From a virus, in the IMG/VR virus record IMGVR_UViG_3300020595_003017, positions 62,001 through 126,000 of that record: a DNA stretch of 64,000 nucleotides. One strand, 5' to 3'. The notes beneath the pieces were generated by a model. That model saw only the letters and a program-made list of their open reading frames with translations, did not search any database and was not told the origin of the DNA. The position numbers were made by a program, and so were the translations under genes. Shown piece by piece: positions 1 through 64,000 of this stretch; the first letter of the stretch is position 1, and every line of letters starts with the position of its first letter.

Positions 1-25
1 CGCAAATAATCTTTCTGGAGACAGA

Positions 26-958
26 ATGAACTCTCTTAACGCAAACGACCTCCGTAAGTTAATTACTGAGGTCGTTTCTGTTTATTGGACAGAAAAACAT
101 CAGTGGCTACTGGAAAGCCCCAAAGTGTTAAAGGAAGGGGTTTTTGATCCCGGCATCCTCAAGGCAATCTTTACGGCTGGTGGACCAGGCAGCGGAAAAT
201 CTTTCGTGGCTGATATGTTGATGGGCGCTCGCTCCCTTGAAAAACCCTACCAGAAGTATTTTGAGGAGCACACCTCATACCTTCCAGCCGGCATTAAGTA
301 TGTCAACTCTGATAACCTCTTTGAAAAGGGGCTTCTGAAAATGGGCATCAATCCTAAAGACCTAGCCGACATAGAATCATTGCCCAGCGACGAGTTGTGG
401 GATATCATTCAGGGGGAAGACCCAGAATCTATTCGCAACATAGCCAAAGGACAGCTTGCAGCCCAGCGTGCCTTTTACGAGAGTGGTCGTCTTGGAGTTC
501 TTGTTGATGGAACTGGGCGAGAGTATGAGAAAATTGCGAGACAAAAAGAAAAGATGGAGAAGTTAGGATACGATACTGCTATGGTATTTGTAAATACTTC
601 CGAAGAAGTCGCCCAACAGCGCAATGCCGGCAGAGACCGAGTTCTCCCAGAGAAAACTATTACAGACCTTTGGAATCAGGTGCAGAACAACCTGAAAGCC
701 TACGCTCAACTTTTTGGTAACGACTTCACTATCGTCATGAACGATGCGCCAGGCGCTCCTCCTGAATCAGCAGTCAAGGCTATGAACGACTTCGTAGCCG
801 CCCCGGTTGAAAACAAGTTTGGACAGTCATGGATTGAAGGAGAACTTGAGCGTCGAGGTGTCCAGACATTAGAGCCTGGCGGAGCCGGTGGCTTTCGTGG
901 CGACCGAGAGTCTGCCGAACGCATCCAACAAATGAGGGACAGAAAGGCGGAACAGTGA
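26..958 (+). CDS. Zeta-toxin-like P-loop kinase with capsid-targeting-like N-terminus
   Basis: A 310-residue protein with a Walker A motif GGPGSGKS at residues 52-59, a later acidic segment (KYVNSDNLF) and a VDGTGRE segment. This layout fits zeta-toxin/polynucleotide-kinase-like P-loop kinases, which phosphorylate small molecules or nucleic acid ends; the substrate here is unknown. The first 20 residues contain LRKLITEV, which matches the (L/I)-x-E peptides found on several other proteins in this window and may direct it into the head. The C-terminal 50 residues are charged and Gly-rich. The ATG follows the Shine-Dalgarno sequence TCTGGAGA. The next gene overlaps its end by four bases (GTGA), so the two are probably co-translated. 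Confidence 0.8.
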   Translation: MNSLNANDLRKLITEVVSVYWTEKHQWLLESPKVLKEGVFDPGILKAIFTAGGPGSGKSFVADMLMGARSLEKPYQKYFEEHTSYLPAGIKYVNSDNLFEKGLLKMGINPKDLADIESLPSDELWDIIQGEDPESIRNIAKGQLAAQRAFYESGRLGVLVDGTGREYEKIARQKEKMEKLGYDTAMVFVNTSEEVAQQRNAGRDRVLPEKTITDLWNQVQNNLKAYAQLFGNDFTIVMNDAPGAPPESAVKAMNDFVAAPVENKFGQSWIEGELERRGVQTLEPGGAGGFRGDRESAERIQQMRDRKAEQ

Positions 959-1332
959 CGTTTGACGTCCTTAAGCTTTTAGAACAAGAAGGCTACATCA
1001 AAGACGGCGAGGACAACTTAGTTCATGCTGAGAAGGCCTTTTTCGCTGCACGAGTTATGCAGTGGATAAGAAATAAAGTAAACACAGAACCTGATTTCAA
1101 TCTTCAAGCCTATTTAACAATGTTAATGTATTATAAGACAGACGTGGCTGACTTAAAGTTTACAGAGGATGGTAGTAAACTAGTTTACCGGATGAGAAAT
1201 AATGATAAAGAGGTGCAGGATCTTGTTAACTCACTTATTAAATCTAGTAGCAAATCTCATGAAGAACCTACCTCAGAAGAAGGAAACACTCCCAGTGACA
1301 CCAAAAGCTCTGATAGAGATTCTGAATCCTAA
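955..1332 (+). CDS. Conserved hypothetical protein, acidic tail
   Basis: 125 residues, starting at a GTG that shares GTGA with the stop of the kinase gene. The first 90 residues look globular and helical (LLEQEGYIKDGEDNLVHAEK and onward). The last 30 are Ser/Asp/Glu-rich and probably disordered. No family is recognised. Its 3' end overlaps the next gene by 74 bases in another frame, which is long even for this genome; the disordered tail may tolerate that double use. Confidence 0.7.
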   Translation: MTFDVLKLLEQEGYIKDGEDNLVHAEKAFFAARVMQWIRNKVNTEPDFNLQAYLTMLMYYKTDVADLKFTEDGSKLVYRMRNNDKEVQDLVNSLIKSSSKSHEEPTSEEGNTPSDTKSSDRDSES

Positions 1333-1933
1333 GAATATAAAATCATATTTTGCAGCAAAAGATTATAAATTCTTTGACACTCCTGACAAGTTACTAAACC
1401 TAAATCTGATAGGTGTGCGTCGAGACAATCAAGGCACAAACACTTTTGATGATTTCTTGCTGGTAATGTATCGTGAAGAAGAATTAATGATTAGCACCCG
1501 ATATCAAGTAACAACTGACCCAGGGAAGCACTGGCTTGAAAAACCGATCAATCCCAAGGGAACAGCGGTGCTCGTGCCCGGACAATATCGAGGGACTTGG
1601 CAACTAGGAAAGCACCAGGGCAAGTATGAAGCACTAGTTCAGCGCAAGCCTGTTAAAGTTTATCGAGACAATAACAAAGACGAGATCATAGATTATAATA
1701 ATATAAACACGATAGTTGATGAGGGGTACTTTGGTATCAACATCCATCGCAGTAATCCCTACGATCAGTCTTATGTAATTAATAAATGGAGCGCAGGCTG
1801 CCAGGTCTTCAAAAAGATTGAAGATTATAATAATTTTATGGAACTCTGCAAAGAATCAGCAAAGATTTATGGCAACGGATTTACCTACACGCTCATTACT
1901 GAGAAAGATTTAAGAAATCACCTAGATAGCTGA
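1259..1933 (+). CDS. YkuD/L,D-transpeptidase-like phage protein
   Basis: 224 residues from the ATG at 1259 (starting MKNLPQKKETL); an upstream in-frame TTG/ATG-like extension to 1202 would only deepen the overlap. The C-terminal half carries GINIHRSNP followed about 20 residues later by WSAGCQVF. The His and Ser-x-Gly-Cys spacing recalls the H...S-x-G-C active site of YkuD-type L,D-transpeptidases, which form or hydrolyse peptidoglycan cross-links. Phage proteins with an IHR...KWSAGCQVF core are known to me only as hypothetical or lysozyme-associated. No signal peptide is visible. A role in wall penetration or lysis is inferred from the motif only. Confidence 0.65.
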   Translation: MKNLPQKKETLPVTPKALIEILNPKNIKSYFAAKDYKFFDTPDKLLNLNLIGVRRDNQGTNTFDDFLLVMYREEELMISTRYQVTTDPGKHWLEKPINPKGTAVLVPGQYRGTWQLGKHQGKYEALVQRKPVKVYRDNNKDEIIDYNNINTIVDEGYFGINIHRSNPYDQSYVINKWSAGCQVFKKIEDYNNFMELCKESAKIYGNGFTYTLITEKDLRNHLDS

Positions 1934-1975
1934 CTATTTATAGATAGTTCTATTTTCTGAGGAGAAAAAATAATA

Positions 1976-2440
1976 ATGTCCCAATATAAAATTTCCAAAG
2001 CAAGGTTATCGCAAATTATCAAAGAAGAATACGAAAAGATTCTGCTTGAAGATGAGCAAAGAACTGATGAGGGCTACATGGATGCTCTTGATCGGGAGAG
2101 AGACGACGACGCCCGTGAGCGCCGCCGGCAATTGCAACGCATTAAAGACGAAGAAGAAAGAAAGCGCAGAAGCGGTGGCTATCGACGACCCGGCGCAGGC
2201 TCTGGCATGGGTGGCATCGGCGGCGGAGGATCTGGCAAAAAGAGATTCCCTGGCTTTAATCGTAAAGACGAAAAGATGGACGCAGTTGGCAAAGAAGATG
2301 CCGACGTTGACAACGATGGCGACACTGATAGCAGCGACGAGTATCTGAAGAAGCGCCGCAAAGCCATTGGCAAGGCCATGAAAAAGGAATCTCTGGATTC
2401 TATCCGAGATTTAATTCAGCAAGAACTTAAGAATTTCTAG
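1976..2440 (+). CDS. Disordered protein with EF-hand-like loop and capsid-targeting-like N-terminus
   Basis: 154 residues. The N-terminus reads KARLSQIIKEEYEKILLE, the clearest example of the amphipathic (I/L)-x-E peptide shared by several proteins here. The middle is Arg/Glu-rich coil followed by a Gly-rich linker. Residues around 105-120 hold DADVDNDGDTDSSDEYL, a D-x-D-x-D-G-D calcium-binding loop of the EF-hand/dockerin type. The C-terminus (ESLDSIRDLIQQELKNF) repeats an amphipathic helix. The Shine-Dalgarno is TGAGGAGAA. I infer a virion-internal or structural protein; its exact role is unknown. Confidence 0.7.
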   Translation: MSQYKISKARLSQIIKEEYEKILLEDEQRTDEGYMDALDRERDDDARERRRQLQRIKDEEERKRRSGGYRRPGAGSGMGGIGGGGSGKKRFPGFNRKDEKMDAVGKEDADVDNDGDTDSSDEYLKKRRKAIGKAMKKESLDSIRDLIQQELKNF

Positions 2441-2445
2441 TAGCC

Positions 2446-4635
2446 ATGGATCAGGATCTTCGACCCGATCAGATCGAGATTTTAGTTGGCAGTCCTGCTG
2501 TCAATGATGAATTCTCACGAAAAATAAAAGAGCTTGATCGAAGGCTCCAGGCTAATGGTATGTATTATAAAGACTGGGAGACACTGAACGATCGGCAGCA
2601 TGACGTTTTCTCCAGCGATATGTTTTTAGAAGGTGACAACGCAAACAGCGTTAAGCACTATGTTATGGCTGCGGTTAATTCATGTTGGTGTCCGGATGTT
2701 ATTGAAGACCTACACCATCACTCCCCAGTTTTGATAAGGGAAATAGAAAAACAACAAGAGATGCTCCCCGACATGACAGTAAAGATCGGGGAAGGTCTTC
2801 AGTATATTAACAACTTGATAGACAATACGCTCGTTGAGTTTTTAGGTGTTCCCGATAAAGAGACTGCCCAATTTTTTGGCTCTGAAGAATACAACGAATT
2901 ACTAGACAAACTAGATAGCCTAGGTAATCCTAAGAGCCCGGAAGAGCTTTACGATAATGTCAGCAAAGTAGCCCTCAAAGAACTAGAAAAATACTTCGGA
3001 AAGGGCTGGATTGATAATACTGCCGAAGAATGGAAGATAGACGGAAAAAAAATTAAAAACCCCACCCTCGAAAAAGAGGGAAATCTTGGGAGGATGTGGC
3101 GATTGACCAACGCTGGTAATCGTGCCAATAGAAACGAGGCACTAGAGAAGATTCGAGAGGCGTTGGATGATGGTGCTTATGGTGCTGATATACAAGTAGT
3201 TAAGGACGAAGAGGGCGACATATACAAGAAAGGTTTTTTAGTCAGACTATCCATGGTGTTTAAATTCCCAACTGCTGATGGCAAAGTGGTTGATGTCCCA
3301 TGGAAAATGGACCTGAGCGAGGGCATGGGTGCCGGCGGCACAGCCGAGGGACGACAACTATCTGAATTTCAACAAGCCCTTCAAGAAGCCATAGAAAAAA
3401 ACAATGGACAACCTGTTACGATTGAATTCCCTAACGGTCTTGGGACAGTTAGCGGAGTTGCAAATATCATAAGCGGACCTAAGCGAAAAACAAAGGGACG
3501 AGTTGGAGACCCAAAAACAGATTTTGTTTTACAAGACAAATCCGGAAATAGTTTATATTTCTTATCCGCCAAAGACGGAAATAAACCCAGTAACTTTAAC
3601 CAGTGGGGCGGGTTCTCTAACATCCCAGGCGAAGCCATGAAAGAGATTAATGACTTTGCTAAAGCGGCGGCTAATTTTATATTATACGACAGGAGAGATG
3701 CAAAGACGGATGGCGACCCTCTGCGTTATTACGAATGGCAAAAACAAGGGGGCGAGAACGTTCTAAAGAGAATGAATCCCGGTAGTGTGCCTTACGGAAT
3801 GGTGATCACAAAACCAATAAAAAATCGAATGCTAAAACTTAAGGCAGTTTTTGGAGAGGACTTTGGTACGGTCAATCCACAAACCAAAAAAGCCAACCAT
3901 GGACTGGACTATGTTAATGCCACTTTTCAGATTCCAGAAGGGGCTGCTTTAACTTTAAAAGAGAAGACAGAGGGGGACCCAAGTGTTCTAGTCCCGGATG
4001 GTTTTGTTCATGTGTTCGGTCCAGCACAATTTAGCGGCTATCCGTCAATGACTGATATGTCTGATGAGGAAATAGACGAAGAAATTGATAACGTGATGGG
4101 AAGAGGCTATCATCCTATTCTACTACTCAGAAGAGCAGAGGGAGGCCGAGGAGAAGGCGTCTCAGGAAAAATGTTTGGTCCTAGGTCCGGTACTAAGAAA
4201 TTCAGCAAAAGAAAAGAAGCCGAGGCGGCAGCACAATCCGCCGTTGATGCGGCAGCCGGCATCCAGATTTCTATGCCGAAGGATATTTATGGTCCGAAAG
4301 TCCCATATTCAATGCAAAGCGTTAGGTTTGGGATATTCCCAGCAGAAAACAGAGCCATTACTCACGTTATGAATGATAACTTTCAGGTGGAAGCTGTCTG
4401 GGACAAAGAAGGTGCCCTCGCTTCAGCCCAATGCGGCTCTTGGTATTGCAACAAGGCAGCCCTTGACGCTGTTGGTGGGGCAGTAGAAATAAAAGAAGAC
4501 GGATCAAGAACGCCTTTAGACTTAACAGGTCCAGTTGATGATGATACTATTGGGGGAGCAGATGGGAATCCAAAACCACCATCGGCTCAGAAGTTTAACA
4601 AGTTTAAATTGCCGGCAGCAAATATAAAAAGATGA
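2446..4635 (+). CDS. Large protein of unknown function, possible PD-(D/E)XK-like core
   Basis: 729 residues, the largest unidentified protein of the window. In the middle, TDFVLQDKSGNSLYFLSAKDG has an acidic residue, a hydrophobic strand and S-x-K-D that could be a PD-(D/E)XK nuclease-like core. A later stretch holds SGYPSMTDMSDEEIDEEID and then GRGYHPILLLRRAEGGRGEG. The C-terminus is Pro/Lys-rich. There is no membrane segment or signal peptide. The ATG at 2446 follows the previous stop by five bases. The neighbouring methylase might point to a nucleic-acid role, but this is weak inference. Confidence 0.65.
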   Translation: MDQDLRPDQIEILVGSPAVNDEFSRKIKELDRRLQANGMYYKDWETLNDRQHDVFSSDMFLEGDNANSVKHYVMAAVNSCWCPDVIEDLHHHSPVLIREIEKQQEMLPDMTVKIGEGLQYINNLIDNTLVEFLGVPDKETAQFFGSEEYNELLDKLDSLGNPKSPEELYDNVSKVALKELEKYFGKGWIDNTAEEWKIDGKKIKNPTLEKEGNLGRMWRLTNAGNRANRNEALEKIREALDDGAYGADIQVVKDEEGDIYKKGFLVRLSMVFKFPTADGKVVDVPWKMDLSEGMGAGGTAEGRQLSEFQQALQEAIEKNNGQPVTIEFPNGLGTVSGVANIISGPKRKTKGRVGDPKTDFVLQDKSGNSLYFLSAKDGNKPSNFNQWGGFSNIPGEAMKEINDFAKAAANFILYDRRDAKTDGDPLRYYEWQKQGGENVLKRMNPGSVPYGMVITKPIKNRMLKLKAVFGEDFGTVNPQTKKANHGLDYVNATFQIPEGAALTLKEKTEGDPSVLVPDGFVHVFGPAQFSGYPSMTDMSDEEIDEEIDNVMGRGYHPILLLRRAEGGRGEGVSGKMFGPRSGTKKFSKRKEAEAAAQSAVDAAAGIQISMPKDIYGPKVPYSMQSVRFGIFPAENRAITHVMNDNFQVEAVWDKEGALASAQCGSWYCNKAALDAVGGAVEIKEDGSRTPLDLTGPVDDDTIGGADGNPKPPSAQKFNKFKLPAANIKR

Positions 4636-4647
4636 AAGTGAGGATAG

Positions 4648-5636
4648 TTGAAATCTCTTTTAAGATACCCAGGTGGTAAAACTAGAGCACTCAAATGGAT
4701 CACACCTTATTTCCCAAAAGACATGACAGAAATGGTCAGTCCGTTTTTTGGCGGTGGTTCCATTGAGATTCATTACGCAAGTCAAGGTGTACGAGTTCAT
4801 GGCTATGAGATCTTCGAGCCACTAGTCAACTTCTGGCAGTATGCTCTGGAGGATCCAGAGTATATGGCCGAAACACTTGAATCACTATTCCATCCCTGTA
4901 CTGAGTTAAAGTTTAAAGAATATCAAAAGAAGCATTGCTGGACTCATATGGACAGCACTCACCGGAACTACAAGCAATACCGAGCCTGTATGTACTATGC
5001 TTTGAATCGCTCATCATTTAGCGGGGCAACTACGAGCGGCGGTTACTCACAACAGGCTGCGGACAAGCGGTTCACCCAAAGTAGTATTGACCGACTTAAA
5101 GAGTTCCTATGTCCCTTCCTAACTGTCAAGCACGCAGACTTCAAGGATAGCATAGCAAAACATGATGACGATACATTCATATACGCAGACCCTCCTTATG
5201 CTATCGACAACCCAGTCCTCTATGGTGACAACGGTTCAACCCATAAAGGTTTTGACCACGTTGGTTTCGCAAAGGCAATAAAAGAAAAGAATAATTGGAT
5301 CATTTCTTATAACGATAGCAAATATATTAGGGACCTATATCAGGGTTACGAGATCATTGAGACTGGTTGGTCCTATGGGATGCATGGTGGTCAGGCCAAA
5401 GAGGGAGAACTAGTCAATAAGTCGAGCGAAATTCTTATTCTAAATGGTATCGACCCGGATCACATTGCTGCTGCCAATGAGCAAGTCCAGCGGATGCGTG
5501 CTGAGGAGCTAGAGAAGAAGAAAAAAGCTGCCACCAAGAAATTTAAAAAGCTATTCAAGGAGCAACAGCAGCAACGCTGGGCTAAACAACTGAAGAGTTT
5601 TAGGGCTAAACAACTGAAGAGTTTTAGGGTAAGGCA

Positions 5637-5640
<4 letters not shown>
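4648..5640 (+). CDS. dam: D12-class DNA adenine N6-methyltransferase (Dam-like)
   Basis: 330 residues. It has the D12-class order: LLRYPGGKTRAL near the N-terminus, PFFGGGSIE (SAM-binding FxGxG), and the catalytic DPPY at residues 181-184 in YADPPYAI. Such enzymes transfer a methyl from SAM to adenine N6; in phages they protect DNA from host restriction or time its expression. The start is TTG at 4648 after the Shine-Dalgarno GTGAGG; no in-frame ATG sits nearby. The C-terminus is unusually Lys/Gln/Arg-rich and ends in an exact in-frame tandem duplication. The SAH it makes could be recycled by the nucleosidase and Apt at 43.9-44.9 kb. Confidence 0.9.
5581..5628 (+). repeat. Exact 24-bp tandem duplication inside the methylase gene
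   Basis: Two identical 24-bp units lie at 5581-5604 and 5605-5628 and encode AKQLKSFR twice at the C-terminus of the methylase. Being a multiple of three, the repeat keeps the frame. No base has diverged, so the duplication looks recent. Confidence 0.95.
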
Positions 5641-7384
<1,744 letters not shown>

Positions 7385-7431
7385 AAATGCAAGTCTAGCG
7401 ACTATTTATTAAGACAGCCGGTTTCATACAT

Positions 7432-7464
7432 AAAGACCAGTATATTTTGTGCTGGTCTTTTTTT
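7432..7464 (+). terminator. Rho-independent terminator after groEL
   Basis: A perfect 9-bp stem AAAGACCAG / CTGGTCTTT with an 11-base loop is followed by a T-run. It ends the 0-7.4 kb operon. Confidence 0.9.
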
Positions 7465-7479
7465 ATATGAGGGTTCCCT

Positions 7480-7938
7480 ATGAGCGACGAACTTTTAAAA
7501 ATTGTTTTGCAAAAAGTAGAGAGCATGGAGCACAAGATTACTAGTGCCAAGTCGCTCAATGGTGGTTTTGACAAGTTGGCAGGGGATGTTGAGCACATCA
7601 AAGCAGCACAATCAGAAGTTCTGGATGCTGTGAGGGGTGTTAAGCAAACCCTTTATGAACCTGATTCGGGATTGTTTAGTCGAGTTAAGGAACTTGAGTC
7701 AGAGTCTAGAATTCGTAACGCCTATGTGAAAGAAACGAAACCTGCTTTAGACTTTGCCAAAGAGTTAGTTGTCTGGAAAAAACACGCAGACAAAGAGCTA
7801 GAACAATTTGAAGCACTTCAGATTGAGTTTGCTAAACTTCAGGACTGGAAACAGGGTGCTCAAAAGGTTATTTGGCTTATAGCCACTGCCGCTGGTGGTA
7901 TGTGGGTCAAGCACTTCATGGATTTGATGATGAGATGA
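7480..7938 (+). CDS. Coiled-coil protein with C-terminal membrane anchor (XhlA-like shape)
   Basis: 152 residues. Long heptad-like helices (VLQKVESMEHKITSA, HIKAAQSEVLDAVRGV) fill most of the chain. One hydrophobic segment, VIWLIATAAGGMWV, lies near the C-terminus and is followed by a short basic tail. This architecture matches phage XhlA-type lysis accessory proteins, but sequence identity to that family cannot be shown by eye. The next gene is again a small membrane protein (ATGA overlap), which supports a membrane or lysis cassette. Confidence 0.7.
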   Translation: MSDELLKIVLQKVESMEHKITSAKSLNGGFDKLAGDVEHIKAAQSEVLDAVRGVKQTLYEPDSGLFSRVKELESESRIRNAYVKETKPALDFAKELVVWKKHADKELEQFEALQIEFAKLQDWKQGAQKVIWLIATAAGGMWVKHFMDLMMR

Positions 7939-8069
7939 CTGGTTTCGTGTTAGGAGCGATTATATTTTCTGTCCCTACGATATATTACCGCATCAAATTA
8001 AAAGAAACCGAGAAGAGATTACAGAAACATATTGAAACCCGCTGGATGTGGGAAGAATGGGGAGAATAA
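7935..8069 (+). CDS. Small membrane protein
   Basis: 44 residues beginning MTGFVLGAIIFSVPTIYY. An N-terminal transmembrane segment is followed by a basic/acidic helix ending in WMWEEWGE. The ATG overlaps the preceding stop (ATGA), which decides the start. Function unknown; it may act with its membrane-anchored neighbours. Confidence 0.65.
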   Translation: MTGFVLGAIIFSVPTIYYRIKLKETEKRLQKHIETRWMWEEWGE

Positions 8070-8070
8070 A

Positions 8071-8478
8071 ATGAAGAACTGGAAACCTTTTTTCTTTGAG
8101 GACAGTAGGATTCCTGTATGGTTATCTCACATAGCTCCCATTAATATCGGGGCTATCACTCTATTCTTTTTAGTTTTTAGTCGAAGCAAGATAAACGAGT
8201 TTACGAAACGACATGAGACAATACACTTCCAACAAATGCTAGAAACAGGTGTCATTGGGTTTGTCGTTTTGTATTTGCTTGATTATCTGGTTGGGCTTTG
8301 GAAATATAAAAATGATTGGAAAGGGCAGAAAACAACCCGTGGCTATGAATACCGGTCTGCTGCTCATAAGGCCTACCATCGAATTCGTGCAGAACAAGAA
8401 GCCTATCAGAATGAAATGGTTCATAACTATCCGGTGGCACGTTCCCGTTATGCGTGGATAAAAATGTATAAAGTATAA
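8071..8478 (+). CDS. Membrane-associated HExxH protein
   Basis: 135 residues starting at the ATG at 8071, one base after the previous stop. RHETIHFQQ at residues 47-55 gives a His-Glu-x-x-His zinc motif (H48, E49, H52), directly followed by a hydrophobic helix (GVIGFVVLYLLDYLVG). A second hydrophobic segment lies near residue 30. Small bacterial and phage proteins with an HETIH...Q motif and one or two membrane helices exist, with no proven activity. The C-terminus has RSAAHKAYHRIRAEQEAY. It may be a metalloprotease-like membrane protein. Confidence 0.7.
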   Translation: MKNWKPFFFEDSRIPVWLSHIAPINIGAITLFFLVFSRSKINEFTKRHETIHFQQMLETGVIGFVVLYLLDYLVGLWKYKNDWKGQKTTRGYEYRSAAHKAYHRIRAEQEAYQNEMVHNYPVARSRYAWIKMYKV

Positions 8479-8486
8479 AATAAAAC

Positions 8487-8514
8487 TTGACCTACCTTAG
8501 AAGTATGATACTAT
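8487..8514 (+). promoter_or_regulatory. Family P promoter, copy 1
   Basis: TTGACC, 16-bp spacer ending in TGA, then TACTAT: a sigma-70-type promoter with an extended -10. It belongs to a set of seven with identical spacing and a shared leader (TAAGGGAGAGAGATATG). It drives the genes at 8536 and 8664. Confidence 0.85.
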
Positions 8515-8535
8515 ACATATGTAAGGGAGAGAGAT

Positions 8536-8664
8536 ATGTTTTACAAGGTAGTGATCTACGAGTGCTATGACGGTCAGAAGAAACTAGGACACGTCATCCC
8601 CAATAAAAACCTTCTTGCGTTGCTCCGCAAGGGTGGCTCATCTCACCTTGGAGATTCCAAATAA
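8536..8664 (+). CDS. Small protein, first gene after promoter P1
   Basis: 42 residues beginning MFYKVVIYECYDGQKK. It starts at the ATG right after the leader GGGAGAGAGAT, a strong purine-rich ribosome site. Its stop overlaps the next ATG (TAATG). It is probably a beta-strand/helix mini-domain. No family is recognised. Confidence 0.7.
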   Translation: MFYKVVIYECYDGQKKLGHVIPNKNLLALLRKGGSSHLGDSK

Positions 8665-9299
8665 TGTCTTACTGGAGCCAGATGTACGCCCGCCCTCAAA
8701 AAGCAGAGCGCCTTGAAGTTCAGAACGGCGAGGCTCGCTTCGAGTCCTTGATGGCTAAGAAGCTGTCAGAGGGTGACCGCAAGTTTGCTGAGTCTCTCAA
8801 GAGCCAGTTTGAAGATGGCGGCAAGTTGAGTCACAAACAGATTGAGTGCGTTGAGCGTATGGAGCAACGCTACTCTCCTGAGTCACAACTCAAGCGGGAA
8901 CGCTGGGCTCAGTCCTACAAGGCGGAGCACCGTGAGACTGCTCTTATTTGTGCGAACTACTACGCCACAACCATGTACTTCCGTGACCTGTCTCTCAAGA
9001 TTGCCACGGATGAGGACTTTGTTCCCACCGAAAAGCAGTTCAATGCTCTCGCCAAAAACAAATATGCCCTGAAGGCCATCAAGGCTGCGACTGAGCCGCC
9101 TGCCTTCCCTATCGGATCTTTGTGCAAGGTTCGTGCAAACTTCAACTTGGTCAGTAATCCTAAGCTTCACGACCAGATGGGTCTAGTTGTGGCTAACCAC
9201 GCCAAGGGTCTCTACGCCTCTTCAACCATCCTTGTGAATGGCGAGAACGTCAAGCTTGAAGACCGCTGCTTGAAAGCTGCGGCAAAGAAAAAGAAATAA
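8664..9299 (+). CDS. Unknown protein, codon-optimised, promoter P1 operon
   Basis: 211 residues, soluble, with a Lys-rich C-terminus (AAAKKKK). The N-terminal half is helical and charged (FAESLKSQFEDGGKLSHKQ). The C-terminal part contains FPIGSLCKVRANFNLV and DQMGLVVANHAKGLY, a possible small SH3-like barrel like other 'GxLV' proteins here. Codon use (CGC, CTC, AAG, GCC) is clearly richer in GC than in flanking genes, suggesting high expression. No family is recognised. Confidence 0.75.
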   Translation: MSYWSQMYARPQKAERLEVQNGEARFESLMAKKLSEGDRKFAESLKSQFEDGGKLSHKQIECVERMEQRYSPESQLKRERWAQSYKAEHRETALICANYYATTMYFRDLSLKIATDEDFVPTEKQFNALAKNKYALKAIKAATEPPAFPIGSLCKVRANFNLVSNPKLHDQMGLVVANHAKGLYASSTILVNGENVKLEDRCLKAAAKKKK

Positions 9300-9300
9300 C

Positions 9301-9329
9301 TTAAACAACATCAGACAATGATGTATAAT
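9301..9329 (+). promoter_or_regulatory. Candidate sigma-70 promoter
   Basis: TTAAAC, 17-bp spacer, then a perfect TATAAT at 9324-9329. It lies 23 bases before the ATG at 9352, with the Shine-Dalgarno AAGGAGG in between. Confidence 0.7.
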
Positions 9330-9351
9330 CCTGTTAAGGAGGATTTAGTGT

Positions 9352-9759
9352 ATGCGAGCAACAATTAGTTTTGAGACCGATGTAGGTGAGGTGGAGGGCA
9401 CGATGGCAGTTTTAGCCTGTTCGGAAGAGCACAACCTTCGTGCTGCTGCTGACCTCTTGTCTGACTTCACTGTTTTAGATGGAAGTGTGTTAGATGCAAT
9501 TACGGAAGTTTTGCGCTTGGTGGATATGTCTGCCGGACAACTTAGGCAGTACCAGCAAATGATGTTGAGTTTTGAAAAGGCAAAGTTTGAGACAATGCTG
9601 CCCCAGCCAGTTGAGCAAGCTATCCCAGTCGTTGACAACATGGAAAAGCTCAACGAGGTCAAGAAAAATATGCAGGGACTAGAGTCCTTCCTCGACAAGA
9701 TAGCGGCGGTGAGTGAAGCCGATGATCAGGAGGCTAACCATGAAACCCAGAAAGGGTGA
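9352..9759 (+). CDS. Hypothetical helical protein
   Basis: 135 residues, acidic and largely helical (LRQYQQMMLSFEKAKFETM, NEVKKNMQGLESFLDKI). It has a strong ribosome site (AAGGAGG) and its own TATAAT promoter. It is first in a run of tightly overlapping genes reaching to 12848. No family recognised. Confidence 0.75.
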   Translation: MRATISFETDVGEVEGTMAVLACSEEHNLRAAADLLSDFTVLDGSVLDAITEVLRLVDMSAGQLRQYQQMMLSFEKAKFETMLPQPVEQAIPVVDNMEKLNEVKKNMQGLESFLDKIAAVSEADDQEANHETQKG

Positions 9760-9958
9760 TCTGGTTTATCTGCCATCAGATATCATGCTGATCGATAATC
9801 ATACTGTAAAGAAGTGGATTAAACTTGAGGAGCCAACTTACGCAGTTATGGTTGAGCCTCAAATAAATAAAGAAGATATATATCACAAAGTCCATGTCAA
9901 AGGAAATGACTGGCTTGTTCGGACAATAGATACAATGGAGGTAATGTCCCGTGCTTAA
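9740..9958 (+). CDS. Small SH3-like 'GDLV' protein
   Basis: 72 residues beginning MKPRKGDLVYLPSD. The ATG at 9740 is favoured over an earlier in-frame ATG at 9713 because AGGAGG sits just before it. The K-x-G-D-L-V opening and later beta-strand pattern (YAVMVEPQ, KVHVKGNDWLV) match a set of small barrel-like proteins across this window. It overlaps the preceding gene by 20 bases. Function unknown. Confidence 0.7.
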   Translation: MKPRKGDLVYLPSDIMLIDNHTVKKWIKLEEPTYAVMVEPQINKEDIYHKVHVKGNDWLVRTIDTMEVMSRA

Positions 9959-10262
9959 GGTTTCAGAAGTTTATGAAAGACAAACAAAAGTAATCAAAGA
10001 GCGGCCTGATGGTTCAGAGTACGCAAGCTTTGAAAACATCTTTGATACAAGGGATGCTCTTATCAACGAGAGTTTTGTTGTATCAGTCCACCCTCACGAG
10101 TTTACTACCTCGGCTGGTCTCTCAAAAATGGAGGCAGCATTCCCTGATGGGACAAAGTTCAGTACATTTATTGTTGATGGTAACTCTTTTCGCAAATCTG
10201 AGATGATTGTAATCGGTTCGTTTGAGCGGTTTTGTGACATGTTACAGGATAGAGAGACATGA
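9951..10262 (+). CDS. Hypothetical protein
   Basis: 103 residues from a GTG start at 9951, preceded by GGAGGT and overlapping the previous gene by eight bases. A mixed alpha/beta pattern is visible (FVVSVHPHEFTT, FSTFIVDGNSF). No motif recognised. It ends in ATGA overlap with the next gene. Confidence 0.7.
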   Translation: MLKVSEVYERQTKVIKERPDGSEYASFENIFDTRDALINESFVVSVHPHEFTTSAGLSKMEAAFPDGTKFSTFIVDGNSFRKSEMIVIGSFERFCDMLQDRET

Positions 10263-11002
10263 GCTTCCCAACCTGGGGTGACTTGTTTGATAATTATTGT
10301 TCTCATACAACGATTAAAACATCTTTGGGACTTAAGCAAAATCTCTTTTATGAGGAGTTTGCAAGAAGAAGATATAATCCATCGCCCATTAGTGACACCT
10401 CTTGTTGTCGGCTGGTGTTCTTAAAAGACGTATTGCACAACCCCACTAACAAAACGCTTTGTCGCCAGGGTCGATTTATCTGGTGCAAAAATTTGCACTA
10501 TGAAGGTCGTGATGATAACGGTTACAGGCAAATATCTTTTACAATTGACAAGGGTAAGAAGAGATTTAAAGTATCAGAAAAGAACATGTTATGTCTTCCG
10601 TCAAAAGTTTTTATTCACAACAACAGGTATTTTAGATCAAACTTGAAGACCTTTGCAGCTTTTTCTACTGTATTTAGTCACAGGCAGACCATGACCATGA
10701 TGCGTAAGTCTTGGTCAGGCGCAGACGGAGAGTTAGATACTATCATTGACGAAGACAGTCCTTTTAAGCCGGGCACGCTGGTATCACCTCGTGTTGGGTA
10801 TTTTCATCCAGATGTTGATTGGAATTCTGTCGGCGACACGAAACAAAACATGTCCGGAAGAGACCACCCATGTGGGATCATTCTCGGAAAGTCTCTCGTA
10901 GATAACGATTATGTAGGAAGAGAGTTCTACCGTGTGCGTTTTGGAAATACTACATATGAAAAGGTTCACCCTGTGCAAATGGAGATATTAAATGAAGTTT
11001 AG
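10259..11002 (+). CDS. Unknown protein with C-terminal SH3-like segment
   Basis: 247 residues. The first 160 residues are basic and aromatic with several cysteines (TSCCRLVFLKD, RFIWCKNLHYEG), without a clear zinc pattern. The last 80 residues (FKPGTLVSPRVGYF ... HPCGIILGKSLV ... REFYRVRFGNTTYEKV) follow the strand order of the small 'GDLV' proteins, so it looks like an enlarged member carrying an extra N-terminal domain. ATGA overlap at the start; 11-base overlap with the glutaredoxin at the end. Confidence 0.7.
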   Translation: MSFPTWGDLFDNYCSHTTIKTSLGLKQNLFYEEFARRRYNPSPISDTSCCRLVFLKDVLHNPTNKTLCRQGRFIWCKNLHYEGRDDNGYRQISFTIDKGKKRFKVSEKNMLCLPSKVFIHNNRYFRSNLKTFAAFSTVFSHRQTMTMMRKSWSGADGELDTIIDEDSPFKPGTLVSPRVGYFHPDVDWNSVGDTKQNMSGRDHPCGIILGKSLVDNDYVGREFYRVRFGNTTYEKVHPVQMEILNEV

Positions 11003-11249
11003 ACTGTACACAAAGACCGATTGTCCTTATTGTCAAATGGCCATCCGATTGTTGGCAGAGAGACAGAAGGAGTTTGAGTGCTATGCACTTGATAACCAAC
11101 CCAAGCTACTTAATGAGATAAAGAGCACATATCGCTGGGAGACTGTTCCTGTTGTTGTTGAAATAACAGAGGGTCAAGAAAAGTTTATTGGTGGTTATGA
11201 CGATCTCAGAGAGTATTTAAATAAAGGTAAACAATTATTAAAAGGATAG
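10992..11249 (+). CDS. Glutaredoxin-like protein (CPYC)
   Basis: 85 residues with the dithiol active site C11-P-Y-C14 right after the first strand, followed later by the TVPVV cis-Pro segment and GGYDDL, all hallmarks of glutaredoxin/NrdH. The usual role is reduction of ribonucleotide reductase or other disulfides using glutathione or thioredoxin reductase. No reductase gene is in the window. It overlaps the preceding gene and sits three bases before clpP. Confidence 0.92.
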   Translation: MKFRLYTKTDCPYCQMAIRLLAERQKEFECYALDNQPKLLNEIKSTYRWETVPVVVEITEGQEKFIGGYDDLREYLNKGKQLLKG

Positions 11250-11252
11250 AAT

Positions 11253-11855
11253 ATGATTTGGACTTCTAAAGTTTCCCCGCTGATCAAAGAGATTGACTTA
11301 CGAAAACCTCCGGTAATCGTAAACGTTAACAAGTTTACAGAAGATTCAGCTAAAAAGTTTCACCAAGAGATGGCTGCGGCTCATAACAGTGGTCAGCCTG
11401 TGATTCCAATTGTTATCGATTCATATGGTGGACAAGTATACTCATTGATGTCGATGATTTCAGCCATCGAGTCAGCCGAGATACCTGTTGCTACTATTGT
11501 TGAGGGCAAAGCAATGTCATGCGGCGCAGTGCTTTTAACTTTTGGAGAGCAGGGTATGAGATTCGCCGATCCTAACGCTACGATTATGATCCATGATGTC
11601 AGTAGTGGGTGCTTCGGCAAAATAGAAGAGATGAAAGCCGATGTCAAAGAAGCTGAACGACTTGACGAAAAGATCTTTACCATGATGGCTCGTAACTGCG
11701 GTAAAAAAGACGACTACTTTAAGAAAAAGGTTTTTAATAAAAAACATGCTGATTGGTTTATGGATGCCCAAGAAGCAAAGAAACATGGACTTGTCAATCA
11801 CCTTAGAGTACCTAAGCTCAATATTAAGGTAGATGTGGACATTAGTTTTGACTGA
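11253..11855 (+). CDS. clpP: ClpP-like serine protease
   Basis: 200 residues, normal ClpP length. The catalytic triad is visible: Ser89 in EGKAMSCGA, His114 in IMIHDV and Asp167 in KHADWF, followed by the family's EAKKHGLV. The IDSYGG segment near residue 56 forms the oxyanion strand. ClpP forms a barrel that degrades substrates fed by a ClpX/A ATPase; no ClpX is in the window, so a host ATPase would be needed. In phages ClpP-like enzymes also serve as prohead proteases, an alternative worth keeping given the (L/I)-x-E peptides seen here. Confidence 0.92.
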   Translation: MIWTSKVSPLIKEIDLRKPPVIVNVNKFTEDSAKKFHQEMAAAHNSGQPVIPIVIDSYGGQVYSLMSMISAIESAEIPVATIVEGKAMSCGAVLLTFGEQGMRFADPNATIMIHDVSSGCFGKIEEMKADVKEAERLDEKIFTMMARNCGKKDDYFKKKVFNKKHADWFMDAQEAKKHGLVNHLRVPKLNIKVDVDISFD

Positions 11856-12340
11856 TGGTAGAGTTTGTTTTAGTTTCCTTACTTGCGTACAACTTTCCGT
11901 CGTACTTTGATACGGAACAAGAACTTAATGCTGCTGTAATCATTGACCAATCAATCACTCTTAAAGAGGATCCATATTTTATGGTAGCTCTTGCCTGGGT
12001 TGAGTCCCGGCTTAAGACCGGACGCATATCTCATACTGGTGATTATGGTTTGTTCCAAATAAATTATAATTTCTGGGGACGCAAATGGGGTTATAAAAAT
12101 CGCCAGAAATTCTTGGTTGATATGTCCAGTGCTAACCATGCTACGGTAGCAGCAGTTGTGGTCCTTGAAGAGATGAGGAAATATAAATCATGTGCTGGTC
12201 TTAATTTGCCAGCCTGCTATAATGGTGGCCCGAATTGGCAAAACTCCAAGAACAAAGAAAAGATTTTAGAGTACGCTACAAAAGTTCACAAGATGCGAGT
12301 CATATTCAAAAGAAAGTTTATAGGCTGGGCAAAAAGGTGA
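11855..12340 (+). CDS. Lytic transglycosylase (SLT domain)
   Basis: 161 residues. The N-terminal hydrophobic stretch (FVLVSLLAYNF) may be a signal or anchor. The SLT fold is marked by ALAWVESRL with catalytic Glu50, GDYGLFQIN, and ACYNGGPN with a late YATKVHKMR helix. These enzymes cleave peptidoglycan between MurNAc and GlcNAc to form an anhydro product. In a phage this fits entry or lysis. Its start overlaps the clpP stop by one base (TGATG). Confidence 0.9.
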   Translation: MVEFVLVSLLAYNFPSYFDTEQELNAAVIIDQSITLKEDPYFMVALAWVESRLKTGRISHTGDYGLFQINYNFWGRKWGYKNRQKFLVDMSSANHATVAAVVVLEEMRKYKSCAGLNLPACYNGGPNWQNSKNKEKILEYATKVHKMRVIFKRKFIGWAKR

Positions 12341-12672
12341 CTAAGCAAAAGTACGGAATAAAGATTAGCACCATTTTAAATGCAGCGGAAAAACTGACTG
12401 CCGATCTTGAGTATCTTTGCTCTATAGCAGAAAGTCCAGACCCTGAGTTTCCTATCATGGATGCTTTGGCTTACGCTAGGGCTGTCTCTGCGGTAGCTAA
12501 CCATTTAGATTTTGTCATTGAAGATTTGACTGAAAATGACTTAAGCGAAGACGAAGAGTATGTTAAACTAAGTGAGGATGATTTAGTTTTAATGAGCAGC
12601 CTAACTGAGAGTTCAGAAGAGGCCATCAAAATATTGGAGAAAACATGTGGTATCTACCTTCAAAACAATTGA
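12337..12672 (+). CDS. Acidic helical hypothetical protein
   Basis: 111 residues from GTG at 12337 (GTGA overlap with the transglycosylase). A longer frame back to 12235 exists but would lie wholly inside the transglycosylase, so the GTG is preferred. The product is helical and strongly acidic in its second half (LTENDLSEDEEYVKLSEDD). No family recognised. Confidence 0.65.
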   Translation: MTKQKYGIKISTILNAAEKLTADLEYLCSIAESPDPEFPIMDALAYARAVSAVANHLDFVIEDLTENDLSEDEEYVKLSEDDLVLMSSLTESSEEAIKILEKTCGIYLQNN

Positions 12673-12848
12673 TGTACATGAGTTTTTATTATTTTTCAAT
12701 TATATTCTTAATAGCTTGTATCCTGTATGATTTGTTTGCAGACACCATAACAGGGTTTACGTTTGGATACTTTTTCGCACTGTTTTATATGATTGCCCGC
12801 ACCCGAACGGTACTGAGGCTGTTGGAGGATATGGATGATGAACCGTAG
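12645..12848 (+). CDS. Small two-helix membrane protein
   Basis: 67 residues. Two hydrophobic segments (FYYFSIIFLIACILYDLF and FTFGYFFALFYMIA) are followed by an acidic tail. The ATG at 12645 has GGAG at good distance; a second in-frame ATG at 12672 (TGATG with the previous stop) is possible. With the adjacent transglycosylase it could belong to a lysis cassette, for example as a holin, but there is no family evidence. Confidence 0.6.
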   Translation: MWYLPSKQLMYMSFYYFSIIFLIACILYDLFADTITGFTFGYFFALFYMIARTRTVLRLLEDMDDEP

Positions 12849-12966
12849 GCAAATTGATGAGATGGTATATAGGATTTATACGCTGGCGGTTACAGTTGCC
12901 TATTACCCAGTCTACCTTTCCATCCTCGGTATGGATAAAATTAAACAAAGACTTGACTTAGACTAA
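12838..12966 (+). CDS. Very small membrane-associated protein
   Basis: 42 residues beginning MNRRQIDEMVYRIY, with one hydrophobic segment (TLAVTVAYYPVYLSIL) and a charged tail. TTGGAGGA precedes the ATG. It overlaps the end of the previous gene by 11 bases. Confidence 0.55.
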   Translation: MNRRQIDEMVYRIYTLAVTVAYYPVYLSILGMDKIKQRLDLD

Positions 12967-12980
12967 AAATAGGATATATT
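12953..12980 (+). promoter_or_regulatory. Sigma-70-like promoter with 16-bp spacer
   Basis: TTGACT, 16 bp, TATATT. The spacing equals the family P promoters, but the TG of the extended -10 and the GGGAGAGAGA leader are missing. It lies so close to the ATG at 12990 that transcripts from it would be almost leaderless. Confidence 0.5.
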
Positions 12981-12989
12981 AGTTGATAT

Positions 12990-13115
12990 ATGCTAAAAGA
13001 TTTTACGACATATGTGATAGCTAGTGCAATTAGTTTGGCCTGCTTGGGTCTACTAGCCGCAATCATGGCACGAGACACAATTAAGGACATTGATGCTGGA
13101 CCATCTAACGACTGA
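12990..13115 (+). CDS. Very small single-pass membrane protein
   Basis: 41 residues, MLKDFTTYVIASAISLACLG and onward, with a single hydrophobic helix and a polar tail. It has no clear Shine-Dalgarno and sits 9 bases after a promoter -10 box. It overlaps the next gene by 23 bases. Confidence 0.5.
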   Translation: MLKDFTTYVIASAISLACLGLLAAIMARDTIKDIDAGPSND

Positions 13116-13557
13116 CAATTGGGTATCATTGGGCGGTAAGCCCATCGCTGATATCAGACAACGTATTCAAAAACGATTTGAAGCAGACCGTTTCACGTTT
13201 CATGTAGGCACCGATAGTAAATCGTATGCGGACCACACCATCATTAGCACAACAATATGTTTTCGAGAGAATGGTCATGGTGCCTTGGTGGCATATCAGC
13301 GAAACAAAATAGACAACTTTAATAATATAACTGAGCGATTACTGCACGAAACAATAGTATCGCTAGAGGCTGCGAAAATGGTACAGGACATTACCGGCGA
13401 CCCGCCTACGATTCATGCAGATGTTAATACAAAAGAAACAGCCTTAAGTTATAGGATGCTTAATGTTATAATAGGACTGGTTCAAGGTATGGGATTCCCT
13501 ATAAAAGTAAAGCCTGATGCTTGGGCTGCTGATATTGCAGATATGTACACCAGATAA
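13093..13557 (+). CDS. YkuK-like RNase H-fold protein (DUF458-like)
   Basis: 154 residues. FHVGTDSKSY near residue 37 looks like the first strand of an RNase H-like fold with its Asp. HETIVSLEAAK and IHADVNTKETALSY follow, as in the YkuK/DUF458 family of predicted RNase H-like proteins. Candidate metal ligands are the Asp of GTDS, the Glu of the helix and the Asp of HADV. A nuclease role is inferred from the fold only. The ATG at 13093 follows AAGGA; an in-frame TTG lies three bases earlier. Confidence 0.75.
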   Translation: MLDHLTTDNWVSLGGKPIADIRQRIQKRFEADRFTFHVGTDSKSYADHTIISTTICFRENGHGALVAYQRNKIDNFNNITERLLHETIVSLEAAKMVQDITGDPPTIHADVNTKETALSYRMLNVIIGLVQGMGFPIKVKPDAWAADIADMYTR

Positions 13558-13576
13558 ATCATCGAAAGGAAAAAAG

Positions 13577-13948
13577 ATGAGTGAAGAGCAACTTTTTGAA
13601 AAACAAATAGAAACGTTTAAGACATTCTGTAAGAATAATCGCTTGCGCCTCCGAGAAGCCGGCGATGGACTTCCGGTTGCCAGAGCCATTGGAAAGTTTA
13701 AGGAAGATCAATTCTTTTGCAACTTTAGAAACGGAACTATTGGCGTGTATGTCACCAGGGAAACTCAACGTCAATTTACATATTTGAATAAAAAACTGAT
13801 TAAAATGGGTTGCATCCCAACACAACTCGGAGATTTTGAAGCATCTTACGATTTAGAGTGGATGAATATTCCTCCTGTCGCCAAGCTTCTCAAGATCAAA
13901 AAAGGTGCAGCCAAGGTAAAAGATCCAAAGTGGTTGAGGGAACTATGA
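13577..13948 (+). CDS. Hypothetical basic protein
   Basis: 123 residues from the ATG at 13577 preceded by GAAAGGA. Basic alpha/beta protein (RLRLREAGDGLPVARAIGKF, GTIGVYVTRETQRQF). It may bind nucleic acid, but no motif proves it. ATGA overlap with the next gene. Confidence 0.65.
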   Translation: MSEEQLFEKQIETFKTFCKNNRLRLREAGDGLPVARAIGKFKEDQFFCNFRNGTIGVYVTRETQRQFTYLNKKLIKMGCIPTQLGDFEASYDLEWMNIPPVAKLLKIKKGAAKVKDPKWLREL

Positions 13949-14154
13949 AAGAAGAAGATAAAGAATATAATATTGATGAGTGGAAAACTAAATTTTCCGA
14001 AGGTGAGATTAGCGAATCTGCTGCTGAACTTGCCGCTAAATTTATGTTTGCAATGTCTTACTATCATGAGCGAATGAAACTGCATATCATGTTACACCCT
14101 CTCTTCTTTCTAGCTGGTTTCATGATCGCATTTTTTGCGTTCGGAGAAATGTGA
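13945..14154 (+). CDS. Small tail-anchored membrane protein
   Basis: 69 residues. A polar acidic N-terminal half is followed by a C-terminal hydrophobic segment (LFFLAGFMIAFFAFG). Starts at the ATGA overlap with the previous gene and ends in a TGATG overlap with the next. Function unknown. Confidence 0.6.
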   Translation: MKEEDKEYNIDEWKTKFSEGEISESAAELAAKFMFAMSYYHERMKLHIMLHPLFFLAGFMIAFFAFGEM

Positions 14155-14324
14155 TGAAGTGGAAAGTTGGAGATCTCGTGCAGGAAGCTCTCCCGCTCAT
14201 GGCTGGTGATGCTCCTGAGAGGCTGGGGTTAATTGTTGAGATAGGCAAGAGTGGATTCTTTAAAGTTTTATTTGACAAAGAAGAACTTGTGCATTATAAT
14301 TCATTAAGAAAAATGGAGGCTTAA
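14154..14324 (+). CDS. Tiny SH3-like 'GDLV' protein
   Basis: 56 residues beginning MKWKVGDLVQEA, then GLIVEIGKSGFFKVLF and a closing strand. It fits the same small beta-barrel pattern as ten or more others here. Its coding sequence contains a perfect sigma-70 promoter for the next gene. Confidence 0.65.
   Translation: MKWKVGDLVQEALPLMAGDAPERLGLIVEIGKSGFFKVLFDKEELVHYNSLRKMEA
14272..14300 (+). promoter_or_regulatory. Consensus sigma-70 promoter inside a coding sequence
   Basis: Perfect TTGACA (14272-14277), 17-bp spacer and perfect TATAAT (14295-14300), located in the last codons of the gene at 14154. It would drive the gene at 14325 and those after it. Confidence 0.8.
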
Positions 14325-14561
14325 ATGGCTACACGACCCGGAAGACTATTGGACAAAACATTCACCTCGTTCACGGAAGCGAGCGGCCGCCTCGAAGATA
14401 CGATGGGGTGGATCACGGCAGCGGAGGAGTTGGCGCACGAGGTCCAACCCGGATGCAAGGCAGAGGTCACACTCCACTTGTTGGGCAAAGTATTAGAAAA
14501 GGCTCGCACCGAGTTGGACCAAGCGTCCGAGGATCTAGCCATTGAGGTCTTCGGAAAATGA
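14325..14561 (+). CDS. Hypothetical helical protein
   Basis: 78 residues, helical, with a mixed-charge surface (EKARTELDQASEDLAIEVF). Codon use is noticeably GC-rich compared with neighbours, and it lies directly under a consensus promoter, so it is probably well expressed. No family recognised. Confidence 0.65.
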   Translation: MATRPGRLLDKTFTSFTEASGRLEDTMGWITAAEELAHEVQPGCKAEVTLHLLGKVLEKARTELDQASEDLAIEVFGK

Positions 14562-14680
14562 GGGCACGTCATAGATATATTTCAGCAGGCAAAGGTAGGC
14601 GCAGCCTTCGCCAAATTTTTTTACAACTAAGCGCAGAAAAACAAAGAAAGGCAATCAAAAATGACCACAATCAACAATGA
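14558..14680 (+). CDS. Possible very small basic protein
   Basis: 40 residues beginning MRARHRYISAGKGRRSLRQI, strongly basic, with an ATGA overlap to the preceding gene. It overlaps the next gene by 20 bases. It is plausible as a nucleic-acid-binding peptide but could be a chance frame. Confidence 0.4.
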   Translation: MRARHRYISAGKGRRSLRQIFLQLSAEKQRKAIKNDHNQQ

Positions 14681-14900
14681 ATTTAAAACCACCGTCAAGG
14701 AATTTGTGAGTAAGCTCACGACCATCGAGAACGAGATGACAATCCTTCGACAAGATCGTTCGGAACTCTTTACAGAGATGAAGAGTAAGTTGGACCCTCG
14801 TTCATTTCGAGCAGCCGTGAAGATCCATAACTTGCAAAAGTCCACACCGGATCAAACTTCTTTAAACAGAATTCTGGAAGTTTTAGATACTGCTGAATAG
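14661..14900 (+). CDS. Small helical protein, GapR/DUF2312-like in shape
   Basis: 79 residues. The pattern of a coiled segment (FVSKLTTIENEMTILRQDRS), an ELFTEMKSKL helix and a basic FRAAVKIHNLQK helix resembles the DUF2312/GapR layout of small DNA-binding proteins. The resemblance is only topological. It ends in TAG, and the frame stays open directly after that stop into the next gene (see findings). Confidence 0.65.
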   Translation: MTTINNEFKTTVKEFVSKLTTIENEMTILRQDRSELFTEMKSKLDPRSFRAAVKIHNLQKSTPDQTSLNRILEVLDTAE

Positions 14901-15035
14901 TTATTATACTATGGGGTAACTGAAGCAGCCAAACCACACCAACTTTGTGTAGCCTTCTACAAGGGAGAGGGTGAGTGGCACAACCGCATAGTTAGATGGA
15001 CAACTCAAAGTAAATATTCGCACGCAGAACTGATC

Positions 15036-15386
15036 ATGCCAGACAATACTTGCATAAGCATAACACCCTTCGGAACAAATGGTATCCGTAGAAAAAAGTT
15101 CGACGAACCTGAGCAGGATTATGACATGATCTGTGTGCCGGTATCTGACGAACAACTGGAAACCATTCAAAGGTTTTATGAAGACACTAAGGGAGATGGC
15201 TATGACTGGCCCGGTATGATACTGTCCAAGTTCACACCATTCTTTATCAAGCGGACAGGGCGTTGGTATTGTTCTGAATGGATTGCATATGCGTTGCGAT
15301 TGGCTGGTGCGGTGGACAACCTTTACCACTATAATGACTTAACACCGCAGAGGCTTTATGAAGTGTTAAAAAATTATGCCGACTAA
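15036..15386 (+). CDS. Permuted papain-like amidase/peptidase (YiiX/NlpC-P60 type), start unclear
   Basis: From the first in-frame ATG this is 116 residues, but the conserved N-terminal part (LCVAFYKGEGEWHNRIVRWT, then SKYSHAELI with the likely catalytic His) lies upstream at about 14940-15035 in the same open frame. That upstream stretch has no ATG, GTG or TTG. The Cys is in WYCSEWIAYAL near the C-terminus, giving the permuted His-then-Cys order of YiiX/YaeF-type amidases, which act on peptidoglycan peptides or lipids. One extra G in the GGGG run at 14913-14916 would join the ATG at 14911 to this frame. Confidence 0.7.
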   Translation: MPDNTCISITPFGTNGIRRKKFDEPEQDYDMICVPVSDEQLETIQRFYEDTKGDGYDWPGMILSKFTPFFIKRTGRWYCSEWIAYALRLAGAVDNLYHYNDLTPQRLYEVLKNYAD

Positions 15387-15600
15387 AACCACAGAAACGT
15401 TTCTTTACGCTCCGGGAAGTTTAGTAAAAACCAGAAAAGAAATATATTCGATGGATCCACATATGCGGTTACAAGCCGGCACGGTTGGGATCGTGTTATC
15501 GGGCCCGAGAGAAAACTATAATCATCATTGCCAGGTTCAGTTTACTGGCATCAGTAATGCTTGGTGGGTTAATTATGCAGAAATTGAGCCGCACCTATAA
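15376..15600 (+). CDS. Small SH3-like protein
   Basis: 74 residues. APGSLVKTRKEIYSM, LQAGTVGIVLSGP and NHHCQVQFTGISNAWWV reproduce the strand order of the 'GDLV' mini-barrel set. It overlaps the preceding gene by 11 bases. Function unknown. Confidence 0.65.
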   Translation: MPTKTTETFLYAPGSLVKTRKEIYSMDPHMRLQAGTVGIVLSGPRENYNHHCQVQFTGISNAWWVNYAEIEPHL

Positions 15601-15649
15601 ACAAAAAAATAATTTGAATTATACTTATCTATGAAAGGAGTCACTAGCT

Positions 15650-15946
15650 ATGACAAAAACAAAAGAACTTATTAATTACCAACAAATTTATGAGGACGAC
15701 CTGTCCGATACCGTTAAGGATGCCCTGGAGTTGCCAAGAGGTTTCTATGAGTTGGAACAACAGAAGCGGCAGATGGTGGAGCAAATGATTGACGCAGGGT
15801 ATGATCGTGCTGTGAAGGACGCTCTGGATCCAGATGTGTTGAATGATACTGCCGCACTTGCAGCCGAGATGGGCACGCAGCTTTATAATTTTGCAAATGT
15901 CATTGGAGAATACTTGACCAACCTTGATGAGGACGACGATGATTAA
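15650..15946 (+). CDS. Acidic helical hypothetical protein
   Basis: 98 residues with a strong acidic end (LTNLDEDDDD). Helical throughout (YELEQQKRQMVEQMI). The ribosome site is GAAAGGAG. No family recognised; overlaps the next gene by eight bases. Confidence 0.65.
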   Translation: MTKTKELINYQQIYEDDLSDTVKDALELPRGFYELEQQKRQMVEQMIDAGYDRAVKDALDPDVLNDTAALAAEMGTQLYNFANVIGEYLTNLDEDDDD

Positions 15947-16304
15947 AGTCGGTGATCTTGTTAAGATCTCCAATCACAATGGTTGGACTATCTGCCTACC
16001 CAAGGTGCCACAACCACAGCACAAAAGTTTAATCGATGAGTACCTCAAGGAGCGCATGATGGTCCAGGTCGGCAACACCAAATACAGTGCCGATAATAAA
16101 AAGTATCGGGACTTGGACGGTGACTTTGGGCTAATTACAAAAGTAATCCAAAATAAAATTGATCAAACAACTGCCTACGAGGTCATGATTGACGGAAGAG
16201 TTATGAGGGTGAAAGGCATAGTTGGTGAGAAGTATTTTCATGTTGTAAAGAATGGACAAGATTACCTTGATACTATACAAGAGGAGTTAAGTAATGAAAG
16301 CTAA
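15939..16304 (+). CDS. SH3-like 'GDLV' protein
   Basis: 121 residues beginning MIKVGDLVKISN from the ATG at 15939, chosen because the motif sits at the very start in its relatives (an in-frame ATG at 15924 also exists). Later strands: FGLITKVIQ, AYEVMIDGRVMRVKG. One of the longer members of the mini-barrel set. Function unknown. Confidence 0.65.
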   Translation: MIKVGDLVKISNHNGWTICLPKVPQPQHKSLIDEYLKERMMVQVGNTKYSADNKKYRDLDGDFGLITKVIQNKIDQTTAYEVMIDGRVMRVKGIVGEKYFHVVKNGQDYLDTIQEELSNES

Positions 16305-16497
16305 TTATCATTGTTGCTCAGTGGGTGCTGTTAACAATGGCTTGTTAAGAGAGTGTGGGTTCCGGTTCCGATTTGAGGAGGGCAGCCACAACTGTCCACT
16401 CTGCGGATCTGCACTTGTTCGTATGCCAACTGGCAAGTCTGTTGCACAAATTCTTAAAGAAGGTTTTGAGCAAGAGAGAAAACAGAATAAAAGTTAA
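16294..16497 (+). CDS. Small zinc-ribbon-like protein
   Basis: 67 residues with cysteines in YHCCSVG, RECGFRF and NCPLCGS. The last gives a C-x-x-C knuckle, and the whole is consistent with a single zinc ribbon. The tail is a basic helix. GAGGAG precedes the ATG. Possibly nucleic-acid binding; unproven. Confidence 0.6.
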   Translation: MKANYHCCSVGAVNNGLLRECGFRFRFEEGSHNCPLCGSALVRMPTGKSVAQILKEGFEQERKQNKS

Positions 16498-16501
16498 TGT
16501 T

Positions 16502-16599
16502 TTCACAATCCTCTCGCCTATGTATAGTAGGCCCGGCTCGTTAGCATAAACTGACCCCACCAGTGAGCCGGTGGCATGTGGACAAAGGAGGATTTAATT
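16502..16599 (+). promoter_or_regulatory. Promoter-like sequence and structured leader of a virion-protein gene
   Basis: TTCACA (16502-16507) and TATAGT (16523-16528) are separated by only 15 bp. The leader then carries an inverted repeat CCGGCTC (16533-16539) / GAGCCGG (16565-16571) and ends in a very strong ribosome site, AAAGGAGGAT. The stem may stabilise the mRNA of a highly expressed gene. Confidence 0.5.
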
Positions 16600-17253
16600 A
16601 TGCCAAAAGTAAAGTATAGCCAATCAAGAGGTTTGTTTCAAGTTGCAGGTTCCGGTCTTGACCTTGACGGCACCGTTAATCACAACGGTACCGTTAATCT
16701 TAACCAAAAAGTAGCCAGTGGCTATCTGCGTTGGTGCATGGGAGATCATTCTGGTCTGTCTTTGCTCACCAAGACAGATGCTAACTGCGATTCGGGATTC
16801 ACAGCAGCAGCCAACACACTTCACGAGTGCGCTGCGCTCGGTGATGCAACCAACGCTTACGTTTTGCCAGAAGCAACCGTCGGCACCGTTGTTGTCTTTA
16901 AGTTTACGGCTCAGTATGACGGCGGCAACAATGCTACCTTTACCACTACGGCTGGCGACTTCTTCGCAGCACAAACGCTGAACTTCCTAACTCTTAATTC
17001 AGACGCTGGCGCTGTCGGTCCCCGTATCATCGGAACTGATTTCACCACGACTCAAAGCGTGGGTAAAATCAGCACGCTGACAGCAGCACATAACAGAATT
17101 ACAATGTCAACGACTGCCACCAACAACCAAACCAATGTCGGTTCGGAGTTGTCATTCTTCTGCGAAGATGCTGGATTCTGGAGAGTTCTTTTCCAGGGCG
17201 TGTGCTTGGGCAACGGAGCGATGAATGCCACATTTGCTGGAAGCACAGCTTAA
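16600..17253 (+). CDS. Probable virion structural or decoration protein
   Basis: 217 residues. The composition is typical of phage structural beta proteins: Thr/Asn/Gly/Ala-rich, very few Lys/Arg, no long helices, with TVNHNGTVNLN-like repeats near residues 18-30 and FTTTAGDFFAAQTL later. It has its own leader with a strong Shine-Dalgarno and is closed by a terminator, so it is a stand-alone, probably abundant transcript. Codons are GC-rich compared with neighbours. Head decoration or fibre protein is inferred. Confidence 0.7.
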   Translation: MPKVKYSQSRGLFQVAGSGLDLDGTVNHNGTVNLNQKVASGYLRWCMGDHSGLSLLTKTDANCDSGFTAAANTLHECAALGDATNAYVLPEATVGTVVVFKFTAQYDGGNNATFTTTAGDFFAAQTLNFLTLNSDAGAVGPRIIGTDFTTTQSVGKISTLTAAHNRITMSTTATNNQTNVGSELSFFCEDAGFWRVLFQGVCLGNGAMNATFAGSTA

Positions 17254-17293
17254 TAGCTGAGCTTAACAGGCAACTATGTTGTATGATACACTG

Positions 17294-17316
17294 GGCACCC
17301 GCAAGGGTGCCTTTTG
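17294..17316 (+). terminator. Rho-independent terminator
   Basis: Perfect 7-bp stem GGCACCC / GGGTGCC with a GCAA tetraloop, followed by TTTTG. It ends the virion-protein transcript. Confidence 0.95.
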
Positions 17317-17333
17317 TATTTTAAGGAGCAATT

Positions 17334-17996
17334 TTGAACAAAGAAGAAAATATATTTACCCAAATAAATGATTTGGAAAAATATGATAAGCCGCTGATCA
17401 ACATTTATGAAAAACTCATTGCACCAGTAATGAATGAAGAGGTCCAGGGTGTTCCGAATTTCAAATGGGAACAAACAATGTGCCAGGAAAGTAACGCACT
17501 CGCTAGGTGTGACTATGATACTTACGAGTCATTAAAGGCCGCCGGCAAAAGAACCACCCACCGTAACGACTCAATCACATACTCCTATCCTAATCATGAC
17601 TGTGTTTCTGATTCACTCGATGAAGCAATTAATATATTGGGTAAAGAAGTTGACTGTGATTATCTTGGCTTATCTAATCACCCAACCTGCTACAGAAGTC
17701 ATGAAGGGTATGACGGCTACATGGGCTGGCACACCAATCACGATTTCCCAGGAGACCGGTGGTATTTTGTATATAATACTGAGGCAGATAAGTCATTTTT
17801 TCGATACATAGATCCAAACACTGAGCAGATGGAAACAGTACGGGAGCCAGCAGGATGGTGTTTAAATCATTTTGTCGCAGGTAATTATCACAGCCCCTTG
17901 TGGCATTGTATACACACTAGTGGTCATAGATTTTCTTTCGGAATACGAAAAATAGAATTACTTAAGTATACAAACGGAAAAGTTAACTTGAGGTAA
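17334..17996 (+). CDS. 2-oxoglutarate/Fe(II) oxygenase-like protein
   Basis: 220 residues. GWHTNHDFPG (H133 and D137) could supply part of the iron-binding facial triad, and HCIHTSGHRFSFGIR near the C-terminus the distal His and the Arg that binds 2-oxoglutarate. RWYFVYN and SFFRYID form strands between them. Phages carry such oxygenases to hydroxylate proteins or modify nucleobases; the substrate is unknown. The start is a TTG at 17334 with TAAGGAG at good distance. Spacing of the first ligands (HxxxD) is a little unusual, so the assignment is tentative. Confidence 0.7.
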   Translation: MNKEENIFTQINDLEKYDKPLINIYEKLIAPVMNEEVQGVPNFKWEQTMCQESNALARCDYDTYESLKAAGKRTTHRNDSITYSYPNHDCVSDSLDEAINILGKEVDCDYLGLSNHPTCYRSHEGYDGYMGWHTNHDFPGDRWYFVYNTEADKSFFRYIDPNTEQMETVREPAGWCLNHFVAGNYHSPLWHCIHTSGHRFSFGIRKIELLKYTNGKVNLR

Positions 17997-18003
17997 CACA
18001 AGC

Positions 18004-18318
18004 ATGAGCGACGAAAAAAAGCCACCAGTTCGCAAGGATCGCCGCCGGGCTAAAAAGAAAACATATAAACTTACTGAGCGCCATGTTAAGATGATAAGGT
18101 CTCAAAAAGGAAAACAGTCAGTCCGAGAGATAGCAAAGTGGTTTGCGAGAGAGACCCACTATATTTATAAGGTTTCTCCGTCGATGGTTCACCACATCTT
18201 ATCCGGTAAGCGACACAGCAAGAAAGAAGACCAGAAGTCAATCTATGATTTGATTGAGGAAGAAGTTTCAGAGGAAGAGTTGGCTAAAATAGATCCAAAA
18301 AAAGTTAATTATGAGTGA
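18004..18318 (+). CDS. Small basic helix-turn-helix-like protein
   Basis: 104 residues. The N-terminus is very basic (RKDRRRAKKKTYKL). LTERHVKMIRSQKGKQSVRE followed by VSPSMVHHILSGKRH fits a homeodomain-like or sigma-region-like HTH in which the second part is the recognition helix. The C-terminus is acidic. DNA binding is likely; the target is unknown. Confidence 0.7.
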   Translation: MSDEKKPPVRKDRRRAKKKTYKLTERHVKMIRSQKGKQSVREIAKWFARETHYIYKVSPSMVHHILSGKRHSKKEDQKSIYDLIEEEVSEEELAKIDPKKVNYE

Positions 18319-18757
18319 TGACACCAAGGCTCTGCGGAGCACAACATATCCACTACAGACTTTATCACCCGTTATAAAGCCTGACAACATGACACTTTAT
18401 CGGGCACAGCAGGCTAATGCTGTCAGTCATTACGTTAAACAAGAGTACGATCGCCTCTTTGCCCAGGCAGAGGTCATCAACAGACAGTTCAAAGAGTTGC
18501 AGCGCCGTGTTAAGATCACAGAGATGATAGAGAACTCCCGCTACAGATTCAAACCTATCGCTGGCCAAGTATATTATCTTTATCAAAATGTTAATAAACA
18601 ATCCTATCAGCTTTCCCTTTTGTCTCCGAACGACTGGGCTCTTGGTATGCCAGATACATATCTCTGGGTTGCGGATGTAAGAAAGCTCGGAGACAACACT
18701 TGGGACATAGAAAAATTTAATAAAGAATTTGCACAATTATTCCCTGAACGTGAATAA
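18311..18757 (+). CDS. DUF2452-like protein
   Basis: 148 residues. A helical N-terminal half (DRLFAQAEVINRQFKELQR) precedes FKPIAGQVYYLYQ and LSLLSPNDWALG, then WVADVRKLGDNTW. This series is characteristic of the DUF2452 family, which is found in bacteria, eukaryotes and phages and has no known function. It overlaps the HTH gene by eight bases. Confidence 0.75.
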   Translation: MSDDTKALRSTTYPLQTLSPVIKPDNMTLYRAQQANAVSHYVKQEYDRLFAQAEVINRQFKELQRRVKITEMIENSRYRFKPIAGQVYYLYQNVNKQSYQLSLLSPNDWALGMPDTYLWVADVRKLGDNTWDIEKFNKEFAQLFPERE

Positions 18758-18762
18758 AAAAC

Positions 18763-18790
18763 TTGACCGATCCCATATCCATGATATTAT
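18763..18790 (+). promoter_or_regulatory. Family P promoter, copy 2
   Basis: TTGACC, 16-bp spacer ending in TGA, TATTAT, then the leader TTTGTAAGGGAGAGAGAT before the ATG at 18812. The leader is identical to copy 6 over its last 18 bases. Confidence 0.9.
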
Positions 18791-18811
18791 GTGTTTGTAA
18801 GGGAGAGAGAT

Positions 18812-19714
18812 ATGAGTCGTTCTAACCAATGTCAGCACTGCGGTCAATTCGGACACAACCGTCGTGGTTGCCCACAAATCAAAGAAGCCCACGCCAGAGT
18901 TGAAAGACTTGCTGAGAAGTATGGTGTTTACCGCTTGGAAGATGAGCTTGCTTATGCTTCCACCTCTTGGATCAGCAGGATCAACGAGGCTGCTAAGATT
19001 CAAGACGCCGATGAGGATGAGGTCTCCTGGCGTGAACGCTGGATGTGGGAAGAAGTTGAAGAGCGCAAGATGGCTCAGGCTCGTAAGAATGCTCGTGGTC
19101 GCCAGTGTGGCTTCTGCGGTGAGCGTGGACACAACGCTCGCACCTGCCCAGCTAAGAAGCAACATCGCAAAGATTGTGATGCGATGCGAGGCTTGGCTCA
19201 CCGAGTTGTGGCTGCCTGCCTCAAGAAGGCTGGCATCGTGCCCGGCGCTTTGATGCGCAAACAACAGTGGAGTTGGAAGGCCAACGACCAGGTTCAAGTG
19301 ATGTGCATGGTCGTCGGCATTGAATGGGACCGAGTTGCGGAGCCTGGCTACGATACTCCCCAAGGTTTGCCTCGCAACGCTGACCGCTGGTTCAAGGGTC
19401 CCATGATTCGGGTGCGTGAACCTAACGGTGATGAAGGCTTGATGCGTATCCCGCAAAACATCCAGCAGCAAACCTGCTACGGCTACTACGAGGGTGAGGA
19501 CCAAAGCTGGGGACTAGTCAGCGGTGTTGCCGGTGGCAATCTCAATGAAGACAAGGGCTGGATGGGCGACAATGTGACGCTCCTCAGTCCCGAGGCTGGC
19601 GGCGTCTACTCCTACGGGCATCAGGTTGAAAAAGGTCAGCGCATTGAAGACCAAGACTTTCAGCCTGAGATTGACGAGCTTGTCAATCAGGTCAGCCAGT
19701 GGAGGGATTACTAA
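18812..19714 (+). CDS. Double CCHC zinc-knuckle protein
   Basis: 300 residues with two retroviral-type zinc knuckles CX2CX4HX4C: C7-C10-H15-C20 (CQHCGQFGHNRRGC) and C99-C102-H107-C112 (CGFCGERGHNARTC). Between them lies a charged helical region. The C-terminal half is acidic with FKGPMIRVREPNGDEG and WGLVSGVAGG strands and no known motif. CCHC knuckles bind single-stranded RNA or DNA, mostly in eukaryotes and retroviruses; they are uncommon in bacteria and phages. It sits alone behind promoter P2 with a near-ideal ribosome site and GC-rich codons, so it is probably abundant early in infection. Confidence 0.85.
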   Translation: MSRSNQCQHCGQFGHNRRGCPQIKEAHARVERLAEKYGVYRLEDELAYASTSWISRINEAAKIQDADEDEVSWRERWMWEEVEERKMAQARKNARGRQCGFCGERGHNARTCPAKKQHRKDCDAMRGLAHRVVAACLKKAGIVPGALMRKQQWSWKANDQVQVMCMVVGIEWDRVAEPGYDTPQGLPRNADRWFKGPMIRVREPNGDEGLMRIPQNIQQQTCYGYYEGEDQSWGLVSGVAGGNLNEDKGWMGDNVTLLSPEAGGVYSYGHQVEKGQRIEDQDFQPEIDELVNQVSQWRDY

Positions 19715-19781
19715 AATAAGGCCTTAACAACTTATCAGAATGTGCTATTGTTATATTACCATTTACTAAGGAGAACAAAAA

Positions 19782-19940
19782 ATGGAACTGTCAGATGCAA
19801 TGAGACTGGTGGAAAGCCTCTCAAAACAAGTACGAGAACTCGGGACTGAACTTGCAAACGTTAATCGAAATGTGACCGAAGTTCAGCGCCGAATTGGAGA
19901 CCTGGAGGTGTTTTCGGCGAACCTAGCGAAAAAGAAGTAA
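19782..19940 (+). CDS. Small coiled-coil protein
   Basis: 52 residues, MELSDAMRLVESLSKQ and onward, forming one continuous heptad-type helix with a basic end. The ribosome site is AAGGAGAAC. A promoter-like TTAACA with TATTGT (16 bp) lies upstream at 19724-19751. Function unknown. Confidence 0.65.
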   Translation: MELSDAMRLVESLSKQVRELGTELANVNRNVTEVQRRIGDLEVFSANLAKKK

Positions 19941-19942
19941 AA

Positions 19943-20206
19943 GTGAAAAAGATAATCCACGTTAATCAACATGTCATTAAGCGGAACACGAAGAACGGGA
20001 CAGATGAGCCAGTTCTCACGGTGAAGACTTATAAAGAAAACAATTATGCCCACGAGGCTATACTGAAGACGAAAGAAGGTGTAGAGTTAGCTAGAGTTAT
20101 TTATAGCCCTCACAAGCCATTAAGTTGTGGAGCGAGGGTTTGGTTAGAAACAAATACAGATTCTACAGACGTAGAACTAGTCATTAGAGAAGGAGAAGTC
20201 TCATGA
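19943..20206 (+). CDS. Hypothetical beta-rich protein
   Basis: 87 residues from GTG at 19943, two bases after the previous stop. Alternating strands (PVLTVKTYK, AILKTKEGVELARVIYS, ARVWLETNT, VELVIREG). No family recognised. ATGA overlap with the ParB-like gene suggests coupling. Confidence 0.65.
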   Translation: MKKIIHVNQHVIKRNTKNGTDEPVLTVKTYKENNYAHEAILKTKEGVELARVIYSPHKPLSCGARVWLETNTDSTDVELVIREGEVS

Positions 20207-21486
20207 GGAAAGATCAAGTAGATCGAGATAGTTTTAAAGCTATCCCGCTCACAAACGAGGAAGCTAACAACAGGATGACCCTGAAGCAGCACCTCAGAAA
20301 AAACTATGGCGATGTAATTACTCGCCAAGCCCCAAAACATGAAAAGGGAAAGTTTGTTTTCGATGAGAACGCAAACATCTCAGACGCCTGTGAGGATATC
20401 AGGCAACATGGAATCGATCATTATATGTCGATTAACAAGATCCCAATGGATCTTATTGACGACCCTAGTGGCGCTTCTGGCAACCAAGTTCGTGATCAAC
20501 TGAAGTATGATAAGAATGTGAGGTCAATCTCTCGCAGTCTCGCTCATCGGATTAAGAATGGCATGTCATTTGAAGATGCCCAGAAAACCCCAGTGTTCCT
20601 AGAGGAGACTGGCAACGGCCGATATCAAATCGTCGATGGCAATCATAGATTCTATGCACTTTTGGTGCTCGATATTGATATCTTACCTAAGGCGGTTCTG
20701 TTCCCTAAAGATTGGTTCGTCAAGCAGGGGCTTACGAAAGATGTTTTTCAGGTTGACTGTAATCCTGTAGCTGAACAGCAAGGAATGAAGCTCAAGAAAG
20801 TTCGTGAAACTATTTTGAGTAACTGGAACACCAAGTGGATCAATGCCAGTAAAGAAAGGGCGATCACATGGGTTAAGGAAAGTAACCTGACCACTGCCAC
20901 TGACGAGAGCATCGAGAAGATGGTTAACGCTATTGAAAAGTTGCTTAAGAAGCAGGACAACCAAGCTGCTGTCGCAGCAGCAGCTAACGCAGCTACCTCG
21001 ACCAAGCCAAACTTTTTTGAATGGAATGGTGGTAAGAACGAGCAGGATCTGAAAGCACCGTTTCACACCCATACCTTTATTGAAAAGCACTGCGCAGGCA
21101 AGATTAAAAACGCTAATTATCTTTCTTTCGATTGTAGCGATGGACCGATGAGAGATAAGATCATGGGTGGTTTTGTCAGGACTTTGAAAAATCAAAGTAC
21201 ATCGATCAAGGATTTTGTGCTAAACAAAATCAAGAAGCGAAAAAAGAATGTTCTTTTTCTTTCTGTAAAGTCTCCAAACTCTGGTGACATGGCTGGGCTG
21301 AAGAAGAATCGTGTCAATGGTTTGGCTGGAGTTCTTGTGTTTTATGAATCTGGTTTCCCTTTTGATGAGATTTATTTTCTGCCACAGGCAGCCGGTGTAG
21401 AAAACTTGAAGACACCTGTGTTGGCTTGGAGCAAGAAAAACGGAATCGAAAAGGCGTTTGAAACGAAGGACAAGGGGAGCAAGTAA
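20203..21486 (+). CDS. ParB-like (sulfiredoxin-fold) domain protein
   Basis: 427 residues. Around residues 90-155, INKIPMDLID ... TPVFLEETGNGRYQIVDGNHRFYALLVL matches the ParB/Srx N-terminal domain, including the VDGNHRFYA signature, whose nucleotide-binding site in ParB is a CTPase. The C-terminal 250 residues (KAPFHTHTFIEKH, NVLFLSVKSPNSGDMAG) are unassigned. Phage ParB-like proteins act in partition, transcription or nuclease roles; which applies is unknown. Confidence 0.75.
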   Translation: MRKDQVDRDSFKAIPLTNEEANNRMTLKQHLRKNYGDVITRQAPKHEKGKFVFDENANISDACEDIRQHGIDHYMSINKIPMDLIDDPSGASGNQVRDQLKYDKNVRSISRSLAHRIKNGMSFEDAQKTPVFLEETGNGRYQIVDGNHRFYALLVLDIDILPKAVLFPKDWFVKQGLTKDVFQVDCNPVAEQQGMKLKKVRETILSNWNTKWINASKERAITWVKESNLTTATDESIEKMVNAIEKLLKKQDNQAAVAAAANAATSTKPNFFEWNGGKNEQDLKAPFHTHTFIEKHCAGKIKNANYLSFDCSDGPMRDKIMGGFVRTLKNQSTSIKDFVLNKIKKRKKNVLFLSVKSPNSGDMAGLKKNRVNGLAGVLVFYESGFPFDEIYFLPQAAGVENLKTPVLAWSKKNGIEKAFETKDKGSK

Positions 21487-21794
21487 TGAAATTAAAGCTT
21501 CACTGGGCTGAAAAGTATGAAGTTGTGCGTGAGTTTCCTTCGTTCGTGCTAGACTCGAAGAAGTTCCCAGAACTTGAACTGGAAATGCTTCAGGTTTATA
21601 ACGCCGGCAGTTTAGATGAGCGTGATAGTGCTTTAGATCAATTAGAATATAAAATGCACCACACAGAAACTGGTGAGCGTGGAGAAACTATTTTTCAAAT
21701 GGTCGGGCCTTATGAGAAAGATAAATATGATCAGTCTGTGGTCCACACTTTAGATGATGAAAGCAATGGGTGCTTTCGTCTAGACGAGGTATAG
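21486..21794 (+). CDS. Hypothetical acidic protein
   Basis: 102 residues, alpha/beta, acidic. Starts in a TAATG overlap with the previous gene. Contains KLKLHWAEKYEVVREFPSFV and a helical middle. No family recognised. Confidence 0.65.
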   Translation: MKLKLHWAEKYEVVREFPSFVLDSKKFPELELEMLQVYNAGSLDERDSALDQLEYKMHHTETGERGETIFQMVGPYEKDKYDQSVVHTLDDESNGCFRLDEV

Positions 21795-21798
21795 TAAA

Positions 21799-22317
21799 AT
21801 GGATAGCACAAAAAGCTTTGTAAAAGTATTCAACGTCTCACCCGAAACCGCTGAGGATTTTGAGTTTGATTATGACACGAACACGTCGGACTTGTTGACC
21901 GAACTTGTCCCAGACTTAGACAACTGGGGAGGGCTAGGTTGGATGGAACTAGAAGAATACGAATACAACCATCATAACAAGACCATGCATCTTATTCTAG
22001 ATACAAAGTGGGAACCACCCACTATGTGGCTACAATGCGCTAGCAGCGGCACGCATTATTTTCAAAATAAACTGATCACCATGGCGACCATCCAGAAAGA
22101 TGAAACATGCGTTACAGGTGTGGCTGTCATGGACGGAGAAACCCTCCAAAACAAGTGTATTTTTGATATGAGTTCGGAGGAGGTCGGAAAATATTATAAT
22201 GATAGTGAGACTGACTTTGAGCTTGATCATCTAGATAATCAAATTTGGGACTCAATTGGAAAGTTCGTTAATGTCTGCGAACAATTTTACCTTGAAAAGG
22301 AAGAAAAAAATGACTAA
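21799..22317 (+). CDS. Hypothetical acidic protein
   Basis: 172 residues, acidic, beta-rich (KTMHLILDTKWEPPTMWLQC, VTGVAVMDGETL). No motif recognised. It lies between another unknown and the FKBP gene, overlapping the latter by eight bases. Confidence 0.65.
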   Translation: MDSTKSFVKVFNVSPETAEDFEFDYDTNTSDLLTELVPDLDNWGGLGWMELEEYEYNHHNKTMHLILDTKWEPPTMWLQCASSGTHYFQNKLITMATIQKDETCVTGVAVMDGETLQNKCIFDMSSEEVGKYYNDSETDFELDHLDNQIWDSIGKFVNVCEQFYLEKEEKND

Positions 22318-22768
22318 CACAGTAGAACGAGGGAGTAAAGTTACCCTTCACTATAAGGGGACCTTTGAAGATGGAACCCAGTTTGATAGCTCTCACGACA
22401 GAGGGGAGCCAATGTCGGTAGAGGTTGGAACCGGAAACTTGATCAAGGGCTTTAATGACGCTCTTGTTGGCATGACGGAGGGCGAAAGCAAGACCTTTAC
22501 CTTAGAACCTGGTGAGGCTTACGGAGATGTCGATCCTGATGCAAAGACAGAACTGTCACGGGATATTTTTCCTGATGGTTTTGATTTGTCAGAGGGTCAG
22601 ACAATTCCTTTGCAGGGACCAAACGATCAAACGCTTCTGTCTAGAGTGATTGGGTATGATGACAGCACAGTCACGGTTGATCTGAACCACCCGATGGCAG
22701 GCAAGAACCTTACCTTTGATGTAGATGTTATCACAGTGGACAACGATGATGAGACTACAGCTAGCTAG
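22310..22768 (+). CDS. SlyD-like FKBP-type peptidyl-prolyl isomerase
   Basis: 152 residues from the ATG at 22310 (AAGGAAG upstream). VTLHYKGTFEDGTQFDSS, GTGNLIKGFNDALVGM and EAYGD form the FKBP core. The insert-in-flap domain ends with DLNHPMAGKNLTFDV, the hallmark of SlyD-type chaperone isomerases. The Cys/His-rich nickel tail of SlyD is absent. It catalyses cis-trans proline isomerisation and holds unfolded chains. Together with GroEL, the J-domain protein and ClpP it forms a phage-encoded protein-folding set. Confidence 0.92.
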   Translation: MTNTVERGSKVTLHYKGTFEDGTQFDSSHDRGEPMSVEVGTGNLIKGFNDALVGMTEGESKTFTLEPGEAYGDVDPDAKTELSRDIFPDGFDLSEGQTIPLQGPNDQTLLSRVIGYDDSTVTVDLNHPMAGKNLTFDVDVITVDNDDETTAS

Positions 22769-22795
22769 ATTATTATTTTTCTTCGCTAGAATTTT

Positions 22796-22855
22796 GCAAG
22801 GCAGGGGGATGCCATTGGGACAATGGTTCCAAAGCAAAGGCATCCTCCTGCTTGC
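22796..22855 (+). other. Large two-tier RNA hairpin between FKBP and DUF5522-like genes
   Basis: Arms 22796-22813 and 22839-22855 pair over 17 bp with a single bulged base. Inside the loop, TTGGGAC and GTTCCAA form a second stem with one G-U pair. There is no T-run, so it is not a standard terminator. It sits directly before the GTG start at 22873 and may control processing, stability or translation. Confidence 0.7.
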
Positions 22856-22872
22856 GGCCGCAAAGTCCAAGA

Positions 22873-23061
22873 GTGAATAACCTACTAGAGATTATAAAAG
22901 ATATCCACCTTAAGGCGTGTCTTGAAGAAGAAGACGGCTATATCGATCCAGAATCTGGCAGATATGTGATGACGGAATATTATTTAAAAAAACGTGGACA
23001 CTGTTGCCAGTCCGGCTGTAGGCATTGTCCTTACCCAGAAACGGGGAAAAATCATGATTAG
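22873..23061 (+). CDS. Cysteine-rich DUF5522-like protein
   Basis: 62 residues from GTG at 22873. MTEYYLKKRGHCCQSGCRHC followed by PYP matches the small family with a CC-x-x-x-C-x-x-C block (DUF5522-like), which is likely metal-binding. The start is uncertain: no clear ribosome site precedes the GTG, and a TTG at 22852 lies inside the hairpin. Confidence 0.65.
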   Translation: MNNLLEIIKDIHLKACLEEEDGYIDPESGRYVMTEYYLKKRGHCCQSGCRHCPYPETGKNHD

Positions 23062-23344
23062 TTTACTTTTAGCGGGATGGTTAGCAGCCCCTAGTTACGG
23101 CGCAAGGGCAAACCTGAACAACACCCAGGTTCGCCAACGAGCACACCAAATCGTACAACTTTTGCGGAGACAAGACCCAAGGGTTTTACGCTCCGTCATG
23201 TATTATATGGAGTGGGTTCCCAAGGTAAAATACACTCGGGAAAAATGTAAAAAGAATACTATTAAAACCCAACCAGATCCAGTGATGGATATGTTATTAG
23301 ACGCTGCTGGGATCCCCAGTTCAGGACCAAGGAAAAGAAAATGA
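23054..23344 (+). CDS. Secreted or membrane-attached small basic protein
   Basis: 96 residues beginning MISLLLAGWLAAPSYGARA, a short signal peptide with a cleavage-like AxA area. The mature part is basic (QLLRRQDPRVLRSVMYYM). ATG at 23054, with AGAAACGGGG upstream. It overlaps the previous gene by eight bases. Function unknown. Confidence 0.6.
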   Translation: MISLLLAGWLAAPSYGARANLNNTQVRQRAHQIVQLLRRQDPRVLRSVMYYMEWVPKVKYTREKCKKNTIKTQPDPVMDMLLDAAGIPSSGPRKRK

Positions 23345-23778
23345 AGAAGTTTAATCTAATTGATATTATTACTATGCTAGGCATCGCCGCATCTATTTTA
23401 TTAATATTGATGTTTGCATCTGGATGCTCTATGAAGTTCTATAAGAAATCAACAGAGGATGTTCGCAAATGTTGTGAACGTGTAAGCCTTCACCAAAAGC
23501 AGATGGCACAATTTACTCGCTATTGTAAAGTGGCCTTGTTTCTGGCGAACAGTGAAAACAAAAAAGAAGTTGGAAATGGAGTACGCAAGGGGGCTAGAGA
23601 TGCTGTTAATGTTTGTAAGTTTGTGTTTGGTGTAGACAGCGATGAAGATTTGTTAGCTGCCGGAGACAGACAAGATTATTATAAGGTTCGTTCTTATATT
23701 TATACAAAGGACGATCCAAGCGGACGGTGGCATCCTCCTCAGTGTGATCCTGCTGAGATTCATTGCGAGGAGTTTTAA
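23341..23778 (+). CDS. Membrane-anchored cysteine-containing protein, possible lipoprotein
   Basis: 145 residues. The N-terminal hydrophobic helix IAASILLILMFASGC ends in a Cys that could be a weak lipobox (A-S-G-C). The periplasmic-type remainder has several cysteines (RKCCERV, TRYCKVA, VCKFVF, PQCDPAEIHC). With its signal-bearing neighbour it recalls overlapping spanin-type pairs, but the overlap is only four bases (ATGA), so this is speculative. Confidence 0.6.
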   Translation: MKKFNLIDIITMLGIAASILLILMFASGCSMKFYKKSTEDVRKCCERVSLHQKQMAQFTRYCKVALFLANSENKKEVGNGVRKGARDAVNVCKFVFGVDSDEDLLAAGDRQDYYKVRSYIYTKDDPSGRWHPPQCDPAEIHCEEF

Positions 23779-23779
23779 A

Positions 23780-24487
23780 ATGAGTGTTAACCAACAAGGC
23801 TTTGACTACGAGAATGTGGTCATTGAATCGTTAAAGAAGGCTGGCGTAGCTGGAGACATCCAACAGGGAGCAGGAGCATCTGCCGCCGCTGCCGACGCTG
23901 ACTTTATTGTGGACGGAAAGAAGTATTTGCTTGAAGTGAAAAGTGATCTTGAGGCACAAATGGGTGGTACTTCCGTCAGGTACAGTGACGGCGAGTTTGA
24001 GATCGTAAGCGAAGCAGTTGATAAGAGCACTGCCGCATTAATTATCGCTGCCCTTTCTAGCAAGCGAGGACCAATTGAAAGACTCTTGGCTGCCATTGGC
24101 GGCGACAAATTTCCTACCACATGTGACAAGCACACTTGGACGGTAGCAAAAGAAAAAGGACTACTAAAGCCAATCAACACTAAGGTAAGAAAGAACACAT
24201 CATTCATCGCAAACCATTACAAGCAAAAGGGCATTCACTATGTTCAAATTGGTGGAGCCGGGCTGTTCTATTTGGAGGATAATCCTGCTGGTCTAAACAT
24301 ACCAAAGCTTGAGGGTGAAATTGATATTGAACTGAGAGCAGGCCGTAGCGGATCAACTTTGAACGCTGCTGGTGATCGACGTGTAAGCGGACTGTTGCGA
24401 GCACAAGCTCGCCTCAAGTTCAAGGGTCAATCACCCATCACACTTGATTCCCAAATTGGAATTGCCCAGATCAAAGGCACACAATAA
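23780..24487 (+). CDS. PD-(D/E)XK nuclease-like protein
   Basis: 235 residues. GFDYENVVIESLKKAG, then ADADFIVDGKKYLLEVKSD, gives a helix plus D-(x)n-E-V-K, the core of PD-(D/E)XK nucleases. The C-terminal half is beta-rich (HYVQIGGAGLFYLEDN). The DNA or RNA target is unknown. The ATG at 23780 follows GAGGAG. Confidence 0.75.
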   Translation: MSVNQQGFDYENVVIESLKKAGVAGDIQQGAGASAAAADADFIVDGKKYLLEVKSDLEAQMGGTSVRYSDGEFEIVSEAVDKSTAALIIAALSSKRGPIERLLAAIGGDKFPTTCDKHTWTVAKEKGLLKPINTKVRKNTSFIANHYKQKGIHYVQIGGAGLFYLEDNPAGLNIPKLEGEIDIELRAGRSGSTLNAAGDRRVSGLLRAQARLKFKGQSPITLDSQIGIAQIKGTQ

Positions 24488-24489
24488 AA

Positions 24490-24627
24490 ATGTTATACAT
24501 ACTAAAGGTAGTAGCAACCATGATCGTATCATTCGCTGCTGGTATAGTATTGCATAGAATGTTATGGAAGTTCTTTGACTGGGTGTTAGATGCACTTGAA
24601 CGTATGGATGATGAGGAAGGTTTATAG
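24490..24627 (+). CDS. Very small membrane protein
   Basis: 45 residues, MLYILKVVATMIVSFAAGIV then an aromatic amphipathic helix and an acidic tail. It lies two bases after the previous stop. Function unknown. Confidence 0.55.
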   Translation: MLYILKVVATMIVSFAAGIVLHRMLWKFFDWVLDALERMDDEEGL

Positions 24628-24714
24628 ATGTATTCAGTAAGAGAGTTTGTAGTTGTATTGGTAGTAGCCAGCGGGCTTGTTCTGTCTGCTTTTGGTCTAG
24701 CTTACCTGAATTAA
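24628..24714 (+). CDS. Possible 28-residue hydrophobic peptide
   Basis: 28 residues, MYSVREFVVVLVVASGLVLS and onward, almost entirely one transmembrane helix. The ATG directly follows the preceding TAG, and GAGGAAGG lies upstream. Short but consistent with other mini membrane proteins here. Confidence 0.45.
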   Translation: MYSVREFVVVLVVASGLVLSAFGLAYLN

Positions 24715-24744
24715 TCAACCGTTTACAGCTTTGTTGACAAATTA

Positions 24745-24883
24745 TGCACAATTGACTGCAAAAGTTGCACAATTGTTAAGTATTTGTTTTTATTGTTTTG
24801 TACAGCGGATGACTGCTTGTTATCCAGTGTTATCAACAGTTTAATATATTGTCAGCGATTGTCGGCATTTGACAGCCATTGTC
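24745..24883. repeat. Phased short repeats in the largest protein-free gap
   Basis: In the 294-base gap 24715-25008, TGCACAATTG occurs twice (24745-24754 and 24766-24775), 21 bp apart. ATTGTC occurs three times (24848, 24858, 24878), spaced 10 and 20 bp. Between them lie TTATCCAGT and TTATCAACA, which resemble DnaA boxes with one or two mismatches. Same-face spacing suggests binding sites for a protein. The gap ends with promoter P3. Confidence 0.6.
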
Positions 24884-24956
24884 TCAATGGGCCTAGTACA
24901 TGAGTAATGCGTCAGCGTCAAGAGAAAAGAAAATGCAGGAAAAGCACATTAAAAAC

Positions 24957-24984
24957 TTGACACATATGCTATCCATGGTAATAT
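24957..24984 (+). promoter_or_regulatory. Family P promoter, copy 3
   Basis: TTGACA, 16-bp spacer ending in TGG, TAATAT, then GAGAGAGGGAGACACC before the ATG at 25009. The spacer shares TATCCATGG with copy 4. Confidence 0.9.
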
Positions 24985-25008
24985 ACAGTTGAGAGAGGGA
25001 GACACCAA

Positions 25009-26049
25009 ATGTCCGTAGACTTCAAAACCTTCGTGAGCTTAGCACCTTCAGTGAGTGCAGCCAAACTTCCAGTACTTCTCGGTGGTCGCCGCGGCCTCGG
25101 CAAGAGCCAAGTTGTTTATCAGCTTGCTGCTAATGCCGGCTTGCCTGTAGTTGAGCGTCGTGCCAGCCAGATGACCGAGGGTGACTTGGTTGGGCTGCCT
25201 AGCGTTGAAGGCAATCGCACCAGCTTCAACCCACCTGATTGGTTCAAGCAAGCTTGTGAAGAGCCTGTCTGCCTTTTCCTTGATGAGGTTGACCGAGCTA
25301 CCCTTGAAGTTCGACAAGGAATCTTCGAGTTGACGGACAGTCGGAAACTCAACGGTCACAACCTTCATCCTGACACGATCATCTTCGCTGCCGTCAACGG
25401 CGGTGAGCACGGTGAGAACTACCAAGTCAATGAGATGGATCCTGCGGAACTTGACCGCTGGTCAGTCTGGGACATCGAACCGACGGTTGAAGATTGGTTA
25501 GCCTGGGCTAAGAACAATGTTGATGGCCTCGTCTGGGACTTCATCAACCAGAACCGTGGTCACCTCGAACACAATGAGGATATCGAACCTAACAAACGCT
25601 ACCCCAGCCGTCGTAGCTGGGACCGGCTTGACAAAGTTCTCAAGCAGGCAGATGCTCTTGAAGCTGGTCCAGTAATGTTCAACCTGGCTCAAAGCTTCGT
25701 CGGCTTCGAAGCTGCTGTGGCTCTCAACGACTACGCCAAGAACTACGAGCGGGTTGTGACGGTTGAGCAACTCCTCAACGGTGACCGAGTTGAAGCTCTG
25801 GCTGCCTTCTCCCTCAACGAGCACTGCGCTATGATCGAAAAGGTCGAGGCAGAAGAGATCTGCAAAGCTGAGTTCAGCGATGAGCATGTCGAGAACCTTG
25901 CCAACTACTTCGTGACGCTTCCCAGCGAAGCAGCCATGAAGCTCTGGTCGGTAATCAGCCAAGCTGGTGTCCAAGAAAACGTGGTCAAGTTCCACGGTGC
26001 CAACGAAGGTGCTGTCGGTAGCCACCTCTCCAAAATCCTGGGAGCCTAA
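25009..26049 (+). CDS. MoxR-type AAA ATPase
   Basis: 346 residues. Walker A GGRRGLGKS at residues 25-33, Walker B CLFLDEVDRA near 88-97, and a sensor-1-like AAVNGGEHG fit the MoxR/RavA group of AAA+ ATPases. These remodel proteins together with a VWA-domain partner; the next gene encodes exactly such a partner under a near-identical promoter. Codon use is strongly GC-shifted. It is transcribed alone between promoter P3 and a terminator. The target is unknown. Confidence 0.9.
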   Translation: MSVDFKTFVSLAPSVSAAKLPVLLGGRRGLGKSQVVYQLAANAGLPVVERRASQMTEGDLVGLPSVEGNRTSFNPPDWFKQACEEPVCLFLDEVDRATLEVRQGIFELTDSRKLNGHNLHPDTIIFAAVNGGEHGENYQVNEMDPAELDRWSVWDIEPTVEDWLAWAKNNVDGLVWDFINQNRGHLEHNEDIEPNKRYPSRRSWDRLDKVLKQADALEAGPVMFNLAQSFVGFEAAVALNDYAKNYERVVTVEQLLNGDRVEALAAFSLNEHCAMIEKVEAEEICKAEFSDEHVENLANYFVTLPSEAAMKLWSVISQAGVQENVVKFHGANEGAVGSHLSKILGA

Positions 26050-26081
26050 TCTCTCTCTCAACCCTGCTCTCAGGTGACAAG

Positions 26082-26108
26082 CCCAGCCAAGTGCTGGGTT
26101 TTGTTTTT
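26082..26108 (+). terminator. Rho-independent terminator
   Basis: Stem CCCAGC / GCTGGG, 5-base loop, then TTTTGTTTTT. It separates the MoxR and DUF2201-like transcription units. Confidence 0.9.
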
Positions 26109-26125
26109 GGGGAACAAATAAAAAC

Positions 26126-26153
26126 TTGACAGGTAGTGTATCCATGGTAGTAT
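26126..26153 (+). promoter_or_regulatory. Family P promoter, copy 4
   Basis: TTGACA, 16-bp spacer ending in TGG, TAGTAT, then GAGGGAGAGAGACAGTA before the ATG at 26177. Confidence 0.9.
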
Positions 26154-26176
26154 ATGAATGAGGGAGAGAGACAGTA

Positions 26177-27388
26177 ATGAGCTTTGACTTAAAACTGCAC
26201 GCTTATAGACTGCTCATGGATGAGCCGTTCTTTGCTGCACTAAGCCGCAAGATTGAGAAGCGTGCTGATTATAATATTCCTACTGCTGGTGTTCGGGTAG
26301 ATCCCGAGAGTGCCCAGTTCGAAATGATTTACAACCCTGACTTCTTTGCCAGCCTGCCTGAAGAGCATGTGCGTGGTGTACTCAAGCATGAGTTCTACCA
26401 CTTGATCTTTGAACATGTGACCAGCCGGAAGCCTGAGGGCGTTAACCACAAGGTCTGGAACATCTGTGCTGACCTGGCTATCAACAGCCACTTGGTCGGC
26501 GAGTTGCCGGACATGGCCTGTATGCCTGGTGGTCCTAACTTCGAAGAGCTTCCGCTGGGCATGAGCGCCGAGTGGTACTTGGCTAACTTCCCAGAGCGTG
26601 AAGAGGGTGAGGACTCTGAGGATGGTGACAGCGAGAGTGGTGATGGCGAGGGTCAGCCTGGTCAAGGTGAGGGCGGAGAGCCTGGCAGCTTTGATGACCA
26701 CTCCGGTTGGGATGATGCCAGCCAAAGCCCTGAGCAGCAAGCAGCTAATCAGATGGCTAAGGAGCGACTCAAGCAAGCCATGAAAGATGCTGCCCAAGAA
26801 GCTAGCCAGTCTGCCAAAGGCTGGGGCACGATGTCGGCGGAGATTAAAAAAGATATTCTAAAAAGACTAGAGAGTAAGGTAGACTGGCGTAAGGTACTCA
26901 GGTACTTCATCAAAACCAGCCAGCGTGCCAGCCGCCGGTCCAGTGTCAAGCGGATCAACAAGCGGTATGCCTACATTCATCCCGGCAAGAAGGTACTGAG
27001 GCAAGCAAAGATTGCCATCGCTATCGACCAGTCCGGCTCTGTCTGCGATGAGATGCTGTCAGCCTTCTTCGGAGAACTCAACGGGCTAGCCAAGCTGGCA
27101 GAGTTCACGGTGATCCCCTTCGACACTGAGGTGCCAGAGGATAAGGTCTACGTTTGGAAGAAGGGCAAGAGCCAAAACCCTGAGCGTGTTTCCTGCGGCG
27201 GTACCTGCTTCAATGCTCCTACCGACTATGTTAACAAGCGTGGGGACTTTGATGGTGTCATTATTCTGACGGACATGGAAGCTCCCAAGCCCAAGGCTTG
27301 CAAAGCTCAACGGATGTGGATGACGGATCAGCGGGGTGCCAGCAATCCCTACTTCAAAACCAATGAGAAAGTTATCGCAATTGACTAA
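26177..27388 (+). CDS. DUF2201-like metallopeptidase/VWA protein, MoxR partner
   Basis: 403 residues. The N-terminal domain has HEFYH at residues 71-75, the zinc-type helix of DUF2201 proteins. An acidic Gly/Ser/Glu-rich linker (roughly 140-190) leads to a C-terminal VWA-like domain with the MIDAS start DQSGSV near residue 284 and ILTDMEAP later. This two-part layout is found beside MoxR ATPases, where the pair is thought to act as a metal-dependent chaperone or insertase. GC-rich codon use matches the MoxR gene. Its own promoter suggests separate but co-regulated expression. Confidence 0.88.
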   Translation: MSFDLKLHAYRLLMDEPFFAALSRKIEKRADYNIPTAGVRVDPESAQFEMIYNPDFFASLPEEHVRGVLKHEFYHLIFEHVTSRKPEGVNHKVWNICADLAINSHLVGELPDMACMPGGPNFEELPLGMSAEWYLANFPEREEGEDSEDGDSESGDGEGQPGQGEGGEPGSFDDHSGWDDASQSPEQQAANQMAKERLKQAMKDAAQEASQSAKGWGTMSAEIKKDILKRLESKVDWRKVLRYFIKTSQRASRRSSVKRINKRYAYIHPGKKVLRQAKIAIAIDQSGSVCDEMLSAFFGELNGLAKLAEFTVIPFDTEVPEDKVYVWKKGKSQNPERVSCGGTCFNAPTDYVNKRGDFDGVIILTDMEAPKPKACKAQRMWMTDQRGASNPYFKTNEKVIAID

Positions 27389-27415
27389 CGCATTTTGCGG
27401 GAAGAAATAAAAAGA

Positions 27416-27595
27416 ATGAAAGAACTAAAAGAGATAGCAGATAGAATTGTAGCTTATGAAAGCGGGGAGCTAGATCAAGAGCAGACCATCCAGCTATTCC
27501 AAGAACTGTATGACAGCGGTATGGTGTGGAATCTTCAAGGTCACTACGGTAGATTAGCTTTTCAGCTTCTGGAAGCAGGTTTGATTAGAGGGTGA
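27416..27595 (+). CDS. Small conserved phage-type helical protein
   Basis: 59 residues. The ending FQELYDSGMVWNLQGHYGRL then AFQLLEAGLI is a pattern I recall from many small uncharacterised phage and bacterial proteins. The ATG at 27416 is chosen; a TTG at 27395 is in frame. No function known. The following 144 bases (27596-27739) hold no gene that I can see. Confidence 0.7.
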   Translation: MKELKEIADRIVAYESGELDQEQTIQLFQELYDSGMVWNLQGHYGRLAFQLLEAGLIRG

Positions 27596-27739
27596 CAGCA
27601 GTGGGGTGGGGTGCCAGCCCTGCCAGCCTACTACCCCTAATGTTAGTCCCAGGGGGTTGACTGGGGGTATATGCTGTGCTAAGCACATTTTCAACGGATA
27701 GATAATTTTTCCAGATTTTGACTTTTGAGGAATAATAGA

Positions 27740-27967
27740 ATGATTAAAGTGGGAGATATTGTGTTTCGGAAATATAAAGGGGGAATAAGGAATAACCAGC
27801 CGAATGAATCAGCACTAGGCCTAGTTATTAAAGAACACGGAACAGATCTAGCTATCTCAGTTAATCAGTACCAAGTTCGATTTGGACAGGAACAAAGTGC
27901 AAAATGGTATTGGCAACATGAGCTTTATAAAATCAAATGGGAAAATAAAGGAGCTAAATATGATTAA
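27740..27967 (+). CDS. SH3-like 'GDIV' protein
   Basis: 75 residues, MIKVGDIVFRKYKGG, ALGLVIKEHG, YQVRFGQEQS and WYWQHELYKI: the complete mini-barrel pattern. First of an array that continues to 29195. GAGG precedes the start. Confidence 0.7.
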   Translation: MIKVGDIVFRKYKGGIRNNQPNESALGLVIKEHGTDLAISVNQYQVRFGQEQSAKWYWQHELYKIKWENKGAKYD

Positions 27968-28220
27968 CTTTAAAACCAACATACCAGAGATCGACGCAGA
28001 AAACGACATCTTGTTTAAAGCAGCAGCTTTTCTACAGATGTGTGGTAATGATCCAGGGCTAACAATGTCAGATTTCTACTCAGTGCTGCTAGCGGAAGAT
28101 TCAAGTCTTTCAAAGGAGGAGTGCGGCAGACTAACCTCGGCAGCAGTTGCCCTTGAGACTATGATGCAGTCAGGGTTTGAAATGGAAGAAGAGCAGTTTG
28201 GAGACCTCACTACTCACTAG
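27960..28220 (+). CDS. Small acidic helical protein
   Basis: 86 residues, MINFKTNIPEIDAENDILFK and onward, helical and acidic. It lacks the GDLV pattern, so it is an unrelated gene inserted in the array. It overlaps its neighbours at both ends. Confidence 0.65.
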   Translation: MINFKTNIPEIDAENDILFKAAAFLQMCGNDPGLTMSDFYSVLLAEDSSLSKEECGRLTSAAVALETMMQSGFEMEEEQFGDLTTH

Positions 28221-28429
28221 TGCTTAGCATTGGCGACCTAGTAATAGTCAACGATATTTGCGCATTGAGCAGTTATCGTGGTGAACTAGCCATAGTGATC
28301 AAGCATATGGGCCAGGATCCTATAGACCTTGACGGCGGTTACTACTTTAAGATACAGTTCTCAGACGGCAGGCAGGAAATACTAACAAACAAAGAATTAT
28401 CACTATTGTCAAAGGCAGAAAGAAAATAA
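28220..28429 (+). CDS. SH3-like 'GDLV' protein
   Basis: 69 residues from a GTG sharing its G with the previous TAG. MLSIGDLVIVNDI, RGELAIVIKHMG, YYFKIQFSDGRQEIL. Member of the mini-barrel array. Confidence 0.65.
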   Translation: MLSIGDLVIVNDICALSSYRGELAIVIKHMGQDPIDLDGGYYFKIQFSDGRQEILTNKELSLLSKAERK

Positions 28430-28430
28430 T

Positions 28431-28631
28431 ATGAAAATCGGAGATCTAGTGCAGTTCACCTACGGAAGAGTAGGAGGACAAATAGAACGTATAGGCATCT
28501 TTGCGGAGCGTGGTTATTACGGCATCCATAAAGTCATTTGTGAGAACAGAATATACTGGGTACCGGAAGACTGCATTAAACTAATTTCTATGAAACGAAA
28601 GGGCGATGTAAATGATTTCAACATCAACTAA
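28431..28631 (+). CDS. SH3-like 'GDLV' protein
   Basis: 66 residues, MKIGDLVQFTYG, RIGIFAERGYYGIHKVI, RIYWVPEDCIKLI. Same fold pattern, one base after the preceding gene's stop. The last 20 bases overlap the next gene. Confidence 0.65.
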   Translation: MKIGDLVQFTYGRVGGQIERIGIFAERGYYGIHKVICENRIYWVPEDCIKLISMKRKGDVNDFNIN

Positions 28632-28797
28632 GAAGAAGACTAAGGAAGACAGATTGCGGGAACAAGTGTTACACCTTTCTGTAGACTTGGAGTATGCAGG
28701 TAGGCAAGGGGATTCAGCATATTCAGCACGGGTAAACAAAAAGCTCAACAAGTTGTATAATAAGTTGGATAAATTACATAATGTTTCAGAAGGGTGA
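28612..28797 (+). CDS. Small basic coiled-coil protein
   Basis: 61 residues with a Lys-rich start (STKKKTKEDRLREQVL) and a helical heptad end (VNKKLNKLYNKLDKL). Interleaved in the SH3-like array. Function unknown. Confidence 0.55.
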   Translation: MISTSTKKKTKEDRLREQVLHLSVDLEYAGRQGDSAYSARVNKKLNKLYNKLDKLHNVSEG

Positions 28798-28981
28798 CTT
28801 CATCGTTGAGTACCAGCGGGTCGATCGCACGGGCGGAATTAACTTTGGTGTAGTGATGGGCGCAGAGAAAGGCTTTCAGGATATGATCGTACTTGATGTA
28901 GTATTCCCCACGGAAAGATTATATACTTTTGCCAGCCACTGCCAGCCATATAAGGATTGGTTAAATGAAAACGGGTTTTAA
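28781..28981 (+). CDS. SH3-like 'GDF' protein
   Basis: 66 residues, MFQKGDFIVEYQRVD, FGVVMGAEKG, IVLDVVFPTERLYTF. Member of the array, overlapping both neighbours by 17 bases. Confidence 0.6.
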   Translation: MFQKGDFIVEYQRVDRTGGINFGVVMGAEKGFQDMIVLDVVFPTERLYTFASHCQPYKDWLNENGF

Positions 28982-29195
28982 AGCCGGCGACCTTGTTAAG
29001 GTCAAGGACGATTCATGGTGGTTACAAAGGTCTCAAACCTTCCGAGCCATGATAGCGCCTGGCAGCCTTGTATTGGTTACGGATAATATTGTAGGCAGTA
29101 AACGGTTCTTTTATGGCCTTGTCTGCGGTAGTGACGGCGAAGCACACTTGTGGAGTTGTGATCAATTTGATTTGGTTCAAAGCGCCGGACAGTAA
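28965..29195 (+). CDS. SH3-like 'GDLV' protein
   Basis: 76 residues, GFKAGDLVKVKDD, PGSLVLVTDN, RFFYGLVCGSDGEAHLW. It contains two G-x-L-V strands, perhaps two barrel edges. Last of the array. Confidence 0.65.
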   Translation: MKTGFKAGDLVKVKDDSWWLQRSQTFRAMIAPGSLVLVTDNIVGSKRFFYGLVCGSDGEAHLWSCDQFDLVQSAGQ

Positions 29196-29228
29196 AAAAA
29201 TTTCTAGAAAAAATTTCGGAGTTTTATA

Positions 29229-29351
29229 ATGGTTATAGCTGCTCTTATCTTAGGATGGCTTATGATCGGGGTCGCTTCTGCCTTTATTGTGGCGGCTGCC
29301 TTCTTTGACATTAAAGAAAAAAATTTGGAGGAAAACGACCATGATCTATAA
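29229..29351 (+). CDS. Very small membrane protein
   Basis: 40 residues, MVIAALILGWLMIGVASAFI then AAAFFDIKEK and an acidic tail. It overlaps the start of the next, signal-bearing gene by 11 bases. Function unknown. Confidence 0.55.
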   Translation: MVIAALILGWLMIGVASAFIVAAAFFDIKEKNLEENDHDL

Positions 29352-29688
29352 GTCATTGTTTTTGCTTGTATTTGCTAATTTGTTTAATCAAGCGTACCAA
29401 CTAGAAAATATATCTTGCCCTAAATGGGTGCCTGGTACTAATGAAATCTTGCCGGCAGGGGTAACCCTATCTCCGGAATTGGAATTAAAAAACCGGGTAC
29501 GCTGTTATTGCGAGGTTGTCAAAGCAAAAGAACAAGAATGTGCTACCATGAGAATTCCATGGAACATCTGCAAGGCTAGGACAGCAGCATGGGTCGAAGA
29601 TAATTTGATGCTACGAGAAAATTTTAGGCGAGCGCAAGCGCCGGCTCCTCTACCACAACGTGATAGGATGATCAACATTGAACCGTAG
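29341..29688 (+). CDS. Secreted cysteine-containing protein
   Basis: 115 residues from the ATG at 29341 (TTGGAGGAAAAC upstream). MIYKSLFLLVFANLFNQAYQ looks like a signal peptide. Six cysteines (ISCPKW, RCYCEVV, QECATM, NICKART) suggest disulfides in the periplasm. Its neighbour is a pilin-like gene that begins 11 bases before its stop. Role unknown, possibly in surface assembly or exclusion. Confidence 0.6.
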   Translation: MIYKSLFLLVFANLFNQAYQLENISCPKWVPGTNEILPAGVTLSPELELKNRVRCYCEVVKAKEQECATMRIPWNICKARTAAWVEDNLMLRENFRRAQAPAPLPQRDRMINIEP

Positions 29689-30079
29689 GGGTATGACTCT
29701 TATCTTAGTTTTGATGATGAGTGCATTCATTGGCATGAGTGCAATGTTATTATTTTCTACCACGAATATGGAAACTATGATCGCCGGCAACATTCGGCGC
29801 ATCAACCAAGCAAAAATTTCGGCGACGAGCGGGCTGAATCATTTCACCGCTCTTGACTTGGATTACAACACACTTAGAGAGCGGGCTGGCGGTCTGCAAA
29901 CTTTGCAGGTCTTGTCCGATGTCCGCTTGTCCACTTTCACGTCTTACGAGGTAAAAGTTCATTTTTCTCCGTCTCTAAGTGCGGGGCAATATTTGGTCGA
30001 GAGCATTGGATACTATACCAAGGGTGATAAGATTCTAGCCATCCATCCTATAAAAGCTCTTTTTGAGGGTGGCCAATAA
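29678..30079 (+). CDS. PilX-like type IV pseudopilin
   Basis: 133 residues from TTG at 29678. MNRRGMTLILVLMMSAF is a class III signal: basic leader, Gly then Met at the cleavage site, then a hydrophobic helix. METMIAGNIRRINQAKISAT matches the PilX N-terminal region (ERMAGNxRDxxxAxxAA). PilX-type minor pilins sit at the tip of type IV pili. The usual Glu at position +5 is replaced by Leu. A pilin in a phage block is unusual: it might be built into host pili or act as a dominant-negative subunit against competing pilus-dependent phages. This is inference. Confidence 0.75.
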   Translation: MNRRGMTLILVLMMSAFIGMSAMLLFSTTNMETMIAGNIRRINQAKISATSGLNHFTALDLDYNTLRERAGGLQTLQVLSDVRLSTFTSYEVKVHFSPSLSAGQYLVESIGYYTKGDKILAIHPIKALFEGGQ

Positions 30080-30118
30080 AAATACTAAACTACTTAGTGT
30101 TACAACGGAGGTTTCAAT

Positions 30119-30250
30119 ATGATTACTAAAACTGGTTTTTGGAAGACAATTAAAAAAGGTCTCATAGAAGCTGAGAGATCTAAGAAGTTGACAAAACAAA
30201 TTATGAAAATTATTAAGGATGTCCCGCAAAATGAAAATAGAGGAACTTAG
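30119..30250 (+). CDS. Very small basic protein with (L/I)-x-E-like motif
   Basis: 43 residues, MITKTGFWKTIKKGLIEAE and onward, amphipathic and basic. CGGAGG precedes the ATG. It resembles a stand-alone version of the capsid-targeting-like peptides on following genes. It overlaps the next gene by 20 bases. Confidence 0.55.
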   Translation: MITKTGFWKTIKKGLIEAERSKKLTKQIMKIIKDVPQNENRGT

Positions 30251-30434
30251 AAATTTAGTTCGGGACGTAATCCAGGAAACACTTGCTGATGGCGTATTTC
30301 AATCTCGTGCTAGAAAATCATATTCTAAAATGATAAAGCTAGCAGGATCTGGTGGGAATAAAAATACACCTCCGTTTGATGAAAAAGCAAAGTCAAAAAA
30401 CATGAAATCCGCACCTCCAACATCTGGAGAATAA
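30231..30434 (+). CDS. Small basic protein with capsid-targeting-like N-terminus
   Basis: 67 residues beginning MKIEELRNLVRDVIQETL, an amphipathic helix ending in I-Q-E. The remainder is basic and disordered (SRARKSYSKMIKLAGSGG). The ATG at 30231 has AAGGAT upstream; an in-frame ATG at 30219 is the alternative. A head-internal DNA-associated protein is plausible. Confidence 0.6.
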   Translation: MKIEELRNLVRDVIQETLADGVFQSRARKSYSKMIKLAGSGGNKNTPPFDEKAKSKNMKSAPPTSGE

Positions 30435-30435
30435 A

Positions 30436-31257
30436 ATGCACCAAGCTAGGCAATGGTATAATTTTATAAACGAAGAAGTCAAGAAGATTTATGTCCATGG
30501 CTATATTAAGCCAGAGAAATCATTCCATACCTTATCTGAGTGGAGAGTATTTGTAGATAAGATTCTACAGTATCAAAAAGATGGGTACTATGTTAGTCAT
30601 GGTCACGGCGAATTGGTTGGTCCGGACGAACTAACATCTTTAATAAAAGATTTTTATGGTTTCCAATTAACTGTTGATGTGGACAGGTATGATCTTTTAA
30701 CTTCCAAGAATGTTATGGACCACATCGAGGATTTTGTAAATCACAGATACTGGTCACTAGAAAATGAGTTTAGTCAATACTTCACTGACATAGATAATTT
30801 AAAGTTTGCTTACTTTTATTCTCGTGGCGATTTAGAGCCTTACGTTTTGGTAGACGATGCGTTTACTGAGCAGGTCTATGGCTCAACAAATAATCCAAAA
30901 GTATTATACCATTATACTCACCCAGAAGGTATAGAGAGAATAAAGAGAGCTATTGAGGGCGGAGACCCTTTTGATATTTCCGCCTACACTGTGGCCAAGC
31001 GTGACTTCTTCCGAGCTAAGTCTAATATGATAATGGAGTTCGAAGGGAATGTAAGGGCAGGATTCCGAAGTGATGTCAAATCATACTCAGTTAGTAATGG
31101 CAGGAAATGTGTTAATCTTCACCGAATGGGTTATCCTGGAGACAAAGATAATTTATGTACAGACCTAGTTAATGATTGTAACGGTGAACTAAAGACGAGT
31201 CTTTGGAACGAGTTTATAGTTACTCCTATTCGTATTCTGGATGTGTCTAAAAAATGA
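30436..31257 (+). CDS. ADP-ribosyltransferase-like protein, candidate injected effector
   Basis: 273 residues. The start ARQWYNFINEEVKKIY contains F-I-N-E, close to the T4 capsid-targeting consensus (F-I-x-E). From residue about 155, VLYHYTHPEGIERI matches the H-Y-T strand that opens HYD1/DarT-like ADP-ribosyltransferases. A closing segment LWNEFIVTPIRIL supplies a late Glu where such folds keep their catalytic Glu. These enzymes move ADP-ribose from NAD+ to proteins or nucleic acids. T4 packages an ADP-ribosyltransferase (Alt) in its head. The neighbouring gene encodes a second HYT protein. Domain assignment is by motif only. Confidence 0.65.
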   Translation: MHQARQWYNFINEEVKKIYVHGYIKPEKSFHTLSEWRVFVDKILQYQKDGYYVSHGHGELVGPDELTSLIKDFYGFQLTVDVDRYDLLTSKNVMDHIEDFVNHRYWSLENEFSQYFTDIDNLKFAYFYSRGDLEPYVLVDDAFTEQVYGSTNNPKVLYHYTHPEGIERIKRAIEGGDPFDISAYTVAKRDFFRAKSNMIMEFEGNVRAGFRSDVKSYSVSNGRKCVNLHRMGYPGDKDNLCTDLVNDCNGELKTSLWNEFIVTPIRILDVSKK

Positions 31258-32363
31258 AATTACTAATGGAACAATGGCGCAAGTTCCTAAAAGAAGGCAT
31301 CAGCGATGTCGTCTATCACTACACTAACGGACTTGAAAGGGGTGCCAAGATTCTAGAGCAGAATAGGTTTATGGCTTCTGGTGGATTTACCAAAGACGTT
31401 GAGTCTGAATTAGGTAAAGGGAAACTTTATTATTTTTCTACCGCAAGAACCCCAGCCAATGCTTACACGGGAAATTATCCACAGGGTGTTATCTTCAAAT
31501 TAGATGGTCGTGCTTTGGGACAGAAATATAAAGGAGTTCCGCTAGACTATTGGGCAACAAAGAAACGCTCTTCCAAGAAAGCAGCCAACCCTGACCCTGG
31601 CGAGACAGAAGGGTTTGAGGCAGAAGACAGGATACTTTTAGATGAACCCTACATTGAGGATGCTGACAGGTACATAGACGAAATCCATTTTGCTATTCCT
31701 TTGTATCGGTTTGAAAAGGGAATGTTTGATGATGAACCAAAAAGAAAAGCCGGCAGCGCCATAGAAGCCTACCAAATGAAAGGACTTAGAGATGGCGTCG
31801 CCATAGCGGAACAAAGAAACATCCCTTATTATATTCATATTGATAAACAAACTTTCCCCTTTGTTGAGGTTGGTAAAAAGAAAGCACTTACTAGCTTGGC
31901 TGCGTTTATGGAAGAAGTAGAAAAGTCTGGTGTCACAGTCAACGAGCCTCGTGACCAAGCATCGGTATATAAGAGTAGAAGCGGAGCAGAGTTTGGCGAA
32001 GATGAAGTGTTTCTGTATGTTCAGGCTGCCCAAGATATCCTAGCCGGTAAAGAGCGATTTGAAGGAGCCAGCGTGAAGGATAAAGTTGGATATAGAGACG
32101 AAGCTGAACGTAAGAGAGAAGGTACCGTAATGTTCCGAAATCTTACGGGCTCCCCTAATATGTATGGTCGCTTTTACAGGGAAATTGATAACAGTCTCCA
32201 TAATGTAAGTTCTAATCCCAAAGCTCGTAAGACTTTGGAGATGCTCGCCTCACTTATGCGGAGCACAAAACAAAAGACCCTAAAAGATTTTGAAAACTAT
32301 TTAAATCAGGTCTATAAACAAAATCATCCGGACGGCGACCCGACAGGTTATCGAAATACATAA
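31254..32363 (+). CDS. ADP-ribosyltransferase-like protein 2, candidate injected effector
   Basis: 369 residues. MKLLMEQWRKFLKEGI has W-x-x-F-L-K-E|G, again like a cleavable capsid-targeting peptide. VVYHYTNGLERGAKILEQ follows directly, then KLYYFSTARTP and FEAEDRILLDEP, giving an H-Y...S-T...E order typical of ADP-ribosyltransferases (H-Y-E type). The C-terminal 150 residues are helical and basic. The start overlaps the previous gene by four bases (ATGA), suggesting equal production of the two. The likely action is NAD-dependent modification of a host factor on infection; the target is unknown. Confidence 0.7.
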   Translation: MKLLMEQWRKFLKEGISDVVYHYTNGLERGAKILEQNRFMASGGFTKDVESELGKGKLYYFSTARTPANAYTGNYPQGVIFKLDGRALGQKYKGVPLDYWATKKRSSKKAANPDPGETEGFEAEDRILLDEPYIEDADRYIDEIHFAIPLYRFEKGMFDDEPKRKAGSAIEAYQMKGLRDGVAIAEQRNIPYYIHIDKQTFPFVEVGKKKALTSLAAFMEEVEKSGVTVNEPRDQASVYKSRSGAEFGEDEVFLYVQAAQDILAGKERFEGASVKDKVGYRDEAERKREGTVMFRNLTGSPNMYGRFYREIDNSLHNVSSNPKARKTLEMLASLMRSTKQKTLKDFENYLNQVYKQNHPDGDPTGYRNT

Positions 32364-33514
32364 TGAAAAAAAAGAAGCAAGATATTATCCTAGAAGACCT
32401 TGGCGATTATAATCCCATAGAGATACTTCGAACTGCCGGAAAGTATTATGTAGACCTGGCAAAAAGTCCTAACCCAAGAGAGCAATTCAGAAAAGATTTA
32501 AAAGACGCTGGGGTTGATGATTATCTACAAGGAGCGTCCGCCATACCTTTTATCGGTATGCCTTTTGGGCTAGCTTCAATCGGTTTAAACCTTGGGGCCG
32601 GGAATACACAACAAGCACTCATACAGGCAATAATAACAGTCAGCGCAACGCTTGGAGTCTCCGCAGCCGGCAAAGGGTTTCAAGCCGCAGCATCAAATCC
32701 TAGAGTTGCTCAGGGAGTTGCGAGAATAATACAAAGTGTGGCAGATAGGATGGGAAGACTGCCAGCCATAGGTCCTAGAATTGTCACTGCTGTTGAAGCG
32801 ATGAGCGGACAGCTTAAAAATCTTATGGGTGAGTTAGCAGAGGTTGTGACAGAAAAAGAAATTGAAAAAGCAGAGAATGAATCAAATAGGATCAAAGGGG
32901 CTTTAGATAAGCTCGCTGCCAGCCAGCCTGCTAAGAAGATTAAGAAGTCTACTGCGGCAAACAGAAAAGATGTTACGGAAATGAGAGAACTACTTAGAAA
33001 AAGGCGGATGCAGGAGAACTCCCAAGTGAAAATTACAAAAGACTACTTGCGAACAATTATCAAAGAGGAAATTGAAAATAAACTCCTCGTAGAGGATTTA
33101 GATCCAATGGCTGTCGCCCAACGTATTTCTTTAGCTATTGCCGGCGCTAAACTTGGTGCTGACCTTCGGAAACCTTTAGCGCAGACTGGTGTTGACATTG
33201 CTGCCATGCATAGCGCAGCGTTTAAGGGAGATGACCCCGTAAAAGAAAGGCTAAAAAAATTAGTAGCTATTAGCTCAGATGAAGAAGTACAAAAAGCTCA
33301 CGATGCCTTATATAAAATGGCAACTGGCGAAGATGAGGCAACTAAAAAATATGCTAAACAGATTAGAAGCAACATGCCAGTCTTTTCAGAGGATGGCTCT
33401 CTTGCCAGTCGGCTGTCAGTGTCAGGAGGAAAGGGAGGAAGAGGGATGAGCCGAGTTAGATCCCCCCAAGACTTAATTAAATGGTACGCATCCACAATGG
33501 GAGATAAAGAATAA
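32363..33514 (+). CDS. Helical protein with hydrophobic centre and embedded capsid-targeting-like peptide
   Basis: 383 residues. The start KKQDIILEDL resembles the shared peptide. Residues 55-115 are Gly/Ala-rich and hydrophobic (IPFIGMPFGLASIGLNLGAG), like pore-forming or virion-membrane segments. Residues 222-240 (KITKDYLRTIIKEEIENK) duplicate the N-terminus of the next gene almost exactly at DNA level. A GTG with AGGAGA upstream sits precisely there, so the gene can be read as two joined modules. Two head proteins from one gene are possible. Confidence 0.65.
   Translation: MKKKKQDIILEDLGDYNPIEILRTAGKYYVDLAKSPNPREQFRKDLKDAGVDDYLQGASAIPFIGMPFGLASIGLNLGAGNTQQALIQAIITVSATLGVSAAGKGFQAAASNPRVAQGVARIIQSVADRMGRLPAIGPRIVTAVEAMSGQLKNLMGELAEVVTEKEIEKAENESNRIKGALDKLAASQPAKKIKKSTAANRKDVTEMRELLRKRRMQENSQVKITKDYLRTIIKEEIENKLLVEDLDPMAVAQRISLAIAGAKLGADLRKPLAQTGVDIAAMHSAAFKGDDPVKERLKKLVAISSDEEVQKAHDALYKMATGEDEATKKYAKQIRSNMPVFSEDGSLASRLSVSGGKGGRGMSRVRSPQDLIKWYASTMGDKE
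33026..33514 (+). other. Possible internal in-frame start producing a 162-residue C-terminal product
   Basis: GTG at 33026 lies eight bases after AGGAGA. Translation from it would give a protein starting KITKDYLRTIIKEE, just like the gene at 33516 and others that begin with this peptide. Nested in-frame products are known for phage scaffold genes. The alternative is a gene fusion in which only the full-length protein is made. Confidence 0.5.
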
Positions 33515-33515
33515 A

Positions 33516-33809
33516 ATGAAAATTACAAAATCCTTACTGAGAACAATTATCAAAGAAGAAATTGAAGAGGCTTTTCGCCTAGAAAGCGATTTCAGCGTCG
33601 GCGATGTTGTAAAGTGGTCCACCCTAGAAAAAGTAATGAAAACAACTGCCAGCGGCAGACAAAAAGTTGACTACGATAGGGTACCTAGATCAGGTGAGAT
33701 TGTAGAGCTTTATCGCAGTCCCAGAGGGGGCACACCAGGGTCTGCCAAAATACTTGACACTGATGGCGATTCGCACGAAGTAGAAATTTCAGAACTGACA
33801 TTCGCTTAA
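33516..33809 (+). CDS. Small protein with capsid-targeting-like N-terminus and SH3-like body
   Basis: 97 residues. MKITKSLLRTIIKEEIEEAF is followed by FSVGDVVKWSTL and SGEIVELYRSPRGG, strands like the 'GDLV' mini-barrels. It thus joins two recurring modules of this genome. It begins one base after the previous stop. Confidence 0.7.
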   Translation: MKITKSLLRTIIKEEIEEAFRLESDFSVGDVVKWSTLEKVMKTTASGRQKVDYDRVPRSGEIVELYRSPRGGTPGSAKILDTDGDSHEVEISELTFA

Positions 33810-33846
33810 GTTGCATATCGAGCCTATTTACTATAGGTCATAAGAT

Positions 33847-35040
33847 ATGAGTGTATTTAGAGAACATAAAACTATAGCAGATCGAGCGGCTAGTGATAGA
33901 AGCCGCCATCGTCAAAAAATAGAAAAAGCCATCAAAGAAAGCGTCAGAGATGTCGTTGCCGAAGAAAGTATAATTGGCCAAAACGGTAATAAGAAAATAA
34001 GAATCCCTGTCAAGGGAATCAAAGAACATCACTTTGTCTTTGGAACAAACGAAAAGAATAAACGAGTCGGCTCAGCGCCTGGCAAAGATTTATCCAAAGG
34101 ACAACAGGTTGGGCACAGAAAACGCCAACAGCAAAATGGACCTGGAAACAAACCAGGGAATGAGCCTGGCGAAGAAATGTACGAAATAGAAATGTCCCTA
34201 GAGGAATTGGCTGGTTATCTTTTTAATGATCTTGAGTTACCAGAATTAGAAAAGAAAAACTTTAAGTTTACAACTCAAGAGAAAATGAAAAGAAAAGGCA
34301 AAAGATCTTATGGTATTAGACCACGGCTATCAAAAAAAGAAACTATAAAACAAAAGATTCGAAGAAAGAAAGCAGCCATAAAGGCTGGTTCATATGATCC
34401 TGAAAGCGGGGAAAGATTTACTTTCCACGAGAGTGATTTGCGCTACAAACATATAGCCCCAGTCAAAAAAGAAAATACCGCTGCGGTTGTGTTTTTTGTA
34501 ATGGATGTTTCGGGTTCAATGACAACTAACAAAAAATATTTAGCTAGAAGTTTCTTCTTTCTTTTATACCAATTCTTAAACCATAAATATTCGTCTATTG
34601 ATGTGGTGTTTGTTTCTCATACTGCTGATGCTCATGAGGTTAATGAGGAACAGTTTTTTACTCAAGTTCCTAATGGTGGAACTCTTGTGTCTACGGGATT
34701 AATAAAAGTTGAAGAAATTATTGATAAACGTTATCACCCGAACAACTGGAACATATACACTTTCTATTGTGGCGATGGGGATAACTGGGCTATCGATAAT
34801 AAAGAAACACTTTCTGCTTTCCGGCGTTTAAAAGAAATAAACCAAGTGATGTGTTATACTGAGATAGGTGCATTGAGCAAATATGAGTATGCTTTGTTTG
34901 GTAACTCAAGTGGCGAAAAGAAACTATGGGACTGGACTAAGCTTATAGAGGACAAGAATTTTAAGAGAATAAGATTATCAGAAAACAAAGATATATGGCC
35001 GGCTTTTAAAAAGCTATTTGGAGGTAGACAAGATGGCTGA
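33847..35040 (+). CDS. yeaH: YeaH/DUF444 family VWA protein
   Basis: 397 residues. The basic N-terminal third (RDVVAEESIIGQNGNKKIRI, KEHHFVFG) and the C-terminal VWA-like domain with MIDAS MDVSGSM near residue 220, GGTLVSTGL and FYCGDGDNW are characteristic of the YeaH/UPF0229 family. In bacteria YeaH works with the kinase PrkA (YeaG) and SpoVR/YcgB in starvation and stress adaptation. All three genes follow each other here. Start at ATG 33847; eight-base overlap with spoVR. Confidence 0.92.
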   Translation: MSVFREHKTIADRAASDRSRHRQKIEKAIKESVRDVVAEESIIGQNGNKKIRIPVKGIKEHHFVFGTNEKNKRVGSAPGKDLSKGQQVGHRKRQQQNGPGNKPGNEPGEEMYEIEMSLEELAGYLFNDLELPELEKKNFKFTTQEKMKRKGKRSYGIRPRLSKKETIKQKIRRKKAAIKAGSYDPESGERFTFHESDLRYKHIAPVKKENTAAVVFFVMDVSGSMTTNKKYLARSFFFLLYQFLNHKYSSIDVVFVSHTADAHEVNEEQFFTQVPNGGTLVSTGLIKVEEIIDKRYHPNNWNIYTFYCGDGDNWAIDNKETLSAFRRLKEINQVMCYTEIGALSKYEYALFGNSSGEKKLWDWTKLIEDKNFKRIRLSENKDIWPAFKKLFGGRQDG

Positions 35041-36349
35041 TTGGTCGATGAGTGAACTCCAAGAATGGGATAAAAAGATCTGTACCTTAGGCGAGGGTTT
35101 AGGGCTAGATTGGTACCCGATCGAATATGAGATATGTGACTATAAAGAGATGATGGGGCATATGGCATATACTGGTATACCAACTCATTATAGGCACTGG
35201 TCCTACGGCAAATCTTTTGACCGTATCCAAACAGAGTATAACCTCGGTATGTCTGGATTACCATACGAAATGATTATAAACTCAAACCCCAGCATATCCT
35301 ATTTGATGACAGAAAACCCTATGCCAACGCATATACTTACAATGGCTCATTGTGTTGGACATAGCGACTTCTTTAAAAACAATAGAATGTTTTCTGAAAC
35401 GAGAGCAGACAATGCTATTGATAGGTTTAAATCTGCTAGCAAAAGAGTTAAAAAATATGTAGAAGATCCTCACATTGGAATAGATAATGTTGAAAAGATA
35501 CTGGATGCTTGTCATGCTATTAAATACCAAGTACCCAGAACGCCAGGTGTAAAAAGAAGAAACCATAAAGAGCTTAAAAAATATTATGAGAAACTTGTTA
35601 TGAACGATAAGTCCGGACGATGGGATCACTTTGATCTTAGCAAGATACCGCTAGAGCCTGACAATAATTTGTTGAAATTTATAGCTGATAAAAATCCAAT
35701 GTTAAGACCCTGGGAAAGAGACCTGATAAGAATTGTCGAACAAGAGTCTTTATATTTCATTCCCCAAGCTTGCACAAAAATCATGAATGAGGGCTGGGCG
35801 TGCATGATTCACGAAAAGATCGTAAATGCTCTAGGTATTCCCGACGAATATTTTCTTTCCTTTATCCGTCTGCATAATCAAGTAGTTAGACCACATATGG
35901 GAAGAATAAACCCATATCACCTCGGTTTCAGAATGTTTAAATATATTGAGGAAAATCAAGGGTTTGAGGAGTGTCTTAGGGTAAGAGAGACTCACAGTGA
36001 CGAAACTTTCATTAAAACATACCTTGATGAATACCTTTGTAAAGAGTTGAATTTATTCAGTTATTCTTTCAATAGGAAAGACGGCTATAATAAAATTACT
36101 GAAGTTTCCGGAGAAGCTACATGGCGAACAGTTCGTGATGACCTAATTACTAATGTAGGACTTAACAGTGTTCCCGTAGTTGTTGTTAAAGAACTTGATA
36201 AAGACGGCACGCTAATCCTGGAACATGAACATGATGGAAGGGACTTAGAGTTGTCTGAAGCCAATAAAGTTTTTGAATACATTAACGAACTATGGAATGG
36301 TGGTGTAAAATTTACCACCGTTATAGAAGAAGAGTCTTGGGAGTTTTAA
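35033..36349 (+). CDS. spoVR: SpoVR/YcgB family protein
   Basis: 438 residues, slightly shorter than the roughly 470-510 of bacterial relatives. GLDWYPIEYEICDYKEMMGH, MPTHILTMAHCVGHSDFF and MNEGWACMIHEKI are family-diagnostic; the latter two carry conserved His/Glu residues. SpoVR takes part in spore cortex formation in Bacillus, and YcgB is in the stress regulon of enterics; the biochemical activity is unknown. The ATG at 35033 follows GGAGGT. Confidence 0.93.
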   Translation: MADWSMSELQEWDKKICTLGEGLGLDWYPIEYEICDYKEMMGHMAYTGIPTHYRHWSYGKSFDRIQTEYNLGMSGLPYEMIINSNPSISYLMTENPMPTHILTMAHCVGHSDFFKNNRMFSETRADNAIDRFKSASKRVKKYVEDPHIGIDNVEKILDACHAIKYQVPRTPGVKRRNHKELKKYYEKLVMNDKSGRWDHFDLSKIPLEPDNNLLKFIADKNPMLRPWERDLIRIVEQESLYFIPQACTKIMNEGWACMIHEKIVNALGIPDEYFLSFIRLHNQVVRPHMGRINPYHLGFRMFKYIEENQGFEECLRVRETHSDETFIKTYLDEYLCKELNLFSYSFNRKDGYNKITEVSGEATWRTVRDDLITNVGLNSVPVVVVKELDKDGTLILEHEHDGRDLELSEANKVFEYINELWNGGVKFTTVIEEESWEF

Positions 36350-36350
36350 A

Positions 36351-38294
36351 ATGTCTAATAGTAAAAAATCTGATAAATTTCTCAAGTTAGTTGGTAAACA
36401 CCAAGAACAAAAGAAAAAAGAAAAGTTTCACGGTACGCTATCCGATTACCTAAAAATTATTGAAAAAAATTCTGACGCAACCAAGCTGGCTCACAAAAGA
36501 TTATATGACGCCATGGCAGCCCATGGTGTTACGAAGATGAAAACATCTGATGAGCGTTGCAATAAGATATTTAATAGCGAAGAATTGAGAACCTACGATT
36601 ATTTTCAAAGTAAGTTCTTCGGCATGGAGAGATCTATTGCAAAGGTTATGAGATTCTTAAGATCAGCATCTCTGAAGGGCGAAGAGAGCCGTCAGGTCTT
36701 GTTGCTTTTGGGACCTGTAGGCGCTGGCAAGTCGGCCCTCATGGAACACATCAAAGGAGCCCTAGAAGAGACGGAACCCATGTATCATATTGAGGGTTGT
36801 CCAATACACGAGGAACCTCTTCATTTGATACCCCGTTCTTTGAGAGAAGAATTTCAAAAAATTTATGGCATAAGAATAGAGGGAGACCTTTGTCCTGTTT
36901 GTCGTTATAAACTAAAAGAAGAGTATGGCAATGATTATACTGCGATGCCAATAACTGAGTCTTCATTTTCGGTTCGTGGTAGGCGTGGTGTTGGAGTGGT
37001 ACCACCCATGGATGCCAACAGCCAGGATGTTACTATTCTGATAGGCAGTGAAGACATTTCAAAGCTTGATATGTACGCCGAAGACGACCCTAGAGTGTTG
37101 TCGTTAAATGGTGCCTTTAATGTTGGTAATCGAGGCATAGTAGAGTTTGTTGAGGTGTTCAAGAACGAGATAGAATTCTTACACACGATGATCACAGCTA
37201 CTCAAGAGAAAGCCGTTCCCTCTCCCGGTAAGGGTCCGATGATTTATTTTGATGGTGTTATTTTAGCTCACTGTAATGAGGCAGAATGGAACAAGTTTAA
37301 ATCAGAGAACACCAACGAGGCCATCTTAGACCGTATTGTTCGAGTCAATGTCCCCTATTCTTTAGAGGTTTCCCAAGAGGTAAAGATCTATGAGAAGCTT
37401 TTAGGCTTGTCTGACTTTAATGGGCATGTGGCTCCTCACACCCTAGAGGTTGCGTCCATGTTTGCTGTGTTGAGTCGATTGCATCCGTCTAATAAAGTAG
37501 ACGCCCTTACAAAAATGAAACTGTATGATGGGCAAGATGTCATTGAAAGGGGCACTGTTAAAAAGATTGATATCAACGATCTAAGGGACGAAGCTCGTGA
37601 TGAAGGTATGACTGGCATCTCTACCAGATTTATTATGAAGGCAGTTGACGCTGCCCTGTCTGACAGCGAAAAGAACATGGTAACTCCAATATCAATTCGG
37701 GATGCTCTTATAAAACAAGTAAAAGATCAGATTGTTGTTGAAGATGACAGAAACAGGTATCTAGACTTTCTAGGTAAAACGCTTCATGATGAATATCTTA
37801 ATATTTTAGAGAAAGAGATTACCAAAGCCTTTGTTTCGGCTTATGACGAACAAGCAGAAGCTTTATTTAATAATTACTTAGACCATGCCGAGGCTTATGT
37901 TAACATGGCAACCGTTAAAGATTCTGTTACCAACGAAGAAATAGCCCCAGATGAGAATTTTATGGAATCCATTGAACAACAGATCGGTATAACCGGAACT
38001 TCGAAGGAAAATTTCAGAGTTGATATAACTGCTTTTATGTTCTCCAAACTTAGGAGAGGTGAGAAAGTAGATTGGCAGTCTTATGCGCCCCTCAAGGAGG
38101 CTATTGAGACCAAGTTAACATCGTCTGTTAAGCAAATCTCTAGGATCATCACCAAATCTAAAAGTCGTGACAAGAAGCAACAAGGGAAGTACAACGAGAT
38201 GGTGCAAACTTTGATCGATGAATACGGATACAATGAGGAATCAGCCGAGGAAGTTATTAAATTTGCTGCTAATAACCTATGGAGAGATAGTTAG
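36351..38294 (+). CDS. prkA: PrkA-type serine protein kinase (AAA domain)
   Basis: 647 residues, full length for PrkA. FFGMERSIAKVMRFLRSAS leads into Walker A GPVGAGKS at residues 121-128. CPIHEEPLHLIP and a C-x-x-C (CPVCRYKLKEEYG) follow, then FDGVILAHCNEAEW. PrkA combines an AAA domain with a PKA-like C-terminal part; in E. coli the homologue YeaG supports survival of starvation and was reported as an AAA kinase or protease. Placed two bases after spoVR, so the trio is one operon. A phage copy might hold the cell in a productive state under stress. Confidence 0.95.
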   Translation: MSNSKKSDKFLKLVGKHQEQKKKEKFHGTLSDYLKIIEKNSDATKLAHKRLYDAMAAHGVTKMKTSDERCNKIFNSEELRTYDYFQSKFFGMERSIAKVMRFLRSASLKGEESRQVLLLLGPVGAGKSALMEHIKGALEETEPMYHIEGCPIHEEPLHLIPRSLREEFQKIYGIRIEGDLCPVCRYKLKEEYGNDYTAMPITESSFSVRGRRGVGVVPPMDANSQDVTILIGSEDISKLDMYAEDDPRVLSLNGAFNVGNRGIVEFVEVFKNEIEFLHTMITATQEKAVPSPGKGPMIYFDGVILAHCNEAEWNKFKSENTNEAILDRIVRVNVPYSLEVSQEVKIYEKLLGLSDFNGHVAPHTLEVASMFAVLSRLHPSNKVDALTKMKLYDGQDVIERGTVKKIDINDLRDEARDEGMTGISTRFIMKAVDAALSDSEKNMVTPISIRDALIKQVKDQIVVEDDRNRYLDFLGKTLHDEYLNILEKEITKAFVSAYDEQAEALFNNYLDHAEAYVNMATVKDSVTNEEIAPDENFMESIEQQIGITGTSKENFRVDITAFMFSKLRRGEKVDWQSYAPLKEAIETKLTSSVKQISRIITKSKSRDKKQQGKYNEMVQTLIDEYGYNEESAEEVIKFAANNLWRDS

Positions 38295-38305
38295 TAGGTT
38301 AGTGA

Positions 38306-39283
38306 ATGTCTCAACAGATTGAAAAATTAAAAAAACTACAGCTTTTGGTTGGAAACACGCCAACTGTTAAGCTCACATGTAAGTTTGAAGATAAAATACG
38401 CACTATATTAGCAAAATATGAGACTTTTAACTTCACTGGAAGCATAAAAGACCGCATGGCCATGCAAATCCTTAAATCAGCGTATGATCTTAACACTATA
38501 GACGCTAATGATACAATAGTTGAGGCTTCAAGTGGCAACACAGCAATAGCTTTCGCTGCCATGGGGGCTTTCTTAGGTCATAAAGTAGAAATATATATGC
38601 CAGATTGGCTCTCAGAGGAAAGAAAGAGGGTTTTAAGGTTTTATGGGGCTAAATTACACGAAATAAGTGTTAAAGACGGCGGATTTCTAAAGTGTATTGA
38701 GTTAGCAGAGCAAAAAAGTCAAAAAAACGGTTATTTTGGACCAAAACAGTTTAATAATACTTGGAATATCCTGGCACACGTTAATTCTACTGCTCCTGAG
38801 CTTGAAAATGCACTTAAGATTAACAATTTAGGTGATTTAGACGTTTTTATTACTGGTATGGGTACCGGAGGCACTGTTATGGGCTTTTATCACTACTTTT
38901 CGCAAAAAAAGAACGACTTTAAGGTTTACCCTATCCTTCCAAGTAAAAATGAAGATGGCGGACACCGAATTGAAGGCATTGGGGACAGCTTTATACCAAA
39001 TATTGTGGATTTACAAGCACTTAGCCCTGTTTTACGAGTAAAAGACTCGGATGCGATAAATATTGCTAGACAAATCAATAAGTTAGGCTTATCTGTTGGT
39101 ATTTCGTCCGGAGCAAACGTTTTTGGAGCTATTTTGAAGGCTGCTGAACTTAAAGAAACATCAAATGTAGCCACTATACTTTGCGATGGAAATAAAAAGT
39201 ATCTTTCAACAGATTTATGCAAAGATCAAAAAGAAGAACTATCTAAAGATATTGAAATATTAGATTTTGAAATAATTTCTTGA
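38306..39283 (+). CDS. Cysteine synthase-family PLP enzyme
   Basis: 325 residues. LVGNTPTVKL, FNFTGSIKDRMA with PLP-lysine K48, EASSGNTAIA, the phosphate loop GMGTGGTVMG and GISSGANVFG near the C-terminus are all present, as in CysK/CysM. The reaction is O-acetylserine (or phosphoserine) plus sulfide to cysteine; the loop that would tell CysK from CysM cannot be judged by eye. It lies 11 bases after prkA. It could support Fe-S and thiol chemistry with the NifU-like protein and glutaredoxin of this phage. Confidence 0.92.
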   Translation: MSQQIEKLKKLQLLVGNTPTVKLTCKFEDKIRTILAKYETFNFTGSIKDRMAMQILKSAYDLNTIDANDTIVEASSGNTAIAFAAMGAFLGHKVEIYMPDWLSEERKRVLRFYGAKLHEISVKDGGFLKCIELAEQKSQKNGYFGPKQFNNTWNILAHVNSTAPELENALKINNLGDLDVFITGMGTGGTVMGFYHYFSQKKNDFKVYPILPSKNEDGGHRIEGIGDSFIPNIVDLQALSPVLRVKDSDAINIARQINKLGLSVGISSGANVFGAILKAAELKETSNVATILCDGNKKYLSTDLCKDQKEELSKDIEILDFEIIS

Positions 39284-39312
39284 AATAATCTGAATTTATG
39301 GTATCTTAAACT

Positions 39313-39672
39313 ATGAGCGACTCTAAAGAAATATTAGAAAGAATAGCGGATGCTTTTGAGACAGTGAATTCAGCTTCGGACGATAAATACCCCAAAGAGG
39401 CTGTAAAAGTCGGGACAATTGTTCGGGCTAATAGATTAGATTCGCTGGGCGTTGTGACAGATGCGTTCTATGGTGAACTAGATAAAGATAATCAAAAGAT
39501 AATAATATACACTGTTCTTTTGTTCCCTAAAAGAAATCCTCTTAACCAAAGAAGAGAAGAGCAGTATTATATAAGTAATGAATACGAATATGAGGTAACA
39601 GCTTACCTCATGATTAATCCAATTAATATAAGCGAGTTAAGAAAGAACTTGGGAGGTGGACTTTTAATATGA
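39313..39672 (+). CDS. SH3-like small protein
   Basis: 119 residues. AVKVGTIVRANRLDSLGVVT, KIIIYTVLLFPKRN and EYEVTAYLM repeat the mini-barrel pattern with a helical N-terminal extension. ATGA overlap with the phosphomannomutase gene. Function unknown. Confidence 0.65.
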   Translation: MSDSKEILERIADAFETVNSASDDKYPKEAVKVGTIVRANRLDSLGVVTDAFYGELDKDNQKIIIYTVLLFPKRNPLNQRREEQYYISNEYEYEVTAYLMINPINISELRKNLGGGLLI

Positions 39673-40442
39673 AAAACAAAATTATGCCTGCGGCTCTACT
39701 GTTTGATATGGATGGAACCCTAACTGATGCTAGGGAACCAATATCACAAGATGTCCTTGAGGCCTTGAAGTCTGTTCCTAATTCCATCAAGAAATATTTA
39801 GTTACTGGTTCTGACATGGTAAAAATTGAAGAGCAAATTTCTAATGATAATTTATTACAACTTTTTGAGCGAGTATTTTCTTGTAATGGCACAAGGGTTT
39901 GGAATTGCAACCTTGATATGGATGACGAGACAAAACCAATTGAACCAGAATTAATTCACACAACCTCATTAATGGATTTTTATTCTGAGGCTGATATTAA
40001 TCATATTGTTAATATCCTTCTAAAGACAGCTTACGAGACCCACACTAAAATTAAAACAGGGACGTTTATTGAATGGCGTGACAGTCAGATTAACTTTTCG
40101 GTAGTGGGGAGAAACTGCACAAGCACTCAGAGAGAGGACTATGTTAAGTGGGATTATAAAAGCGGAGAAAGACAAAAAATAGTGGACCAACTACGAAAGG
40201 ATTTCAAAGGTTGGGGGCTATCTTTTCGATTAGGAGGACAGATCTCTATTGATATTACTCGTGAAGGTTGGGATAAAACTTATGCTTTAAAAAATATCAA
40301 AGAAACTCCAGATCAGTGTGTATTTTTTGGAGATAAGATTTGCAAAGACGGAAATGACCTTGACATTGCTATGAAATGTGGTAAATATCATATGGTTGAT
40401 GGACCAGCGGATTTAATTCTTCAACTACAGGAGTACCTATGA
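39669..40442 (+). CDS. Eukaryotic-type phosphomannomutase (HAD superfamily)
   Basis: 257 residues. LLFDMDGTLTD provides the HAD nucleophile D13 and D15; VTGSDMVKIEEQI, CNGTRVW, KTGTFIEWRDSQINFS, VVGRNC, LGGQISIDI, GWDKTYAL and FFGDKICKDGNDLDI follow the entire motif series of PMM1/PMM2 (PF03332). The enzyme converts mannose-6-phosphate to mannose-1-phosphate for GDP-mannose. Most bacteria use a different (ManB-type) enzyme, so this is a notable acquisition. It probably feeds the glycosyltransferase cluster at 58-64 kb. Confidence 0.92.
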   Translation: MKNKIMPAALLFDMDGTLTDAREPISQDVLEALKSVPNSIKKYLVTGSDMVKIEEQISNDNLLQLFERVFSCNGTRVWNCNLDMDDETKPIEPELIHTTSLMDFYSEADINHIVNILLKTAYETHTKIKTGTFIEWRDSQINFSVVGRNCTSTQREDYVKWDYKSGERQKIVDQLRKDFKGWGLSFRLGGQISIDITREGWDKTYALKNIKETPDQCVFFGDKICKDGNDLDIAMKCGKYHMVDGPADLILQLQEYL

Positions 40443-40633
40443 TCGATGCCAATACTTACGCTACTGGTTGGTATTCTATTAGCCCTGCTTTTGCCTGGTG
40501 GAACTTTGATGCTCATCGTGTGGCTGAGATCAAAGCACGCAGAGAAGCAGAGAGAATTATTAAAGAAGATAAACGACAAAAGAAAATCAACTCTGCAAAA
40601 ATTGCAGAAGGATCAATTTCTGTATATGCGTAG
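40439..40633 (+). CDS. Small hypothetical protein, reading frame A of an overlapping pair
   Basis: 64 residues, MIDANTYATGWYSISPAFAW and onward, with a charged helix (AEIKARREAERIIKEDKR). ATGA overlap with the previous gene and AGGAG at correct distance favour this frame. A second frame starting seven bases later (40446) is also convincing. Confidence 0.5.
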   Translation: MIDANTYATGWYSISPAFAWWNFDAHRVAEIKARREAERIIKEDKRQKKINSAKIAEGSISVYA

Positions 40634-40664
40634 TAAAAAGACAAATAAAAAACTTGACAAGTAA
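40446..40664 (+). CDS. Small membrane protein, reading frame B of an overlapping pair
   Basis: 72 residues. MPILTLLVGILLALLLPGGT and LMLIVWL form a clear membrane helix, followed by a basic coiled coil (KQRELLKKINDKRKS). This is the same build as the small protein before GroEL. It starts 12 bases after AGGAG. Its last codons contain the -35 box of promoter P5. Confidence 0.45.
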   Translation: MPILTLLVGILLALLLPGGTLMLIVWLRSKHAEKQRELLKKINDKRKSTLQKLQKDQFLYMRSKKTNKKLDK

Positions 40665-40681
40665 CAAATCGATGATACCTT
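40654..40681 (+). promoter_or_regulatory. Family P promoter, copy 5
   Basis: TTGACA, 16-bp spacer ending in TGA, TACCTT (a weaker -10), then TATAAGGAGAGAGT before the ATG at 40700. Confidence 0.85.
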
Positions 40682-40699
40682 AGAGTATAAGGAGAGAGT

Positions 40700-40882
40700 A
40701 TGAATTGCTTTCAAATCGAAGTCCGTGGCACAACCTTTACAATCTGGGCACCTACCATTCAAGATGCTTTAGAAACTTTTATGATTGATATGGAGTTTTA
40801 TGAGGTGCCCAAGGAATTGGCTTCTATGGGTTCCTCCGATATGGGGGGTGATCTTTTTCCTGCTGAATGTAATGGTTTTTAA
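40700..40882 (+). CDS. Small acidic protein
   Basis: 60 residues, MNCFQIEVRGTTFTIWAPT and onward, one beta-hairpin then a helix. Expressed from promoter P5; TAATG overlap with the NifU-like gene implies co-translation. Function unknown. Confidence 0.65.
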   Translation: MNCFQIEVRGTTFTIWAPTIQDALETFMIDMEFYEVPKELASMGSSDMGGDLFPAECNGF

Positions 40883-41181
40883 TGAGTGTAAAAGATAATA
40901 GTTTTCAAGAGAGATTATCAAATTTTGTTAAGGATGACATCAATCCGAATCTCGCTGCCCACGGTGGCTGGATAGAAATCGTTTCAGCCGATGAAGATAC
41001 TGGAGTTGTTAAACTAAAAATGGGTGGAGGGTGTCAGGGTTGTGGGGCTAGCGCAGCAACCATGCAACACGGAATTAAGATGGCCTTAATGGACGAGTTT
41101 ACAGAGATAAATGAAGTTTTAGATGCCACTGATCACAGTGCCGGAGAAAATCCTTTCTATATGGGTAATCCTTTTAAATAA
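40882..41181 (+). CDS. NifU C-terminal/Nfu-like Fe-S scaffold protein
   Basis: 99 residues. Helical start, INPNLAAHGGWIEIV, VVKLKMGGGCQGCGASAATM with C51 and C54, then GIKMALMDEF: the complete Nfu domain. Two monomers hold a 4Fe-4S cluster for delivery to target proteins. The phage may use it for its own Fe-S proteins, for example the Cas4/RecB-like nuclease at 57.4 kb. The C-terminal 20 residues are an extra tail. Confidence 0.93.
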   Translation: MSVKDNSFQERLSNFVKDDINPNLAAHGGWIEIVSADEDTGVVKLKMGGGCQGCGASAATMQHGIKMALMDEFTEINEVLDATDHSAGENPFYMGNPFK

Positions 41182-41195
41182 AAGATAAATAAAAC

Positions 41196-41223
41196 TTGAC
41201 TTCTACGTTAACAGTGATATTAT
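41196..41223 (+). promoter_or_regulatory. Family P promoter, copy 6
   Basis: TTGACT, 16-bp spacer ending in TGA, TATTAT, then TTTGTAAGGGAGAGAGAT before the ATG at 41245. Confidence 0.9.
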
Positions 41224-41244
41224 AGGTTTGTAAGGGAGAGAGAT

Positions 41245-41718
41245 ATGAAGTTAGAGTCTGCTCTTAAAAAGATTCGCAATCGTGCCAAAGCTGTCAATCG
41301 TGAGGTTATGATTGAACAGAATGATTATCACAATAATAACCACCCCAAGGTCTATGTTTACTTTGAAGGTTCCAACCAGCTTATTTCATTCTGGACAAAC
41401 AGCGACGGCAGCATTAGTGCTCCTCATGTCAAGCGTCAAGGTGATGAGTCTGACCCTCACACGGACTACTTCCCCGGTTGCTTTTATGACAACATTACGC
41501 AAGCACTCAACTCGATTGCTCCGCTGCCTCCCAAATACCCGGTCGGCTCGTTAGTCCGCTTCAAAGACAATAAGCGTAACAACCGTTGGAAGTTGGCTGG
41601 CAAGGTTGCCTTGGTAATCCAAGCCGAAGCTGGTGGCAACTACAAGGTTCAGTACGAAGGTAGTGAAGATCGCTACAACCCCTTCTACGCCCAGCGTGAT
41701 ATTGAGCGGGTGTCATAA
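41245..41718 (+). CDS. Unknown protein with C-terminal SH3-like domain, codon-optimised
   Basis: 157 residues. The N-terminal half is an alpha/beta domain (KVYVYFEGSNQLISFWTNSD). The C-terminal half (YPVGSLVRFKDN, KVALVIQAEAGGNYKVQYEG) is a mini-barrel of the local type. GC-rich codons and promoter P6 point to high expression. Function unknown. Confidence 0.7.
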   Translation: MKLESALKKIRNRAKAVNREVMIEQNDYHNNNHPKVYVYFEGSNQLISFWTNSDGSISAPHVKRQGDESDPHTDYFPGCFYDNITQALNSIAPLPPKYPVGSLVRFKDNKRNNRWKLAGKVALVIQAEAGGNYKVQYEGSEDRYNPFYAQRDIERVS

Positions 41719-41723
41719 AAAAC

Positions 41724-41751
41724 TTGACTCCTAGTCAATCCGTGATAATAT
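41724..41751 (+). promoter_or_regulatory. Family P promoter, copy 7
   Basis: TTGACT, 16-bp spacer ending in TGA, TAATAT, then TATAAGGAGAGAGAA before the ATG at 41771. It begins six bases after the preceding stop. Confidence 0.9.
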
Positions 41752-41770
41752 AAGATATAAGGAGAGAGAA

Positions 41771-42085
41771 ATGGCTGCTGCGAATCCCGAAGTCGAATTT
41801 CACATGAACGGTTTTCTTAACGAGTGTGTGGAGATGTTGAACAATCATTATGATTCTAAGTTCCCGAACTTGCCTCGCCCAGAGGTCAAAGTCAAAGCGG
41901 GTGGTAAATACTACAAAGTTTATCAGGATGCCGGCGAATACCACAAGAGCGTTTGGTTCTTCGTCGGTAAAGAGGACGGCTTGATTTGGAAGGCTGCTTC
42001 TTGGAAGTCTCCTGCTCGCAACTTCGCTCGTGGAAATATTCTTGAAGACAAAGCAAAAGACGTCATCGGAGTTTATGGATTATGA
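41771..42085 (+). CDS. Small hypothetical protein, codon-optimised
   Basis: 104 residues. A helical start (MNGFLNECVEMLNNHYDS) is followed by KYYKVYQDAG and KSVWFFVGKEDGLIWKAASW, a compact beta pattern, and ASWKSPARNFARG. It resembles small phage proteins of unknown role. Promoter P7 and GC-rich codons suggest abundance. ATGA overlap with the next gene. Confidence 0.7.
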   Translation: MAAANPEVEFHMNGFLNECVEMLNNHYDSKFPNLPRPEVKVKAGGKYYKVYQDAGEYHKSVWFFVGKEDGLIWKAASWKSPARNFARGNILEDKAKDVIGVYGL

Positions 42086-42366
42086 TTTTAGCTGCCCTTG
42101 TTTTACTTGCTGCCCCAGGTTTAGAGACTAATGTCGTAAATCAAGGCAACCCTTCAACAGGCATTTATTGTCCAGTCTTTATGACTAAAGGCGAGGCCAT
42201 CTTCGGCGGACCAGATGTAAAACCTCGGGGACTTAATAAAGTTCTACAAAAACACATGTGCTTTACACACGTTGTGATGCCTCTTCAGCAGATCTGTATT
42301 ATGGAAGGTCATAACGAAAAGCGTTGTAAAATGAGAACTGTCAAATGGATTAAGAAAAAGAAATAG
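42082..42366 (+). CDS. Secreted small protein
   Basis: 94 residues. MILAALVLLAAPGLE is a short signal peptide. Four cysteines (IYCPVF, HMCFTH, QICIME, KRCKMR) and a very basic C-terminus. Similar in style to the secreted Cys protein at 29341. Function unknown. Confidence 0.6.
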   Translation: MILAALVLLAAPGLETNVVNQGNPSTGIYCPVFMTKGEAIFGGPDVKPRGLNKVLQKHMCFTHVVMPLQQICIMEGHNEKRCKMRTVKWIKKKK

Positions 42367-42373
42367 GAAAAAA

Positions 42374-42502
42374 ATGTTTATCCTTAGATTAAGAAAAGAT
42401 GTGTGGATGCCTGCTTTGATGTTTCTCTCCGGTATTGCCACAGGAATGGTTGGCGGAGCACTTTTGAGTTTAGAGTACCCTATTTATTGGCTAACCTTTT
42501 AG
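42374..42502 (+). CDS. Very small membrane protein
   Basis: 42 residues, MFILRLRKDVWMPALMFLSG then IATGMVGGALL, one membrane helix with a GxxxG-like face. Function unknown. Confidence 0.55.
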   Translation: MFILRLRKDVWMPALMFLSGIATGMVGGALLSLEYPIYWLTF

Positions 42503-42511
42503 AGGGATATA

Positions 42512-42718
42512 ATGTCAGAGAACAAGAAACAGTGGAAATGCAATTTCAAGCTTGAGATTATCAGCAAAGAGGGAGCATCACTAGATGATTTTAATGCTTC
42601 CCTTGATAAATTTGTTAGTGATTGGATTGATGTTATCCCCGACACAGGAACAGCAGCACCGGAAAGTGCTATTGACTTCTGGCACGGCGGATTACACTTC
42701 CCACCAGACGAAGAGTAG
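42512..42718 (+). CDS. Small hypothetical protein
   Basis: 68 residues, KCNFKLEIISKEGASLDDF and WHGGLHFPPDEE. GAGGG precedes the ATG. Not assigned. The 204 bases that follow (42719-42922) hold no supported gene. Confidence 0.6.
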   Translation: MSENKKQWKCNFKLEIISKEGASLDDFNASLDKFVSDWIDVIPDTGTAAPESAIDFWHGGLHFPPDEE

Positions 42719-42922
42719 AATTTAGGGAAACAAATAAATGAATAAACGACGATAAGTGTCAGGGTTAAACCCGAACCGATCTGGCAGGAAGCATAAAGAG
42801 CCAGCGTCCCTACCTTCAGTACCCACATACCTTTGAAGAGTTGCGTGTGGAAGACGGCTTGTAGGGTCAGATACAAATGTAACAGGAGTCCAGATGTACT
42901 TGGGCAAAAACTCTTCACATTT

Positions 42923-42999
<77 letters not shown>

Positions 43000-43006
43000 A
43001 GGAGTT

Positions 43007-43615
43007 ATGATGTTGAGAGTTTTAGGAAAATTACCAAGAGAACTGGTCGTCGCTGTCAGCGGCGGTCCAGACTCTATGGCTATCTTGGACTTTCTTAATA
43101 ACAGTCATAAAGTGACTGCCTATTATTTTGATCATGGAACAGAGTTTGGAGTTGAGGGTTATCGTTTCCTTAAGGACTATTGTGGAAAGAAAAATATTCC
43201 CTTAATTGTAGATTATATTTCTTCTTCCCGACCAAAGGGCAAATCCATGGAAGAGCACTGGCGTGATGAACGGTACAAATGCTTTCACGCTTTTGATTTT
43301 CCGGTTATCACGGGTCATCACTTAAACGATGTGATTGAGTGGTTTTTATTTTCTTCTATGCACGGACAGGGAAAAGTTATTCCCTACAAGAACAAAAACG
43401 TTTTTAGACCGTTTATCTCTACTCCTAAAAGCAAACTGCTTGACTGGTGTGAGCGCAAGGAAGTTCCTTATCTGGTTGATCCGGCAAACGAGAACCGAGA
43501 CTTCATGCGAAGCATTATTCGACACGATATTGTGCCCCATGCCGAAATGGTAAATCCAGGGATCGAAAAAACATTTAAAAAAATAGTAGAAAGGGAGTAT
43601 AATCTATTATACTAA
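43007..43615 (+). CDS. tilS: tRNA(Ile)-lysidine synthetase (TilS), short form
   Basis: 202 residues. VAVSGGPDSMAILDFL has the PP-loop SGGPDS at residues 18-23. YFDHGTEFG, TGHHLNDVIEWFLF and FMRSIIRHDIVP continue the TilS catalytic domain. The C-terminal tRNA-recognition domains of the E. coli enzyme are missing, as in other minimal TilS proteins. TilS converts C34 of tRNA-Ile(CAT) to lysidine with lysine and ATP, so the tRNA reads AUA. The tRNA-Ile(CAT) gene starts on the last base of its stop codon. The start is ATG 43007 after AAGGAG. Confidence 0.9.
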   Translation: MMLRVLGKLPRELVVAVSGGPDSMAILDFLNNSHKVTAYYFDHGTEFGVEGYRFLKDYCGKKNIPLIVDYISSSRPKGKSMEEHWRDERYKCFHAFDFPVITGHHLNDVIEWFLFSSMHGQGKVIPYKNKNVFRPFISTPKSKLLDWCERKEVPYLVDPANENRDFMRSIIRHDIVPHAEMVNPGIEKTFKKIVEREYNLLY

Positions 43616-43692
43616 GGGGGGTTAGCTCAATTGGTTAGAGCAACTGACTCATAATCAGTAGGTTCTAGGTTCAAGTCCTAGACCCCCTACCA
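43615..43692 (+). tRNA. tRNA-Ile2 (anticodon CAT)
   Basis: Acceptor AGGGGGT pairs with ACCCCCT; D-arm GCTC...GAGC; stem ACTGA/TCAGT with loop CTCATAA (anticodon CAT); T-arm CTAGG-TTCAAGT-CCTAG; CCA encoded. The combination TTAGCTCA, GGTTAGAGCA and GACTCATAATC is typical of the isoleucine tRNA that needs lysidine, not of Met tRNAs. A TilS gene precedes it directly. Confidence 0.9.
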
Positions 43693-43693
43693 T

Positions 43694-43769
43694 GCCCGAA
43701 TAGCTCAATTGGCAGAGCAGTGGTTTTGTAAACCAAAGGTTGCAGGTTCAATTCCTGCTTTGGGCACCA
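43694..43769 (+). tRNA. tRNA-Thr (anticodon TGT)
   Basis: Acceptor GCCCGAA with TTTGGGC (one G-T pair), D-arm GCTC...GAGC, anticodon loop TTTGTAA (TGT), T-arm GCAGG-TTCAATT-CCTGC, CCA encoded. The first pair of the anticodon stem is a G-A mismatch. Reads ACA. Confidence 0.93.
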
Positions 43770-43772
43770 TAA

Positions 43773-43847
43773 GCGGCTATCGTATAATGGCCATTACCTC
43801 AGGTTTCCAACCTGATGATCTCGGTTCGATCCCGAGTAGCCGCTCCA
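43773..43847 (+). tRNA. tRNA-Gly (anticodon TCC)
   Basis: Acceptor GCGGCTA with TAGCCGC, short D-arm, anticodon stem TCAGG/CCTGA with loop TTTCCAA (TCC), T-arm CTCGG-TTCGATC-CCGAG, discriminator T and CCA. Reads GGA. It lies three bases after tRNA-Thr. Confidence 0.95.
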
Positions 43848-43858
43848 AAAGGAAAAAA

Positions 43859-44347
43859 ATGTATAAAGATTTGATAACAGAAATTCCAAACTGGCCAAAA
43901 GAAGGTGTAACATTCAAGGATATAAGTCCGTTACTAAAATCAGATAGGTTTCACCAAGCGATACGAGACTTGGGAGAAAAGTTTAACAACCTCGATGAGG
44001 TTGATTTTTTTGTTGGCATTGACTCAAGAGGTTTTATATTTGCCTCTGCCTTAGCAACCATGTTTGGTAAGGGTGTGGTGCTAGCAAGAAAAAAAGGTAA
44101 ACTACCACCACCATTTGTCAGTGTACATTACGAACTGGAATATGGTAAGGACTATTTGCAGATGGGCAACGGCAGCGGAAACGTTATCATAGTTGATGAT
44201 GTTTTGGCTACTGGCGGAACCCTCAAAGCAACCCAGGAATTATGTAGGACGGCGGGCTACAACGTAATAGACTGTGGTGTTCTGATAGATTTAAAATTTT
44301 TACATGATGATGATATAAAAGCAAAAAGTGTTATAGAATATGAATAG
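43859..44347 (+). CDS. apt: Adenine phosphoribosyltransferase
   Basis: 162 residues from the ATG at 43859. IPNWPKEGVTFKDISPLL at the start, GIDSRGFIFA, RKKGKLPPP and the PRPP-binding loop IVDDVLATGGT at residues 111-121 are diagnostic of Apt. It joins adenine and PRPP to AMP. The next gene overlaps by eight bases and encodes a nucleosidase that releases adenine, so the pair forms an adenine salvage unit. Confidence 0.96.
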   Translation: MYKDLITEIPNWPKEGVTFKDISPLLKSDRFHQAIRDLGEKFNNLDEVDFFVGIDSRGFIFASALATMFGKGVVLARKKGKLPPPFVSVHYELEYGKDYLQMGNGSGNVIIVDDVLATGGTLKATQELCRTAGYNVIDCGVLIDLKFLHDDDIKAKSVIEYE

Positions 44348-44915
44348 AATAGTTGTATTGTGTGCTTTGCCAGAAGAGACACAAGGTTTAGTTGAGGAGT
44401 ATGTCCCTACGTTTTATACAGGCGTTGGAAAAGTTAATGCAACTATGACAGCTATGAGGTGTATTATAGATTACAACCCAGATTTGATTATAAACTTTGG
44501 CACTGCTGGCAGTAACAAGGTTGACCAAGGTACGTTAGTTGATTGCACTAATTTTATCCAAAGAGATATGCACATAAAAGAATTAGGATTTGATCTAGGG
44601 GTTACACCATTCGAAGATAAAGACACATCTTTATTATCTTTCCCTTCAGAAAACCCAATCAATAAAAGACTTACTTGTGGTACTGGCGATACGTTCGTTA
44701 GCGATATGAAAAACACTCCTTATGATGTTGTTGATATGGAATCATATGCTATCGCCAAATGCTGCTACGAGTGCGATATTGATTTTGTGTCTTTCAAATA
44801 TATTACTGATGGTGCTAATGATGATGCACCAAGTGATTGGAATGAAAACTGTAAAAACGGTGCGAATGCCTTTATTGAGGTTTTGCAAAAGTATTTGGAG
44901 AATAAAGATGAATAA
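44340..44915 (+). CDS. mtnN: MTA/SAH nucleosidase-like enzyme
   Basis: 191 residues, shorter than the usual 230. VVLCALPEET holds the conserved Glu12; INFGTAGSN, VDMESYAIAKC with Glu134 and YITDGAND with Asp157 complete the nucleosidase active site. It would hydrolyse S-adenosylhomocysteine or methylthioadenosine to adenine. SAH arises from the phage DNA methylase at 4.6 kb. Substrate choice among related phosphorylase-fold nucleosidases cannot be fixed by eye. Confidence 0.88.
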   Translation: MNRIVVLCALPEETQGLVEEYVPTFYTGVGKVNATMTAMRCIIDYNPDLIINFGTAGSNKVDQGTLVDCTNFIQRDMHIKELGFDLGVTPFEDKDTSLLSFPSENPINKRLTCGTGDTFVSDMKNTPYDVVDMESYAIAKCCYECDIDFVSFKYITDGANDDAPSDWNENCKNGANAFIEVLQKYLENKDE

Positions 44916-45114
44916 TTTACTCAGAGCAGCGTTAAGTCATTACCAGGCACAAAAAGATGAGGCTATTGCCGTGCTTGAGATTTATTTCGAAAGTTCTGTA
45001 GGTATCGGAGAACACTCAAATTTATTAAAAGAAATTACAGAGTGGACAGAAAAACTTACCGATGCAGAAGAAAATATTGAAACTCTTAAAAAGTTTTATG
45101 AAATAAACGAATAG
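44908..45114 (+). CDS. Small conserved phage helical protein
   Basis: 68 residues. AALSHYQAQKDEAIAVLEIY, then VGIGEHSNLLKEITEWTE, fits a small family I recall from T4-like marine phages with the VGIGEHS motif. No function known. ATG at 44908 after GGAG; eight-base overlap with the nucleosidase gene. Confidence 0.75.
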   Translation: MNNLLRAALSHYQAQKDEAIAVLEIYFESSVGIGEHSNLLKEITEWTEKLTDAEENIETLKKFYEINE

Positions 45115-45245
45115 TTTAAGTTTACAAACTAATTACTATAAGAGTCAGATAGCTGACCAGTTCCTTTACTAAATGGTTATACTAAGTTCAGATTGGTGAC
45201 CCCAATCCTGATGGTGTAAATACCCATATTTAGGAGGAAAAAAAT

Positions 45246-46622
45246 ATGGCTTTTAGTACGTTCTCTGGTTCTAATTCAGGTAACCGAGCGTTTCAATTAA
45301 ATGGTGAAATCCTTGGTGGTGTCGTTGTTAGCGGTACTTTGTTTGGTGGTTTGCCTGTTTTTACTGGCTCAACCGACGGGATCCCGATTGCGGCACACGC
45401 CAAATATGCCCTCAGTAGATCATTCGCCGACAATGATGCCTCAGGTTCTATTATTCAGGCCCTCAATTATCTAGAGGCACGAGCCGGACTTTCCGGGGAT
45501 GTTACTTTTGTAAATGTTAACAATGCACTTCAAGAGTCTACTGGTTCTATACTTTTAGGTGACCCAAGTCGAACTGATACAATAAGTGGTTCGGGTCCAA
45601 TCAATATAGTTGGTGCAGGGTTCCTAGGTTCTTTAATAACAACTGGTTCGATATCTTCATCTGCCGGATCGTTGATCATTGGTGGTGGTACTACACTAAC
45701 CGGTCTGCTTGACGTTTCTGGTGTAATTACGGCTGCTGGAAACATTAGTTCTTCAGCCGCATTAATGATTGGTGGTGCTACTACACTAACCAACACGCTT
45801 GACGTTTCTGGTGCAGCAACGATTGTTGGTACCACTGCATTAAGAGGTAGATTGAATGTAACTGGTAATATTTCTGGTACTGCTGATGTTGCTGGTCAGG
45901 CATTAAAGATACAAGCTGGTGCAACTCTGACAGGTGCTTTAGTTCAACACGGTGGAACTACACTTCAAGGAGAACTTAGTTCTTCGGGTGGAGCAGTCTT
46001 CCTTGGTACAGTTATTACCAACACATTTGAAGCATCCAGTAGCCTCTTGGTAGCTGGCAACGCAGGGGTGACTGGTACTGTTCACGCTGGCAGTGACATT
46101 TCTGGTGCTGCTGATATTGCCGGACAGGAATTAAAAATCCAAGCTGGTTCAACCATCACTGGTAGTAGTGTATTCCACGGAGCCATATCGGGTGGCTTGG
46201 GCGCAACATTTGTAGAAGGTGTTATAGCATCAACACTTGAAGCATCCAGTAGTATTTTTTGTGGAGCATCAGTTGTTGTTACTGGCGCTAGTGGATTTGT
46301 TATGGCCACTTCAATGATTTCAAACCAAACAATTCTAGCTTCAACCTCTATGACTGGTGTTGTGGGCTTGAACCTTGGTGGTGAAAGTTTGATCAGAATC
46401 CACAATAATATTAAAGAGCCAGTTCTGAACGTTAGTGGTACTATTTTCGTTTCGGGTGCAGCATCAGCTAACCCAATCAAACTACAACTTGGTACTTCCG
46501 CTGCAAGTTGTAGTTTGGATATGATTCCATATATTCAAACAATGGGTGTTGATGAAGCGGGTAAATTAAAGTTGTTTAAGTTACAGATTTCTGGTGGTAT
46601 GTTCCAAGTTAGCGAAGCATAA
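45246..46622 (+). CDS. Fibre-like virion protein of repeated beta units
   Basis: 458 residues, very rich in Gly, Ser, Thr, Ala, Val and Ile. Repeated motifs such as GGATTLTNTLDVSGAATI, GNISSSAAL, ADVAGQALKIQAG and ADIAGQELKIQAG, and FEASSSLLVAG and LEASSSIFCG mark tandem units of about 20-70 residues, as expected of a beta-helical fibre or shaft. It has a 130-base leader with AGGAGGAAAA and ends at a strong terminator, so it is one abundant transcript. Short and repetitive: head fibre, tail fibre or decoration protein. Confidence 0.8.
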   Translation: MAFSTFSGSNSGNRAFQLNGEILGGVVVSGTLFGGLPVFTGSTDGIPIAAHAKYALSRSFADNDASGSIIQALNYLEARAGLSGDVTFVNVNNALQESTGSILLGDPSRTDTISGSGPINIVGAGFLGSLITTGSISSSAGSLIIGGGTTLTGLLDVSGVITAAGNISSSAALMIGGATTLTNTLDVSGAATIVGTTALRGRLNVTGNISGTADVAGQALKIQAGATLTGALVQHGGTTLQGELSSSGGAVFLGTVITNTFEASSSLLVAGNAGVTGTVHAGSDISGAADIAGQELKIQAGSTITGSSVFHGAISGGLGATFVEGVIASTLEASSSIFCGASVVVTGASGFVMATSMISNQTILASTSMTGVVGLNLGGESLIRIHNNIKEPVLNVSGTIFVSGAASANPIKLQLGTSAASCSLDMIPYIQTMGVDEAGKLKLFKLQISGGMFQVSEA

Positions 46623-46650
46623 CATAGCACTGACAAATTGTTTTATTAAA

Positions 46651-46676
46651 AAGGGGGCGCTTGCCCCCTTTTTTTT
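46651..46676 (+). terminator. Rho-independent terminator
   Basis: Perfect 8-bp stem AAGGGGGC / GCCCCCTT with a 4-base loop, followed by six further T. It closes the fibre-like gene. Confidence 0.97.
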
Positions 46677-46689
46677 GTCTATATATGAC

Positions 46690-47241
46690 ATGTCTCGACA
46701 ATTCAAAAAACTTACTCTGCAATATTCTTACCTCAAGATGGAAGTAGAAGACATAAAAGATGTTTGTGCCTCAGTTGAAAAAGATATACGCTCTTATATG
46801 AAGAAAAATTACCCTCAACATTATAAAGACTTTTTTGCAGATGATTCTAAAGTTTCAAATAAAGAACAAACAAGTGACGAAACAATTGAGAGTAAAATAA
46901 AAAATAAAGATCTTAAAAAATTGTATCGAAAAATAGCTTCAAAAATCCACCCAGATAAAACAAACAATAAAAAGGAATCAGACCTGTTTGCTCAAGCGGC
47001 TAAAGCATACTCAGAAAATAATGTTGGAAAAATATTAGAAATAGCAGGCTTGATTAATATAGAGATACCAGAATTATCTGATGATACTATTTCTCTTTTA
47101 CAAAACAATATAAATGAGGTATATAAAGAAATAGAGACAAGAAAGAAAAGTTCTGCATGGTTTTGGCACCATTCCAATACAGAGGAAGAAAAACTTAACA
47201 TCATTAACCAAATATTAGGATCAAAAGGAATATCTCTATGA
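46690..47241 (+). CDS. J-domain (DnaJ-like) protein
   Basis: 183 residues. A coiled N-terminal third (YLKMEVEDIKDVCASVEKDI) precedes DLKKLYRKIASKIHPDKTNN with HPD at residues 87-89, then FAQAAKAYSENN: helices II and III of a J-domain. Such proteins stimulate Hsp70 (DnaK) ATPase; the phage probably recruits host DnaK. No zinc fingers or Gly/Phe region. Its start lies 13 bases after the terminator T-run. Confidence 0.85.
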   Translation: MSRQFKKLTLQYSYLKMEVEDIKDVCASVEKDIRSYMKKNYPQHYKDFFADDSKVSNKEQTSDETIESKIKNKDLKKLYRKIASKIHPDKTNNKKESDLFAQAAKAYSENNVGKILEIAGLINIEIPELSDDTISLLQNNINEVYKEIETRKKSSAWFWHHSNTEEEKLNIINQILGSKGISL

Positions 47242-47510
47242 CAAACAAAAATATAAATGTAACAATCCATACGGATGATATCAGAAGAGTTGCTGACTCT
47301 AACCTAGGCCATGTTCTAAACAGGTTTATGTCTAAATATTCAAATAAGGTGTCAGACCTAGGCAATAACATGCATACAGAATCAAAAGAAAAAATTTTAA
47401 ATGATATGGCAGAATTGATATCCGTATTAGAAGGAACAATTCCTGAAATTGCTGCTATTGCTGCTTATGTTAATGAGATAGAGGACTTACCTGTCATCAC
47501 CGATACATAG
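47238..47510 (+). CDS. Small hypothetical protein
   Basis: 90 residues, acidic and helical (NLGHVLNRFMSKYSNKVSDL). ATGA overlap with the J-domain gene. Its last 24 bases overlap the convergent lipoprotein gene on the minus strand. Confidence 0.6.
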   Translation: MTNKNINVTIHTDDIRRVADSNLGHVLNRFMSKYSNKVSDLGNNMHTESKEKILNDMAELISVLEGTIPEIAAIAAYVNEIEDLPVITDT

Positions 47511-48743
47511 GTCCTCAAAAATTTGTCTAATTTGGATAAAAACCGTTTCAGAGTTTACGGCGGGAGTGAATAGCCTTCTTTGTTCTCCATGAACACACGC
47601 TAGAAATGTGTTATGATGCGGTTGTAAAGCAAAAACAAAAAGTTCAAAAAGTTCGTCTTGAGCGATTGAAGAAATTTCTGCGCAGTTCTTCCCCAAAACG
47701 GTTTGGGCTACTTCATCCGTCATCGTTATAATTACCTTTTGTGCCCCGGATCTCCAAGAAAAAGGATAAAGGGTCATCGACCAAAACATTGTATCGATGG
47801 TTGGTTCCACTCCAGAACTTTGTATCATTCTACCGGCTTCTAGGATGTCCAAAAACTCATCAGCCGGAACAAAGTCAGAGACCATTCTTGCGTACTGATA
47901 TGGAGGTCTTCTTTCTCCATTGCCTGCCGTACCTACAACAACCAGTCCAAAGCGAAATGTGCTCGTTATCGGGTCGTCTAAAAGCGGAGCAATACCTTGT
48001 ATCATTGATTCTATCTCTTCATTGAACGAACCAGAAATATCAAGAACAAAAACTAAATCTACACCACGGGTATCAAACCCTTCGTCTACTTCTCCATCAC
48101 AATCGTTATCTAGATTATCACAACGCTCTTGGGCTGGTAATATTTGACCATCACAAGGTCCGTCAAAGCCTCCATCTGTACAGTATCGAACACCAGCACG
48201 ACACTCTCCTACAGCCATAGTTCCATCTGGTCCTTCATAACAAACAATAGCTGTAGAATTGGCTATACCTTCATCTATTGATCCATTACAATTATTGTCG
48301 AGTCCATCACAGATCTCATCAGAGGGCCCAGTATGACCATCACAATAGACACCTCCATTGTCGCATTTCATCACACCTGGAGTGCATATGCCAACGCCAT
48401 AATCAGCGCCCTCAATAAATCCACATAGTTGATGTTCTTCTGGATATGTCTCATCTATAGCCACATCGCAATCATTATCTATACCATCACAAATTTCTTC
48501 TGCTGGTCCTCGTGCTCCTACACATTCTGACCAGCCGCTTGTCGTACAAGTTCTTAAGCCGTAAGAACATTGACCTGCCCTTTTTGCAACATCAATTGGA
48601 TCAGCAGCCGGAAAATCTTGACCCAACTCATCACAAACAAGTTTCTCGCCTGGTACACACTCAAGTCTTATGAGTTTTTCGTCGTCTATACATGCCGAAC
48701 AAGAAGTAAGTATCAGTGGCAATAATAAGACTAGCCGTTTCAT
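47487..48743 (-). CDS. MopE-like/VWA surface lipoprotein
   Basis: 418 residues. MKRLVLLLPLILTSC is a lipoprotein signal with lipobox L-T-S-C (C15). Three repeats of the C-D-x-x-D-N-D/N-C-D/N-x-x-x-D-E type (CDGIDNDCDVAIDE, CDGLDNNCNGSIDE, CDNLDNDCDGEVDE) match the MopE-like putative metal-binding motif common in myxobacteria and related deltaproteobacteria. A VWA domain follows with MIDAS LDISGSF and TMTDEV. It is on the opposite strand to nearly all other genes. It probably sits on the cell surface and binds metal or partner proteins; a lysogenic-conversion-type 'moron' is one explanation. Confidence 0.88.
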   Translation of the reverse strand: MKRLVLLLPLILTSCSACIDDEKLIRLECVPGEKLVCDELGQDFPAADPIDVAKRAGQCSYGLRTCTTSGWSECVGARGPAEEICDGIDNDCDVAIDETYPEEHQLCGFIEGADYGVGICTPGVMKCDNGGVYCDGHTGPSDEICDGLDNNCNGSIDEGIANSTAIVCYEGPDGTMAVGECRAGVRYCTDGGFDGPCDGQILPAQERCDNLDNDCDGEVDEGFDTRGVDLVFVLDISGSFNEEIESMIQGIAPLLDDPITSTFRFGLVVVGTAGNGERRPPYQYARMVSDFVPADEFLDILEAGRMIQSSGVEPTIDTMFWSMTLYPFSWRSGAQKVIITMTDEVAQTVLGKNCAEISSIAQDELFELFVFALQPHHNTFLACVHGEQRRLFTPAVNSETVFIQIRQIFEDLCIGDDR

Positions 48744-49210
48744 TCCATTGTGGCCTCGACACAGGCATCATACGAATTGTAAAGAACCATTGTCATAGCC
48801 GTGCTATTGAAAACACGAAATCTAATTTGTTTAAGCGGAAGTTGATCTTTTCTATAAGATGCCGTCATTATTATAGGTGGTGATTCATCGGATTGTGTTG
48901 GGAGCTTAAAAGCAAACAGCAAAGAATTGCCGGGTCCATTCTGTAAGATACCAGCAATATAACCATCTTTAATAACTTCAGGAATGCCAATTTGGGCTGC
49001 GGCGTTGTCGCCGGGTTCAGTTGTTATACGATTACTGATGTGGACAACCCATTTACAATTACCGTGTTGACCCGGTGTATAGAATGTAGATTGTTTCGCA
49101 AATACGGTCTTGTAAAGACTGTTAGCTTTTATATGATAATGAAGCCCTATAGCAGACACTAAAGCTAGTATACTTAAAAGTGTAACTCTTTTAGTGAGAA
49201 AACTAAACAT
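48740..49210 (-). CDS. Membrane-anchored extracytoplasmic protein
   Basis: 156 residues. The N-terminal helix (VTLLSILALVSAIGLHYHI) is an anchor or signal. The rest is beta-rich (GNCKWVVHISNRITTEPGDN, IRFRVFNSTAMTMVLYN). ATGA-type overlap with the lipoprotein gene downstream on the same strand suggests co-expression. Function unknown. Confidence 0.65.
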   Translation of the reverse strand: MFSFLTKRVTLLSILALVSAIGLHYHIKANSLYKTVFAKQSTFYTPGQHGNCKWVVHISNRITTEPGDNAAAQIGIPEVIKDGYIAGILQNGPGNSLLFAFKLPTQSDESPPIIMTASYRKDQLPLKQIRFRVFNSTAMTMVLYNSYDACVEATME

Positions 49211-49221
49211 AAAACCACCCC

Positions 49222-49503
49222 TTATTGGAGAGGATCTAACTCTAGTACCTCTCCGTTGGGAGATAAAGTAATGAAGGGCATTTTCTTTATCTCTTTATTA
49301 AGTATCTGGTTGTTGCTAGTTTTTGTTTTCTTTTCTATCCAGACAAGAATTTGAGTTTTTTCCTTAACTTGCCCTACATATGACCATTTTCCCTGTATTT
49401 TTTTCCAAACTTCAGGAAAATCAATAGGTTGACCCGAAAATAGTAAAATACCTGACAACATAACGCTGTTTAACATAAGATAATATTCCTTTAATGAATT
49501 CAT
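49222..49503 (-). CDS. Secreted small protein
   Basis: 93 residues. The hydrophobic N-terminus (YYLMLNSVMLSGILLFSGQ) resembles a signal peptide; the mature part is basic (ILVWIEKKTKTSN) and could be a small strand-rich domain. First gene of the three-gene minus-strand unit. Confidence 0.6.
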   Translation of the reverse strand: MNSLKEYYLMLNSVMLSGILLFSGQPIDFPEVWKKIQGKWSYVGQVKEKTQILVWIEKKTKTSNNQILNKEIKKMPFITLSPNGEVLELDPLQ

Positions 49504-49555
49504 AACAAAGATTTACTGTGGATAATTAGTTCCCTTTCAATCTACTTACTTTATT

Positions 49556-50446
49556 ATGATTAAAAAAACACCTTTTTACGTTAAGTTTCTTATATTTTCG
49601 TTATTTTGCCTATCAAGTTGTGTCAGTGGTTGCACCACGATAAAAATTTCAAACGCAAGTCAGAAAGAAATTTTACCAAGAAATTCTTTTGTACAAATTC
49701 AACAATCTGTTGAGTTAGAGGGTTGTGGAATCGACCAAGAAACAAAAGAGAAAAAATGTCAAAAAGCAATGATGAGATATGTTTCGTCGGGTGCTTATGT
49801 TTTTCACAGCGAAGTAACTCAAGACATTTCTTATGTTTTAACTGCTGGTCACTCTTGTGAAAATAAACTACCCAAAGTCCAGAACATCAGAGGTTTTGAA
49901 ATACGGAATAAAGGGGCATCGTTTAAGGTTGTAGATCTTAACGGGTTTCAACATGATGCTAGGGTTGTAAATATTAATAATCGTTTTGATTTATGTCTAT
50001 TGCAGGTGTCAGATGTTTTAATGAACCCACCTGTTTTATCCCTAGCTGAAAATGAACCAAAAAGAGGAGAAACCGTAACTAATATGGCAGCACCTCATGG
50101 ACTTTTTTGGCCAGGAACAGTTTTAATATTCAAGGGTCAATTTTCTGGATATCATAATAAGGGATACTCTATCTATACAATCCCTACCAAGCCAGGCTCA
50201 AGTGGGTCGCCAGTACTTAATAAGAATAATGAATTAGTTGGCGTTATTTTTGCAGGCTACCCAATGATTGAAAACGTAGGGCTGTCTGCTCCTCTCGTAG
50301 CTATCAAGGTTTTTCTGAAAAAATCAATCGTAATAGGGGAAATGAGACTTTTCGAAAAAGATAACAAACCTAAAGTGAATACACAGATCGATAGGCTTTG
50401 GATTCAAAAAATGAAAACAAAACTTAATGAGGTTTTTGGTAACTAG
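49556..50446 (+). CDS. Trypsin-like serine protease lipoprotein
   Basis: 296 residues. A signal peptide with lipobox L-S-S-C (C22) points to an outer-membrane or periplasmic lipoprotein. The chymotrypsin-fold triad is clear: His99 in LTAGHS, Asp145 in NRFDLCLL and Ser216 in PGSSGSPV. No PDZ domain follows. It is divergent from the minus-strand unit with only 52 bases between them, so a shared control region is likely. Together the four secreted genes (47.5-50.4 kb) look like a cell-surface module rather than virion genes. Confidence 0.88.
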   Translation: MIKKTPFYVKFLIFSLFCLSSCVSGCTTIKISNASQKEILPRNSFVQIQQSVELEGCGIDQETKEKKCQKAMMRYVSSGAYVFHSEVTQDISYVLTAGHSCENKLPKVQNIRGFEIRNKGASFKVVDLNGFQHDARVVNINNRFDLCLLQVSDVLMNPPVLSLAENEPKRGETVTNMAAPHGLFWPGTVLIFKGQFSGYHNKGYSIYTIPTKPGSSGSPVLNKNNELVGVIFAGYPMIENVGLSAPLVAIKVFLKKSIVIGEMRLFEKDNKPKVNTQIDRLWIQKMKTKLNEVFGN

Positions 50447-50472
50447 ATATTTACCAGTGAGGAAATTATCTA

Positions 50473-50961
50473 ATGGCTGGAAAAAATAGACCGTCTAAAC
50501 CTGGAAGTTCTAACGCTGTAACAGTTGGACCTTTATCGCAAGGCAGTGCAAGATTTCCTTTATCAGAATTACCAACTGGTAAGGGATTAGCTCTAACAAC
50601 TTCAGATCAAAACGTTCATAAATTATCACCAGGTGTTCTAGAGGAAGTATACCTTTGGTGTGCAAATTACTCAGCCAGTGAGGTTATTCTAAGCCTTCAT
50701 TTTAATCAAGCTGGTTCAATTTCTGCCGGACCTTCACCTCAGGTAAAAATACCACCCAGGGAAGGCTTGGTTTTAGTGTGGCCAGGGATACCTCATACTT
50801 CTACTCTAGGTGAGGAAGATACCACAGTTCAAAATTTTGTAAGAGCTAAGGCTGCGTCCAATAGTGCCTTAATACTTTATGGATTTGTTGTTCGACATTA
50901 CCCAAGAGATAGGGACAATCTCGGCGCAGCCGGATATAGCTACGGTCCTGTGACAGAATAA
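50473..50961 (+). CDS. Probable virion beta-sandwich protein
   Basis: 162 residues, Ser/Pro/Gly-rich N-terminal arm followed by a beta-sandwich pattern (VYLWCANYSASEVILSLHF, GLVLVWPGI, NSALILYGFVVRHY). Composition and position before other structural-looking genes suggest a neck, tail or head protein. One base separates it from the next gene. Confidence 0.65.
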   Translation: MAGKNRPSKPGSSNAVTVGPLSQGSARFPLSELPTGKGLALTTSDQNVHKLSPGVLEEVYLWCANYSASEVILSLHFNQAGSISAGPSPQVKIPPREGLVLVWPGIPHTSTLGEEDTTVQNFVRAKAASNSALILYGFVVRHYPRDRDNLGAAGYSYGPVTE

Positions 50962-50962
50962 A

Positions 50963-51778
50963 ATGCCAATAATAGCTAGAAGAACACTTGGTCAAATAAA
51001 AACTCAAATGGGTGGAGATACAGATCCACCAAAAGCACCGTCTTTTATTAGTGTAACTCAAACTAATAATGTTACTGATCTGGGTAATGATGAAGACGAT
51101 ACCAGCAATTATTTTCTCTTCAAAACAACCATTGCTACTGGCGCAACAAGTACAACATTTAGTACAGATTCTGAATCTGACGATATCACTTTTACTCCCA
51201 CCAATGGTCGTTTTACCACGACTACTGCGGGTGATTATCGTATAGGCGTTACGCTCTCTCTCCTGGTGAGCGCAACTTCCACATTCACTGTCAAGGTATT
51301 TGTTGACAGTAGTGCTGTATATTCACAAACAGTCACAATTAACTCCGCAGCAGATCCACTACCCGTTACTATAAATTTAATTGAATCCTTGACTGCTGAT
51401 CAATATGTAAGGGTTCAAATTACTCGTAGCTCTGACGAAAATGTATATCCTCGCCTGGGTTCCAGCTTTACCTTGAACAGGCTTGGTCCCTCTAGTGGCG
51501 GTGGTAGCAGCGGTGGCGAAGTTACAATCAGGAATAATGTTGATGGCTATATTCTTAAGGCCACTGGTGAAAATAATGTTATTGAGGGTATGCCTCAATT
51601 TATCTCTTCCTCAACAGGTATAACTTCCAGCGTAGATTTTTATATTTCAGGTTCTAACCCCCCTTCCGCTGGTCCGAACCTATTTATACAGGGAAGCGAC
51701 GCAGATGGAAACGTTTCAAAAATGAAAATAATTGTTGAAAACGGATTCTTGAAGGTAATAGATGATAATCTTGAATAA
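50963..51778 (+). CDS. Probable virion fibre or decoration protein
   Basis: 271 residues. Thr/Ser-rich beta domains (TIATGATSTTFSTDSESDDI, DYRIGVTLSLLVSATSTFTV) resemble C1q/TNF-like or collar-type phage modules. A Gly/Ser linker (GPSSGGGSSGG) leads to a terminal domain with SSSTGITSSVDFYISGSNPP. Similar in style to the fibre-like protein at 45246. Confidence 0.68.
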   Translation: MPIIARRTLGQIKTQMGGDTDPPKAPSFISVTQTNNVTDLGNDEDDTSNYFLFKTTIATGATSTTFSTDSESDDITFTPTNGRFTTTTAGDYRIGVTLSLLVSATSTFTVKVFVDSSAVYSQTVTINSAADPLPVTINLIESLTADQYVRVQITRSSDENVYPRLGSSFTLNRLGPSSGGGSSGGEVTIRNNVDGYILKATGENNVIEGMPQFISSSTGITSSVDFYISGSNPPSAGPNLFIQGSDADGNVSKMKIIVENGFLKVIDDNLE

Positions 51779-51794
51779 TGTGAGGGTTAAGTAA

Positions 51795-52034
51795 ATGTTA
51801 AGAAAAATAACAAAACAGTTCCTATTGAACGAAGCTATAAAAATAGATCCTGCTGCTTCAGTGCAGGCACTGTATGATATCATAAGCAATGTCAGAGTAA
51901 CAAATAAACGAGATACTGGCAGAATTTCCTTGGCAAAAGAGCATCTTCGTGGTATAAAGAGACAGTTAAGATCTCTTAACGAACGTATTGAATCTTTAGA
52001 AGAAGAGTTAAACTTACTCAAAGAGGAAAAATAA
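51795..52034 (+). CDS. Small coiled-coil protein with capsid-targeting-like N-terminus
   Basis: 79 residues. MLRKITKQFLLNEAIKI has F-L-L-N-E|A, which fits the (L/I)-x-E rule. The C-terminal half is a strong coiled coil (LRSLNERIESLEEELNLLKE). It may be a scaffold or internal head protein. It is directly followed by the ligase/NMNAT-like gene without a gap. Confidence 0.7.
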   Translation: MLRKITKQFLLNEAIKIDPAASVQALYDIISNVRVTNKRDTGRISLAKEHLRGIKRQLRSLNERIESLEEELNLLKEEK

Positions 52035-54059
52035 ATGGGTGGTGTTGCAGGTCATATGGACCATCTTTACGATAATCGTAATTTAACTTTTGAAAAAATG
52101 AAAGAGATAATGTTAGCTGGTGCTGATGCAGAGTTATCTACCGAAGAAAAAGTTGATGGTCAAAATCTTTTCCTGTCTTATTCTATTCCCGAAGGTAAAG
52201 CTAAAGGCGCAAGAAACAAAGGGCATTATAGGACAGGTGGTCTTGATGCTAGCGGATTGGCACAAAAATTTGCTGGTAGAGGTGGACTAGAAAAAGCTTT
52301 CACTGGTGGATTTGATGCTTTTGAAAGAGCGGCAGAGTCTTTATCAGATGAAGAGAAAGAGAAAATATTCGGACCTGATGCTAATATTTGGTACAATGCA
52401 GAAATCATGGACCCCGGAACTGATGATCCTAATGACCCCGGTTCAGTAAATGTTATAAAGTATGACAACAAAACATTAAAAATACACAATGTAGGACATT
52501 TTGTATATAACCCAGAATCTGGGGAAACAGAAAAAATACCATCTGGTGCTCTAGAGACACTAGACAATGCTCTTGAAAGAATGCAGAAATCTTTGCGTGG
52601 CCACAATTTTTCATTGGCTAGAGAAGCTTTAATCCAACTTAAGAAACTTGAAGATCAAAAGCCAGTGCAAGAGGCATTTGCAAGGATCAATACAGCACTT
52701 AGTGCCGAGGATCTATCCGACTCGGATACCGTTGGAGACTATATTTTCTCTAGGTTAAAAAATGGTGTTGATACTGACCTAAATGAGAAACTTAAAGAAG
52801 AGCTTGTCAAATACCTGATGGGCTTGCCGGATAATATAGGTAAGCGTGCATTAAAGAAAGGTCTTAGCAAAGAGGATCAACAAGATATTGATAATATCGT
52901 GAGATCTAAGAGCATGATTCTCCGAGAGGCTATATTGCCTATTGAGATAGCAGTTCATGATTATACAGTAGAAATTCTAAAAGGACTTAAGAGTGTTTTT
53001 ATTGCCGACACAGACAGAGAAATTACTCGACTAAGAAATGAATTAGCCAAAGCTGTTAAGGAAATAACAGAAAGAGGCCCAGAGGATCCAGCTACTATGG
53101 AGGTGATGCAATTTCACTTAAATAAAATAAAAGATTTCTCTCAAATAACCACACCTGTTGAAGCTGTTGTTTTTGACTATGACGGACACACTTATAAATT
53201 TGCTGGTAATTTTGCTCCCCTTAATCAAATTCTAGGAATGTTTAGATACCCTAAGGGTGCTAAAAAAGTAACTACTGAAAATATATCCTTTAACACTGAA
53301 GTTATTACAGAAGATGAAGGTAAAAAAGTTGCACTGTTGCCTGGTGGCTTTAAACCGCCCCATGCTGGTCATTATAGGCTAGCCAAAGAATTATCCTCCC
53401 TTCCCGATATTGATGAAGTTCTTGTCATCATTGGTAAAAATCCTCGTTTTTCTGAGATAGAACCAAAGATCACAGTTACAGCAGAACAATCTAAAAATCT
53501 CTGGGATCTTTATACCAAAGATGATGAAAACATTAAAGTAAGAATTCAACAAGGAAGCACTCCTGTGGCTGATGTCTATGATTTAATAGCAGATAAAAAT
53601 TCATTCTCTAGCGGAGACACAGTTGTTCTAGGAAAAAGCGATAAAGATGAAGGCGACAAGAGATATTCTCGTGCTCAGTCTTGGGCTGAAAGACATAATC
53701 CTGGTGTCTCCGTAGAGGAAATGGTGATGCCAGTCTACGGAGGAGAAGGAATGGGCGGCACTTCCTTAAGAAATATGATAGCATCGGGAGATAAAAGAAA
53801 GTTGTTGTCCAAACTCCCTGAACATCTAAATGATGCTGAGAAAGATCAAGTTTACGACCTGTTGTTTTATACTAACGAAAAATTAGATTCTTTAATTGAT
53901 ACTACAATTGATGAAATGTCAACCATGGCTGCCGGGGCTGTTGAAATCGGTGTTGGACCTTTTGGTGCCGGTGGTAAGACAAATTCTTACAATCCGTATT
54001 CTAAGAAAAAGAACAAAAAACCAAAAGTCAAAAGAGCAAAACGTCAAAGGCGGAGATAA
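52035..54059 (+). CDS. Fusion of ligase-like (KxDG) and NMNAT-like nucleotidyltransferase domains
   Basis: 674 residues. N-terminal part: EEKVDGQNLFLSY holds K39-V-D-G, the AMP-accepting motif of DNA/RNA ligases; GARNKG, WYNAEIMDP and LKIHNVGHF follow in ligase order. Similar open frames (GHMDHLYDNRNLTF start) are known to me from T4-like marine phages. C-terminal part: LLPGGFKPPHAGHYRLAKEL (HxGH near residue 445) and GTSLRNMI near 575 are the two signatures of adenylyl/cytidylyltransferases such as NMNAT. A helical linker joins the halves. The tail is Lys/Arg-rich. One idea is combined nucleic-acid repair and NAD recycling. Confidence 0.8.
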   Translation: MGGVAGHMDHLYDNRNLTFEKMKEIMLAGADAELSTEEKVDGQNLFLSYSIPEGKAKGARNKGHYRTGGLDASGLAQKFAGRGGLEKAFTGGFDAFERAAESLSDEEKEKIFGPDANIWYNAEIMDPGTDDPNDPGSVNVIKYDNKTLKIHNVGHFVYNPESGETEKIPSGALETLDNALERMQKSLRGHNFSLAREALIQLKKLEDQKPVQEAFARINTALSAEDLSDSDTVGDYIFSRLKNGVDTDLNEKLKEELVKYLMGLPDNIGKRALKKGLSKEDQQDIDNIVRSKSMILREAILPIEIAVHDYTVEILKGLKSVFIADTDREITRLRNELAKAVKEITERGPEDPATMEVMQFHLNKIKDFSQITTPVEAVVFDYDGHTYKFAGNFAPLNQILGMFRYPKGAKKVTTENISFNTEVITEDEGKKVALLPGGFKPPHAGHYRLAKELSSLPDIDEVLVIIGKNPRFSEIEPKITVTAEQSKNLWDLYTKDDENIKVRIQQGSTPVADVYDLIADKNSFSSGDTVVLGKSDKDEGDKRYSRAQSWAERHNPGVSVEEMVMPVYGGEGMGGTSLRNMIASGDKRKLLSKLPEHLNDAEKDQVYDLLFYTNEKLDSLIDTTIDEMSTMAAGAVEIGVGPFGAGGKTNSYNPYSKKKNKKPKVKRAKRQRRR

Positions 54060-54069
54060 TTATAATACT

Positions 54070-54873
54070 ATGACTACTATTAATCGCAATGAGCTTATTG
54101 CAGAACAACTTATAAGAGAACATATTCACAAAAGAATAAAAAACAAACTCAATGAGCAGCAGGTTTTTGAAAATAAGCTTCGAGGATTTGTTCGAAAACT
54201 AATAGAAGCTGAAACAGGTACCGAGGAAGCCAGCAGTAATACTGGCATTAACGTTCTTGCCGACTTGTTAGAAAAAATTATCCCAACAATTGAGGGCGAC
54301 TATAAAATGTTGACAACCTCTGAAGAACAGAGGGAATCTTTTCGTAACCATATGGTTCATGCCATTAAGAATAGTCTAAGGCCAATTGAGGCTGCAACAG
54401 ATGCTGAAAAAGCTGCTGACCTACCAGAAAACTTTGTAGTTAATGCAAGTAATTTAGCAGAAGAGCTTAAAATTGATCTTGATCCAGATAACAGTGATGA
54501 AAGTGTGTCTGGAGAATTTATTGACATCGATTCAGGAGAATCTAAAGATTCCGATGACTTTGTAGAGTTACAAGATCAAAACGAAACCGGTCGTAACTTT
54601 GCTGCTACAACTTTTACGAAAGTTGAAAAACAGATTGTTGACGCATATGACATGTTGGCAGATGAAGAAGATCAGCAAATATTTTATGACTATCTTCTTA
54701 CCAACATTTTATTATATTTCGATAAGTTCGAAGATGAGCTTCAGGCAGAACTTCCAGATATAACAACACCAGAATATGAAAAAGAAAAAGATGAAGAAGA
54801 AGTAGATAATTCAAAAACTTCAGATGATGCAGAAGAACAACCATCAGATGATTTGGATGATTTGTTGTCTTAA
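54070..54873 (+). CDS. Acidic protein with capsid-targeting-like N-terminus
   Basis: 267 residues. The first 50 residues are amphipathic and contain several (L/I)-x-E sites (NELIAEQLIRE, FVRKLIEAE). The rest is highly acidic with a disordered Glu/Asp tail (DDAEEQPSDDLDDLL). Acidic helical head proteins of this type often are scaffolds or internal core proteins. ATG at 54070. Confidence 0.7.
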   Translation: MTTINRNELIAEQLIREHIHKRIKNKLNEQQVFENKLRGFVRKLIEAETGTEEASSNTGINVLADLLEKIIPTIEGDYKMLTTSEEQRESFRNHMVHAIKNSLRPIEAATDAEKAADLPENFVVNASNLAEELKIDLDPDNSDESVSGEFIDIDSGESKDSDDFVELQDQNETGRNFAATTFTKVEKQIVDAYDMLADEEDQQIFYDYLLTNILLYFDKFEDELQAELPDITTPEYEKEKDEEEVDNSKTSDDAEEQPSDDLDDLLS

Positions 54874-54904
54874 AGCTTAACACTTTTTTCTCAGCCGGTA
54901 TAAT

Positions 54905-54936
54905 AGCTTGCAAGCTTTAAACAGCCTTTAAACAGC
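54905..54936. repeat. Palindrome and direct repeat before the tmRNA
   Basis: AGCTTGCAAGCT (54905-54916) is a perfect 12-bp palindrome. TTTAAACAGC follows twice (54916-54925 and 54927-54936), 11 bp apart, one helical turn. Several more AGCTT/CAGC copies lie up to 55000. Possibly a protein-binding site; the gap 54874-55062 contains no gene other than the tmRNA promoter. Confidence 0.6.
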
Positions 54937-55022
54937 TATTGTTAGCTTTTCTTTATTTTTACTGCTTTATTCCAACTTATTACAGCTTAAGCTTTGCTAG
55001 CATATAGAAAAGAATAATTAAC

Positions 55023-55051
55023 TTGACAAGTTGTTTGTTGTGGTGTATAAC
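55023..55051 (+). promoter_or_regulatory. tmRNA promoter
   Basis: Perfect TTGACA (55023-55028), 17-bp spacer, TATAAC (55046-55051). The tmRNA starts 12 bases after the -10 box. Confidence 0.85.
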
Positions 55052-55062
55052 TATTATATTAT

Positions 55063-55385
55063 GGGGGTAAACGGTATCGACTGATGGGAAAGTAGAAAAG
55101 GTGCAAGGGTGAGGGAAGCGTGGCTCACTAAAAACGCTTATCTTTTAATCGCAAACGACGATTTTCAACTAGCACAAGCAGCTTAATAACCTGACTTGAC
55201 TTGAGGCGCTGGCAGCCAAGAAACAGAAAGCCATACTGTGTCCTTTTAGTGATTTTGATTGTTTTGTCCGTAATAAAACAATCTAGTCAAGTGGTCTGTC
55301 CGACGAAAAAAACAGTTCTAACCTTGTGAATGACCTCTCTACGGAACTAGACAAGACGGGAGTTCGATTCTCCCTACCTCCACCA
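55063..55385 (+). ncRNA. ssrA: tmRNA (trans-translation RNA)
   Basis: The 5' end GGGGGTA pairs with the 3' end TACCTCC, followed by A and encoded CCA. The T-arm-like GGGAG-TTCGATT-CTCCC precedes it, as in a tRNA-Ala-like half. The tag frame begins near 55152 with GCA and reads ANDDFQLAQAA, then two stops TAA-TAA. tmRNA rescues stalled ribosomes and adds this tag for proteolysis, usually by ClpXP; the phage also codes for a ClpP. A UUCG terminator follows directly. Phage tmRNAs are known but rare. Confidence 0.95.
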
Positions 55386-55406
55386 GCCGCCTTCGGGCGG
55401 CTTTTT
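55386..55406 (+). terminator. Rho-independent terminator of the tmRNA
   Basis: Stem GCCGCC / GGCGGC with the stable TTCG tetraloop, then TTTTT. It starts directly after the encoded CCA. Confidence 0.95.
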
Positions 55407-55461
55407 GTTTGTTTGGTTTGTTTGTAGACTACTTAATTTGAACCTAACAGAAGGGTAAATT

Positions 55462-56769
55462 TTGAAAAAAACTTTAATTTTAGACACCAATGTCTTTTTA
55501 ACAGAGGCAAACTCACTTTATAGTTTCGGGAAAGATGATATTGCTATTCCAACCGTAATTCTAGACGAAATTGACCGGCACAAACACAGACAAGACACGG
55601 CCGGTCTTAATGCACGAGCTATGAATAGAATTTTAGATAAGCTAAGGTCAAAGGGTAGTTTATTTATGGGAGTTCCACTAGGTCGTGGCAAAGGTCAAGT
55701 TTTTGCTGCACAATACGATCCAAGGTATATGCCCTCAGGTATGGAGGCGAATGATTCAGATAATAAAATTATAGCAATTGCAGTAAGGCTAAAGATAGAG
55801 GGCAGAGACATAGCAGTTATTTCTCGTGATCTTAACATGAGAGTAAAGTGTGATTCATTTGGTATTGAATGTCACGACTACCAGCCCCAACAAGCCGTTA
55901 AATCAGTTGATAAATTATTTGACGGGTCAGAAATTATAGAAGTAGAAGATAAACTAATCGATGAGTTTTATGCTGACAAAGAAGTTTTTGTCCCAGAAAC
56001 TAAGAAGGTTCTTTATCCTAATCAATTTATAATATTAACCTCCGATAAGAGTGATAAGAAAACAGCTTTATGTAGGTACGTCAATAATGATTCACCATTA
56101 CGTCGTGTCTATTCTTATCAAGATATATGGGGGTTGTCTGCTAATAATAAAGAGCAAAAGTTTGCAATGGATCTATTATTTGACAACAATGTACAAATAG
56201 TTTCACTCACAGGACAAGCCGGCACCGGAAAGACTTTGATCGCCGCAGCTTGTGGGTTGGAACAAGTTTTACACAGCACCAAGGCTAGCGGAGGGTATGA
56301 CAAATTAATTATCACCAGGCCTGTACAACCCATGGGTAGAGATATCGGCTTTTTACCGGGCACGTTAGAGGAAAAGATGATGCCATGGATTGCACCCTTG
56401 AGGGATAACTTAGAATATCTATTTGGGGATAAAACAGCACTTGACATGCAAATGGAACAAGGTATAATAGAGATAGAGGCCATGACATATATCCGTGGAC
56501 GCTCTATATCTAATGCTTTTATGATTGTAGACGAGGCTCAGAACTTAACAGCACACGAATTAAAGACTATAATAACAAGAGTAGGGCATGGGACTAAACT
56601 AGTGTTAACCGGAGACATTCAACAAATTGACAACTCTTATGTTGATGCTGTTTCTAATGGTTTAACTCATGCTGTTGAGAAATTTAAGAACTACAATATA
56701 GCAGGACACATTTCACTAAAGAAAGGGGAAAGGTCTAAGCTAGCCACATTAGCAGCCGAAATTTTATGA
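55462..56769 (+). CDS. phoH: PIN-PhoH fusion ATPase (PhoH2 type)
   Basis: 435 residues. The N-terminal PIN nuclease domain has ILDTNVFL, an acidic DEIDRHK and SDNKIIAIA with conserved Asp residues. The C-terminal PhoH helicase-like ATPase has Walker A GQAGTGKT near residue 251, RPVQPMGRDIGFLPG and Walker B MIVDEAQN. PhoH2 proteins are RNA helicase/ribonucleases; phoH genes are widespread in marine phages. The start is TTG 55462. ATGA overlap with the next gene. Confidence 0.95.
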   Translation: MKKTLILDTNVFLTEANSLYSFGKDDIAIPTVILDEIDRHKHRQDTAGLNARAMNRILDKLRSKGSLFMGVPLGRGKGQVFAAQYDPRYMPSGMEANDSDNKIIAIAVRLKIEGRDIAVISRDLNMRVKCDSFGIECHDYQPQQAVKSVDKLFDGSEIIEVEDKLIDEFYADKEVFVPETKKVLYPNQFIILTSDKSDKKTALCRYVNNDSPLRRVYSYQDIWGLSANNKEQKFAMDLLFDNNVQIVSLTGQAGTGKTLIAAACGLEQVLHSTKASGGYDKLIITRPVQPMGRDIGFLPGTLEEKMMPWIAPLRDNLEYLFGDKTALDMQMEQGIIEIEAMTYIRGRSISNAFMIVDEAQNLTAHELKTIITRVGHGTKLVLTGDIQQIDNSYVDAVSNGLTHAVEKFKNYNIAGHISLKKGERSKLATLAAEIL

Positions 56770-57434
56770 GAGAATATATTCTAGAGAAAGTTAATAGTAA
56801 TCCAAAGTTCCTTAACTTAAACGGTGTAGAGATTGAAGTAAATGACGAATTGCCAGAGGGTTTTGATATTAGGAAAATCCTCAGCACTATTGAGAAAAGA
56901 ATACCATCCCACTTTTTTACTAATTTGAATAAGATTAGAATTGAAAATGACGAAGAATTTAGAAAGCGGGGTATCAATGCTTTATACAGAGACAATGAAT
57001 TTATTATCTCCCCAAAGCAGAAAAATGCTAATGATTTAATTGATGATATCGTTCACGAATTTGCTCACCATGTAGAAACATTATTTACAGAGGATATTTA
57101 TTCAGACGAAAGAATTAAGAATGAGTTTTTGAAAAAAAGGCAAGAAATGAAATTTGAAATTCAATCGGAAGGATACTGGGTTGAAGATTATGATTTTGAT
57201 GAGCTTAAATTTGATGAAAAATTCGATACCTTCTTGTATAGTAGATTAGGACGTAATATGTTACGAATGATTACGACTGGGCTTTTTATTAGACCATATG
57301 GATCAGTTTCTTTGAGAGAATATTTTGCAACTGGTTTTGAAGCTTACTATTTAGGTAAACAAAATAGTTTAGAAAAAATAAGCCCAATGTTATTTGATAA
57401 AATTGATGAACTAAACACCAAGAACCGTTATTAA
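56766..57434 (+). CDS. Zinc metallopeptidase-like protein (HExxH)
   Basis: 222 residues. IVHEFAHHVE gives H97-E98-x-x-H101, and a later REYFATGFEAYYLG supplies a candidate third ligand (Glu). IISPKQKNANDLIDD precedes it, as in small metallopeptidases of phages and toxins (anthrax lethal-factor-like or WLM-like). Substrate unknown. Confidence 0.75.
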   Translation: MREYILEKVNSNPKFLNLNGVEIEVNDELPEGFDIRKILSTIEKRIPSHFFTNLNKIRIENDEEFRKRGINALYRDNEFIISPKQKNANDLIDDIVHEFAHHVETLFTEDIYSDERIKNEFLKKRQEMKFEIQSEGYWVEDYDFDELKFDEKFDTFLYSRLGRNMLRMITTGLFIRPYGSVSLREYFATGFEAYYLGKQNSLEKISPMLFDKIDELNTKNRY

Positions 57435-57448
57435 GAGAAAGTCTAAAA

Positions 57449-58288
57449 TTGGCCGGGAAACATATTTCTTATTCTGAGTGGCGAAACTGGCACATTTGCC
57501 CACATTACCACAAATTAACATATATTGATAAAGTTGCGCAGTTTGAAGGAAACATTTTTACTGCCTTCGGGAAAGCTATTCACACAGTTTGTGAATATAC
57601 TTTAACTTCTCCTGAAAAGTATCGCAAGCCAGGCGCTATTGAAACGCTAGTTAAAGAACAGTTCTTGAAAGAACTAAAGGCTCTACCTAAGGATGCGCAA
57701 AAAGACGCCCAAGCCAATTTCAAGCTCAAAGAATGGCTTGTAAATGGCTTGGATATCATTCCTGACCTTTATCGCTGTTTAGTGGATAAGTTCGGTAAGT
57801 TAGGTGAGGACTGGGAAGTTCTTAAAGCCGAAGAACAATTGTATGTACCCATTACAGAATTCACGGAAGCAGAAAAAAAGTTCAAAGGATTCATTGACCT
57901 TGTGGTTTACTCCAAAAAAGATGAGAAGATCCATCTGATTGATTGGAAAACTTGTTCATGGGGTTGGCGTCGTGAAAAGAAGAACGACAAAATCATGGCA
58001 TATCAGCTTGTTTTTTACAAACATTTTTATGCTCGCAAGTATGAAGTGGATCCCGCAGATGTGGATTGCCACTTCGTATTGTTGAAGCGCACAGCCAAGC
58101 CTGGCAAGAAGGCTGAATTTGTTAGAGTGACGGCAGCTAAAAAAAGAACAACAGATGCCCTTAACGCTTTAACAAAAGCATTGCATAATATCAATAAAGA
58201 AAATTATATCAAAAACCGTACTGCATGTACAAGTTGTAAAGACCGATTCGGCACTTGCGAGTTTTACCAGACGGAATATTGTTCATAG
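57449..58288 (+). CDS. Cas4/RecB-like PD-(D/E)XK exonuclease with Cys cluster
   Basis: 279 residues from TTG 57449. SYSEWRNWHICPHYHKL opens the family; GKAIHTVCE, FKGFIDLVVY and HLIDWKTCSW give the PD-(D/E)XK catalytic core. ACTSCKDRFGTCEFY near the end with the first Cys (HICP) resembles the four-Cys Fe-S cluster of Cas4/AddB-type nucleases. It likely resects DNA for recombination or replication. The phage NifU-like protein could supply its cluster. Confidence 0.85.
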   Translation: MAGKHISYSEWRNWHICPHYHKLTYIDKVAQFEGNIFTAFGKAIHTVCEYTLTSPEKYRKPGAIETLVKEQFLKELKALPKDAQKDAQANFKLKEWLVNGLDIIPDLYRCLVDKFGKLGEDWEVLKAEEQLYVPITEFTEAEKKFKGFIDLVVYSKKDEKIHLIDWKTCSWGWRREKKNDKIMAYQLVFYKHFYARKYEVDPADVDCHFVLLKRTAKPGKKAEFVRVTAAKKRTTDALNALTKALHNINKENYIKNRTACTSCKDRFGTCEFYQTEYCS

Positions 58289-58294
58289 GAGTTA

Positions 58295-59572
58295 ATGGCC
58301 ATGTCCGAAAGAAAAATAAAAGTTTTAACACTTAGTGATCACCCGATGTTACCGTCAGGGGTAGGAACTCAAACGAAGTACATCATCGAGGGATTACTCA
58401 AAACGGGAAAATACCAAGTTATATCTCTTGGTGGGGCAATACAACACCCCGATTATACACCAACAAAAACAGAGGAGTGGGGAGATGATTGGATTGTTGT
58501 GCCTGTAGATGGCTATGGCAATGATTCTCAAATCAGATCAGTTCTTCAACAATTCAAGCCTGATATTTTGTATTTTATGACTGATCCACGCTTTTATGAG
58601 TGGCTATGGAATATGGAAGATGAGATAAGAGAAAATGTTCCTATGGTTTATTATCATGTGTGGGACAATTATCCAGCACCTGTTTTTAATAAGCCATGGT
58701 ATGATTCTAATGATTTTATTGCTACCATATCAAAAGTAACTTCTAATGTAGTTCGTGAAGTTACATCAGATGTAGAAGAAAGATATGTACCACATTCAGT
58801 GAATACAGATTGTTTTTATAATCTAAATAAAGACCCTGAAGGGAAAAAAGCACTAAAAAATACTATTTCTGATAACCCTGCTTTACAAGGTAAGTTTAAG
58901 TTTTTCTGGAATAATCGTAACGCTAGAAGAAAACAGAGCGGAACATTAATGTTTTGGTTTAAGAAGTTTTTAGATAAAGTGGGTCACGACAAAGCTGTGC
59001 TTATGATGCATACAGAGGTTAACGATCCAAACGGGCAGCCTCTAGAATATTTAGCAGCACAACTGGGTTTAAATAACGGACAAGTTATTTTTAGTAAGCA
59101 GAAAATTCCGCCAGAACAACTTGCAGTTATGTATAATTTGGTGGACTGTACAATTAATATAGCAGATGCCGAAGGTTTTGGTTTAGGTACTTTGGAATCT
59201 TTAGCGTGCGAGACACCTATAATTGTTAACATGACTGGCGGACTTCAAGAACAGGTGACTGATGGCGAAAACTGGTTTGGAATAGGTATTGAGCCAGCCT
59301 CAAAAGCCATAATTGGATCTTTGACCGTTCCCTTCATCAGGGAGGATCGATTAAACGAGGATGACGTTGTTGATGCGATGTATAAAATGTACACAATGCC
59401 CAAAGAACAGAGAGATAAGATGGGCGAAGCCGGAAGAAATCATGTATTGAAAAACTATAATTTTGAAGACTATCAAAAGACATGGGTTGAAATCATGAAT
59501 CACATTCACGAAAAATACGGCTCATGGGAAACAAGAAAAAATCATAAAAAGTGGGAGCTACTGGAAATATGA
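58295..59572 (+). CDS. GT-B glycosyltransferase (GT4 type) 1
   Basis: 425 residues. TLSDHPMLPSGVGTQTKYII at the start is the acceptor-side Gly loop; ADAEGFGLGTLESLACETPI near residue 290 is the E-x7-E donor-site motif of GT4-like retaining enzymes. It starts the glycan cluster. AGGAG precedes the ATG at 58295; an ATG six bases later is also possible. Confidence 0.9.
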   Translation: MAMSERKIKVLTLSDHPMLPSGVGTQTKYIIEGLLKTGKYQVISLGGAIQHPDYTPTKTEEWGDDWIVVPVDGYGNDSQIRSVLQQFKPDILYFMTDPRFYEWLWNMEDEIRENVPMVYYHVWDNYPAPVFNKPWYDSNDFIATISKVTSNVVREVTSDVEERYVPHSVNTDCFYNLNKDPEGKKALKNTISDNPALQGKFKFFWNNRNARRKQSGTLMFWFKKFLDKVGHDKAVLMMHTEVNDPNGQPLEYLAAQLGLNNGQVIFSKQKIPPEQLAVMYNLVDCTINIADAEGFGLGTLESLACETPIIVNMTGGLQEQVTDGENWFGIGIEPASKAIIGSLTVPFIREDRLNEDDVVDAMYKMYTMPKEQRDKMGEAGRNHVLKNYNFEDYQKTWVEIMNHIHEKYGSWETRKNHKKWELLEI

Positions 59573-60840
59573 GAACTGTATTATTAAAAGGACCAATCCT
59601 TAGCAGAAGCGGATATGGCGAACACGCTAGAAGTGTTTTTCGGGCATTGCAAAGCAGGCCAGACTTATATGATATTTATATTGAACCAACTATCTGGGGC
59701 AAAACTCCATGGTCTCATACTGTTTCTGAAGAGAATAAAGAAATATTTGCGTGTATTAACAAAAGGCAGCAGTTTAGAGGTGTTTTTAATTTATCTTTGC
59801 AGGTTATGATACCAAATGAGTGGACAAATATAGCCGAGAAAAACATCGGTGTCACTGCTGGTATAGAAACAGATTTAGCATCCGAAACGTGGGTACAATT
59901 TTGCAAAGACATTGATCATGTTATAGTTGTCTCTAATCATGCTAAAAATGTTTTTCTAAACTCAGTGTATAAGGACAAGGTACCAGTAGCTAATGGGCAA
60001 ATGATGGATCTAAAATTAGAGCCTGAAGAAATTGATGTCATTGGGTACCCTGTTAAGAATAAAGACTGTGAGGATATGGGCTTAGAACTCAAAACTGATT
60101 TTAATTTTTTGACTGTGGCTCAATCAGGACCAAGAAAATGCCTTGACGCAACTGTGAGATGGTTTGCGGAGGAATTCAAAGACGAGAATGTCGGTCTTGT
60201 TGTAAAAGCAAATATGCAAAACAATAGTATTGCAGATAGACATAATCTTCAAACTAGTATGAAACACTGGATTCAAAAACTAAAGGATAAAAAGTGTAAA
60301 GTTTATCTTTTGCACGGAAATTTAAATGAGGAGCAGATTCATCACCTATACAATCACGACAAAATTAAATGTTATGTGACTACGACTCATGGTGAGGGTT
60401 TCGGTCTTCCAATTTTTGAAGCAGCTTATAGTGGACTTCCTGTAGTGGCACCGGCATGGTCTGGTCATGTAGATTTTTTATATAAAAAGTTTAAGAAAAA
60501 AAACGGCAAACCAGATAAGAAACCTTTATTTACTAAAGTTAAATATGAATTAGAAAAAGTTCAACAAAATGCAGTTTGGGAAAATGTTATTGTTGAAGAT
60601 TCTAAATGGGCTTTCAGTGATCAAAAGTCATTTAAAAAAGCACTAAGAAATGTTTATGATGCTTACTCCAGTAAGAGAGCTATGGCAAGTGAATTGAAAG
60701 AATATCTTCATGATGAAATGTCAGAAGAAAAAATACACGAAAAATATATCGATGTGATTAACAAGGTTTATCCACCTGAGGTATTTGAGGTTACTGATTG
60801 GTTATCGCAAATTGAGGGTAATTTAGAAACTCATGATTAA
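59569..60840 (+). CDS. GT-B glycosyltransferase (GT4 type) 2
   Basis: 423 residues. MRTVLLKGPILSRSGYGEHA, VTAGIETD, FLTVAQSGPRK and TTHGEGFGLPIFEAAYSGLP (the E-x7-E motif) identify a GT4-like enzyme. The ATGA overlap with the previous glycosyltransferase and the eight-base overlap with the next gene mark one operon. Sugar donor unknown; GDP-mannose is a candidate because of the phage phosphomannomutase. Confidence 0.9.
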   Translation: MRTVLLKGPILSRSGYGEHARSVFRALQSRPDLYDIYIEPTIWGKTPWSHTVSEENKEIFACINKRQQFRGVFNLSLQVMIPNEWTNIAEKNIGVTAGIETDLASETWVQFCKDIDHVIVVSNHAKNVFLNSVYKDKVPVANGQMMDLKLEPEEIDVIGYPVKNKDCEDMGLELKTDFNFLTVAQSGPRKCLDATVRWFAEEFKDENVGLVVKANMQNNSIADRHNLQTSMKHWIQKLKDKKCKVYLLHGNLNEEQIHHLYNHDKIKCYVTTTHGEGFGLPIFEAAYSGLPVVAPAWSGHVDFLYKKFKKKNGKPDKKPLFTKVKYELEKVQQNAVWENVIVEDSKWAFSDQKSFKKALRNVYDAYSSKRAMASELKEYLHDEMSEEKIHEKYIDVINKVYPPEVFEVTDWLSQIEGNLETHD

Positions 60841-61681
60841 AAAAATCATTTTTGTTGCCGATTGGTTTTCTGAACAAGTCAACGGCGGCGGCGAATTAAA
60901 CAATGATGAGTTTATTTCGGTGGTTCGTAATATGGGAGTAGATGTTACTCCAATTAATTCACATTTATTGACCGTTGATATTCTCAACCAAACTAAGGAT
61001 TGTCACTATATATTTGGAAATTTTCTTAACCTTGACAATAACGTTTATCAGCATATAGTCCAAGGAAAAACAAAATTTTCAATCTATGAGCATGATCACA
61101 AATATTTAGTCAAAAGAGATCCATCCGGGTATGAGAACTACTTGGCCCCAAAAAACGAACTTGCAAACCTAGCCTTTTATAAAAAAGCAACTGCTATATT
61201 TTGCCAAAGTAAACTTCACGCTGAAACGGTTGAAAAAAACTTAAAACTAAAAACGATACATAATTTGTCCGGAAATATATGGGATTTAAGTTCTTTGAAT
61301 TTATTGGAGAACATATCTAGCAAAAGCAAGCAAAACAAAATTTCTATATGGGACTCTACAAACCCAATTAAAAACACTGCGAAGGCTGTCGCATACTGTA
61401 AGGTAAAAAATGTACCATATGAATTGGTTGGTTCATTGCCTTATAGCGAATTCCTGGAAAAATTGGGACAAAATGAAACTTTTTTATTCTTCCCCGAGAC
61501 AATGGAGACTCTGTGTAGAGTAGTGGTTGAGGCACGAATGATGAACATGAAAGCTATAACAAATGGTGTTTTGGGTGCTACTTCCGAAGAGTGGTTTTCT
61601 TTGAAAGGTAAAGAGTTAATCGACCTTATGAGGCAAAAAAGAGAGAGCATACCAAAATATATATTGGAGACTATTAAATGA
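60833..61681 (+). CDS. Glycosyltransferase-like protein (GT-B, divergent)
   Basis: 282 residues. IIFVADWFSEQVNGGGELNN resembles the GT-B start loop, and FLFFPETMETLCRVVVEARM is a degenerate donor motif in which E...E is kept. Shorter than its neighbours, so one Rossmann half may be reduced. Likely part of the same glycan pathway. Confidence 0.75.
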   Translation: MIKKIIFVADWFSEQVNGGGELNNDEFISVVRNMGVDVTPINSHLLTVDILNQTKDCHYIFGNFLNLDNNVYQHIVQGKTKFSIYEHDHKYLVKRDPSGYENYLAPKNELANLAFYKKATAIFCQSKLHAETVEKNLKLKTIHNLSGNIWDLSSLNLLENISSKSKQNKISIWDSTNPIKNTAKAVAYCKVKNVPYELVGSLPYSEFLEKLGQNETFLFFPETMETLCRVVVEARMMNMKAITNGVLGATSEEWFSLKGKELIDLMRQKRESIPKYILETIK

Positions 61682-62595
61682 AGATTGTGATGGTGTGGAA
61701 CAAGACACTAAAAAGAGGTAATATTCACAAAATAGATATTGGATTTTGGAACACATATTATTCCTTGTTGCAGTTGGGACACCAAGTTTACTTCTACGAT
61801 ACTGCATCTGAACCGGAAAAATCATTATCAGAGGTAGTTGAGAGTTTTAAACCTGAGTTGATTTATTGCTGTATGACAGGAGACAAATCTCTTACTCCAT
61901 ATGAGCCATGGGAAGACTTAGTTAAAGAAAAAGATAAAGGAAGGTGTAAAACTTTTAATTGGTTCTGTGATGACACTTGGAGATTTGATTCTTTTTCTTC
62001 TAAGGTTTGTAATGTGTTTCATGTATGTTCTACCGTGGAAAAAAATTACATTGAAAAATTTAAAGAAATAGATTATAACAACATTATACACGCAATGTGG
62101 CATACTAATCTTGATTTTTACCCCAAAGTAATTGAAAAAGACATCGATATATCTTTTTGTGGTATTCCAAATATCGAAAGAGAGAGTTTTACTAATGCTC
62201 TTAAAAGACAAGAGATGCCTGTGGAATATAAGTATGGAATCTCGCACGAGGATATGTGCGAGCTTTTTGCCAGGTCTAAGATAAGTTTAAACTTCTCAAA
62301 GAACATGACACTTACACCTCCAAGAAGGCAGATCAAGGCGAGGCTCTTTGAAGTTCCAGCCGGAAGAGCATTACTTTGCACAGAAGAAACGCCAAGTTTA
62401 GAGGAATATTATAAACTTGATGAAGAGGTCGTTACTTTTAAGAACTCGCTTGAACTGTATGAAAAGTGCAAATACCTTCTAAAGAATGAAAATGTACGAC
62501 GACGGATGGCTGAAAATGGATTCAATAGATTTAAAAAAGAACACGAATCAAAACAGCGTTTACCAAAAATACTTGACAAAATAATGAAAACATGA
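61678..62595 (+). CDS. CgeB-like glycosyltransferase
   Basis: 305 residues. VYFYDTASEPEKSL, FNWFCDDTWRF and FCGIPNIERESF in the first part, then RQIKARLFEVPAGRALLCTE and LEEYYKLDEEVVTF, match the CgeB/Glyco_trans_1_2 group of spore and capsule glycosyltransferases. ATGA overlap with the previous gene. Confidence 0.85.
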   Translation: MKIVMVWNKTLKRGNIHKIDIGFWNTYYSLLQLGHQVYFYDTASEPEKSLSEVVESFKPELIYCCMTGDKSLTPYEPWEDLVKEKDKGRCKTFNWFCDDTWRFDSFSSKVCNVFHVCSTVEKNYIEKFKEIDYNNIIHAMWHTNLDFYPKVIEKDIDISFCGIPNIERESFTNALKRQEMPVEYKYGISHEDMCELFARSKISLNFSKNMTLTPPRRQIKARLFEVPAGRALLCTEETPSLEEYYKLDEEVVTFKNSLELYEKCKYLLKNENVRRRMAENGFNRFKKEHESKQRLPKILDKIMKT

Positions 62596-62598
62596 ACC

Positions 62599-62907
62599 AT
62601 GGTTATTTACATAGACATAGACGAAACAATCTGTCTTCATCCTGAAGGTTCCCCCGGTAGGGCTCGTGATTACAATTTAGCATCACCAATACCAGAAAAT
62701 ATCAACAAGGCCAACAGACTGTATGATGAAGGTAATACAGTAATCTACTGGACTGCAAGAGGGGCAACAACAGGGATTGATTGGACTGAACTTACCACAC
62801 GCCAGCTAGAAAAATGGGGTGCAAAGTATCACGAATTAAGGTTAGATAAACCTTTCTATGATTTGTTTATAGACGATAAGGTTATGAATACGGAGAATTG
62901 GACATGA
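62599..62907 (+). CDS. HAD-type phosphatase of capsule-biosynthesis kind
   Basis: 102 residues. IYIDIDETIC holds the DxD nucleophile pair; YWTARG supplies the Thr of motif II, and FIDDKVM the closing Asp pair. Small HAD proteins of this form occur in polysaccharide loci and probably dephosphorylate sugar phosphates. Four-base overlap with the next gene. Confidence 0.85.
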   Translation: MVIYIDIDETICLHPEGSPGRARDYNLASPIPENINKANRLYDEGNTVIYWTARGATTGIDWTELTTRQLEKWGAKYHELRLDKPFYDLFIDDKVMNTENWT

Positions 62908-63638
62908 CTGCAAAAGTGTCTGTTATAATCCCTTGTTACAATGCAGAAAATTATATTAAAGAGGCTATTGGTTCTGTTCTCAGTCAAACCTATGAAAATA
63001 TTGAGATAGTTGCTGTTGATAATGAGAGTAGCGATGCAACTTTAGATATTTTAAAATCCTACTCATCAGATAATAAACGGGTTGTTTACTCCACCGCAAA
63101 AAACATATATCCTTTTTGTTGGGATGAGGCCAGGGAAGAGGGTTTGAAAATATGCACGGGTGATTACATAACAACCCTATGCTCTGATGACTATTACAGT
63201 TTAGAATACATAGAAAAGTGTGTTCAAATCATGGACCAGTTAAAAGATAAAGTTTCATTAATACAGAGTCCCATAAGGGGTGTTGACGTAAGTGGTAGAG
63301 AGATTAACAGAGTGGGGCACCGTTATGATGGGGTTCAAGAGTTTAAAAATTTAGCTGTCAGCAAATGCCCGGTGACGAGTCCAACGGTTTTTTACAAACG
63401 AGAGATTTATGATCAAGGATTGATAAAAACAAACCCAGAAAAGTATAGTGGTGCGGCTGACTATGATTTATACTGTGGTTTAGCTGACAGTGGACACTAT
63501 ATTTTACCAGTCCCTAGTTGGATAGGTTACAATTATCGCTGGCATGAGGAACAAGCTACTTGGGGTATGCACAAGTCTAAAATAAATTACGATAGTCTGA
63601 TACAATCTTATTGGAGAGAAAAGTGGAACATCTACTAG
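62904..63638 (+). CDS. GT2 family glycosyltransferase
   Basis: 244 residues from ATG 62904 (GGAG eight bases before); TTG 62898 is an alternative. VSVIIPCYNAENYIKEAIGS, VDNESSDATLDIL and TLCSDDYYS (DxD-like donor site) are the GT2 hallmark. It ends with WHEEQATWGMH, comparable to the ED/QxxRW region. It inverts the anomeric centre of an activated sugar. Confidence 0.93.
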   Translation: MTAKVSVIIPCYNAENYIKEAIGSVLSQTYENIEIVAVDNESSDATLDILKSYSSDNKRVVYSTAKNIYPFCWDEAREEGLKICTGDYITTLCSDDYYSLEYIEKCVQIMDQLKDKVSLIQSPIRGVDVSGREINRVGHRYDGVQEFKNLAVSKCPVTSPTVFYKREIYDQGLIKTNPEKYSGAADYDLYCGLADSGHYILPVPSWIGYNYRWHEEQATWGMHKSKINYDSLIQSYWREKWNIY

Positions 63639-64000
63639 ACACCAAAAAAAGAATTGTTCAAATTGCATATGATAACCGACTGTCACATCTTGGCAGTTAT
63701 TTTTCTTGCCTTCCAGTTGTGGATGAAATATACTCTAACAAAAATAAGGAGGATATTTTTATCTTATCTTGTGGACATGCGGCGTTAGCTTTGTATGCTG
63801 TTTTGGAAAAATATGAGAATGCAGACGCATCTAAATTATTTAAGAAGCATGGTGGACACCCTCATCGAAATGTCAAAGATGGTATACATTGTTCCACTGG
63901 TAGTTTAGGAATGGGTCTCCCTTTTGCTGTCGGTAAAGCACTTGCAAACAAGAATAGAAAAGTATATTGCTTGATAAGCGACGGCGAGTGCGCCGAGGGG
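63623..64000 (+). CDS. Transketolase-like N-terminal half (partial, runs off the window)
   Basis: 126 codons are visible from GTG 63623 (GGAGAGAAAA upstream), overlapping the GT2 gene by 16 bases. HLGSYFSCLPVVDEIY, LSCGHAALALYAV, HGGHPHRN, STGSLGMGLPFAVG and ISDGECAEG are the thiamine-diphosphate-binding series of transketolases. In polysaccharide loci, split transketolases build unusual sugars, for example with heptose or branched-chain steps. The C-terminal half should lie beyond the window. Confidence 0.9.
   Translation, partial: MEHLLDTKKRIVQIAYDNRLSHLGSYFSCLPVVDEIYSNKNKEDIFILSCGHAALALYAVLEKYENADASKLFKKHGGHPHRNVKDGIHCSTGSLGMGLPFAVGKALANKNRKVYCLISDGECAEG

Follow-up and report, generated by a model that had tools for sequence, protein, structure and literature searches.

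The stretch of DNA analysed here (the window, 64,000 nucleotides) belongs to a 190.5-kb record of a T4-like uncultured phage, in which about 23–25 genes bear one of two kinds of start peptide on bodies that are otherwise unrelated. These tags, called class A (MKITKxxL[KR]xIIKEE...LxE) and class B (MKxLLxEW[RK]xFLxE), each written up to the predicted cut, are likewise both borne by many relatives from environmental samples. N-termini were scored with smoothed profiles trained on deduplicated IMG/VR proteins under a 45-residue length limit (at least 192 for class A; at least 113 for class B, including copies from L078 and L016 that are identical or nearly so to some of the record's own proteins). 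Shuffled N-termini served as the null, with 99.9% levels of 12.8 (A) and 10.1 (B) and 99% levels of 8.3 (A) and 5.9 (B). Gene starts were taken from a home-made caller, and some are wrong. Positions are those of the window except in the last line.

26–958, + strand: zeta-toxin-like kinase of 310 amino acids with a weak class A tag, ANDLRKLITEVV (A 8.7, at chance level)
1976–2440, + strand: 154-amino-acid protein with a strong class A tag, KISKARLSQIIKEEYEKILLE followed by D (A 30.2)
30231–30434, + strand: 67-amino-acid protein with a possible class A tag, MKIEELRNLVRDVIQETL (A 8.6, not above chance)
30436–31257, + strand: 273-amino-acid protein with a divergent class B tag, QWYNFINEE (B 9.7)
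31254–32363, + strand: 369-amino-acid protein with a strong class B tag, MKLLMEQWRKFLKE followed by G (B 23.4)
32363–33514, + strand: open frame of 383 amino acids with a second, tagged start inside, a class A copy at residue 222
33026–33514, + strand: this internal class A tag, VKITKDYLRTIIKEEIENKLLVE followed by D, at an in-frame GTG start (A 23.5)
33516–33809, + strand: 97-amino-acid protein with a strong class A tag, MKITKSLLRTIIKEEIEEAFRLE followed by S (A 24.7)
Record positions 102–1159, 16814, 48432–49627, 177676–185506 and 187337–189644: tagged genes beyond the window

The initial annotation had placed a single recurring capsid-targeting-like peptide at ten sites. Four of these (genes 1976, 31254 and 33516, and the start inside the 32363 frame) score above the 99.9% null level, and two more are backed by the tag scores of orthologues, which reach 22.5 (L040), 12.3 (L114) and 12.5 (L094) on the class A profile for gene 26, and 21.4 (L089 and L011, 'MKKLMDRWRVFINEE') and 23.5 (L071) on the class B profile for gene 30436. 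The other four do not rise above chance, namely gene 30231, the frame's own start at 32363 (A 8.4), gene 51795 (A 1.4, B 0.5) and gene 54070 (A 5.4, B −5.0). Gene 30231, which opens the tagged row and is separated from the next tagged gene by 1 base, is class A-like by eye and has no informative orthologue. A homologue of gene 1976 in L123 begins MKITKTQLQQMIREEMENL, and a homologue of gene 33516 in L011 bears the same tag. At the internal start, the GTG at 33026 is preceded by AGGAG at 33012–33016 with a spacing of 9 bases, and a tagged product of 162 amino acids is probably started separately there. Second internal tags are found inside a few ORFs.

The tags are real and extend beyond the places first listed. 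A strict class A profile (6 bits) matches the N-terminus of 11 of the 228 called genes and of none in each of 100 shuffles, and its two matches elsewhere are second copies inside ORFs at record positions 187880 and 94363. The class B profile matches the N-terminus in 7 genes, with one match elsewhere, against a shuffle mean of 0.01. Overall, the motif is commoner than chance predicts. No ORF among 4971 from 80 chance-picked viral loci reaches 18 bits for either class, and the class A pattern occurs in 11 stretches of a set of bacterial and archaeal genomes versus at least 119 in IMG/VR. Among named phage records, the class A peptide matches only an uncultured 484-kb entry (LR756508.1, E 1), and no match was found for class B. 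The idea of one common tag gives way to two classes, as the record's class B-tagged genes score no higher than 7.4 against the class A profile, under the 99% null level. With a shifted register, a few class A N-termini reach 10.6 against the class B profile. Mean hydrophobic moments are 0.69 for class B (0.33 when shuffled) and 0.38 for class A (0.26 when shuffled).

A class A-like N-terminus also lies within the head module, on a conserved protein whose gene lies between those for the prohead protease and a gp22-like scaffold; 19 of 20 modules have this N-terminus, and so does the record studied here. All 17 labelled copies score at least 13.1 on the class A profile (99.9% null, 12.8), values that are partly circular because the labels were made by an expression reading the N-terminus. 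The labelled proteins align past the tag as well, most of their invariant residues sit in the tag, and three copies found without the N-terminal expression (one by eye, two by body) also have it. Searches of Pfam and PHROGs gave this protein no family that passes the cut-off or reaches E < 0.01, and no match to it was found in named phage records.

The record encodes an S77 prohead protease (PF03420, E 1.2e-31; PHROG 207 'head maturation protease', E 5.9e-54) and gp23 (PF07068, E 7.6e-71). Among the matches listed, at least 39 tagged IMG/VR records are 100 kb or longer; S77 is found in 30, always together with gp23, and the remaining 9 lack both. In a small control of 24 chance-picked records, S77 is over cut-off in 1 and at E ≤ 0.01 in 3, all three belonging to the 6 control records of at least 100 kb. 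Co-occurrence of protease and tags may arise because both mark a T4-like lineage.

The T4-type end of a propeptide, L/I-x-E with a small residue behind it, is present here as a sequence signature. Specifically, a second L/I-x-E that is free of the search pattern ends at residues 18–26 in 108 of 192 class A proteins among the matches listed (the other 84 have none there), versus a mean of 26.8 and a maximum of 42 in 500 shuffles, and only 16 of these 192 have L/I-x-E at residues 30–38. The residue adjoining the class A L/I-x-E is A, G or S in 42% of cases (n = 111) versus 25% behind other E residues (n = 444; Fisher p 3.8e-4); in class B, the search pattern itself partly dictates the residues of the cleavage type. 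The N-terminal stretch of gp23 carries [LV]L[RKQD]E before A, S, T or Q in all 23 sequences. We did not retain the idea that class B is a copy of the protease's own N-terminus, a weak and suggestive likeness in which 1 of 13 labelled proteases exceeds the 99.9% level. An unrelated glycosyltransferase (record position 123678) also exceeds this level, at 10.4.

Tagged bodies form at least 230 clusters, 166 with class A only, 60 with class B only and 4 with both classes; one of these four depends on a domain common to longer proteins. Within a contig, tags on unrelated bodies share an identity of 0.72 at nine variable tag positions (126 pairs), versus a mean of 0.50 and a maximum of 0.56 over 1000 permutations, in a test that counts near-identical tag sets of related contigs repeatedly (for example, L175 and L225). 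Residues 27–41 of the same pairs exhibit no likeness (0.065 versus 0.064). Several candidate tag exchanges were not firm. In L111, the zeta kinase starts with what is class B by eye and scores B −0.5; in L066, the body of 31254 comes with A 7.4; and at four loci DUF3293 bodies have a class A-like N-terminus, with scores at three of these loci of 7.1, 8.9 and 14.5, the last from a shifted register. Pfam searches with 100 tagged bodies gave few matches, to 23 families of which several overlap; enzyme-like bodies among them include NUDIX, C39 peptidase, ART-PolyVal (3 of the 100) and LigT. GNAT also occurs among tagged bodies.

The call of a zeta-like kinase at gene 26 holds (PF06414, E 7.1e-9, 35.8 bits against a gathering score of 22.3). 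Calls of ADP-ribosyltransferases at genes 30436 and 31254 could not be confirmed: neither has a Pfam family over cut-off, their Pfam matches at E ≤ 1 are weak, unrelated ones with no ART family among them, and the AlphaFold model of 31254, built from 4 sequences, has a pLDDT of 45, too poor for a fold search. Beyond the window, the tagged DUF3293 protein at record 48432–49130 matches PF23780 with 20.4 bits against a cut-off of 28, and 17 of 22 members of its family match PF23780 at E ≤ 1 (best 1.4e-16). Its model, made from an identical protein (mean pLDDT 71.7), superimposes on T3 SAM lyase 8bb1_E with Z 13.3 and an rmsd of 2.3 over 129 residues (Foldseek E 3.3e-4), and the fold spans model residues 25–167, behind the tag. 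On this structural likeness the body is a predicted SAM lyase, although the fold does not establish activity.

These observations are best explained, with a probability of about 0.72, if the tags act as T4-type capsid-targeting propeptides that come in two forms and are cut by the S77 protease, freeing bodies that are then injected. This retains the initial proposal that a modular set of proteins shares an analogous capsid-targeting tag, less four of its places and the ADP-ribosyltransferase calls, and it is supported by the protease, the L/I-x-E signature, the head-module tag and the within-contig likeness. We infer packaging, docking, cleavage, ejection and the action of each body as follows. 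During head assembly, the amphipathic helix of each tag would join the prohead core; since class A resembles the N-terminus of the head-module protein, cargo probably uses the same docking place as that protein. The protease would cut behind the final L/I-x-E, at about residue 21–22 in class A and residue 14 in class B, and removal of the tag would release the body inside the head. Accessory bodies, among them the predicted SAM lyase, the zeta-like kinase and GNAT, would accompany the DNA into the host and be the first to act; SAM removal, for example, could blunt restriction.

Other readings share parts of this evidence. The tags might bind the prohead core on proteins that are assembly accessories rather than effectors, staying in the head or leaving as debris. 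We consider this unlikely, if the strongest competitor: it accommodates the conserved head-module protein with its class A-like tag and the lack of a Pfam match for most tagged bodies tested, but at least 230 body clusters are too diverse for common assembly parts, and several bodies resemble enzymes (SAM lyase, zeta kinase, GNAT, NUDIX, C39 peptidase, ART-PolyVal and LigT). Amphipathic helices fit many partners, and a tag could direct proteins to another phage structure or a host partner, such as a membrane or replication site; that a like tag starts a protein encoded within the head module, and that a T4-type cleavage signature follows the tag, makes such a target outside the head improbable.

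Slightly less probable still is that the tags are a DNA-level module without function as protein, copied by recombination from the 5′ end of one gene to that of another. Tags are indeed alike on unrelated bodies within a contig, and several tags of the record have near-identical DNA around the start codon. Against this, synonymous codons vary at fixed residues (for I3 of class A, n = 216, ATC 107, ATT 73 and ATA 36), the second L/I-x-E is held at a set distance, and some of the same bodies carry the unlike second tag class.

A wider proposal has even odds in our estimate. A large group of uncultured T4-like and jumbo phages would use a capsid-address code of two exchangeable words, one of which matches a conserved head-module protein. 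Each virion would in this way be loaded with tens of fast-evolving effectors, with ready-made SAM lyases among them that would disarm SAM-dependent restriction as the DNA enters. Were this so, a simple motif would name the injected proteome of this group, and injected proteins could be read straight from sequence in viral dark matter. Proteomics could then test which of the many small uncharacterised genes act at the very start of infection, SAM removal would join the packaged anti-restriction functions, and new tags would be at hand for loading proteins into phage heads.

The T3 SAM lyase is made after DNA entry. Its fold (PDB 8bb1, 7ock) is like that of the tagged DUF3293 body, at 9–10% identity. 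Unlike the T3 enzyme, the DUF3293 body is preceded by a tag, and packaging of this protein is predicted.

The capsid-targeting sequence (CTS) of T4 is MKTYQEFIAE. In T4, internal proteins IPI–IPIII and Alt likewise bear a short N-terminal propeptide on unrelated proteins, cut by the S77-type protease gp21, and the internal proteins are accessory and anti-restriction cargo, as proposed for this phage. By eye, class B is the more T4-like form, whereas class A, of about 22 residues, is longer than and unlike the T4 CTS and resembles the head-module protein. Because the principle is long known from T4, this is not the undescribed kind of system that had been suggested; among the open-access papers searched, none was found that describes so large a set or could be recognised as describing the class A tag. 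The first 10 residues of IPIII suffice, with residues 4 and 7 for targeting and residues 8 and 10 for processing (PMC9026906), T-even internal proteins are diverse defence proteins in which the CTS alone is conserved (PMC3012670), and Ip1, Ip2 and Ip3 have the leader alone in common and differ in the GmrSD that each one blocks (PMC12373910). About 23–25 tagged genes here compare with three internal proteins plus Alt in T4 and at least 10 internal proteins in its relatives, as given in these sources.

Polyvalent proteins of phages and conjugative elements are also conflict proteins for which injection is predicted, and ART, ParB and peptidase domains occur among them; they carry several domains per chain (PMC5512222), whereas each protein here has its own tag as far as seen. 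Head ejection proteins of SPN3US and other giant phages are also numerous, packed in the head and relieved of propeptides by a prohead protease (PMC5694885, PMC10052503). Of eight N-terminal propeptides described there, six are 111–254 residues long and two are 20 and 24, versus 14 to about 22 residues here, and, unlike those of SPN3US and its relatives, the propeptides here come in two repeated forms.

Two N-terminal tags recur in the 190,528-base virus record, whose positions 62001-126000 the window covers: class A, MKITKxxL[KR]xIIKEE, and class B, MKxLLxEW[RK]xFLxE. They are best read as the two tag words of a T4-type capsid-targeting system with cleavage by an S77 prohead protease and injected cargo, a reading drawn from sequence, statistics, predicted fold and co-occurrence. 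Tagged proteins would dock, be packaged, cleaved and ejected, and each body behind a tag would then act.

Among 228 genes called across the record with a simple home-made caller, strict profiles at 6 bits detect 11 class A and 7 class B N-terminal genes, against 2 and 1 matches elsewhere in the record's proteins and mean counts of 0.0 and 0.01 in shuffled N-termini; some of the proteins that trained the class B profile match the record's own exactly or almost so (L078, L016). A smoothed profile brings in genes 16814 and 177676, and orthologues assign the tag to window genes 26 and 30436 and record genes 49127 and 184919. The record holds about 23–25 tagged genes. In 80 chance-picked loci, none of 4971 ORFs reaches 18 bits. 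For 18 of 27 listed tagged or possibly tagged genes, the next listed gene lies at −4 to +21 bases. The initial annotation had named ten tagged places, of which four are strong by profile score and two are supported by orthologues, the remaining four scoring at chance level. Within the 32363 ORF, a GTG at 33026 gives the internal class A copy a start of its own, with AGGAG nine bases upstream, and thus a separately started second product is likely.

Degenerate DNA patterns searched against IMG/VR returned at least 119 stretches for class A and at least 118 for class B. The listed stretches yielded at least 216 and 150 proteins, respectively, with 192 and 113 left after deduplication and a length limit; the profiles were built from these. 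Among named phage records, class A occurs only in LR756508.1, which carries six class A ORFs in one 40-kb stretch and also S77. The bacterial and archaeal genome set gave 11 class A stretches in six assemblies. S77 was found, at the assembly level, in the two with tag-dense NHDW01000006.1 (L409, L413, L415) and PBIO01000025.1 (L410, L412). The remaining four gave no S77; among them, a Peribacter MAG (DJKT; L411, L416) is also tag-dense. These class A-dense contigs, deposited with bacterial MAGs, are probably phage contigs.

The record encodes a prohead protease of the T4 type (PF03420, E = 1.2e-31; PHROG 207, E = 5.9e-54) and a gp23-type capsid protein (PF07068, E = 7.6e-71). The first 347 residues of the latter match 199 records of the named collection, each below 60% identity, headed by Rhodothermus phage RM378, Flavobacterium phage immuto, an uncultured phage and Microcystis phage Mel-JY01; no near match to the window's first 25 kb was found in that collection. 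The record ends (1-2252 and 188918-190528; L005, L010) match each other in three pieces at 84–94% identity, which would fit a circularly permuted genome whose assembly took in strain variants at the two ends. A GroEL-like chaperonin gene (528 aa) was identified by eye at window 5798-7384. Head assembly can require phage chaperonins.

Cleavage is suggested by a second L/I-x-E behind the class A tag, which the search pattern left free. It ends at residues 18–26 in 108 of 192 class A proteins; none of 500 shuffles exceeds 42, and a stretch twelve residues downstream gives 16. The residue behind it is A, G or S in 42% of cases, versus 25% behind other E residues (p = 3.8e-4). In all 23 gp23 N-terminal parts, [LV]L[RKQD]E is followed by A, S, T or Q, at the place where T4 gp23 is cut.

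Head modules were fetched for 20 of the 30 tagged records of at least 100 kb that have S77. In 19 of them and in our own record (gene 16814), a protein of 123–153 residues, flanked by the protease and the gp22-like scaffold, has a class A-like N-terminus; 16 were found by an N-terminal expression, L388 by eye, and L394 and L396 by body, with starts corrected. In the twentieth module (L400), a dissimilar class A-tagged protein of 132 residues occupies this place. All 17 labelled copies score at least 13.1 (99.9% null level, 12.8; background, 506 proteins), scores not fully independent of labels made partly on the tag itself. Most of the protein's conserved residues sit in its tag, and Pfam and PHROG searches returned no family over the cut-off. 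An acidic 195-aa protein (LVNESVIRRWGKLANMPALTENF) at record 61422-62009, with homologues in L090, L114 and L168, is possibly another core-type protein. G019 and G033 (L395, L401) have two gp23-type genes side by side with nearly identical N-termini, perhaps a gp23/gp24-like pair.

S77 is present in 30 of 39 tagged records of at least 100 kb. Because gp23 occurs in the same 30 and the other nine have neither, those nine are best read as fragments missing the head module. In a small control of 24 chance-picked records of at least 40 kb, S77 exceeds the cut-off in one and reaches E ≤ 0.01 in three, all among the six of at least 100 kb. The main rival explanation for the link between S77 and the tags is the shared ancestry of T4-like phages. 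Function is favoured, though not proven, by the cleavage signature and by the likeness of tags within contigs. On unrelated bodies, tag identity at nine variable positions is 0.72 within contigs versus 0.50 between them (maximum of 1000 permutations, 0.56), with some related contigs entering twice; residues 27–41 give 0.065 versus 0.064 and thus no such likeness. A genome-specific docking partner common to the tags would impose this pattern, and gene conversion could add to it.

The bodies form 230 clusters, four of which contain both tag classes, such as a P-loop kinase with class A in L221 and class B in L104. DUF3293 bodies mostly carry class B, with class A-like N-termini, weaker by score, in four loci. 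These mixed bodies suggest one destination for both classes. A body like that of window 31254, joined to a long C-terminal part, stands behind a weak class A-like N-terminus:

L066:3482-5962, 827-aa protein
L071:2846-5326, 827-aa protein
L111:4241-6721, 827-aa protein

Pfam searches of 100 tagged bodies matched 23 families at E ≤ 0.001, including ART-PolyVal (three members), C39 peptidase, NUDIX, LigT, RNase_T and ParB_N. The zeta-like kinase named initially is borne out by Pfam (window gene 26), whereas neither the Pfam search nor a low-confidence model of 31254 gave support for the ADP-ribosyltransferase calls made for 30436 and 31254. Record gene 183266 encodes a GNAT-like acetyltransferase. 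The product of record gene 48432 matches DUF3293 over the cut-off and SAM lyase below it; 17 of 22 members of its family match SAM lyase (best E = 1.4e-16). An AlphaFold model of the identical L078 protein (pLDDT 71.7) has T3 SAM lyase as its best match (Foldseek E = 3.3e-4; Z = 13.3 over 129 residues, beginning behind the tag). This predicted class B-tagged SAM lyase gene overlaps class B-tagged 49127, whose product has an L-[FY]-H-Y motif, by 4 bases; the pair spans record 48432-49627 (L002:6432-7627, outside the window), and homologues of both occur in 17 IMG/VR loci.

The open-access literature searched yielded no description of the class A tag. The system has known parallels in the capsid-targeting sequence and internal proteins of T4 (PMC9026906, PMC3012670, PMC12373910), the propeptides of SPN3US (PMC5694885, PMC10052503) and the polyvalent proteins (PMC5512222).
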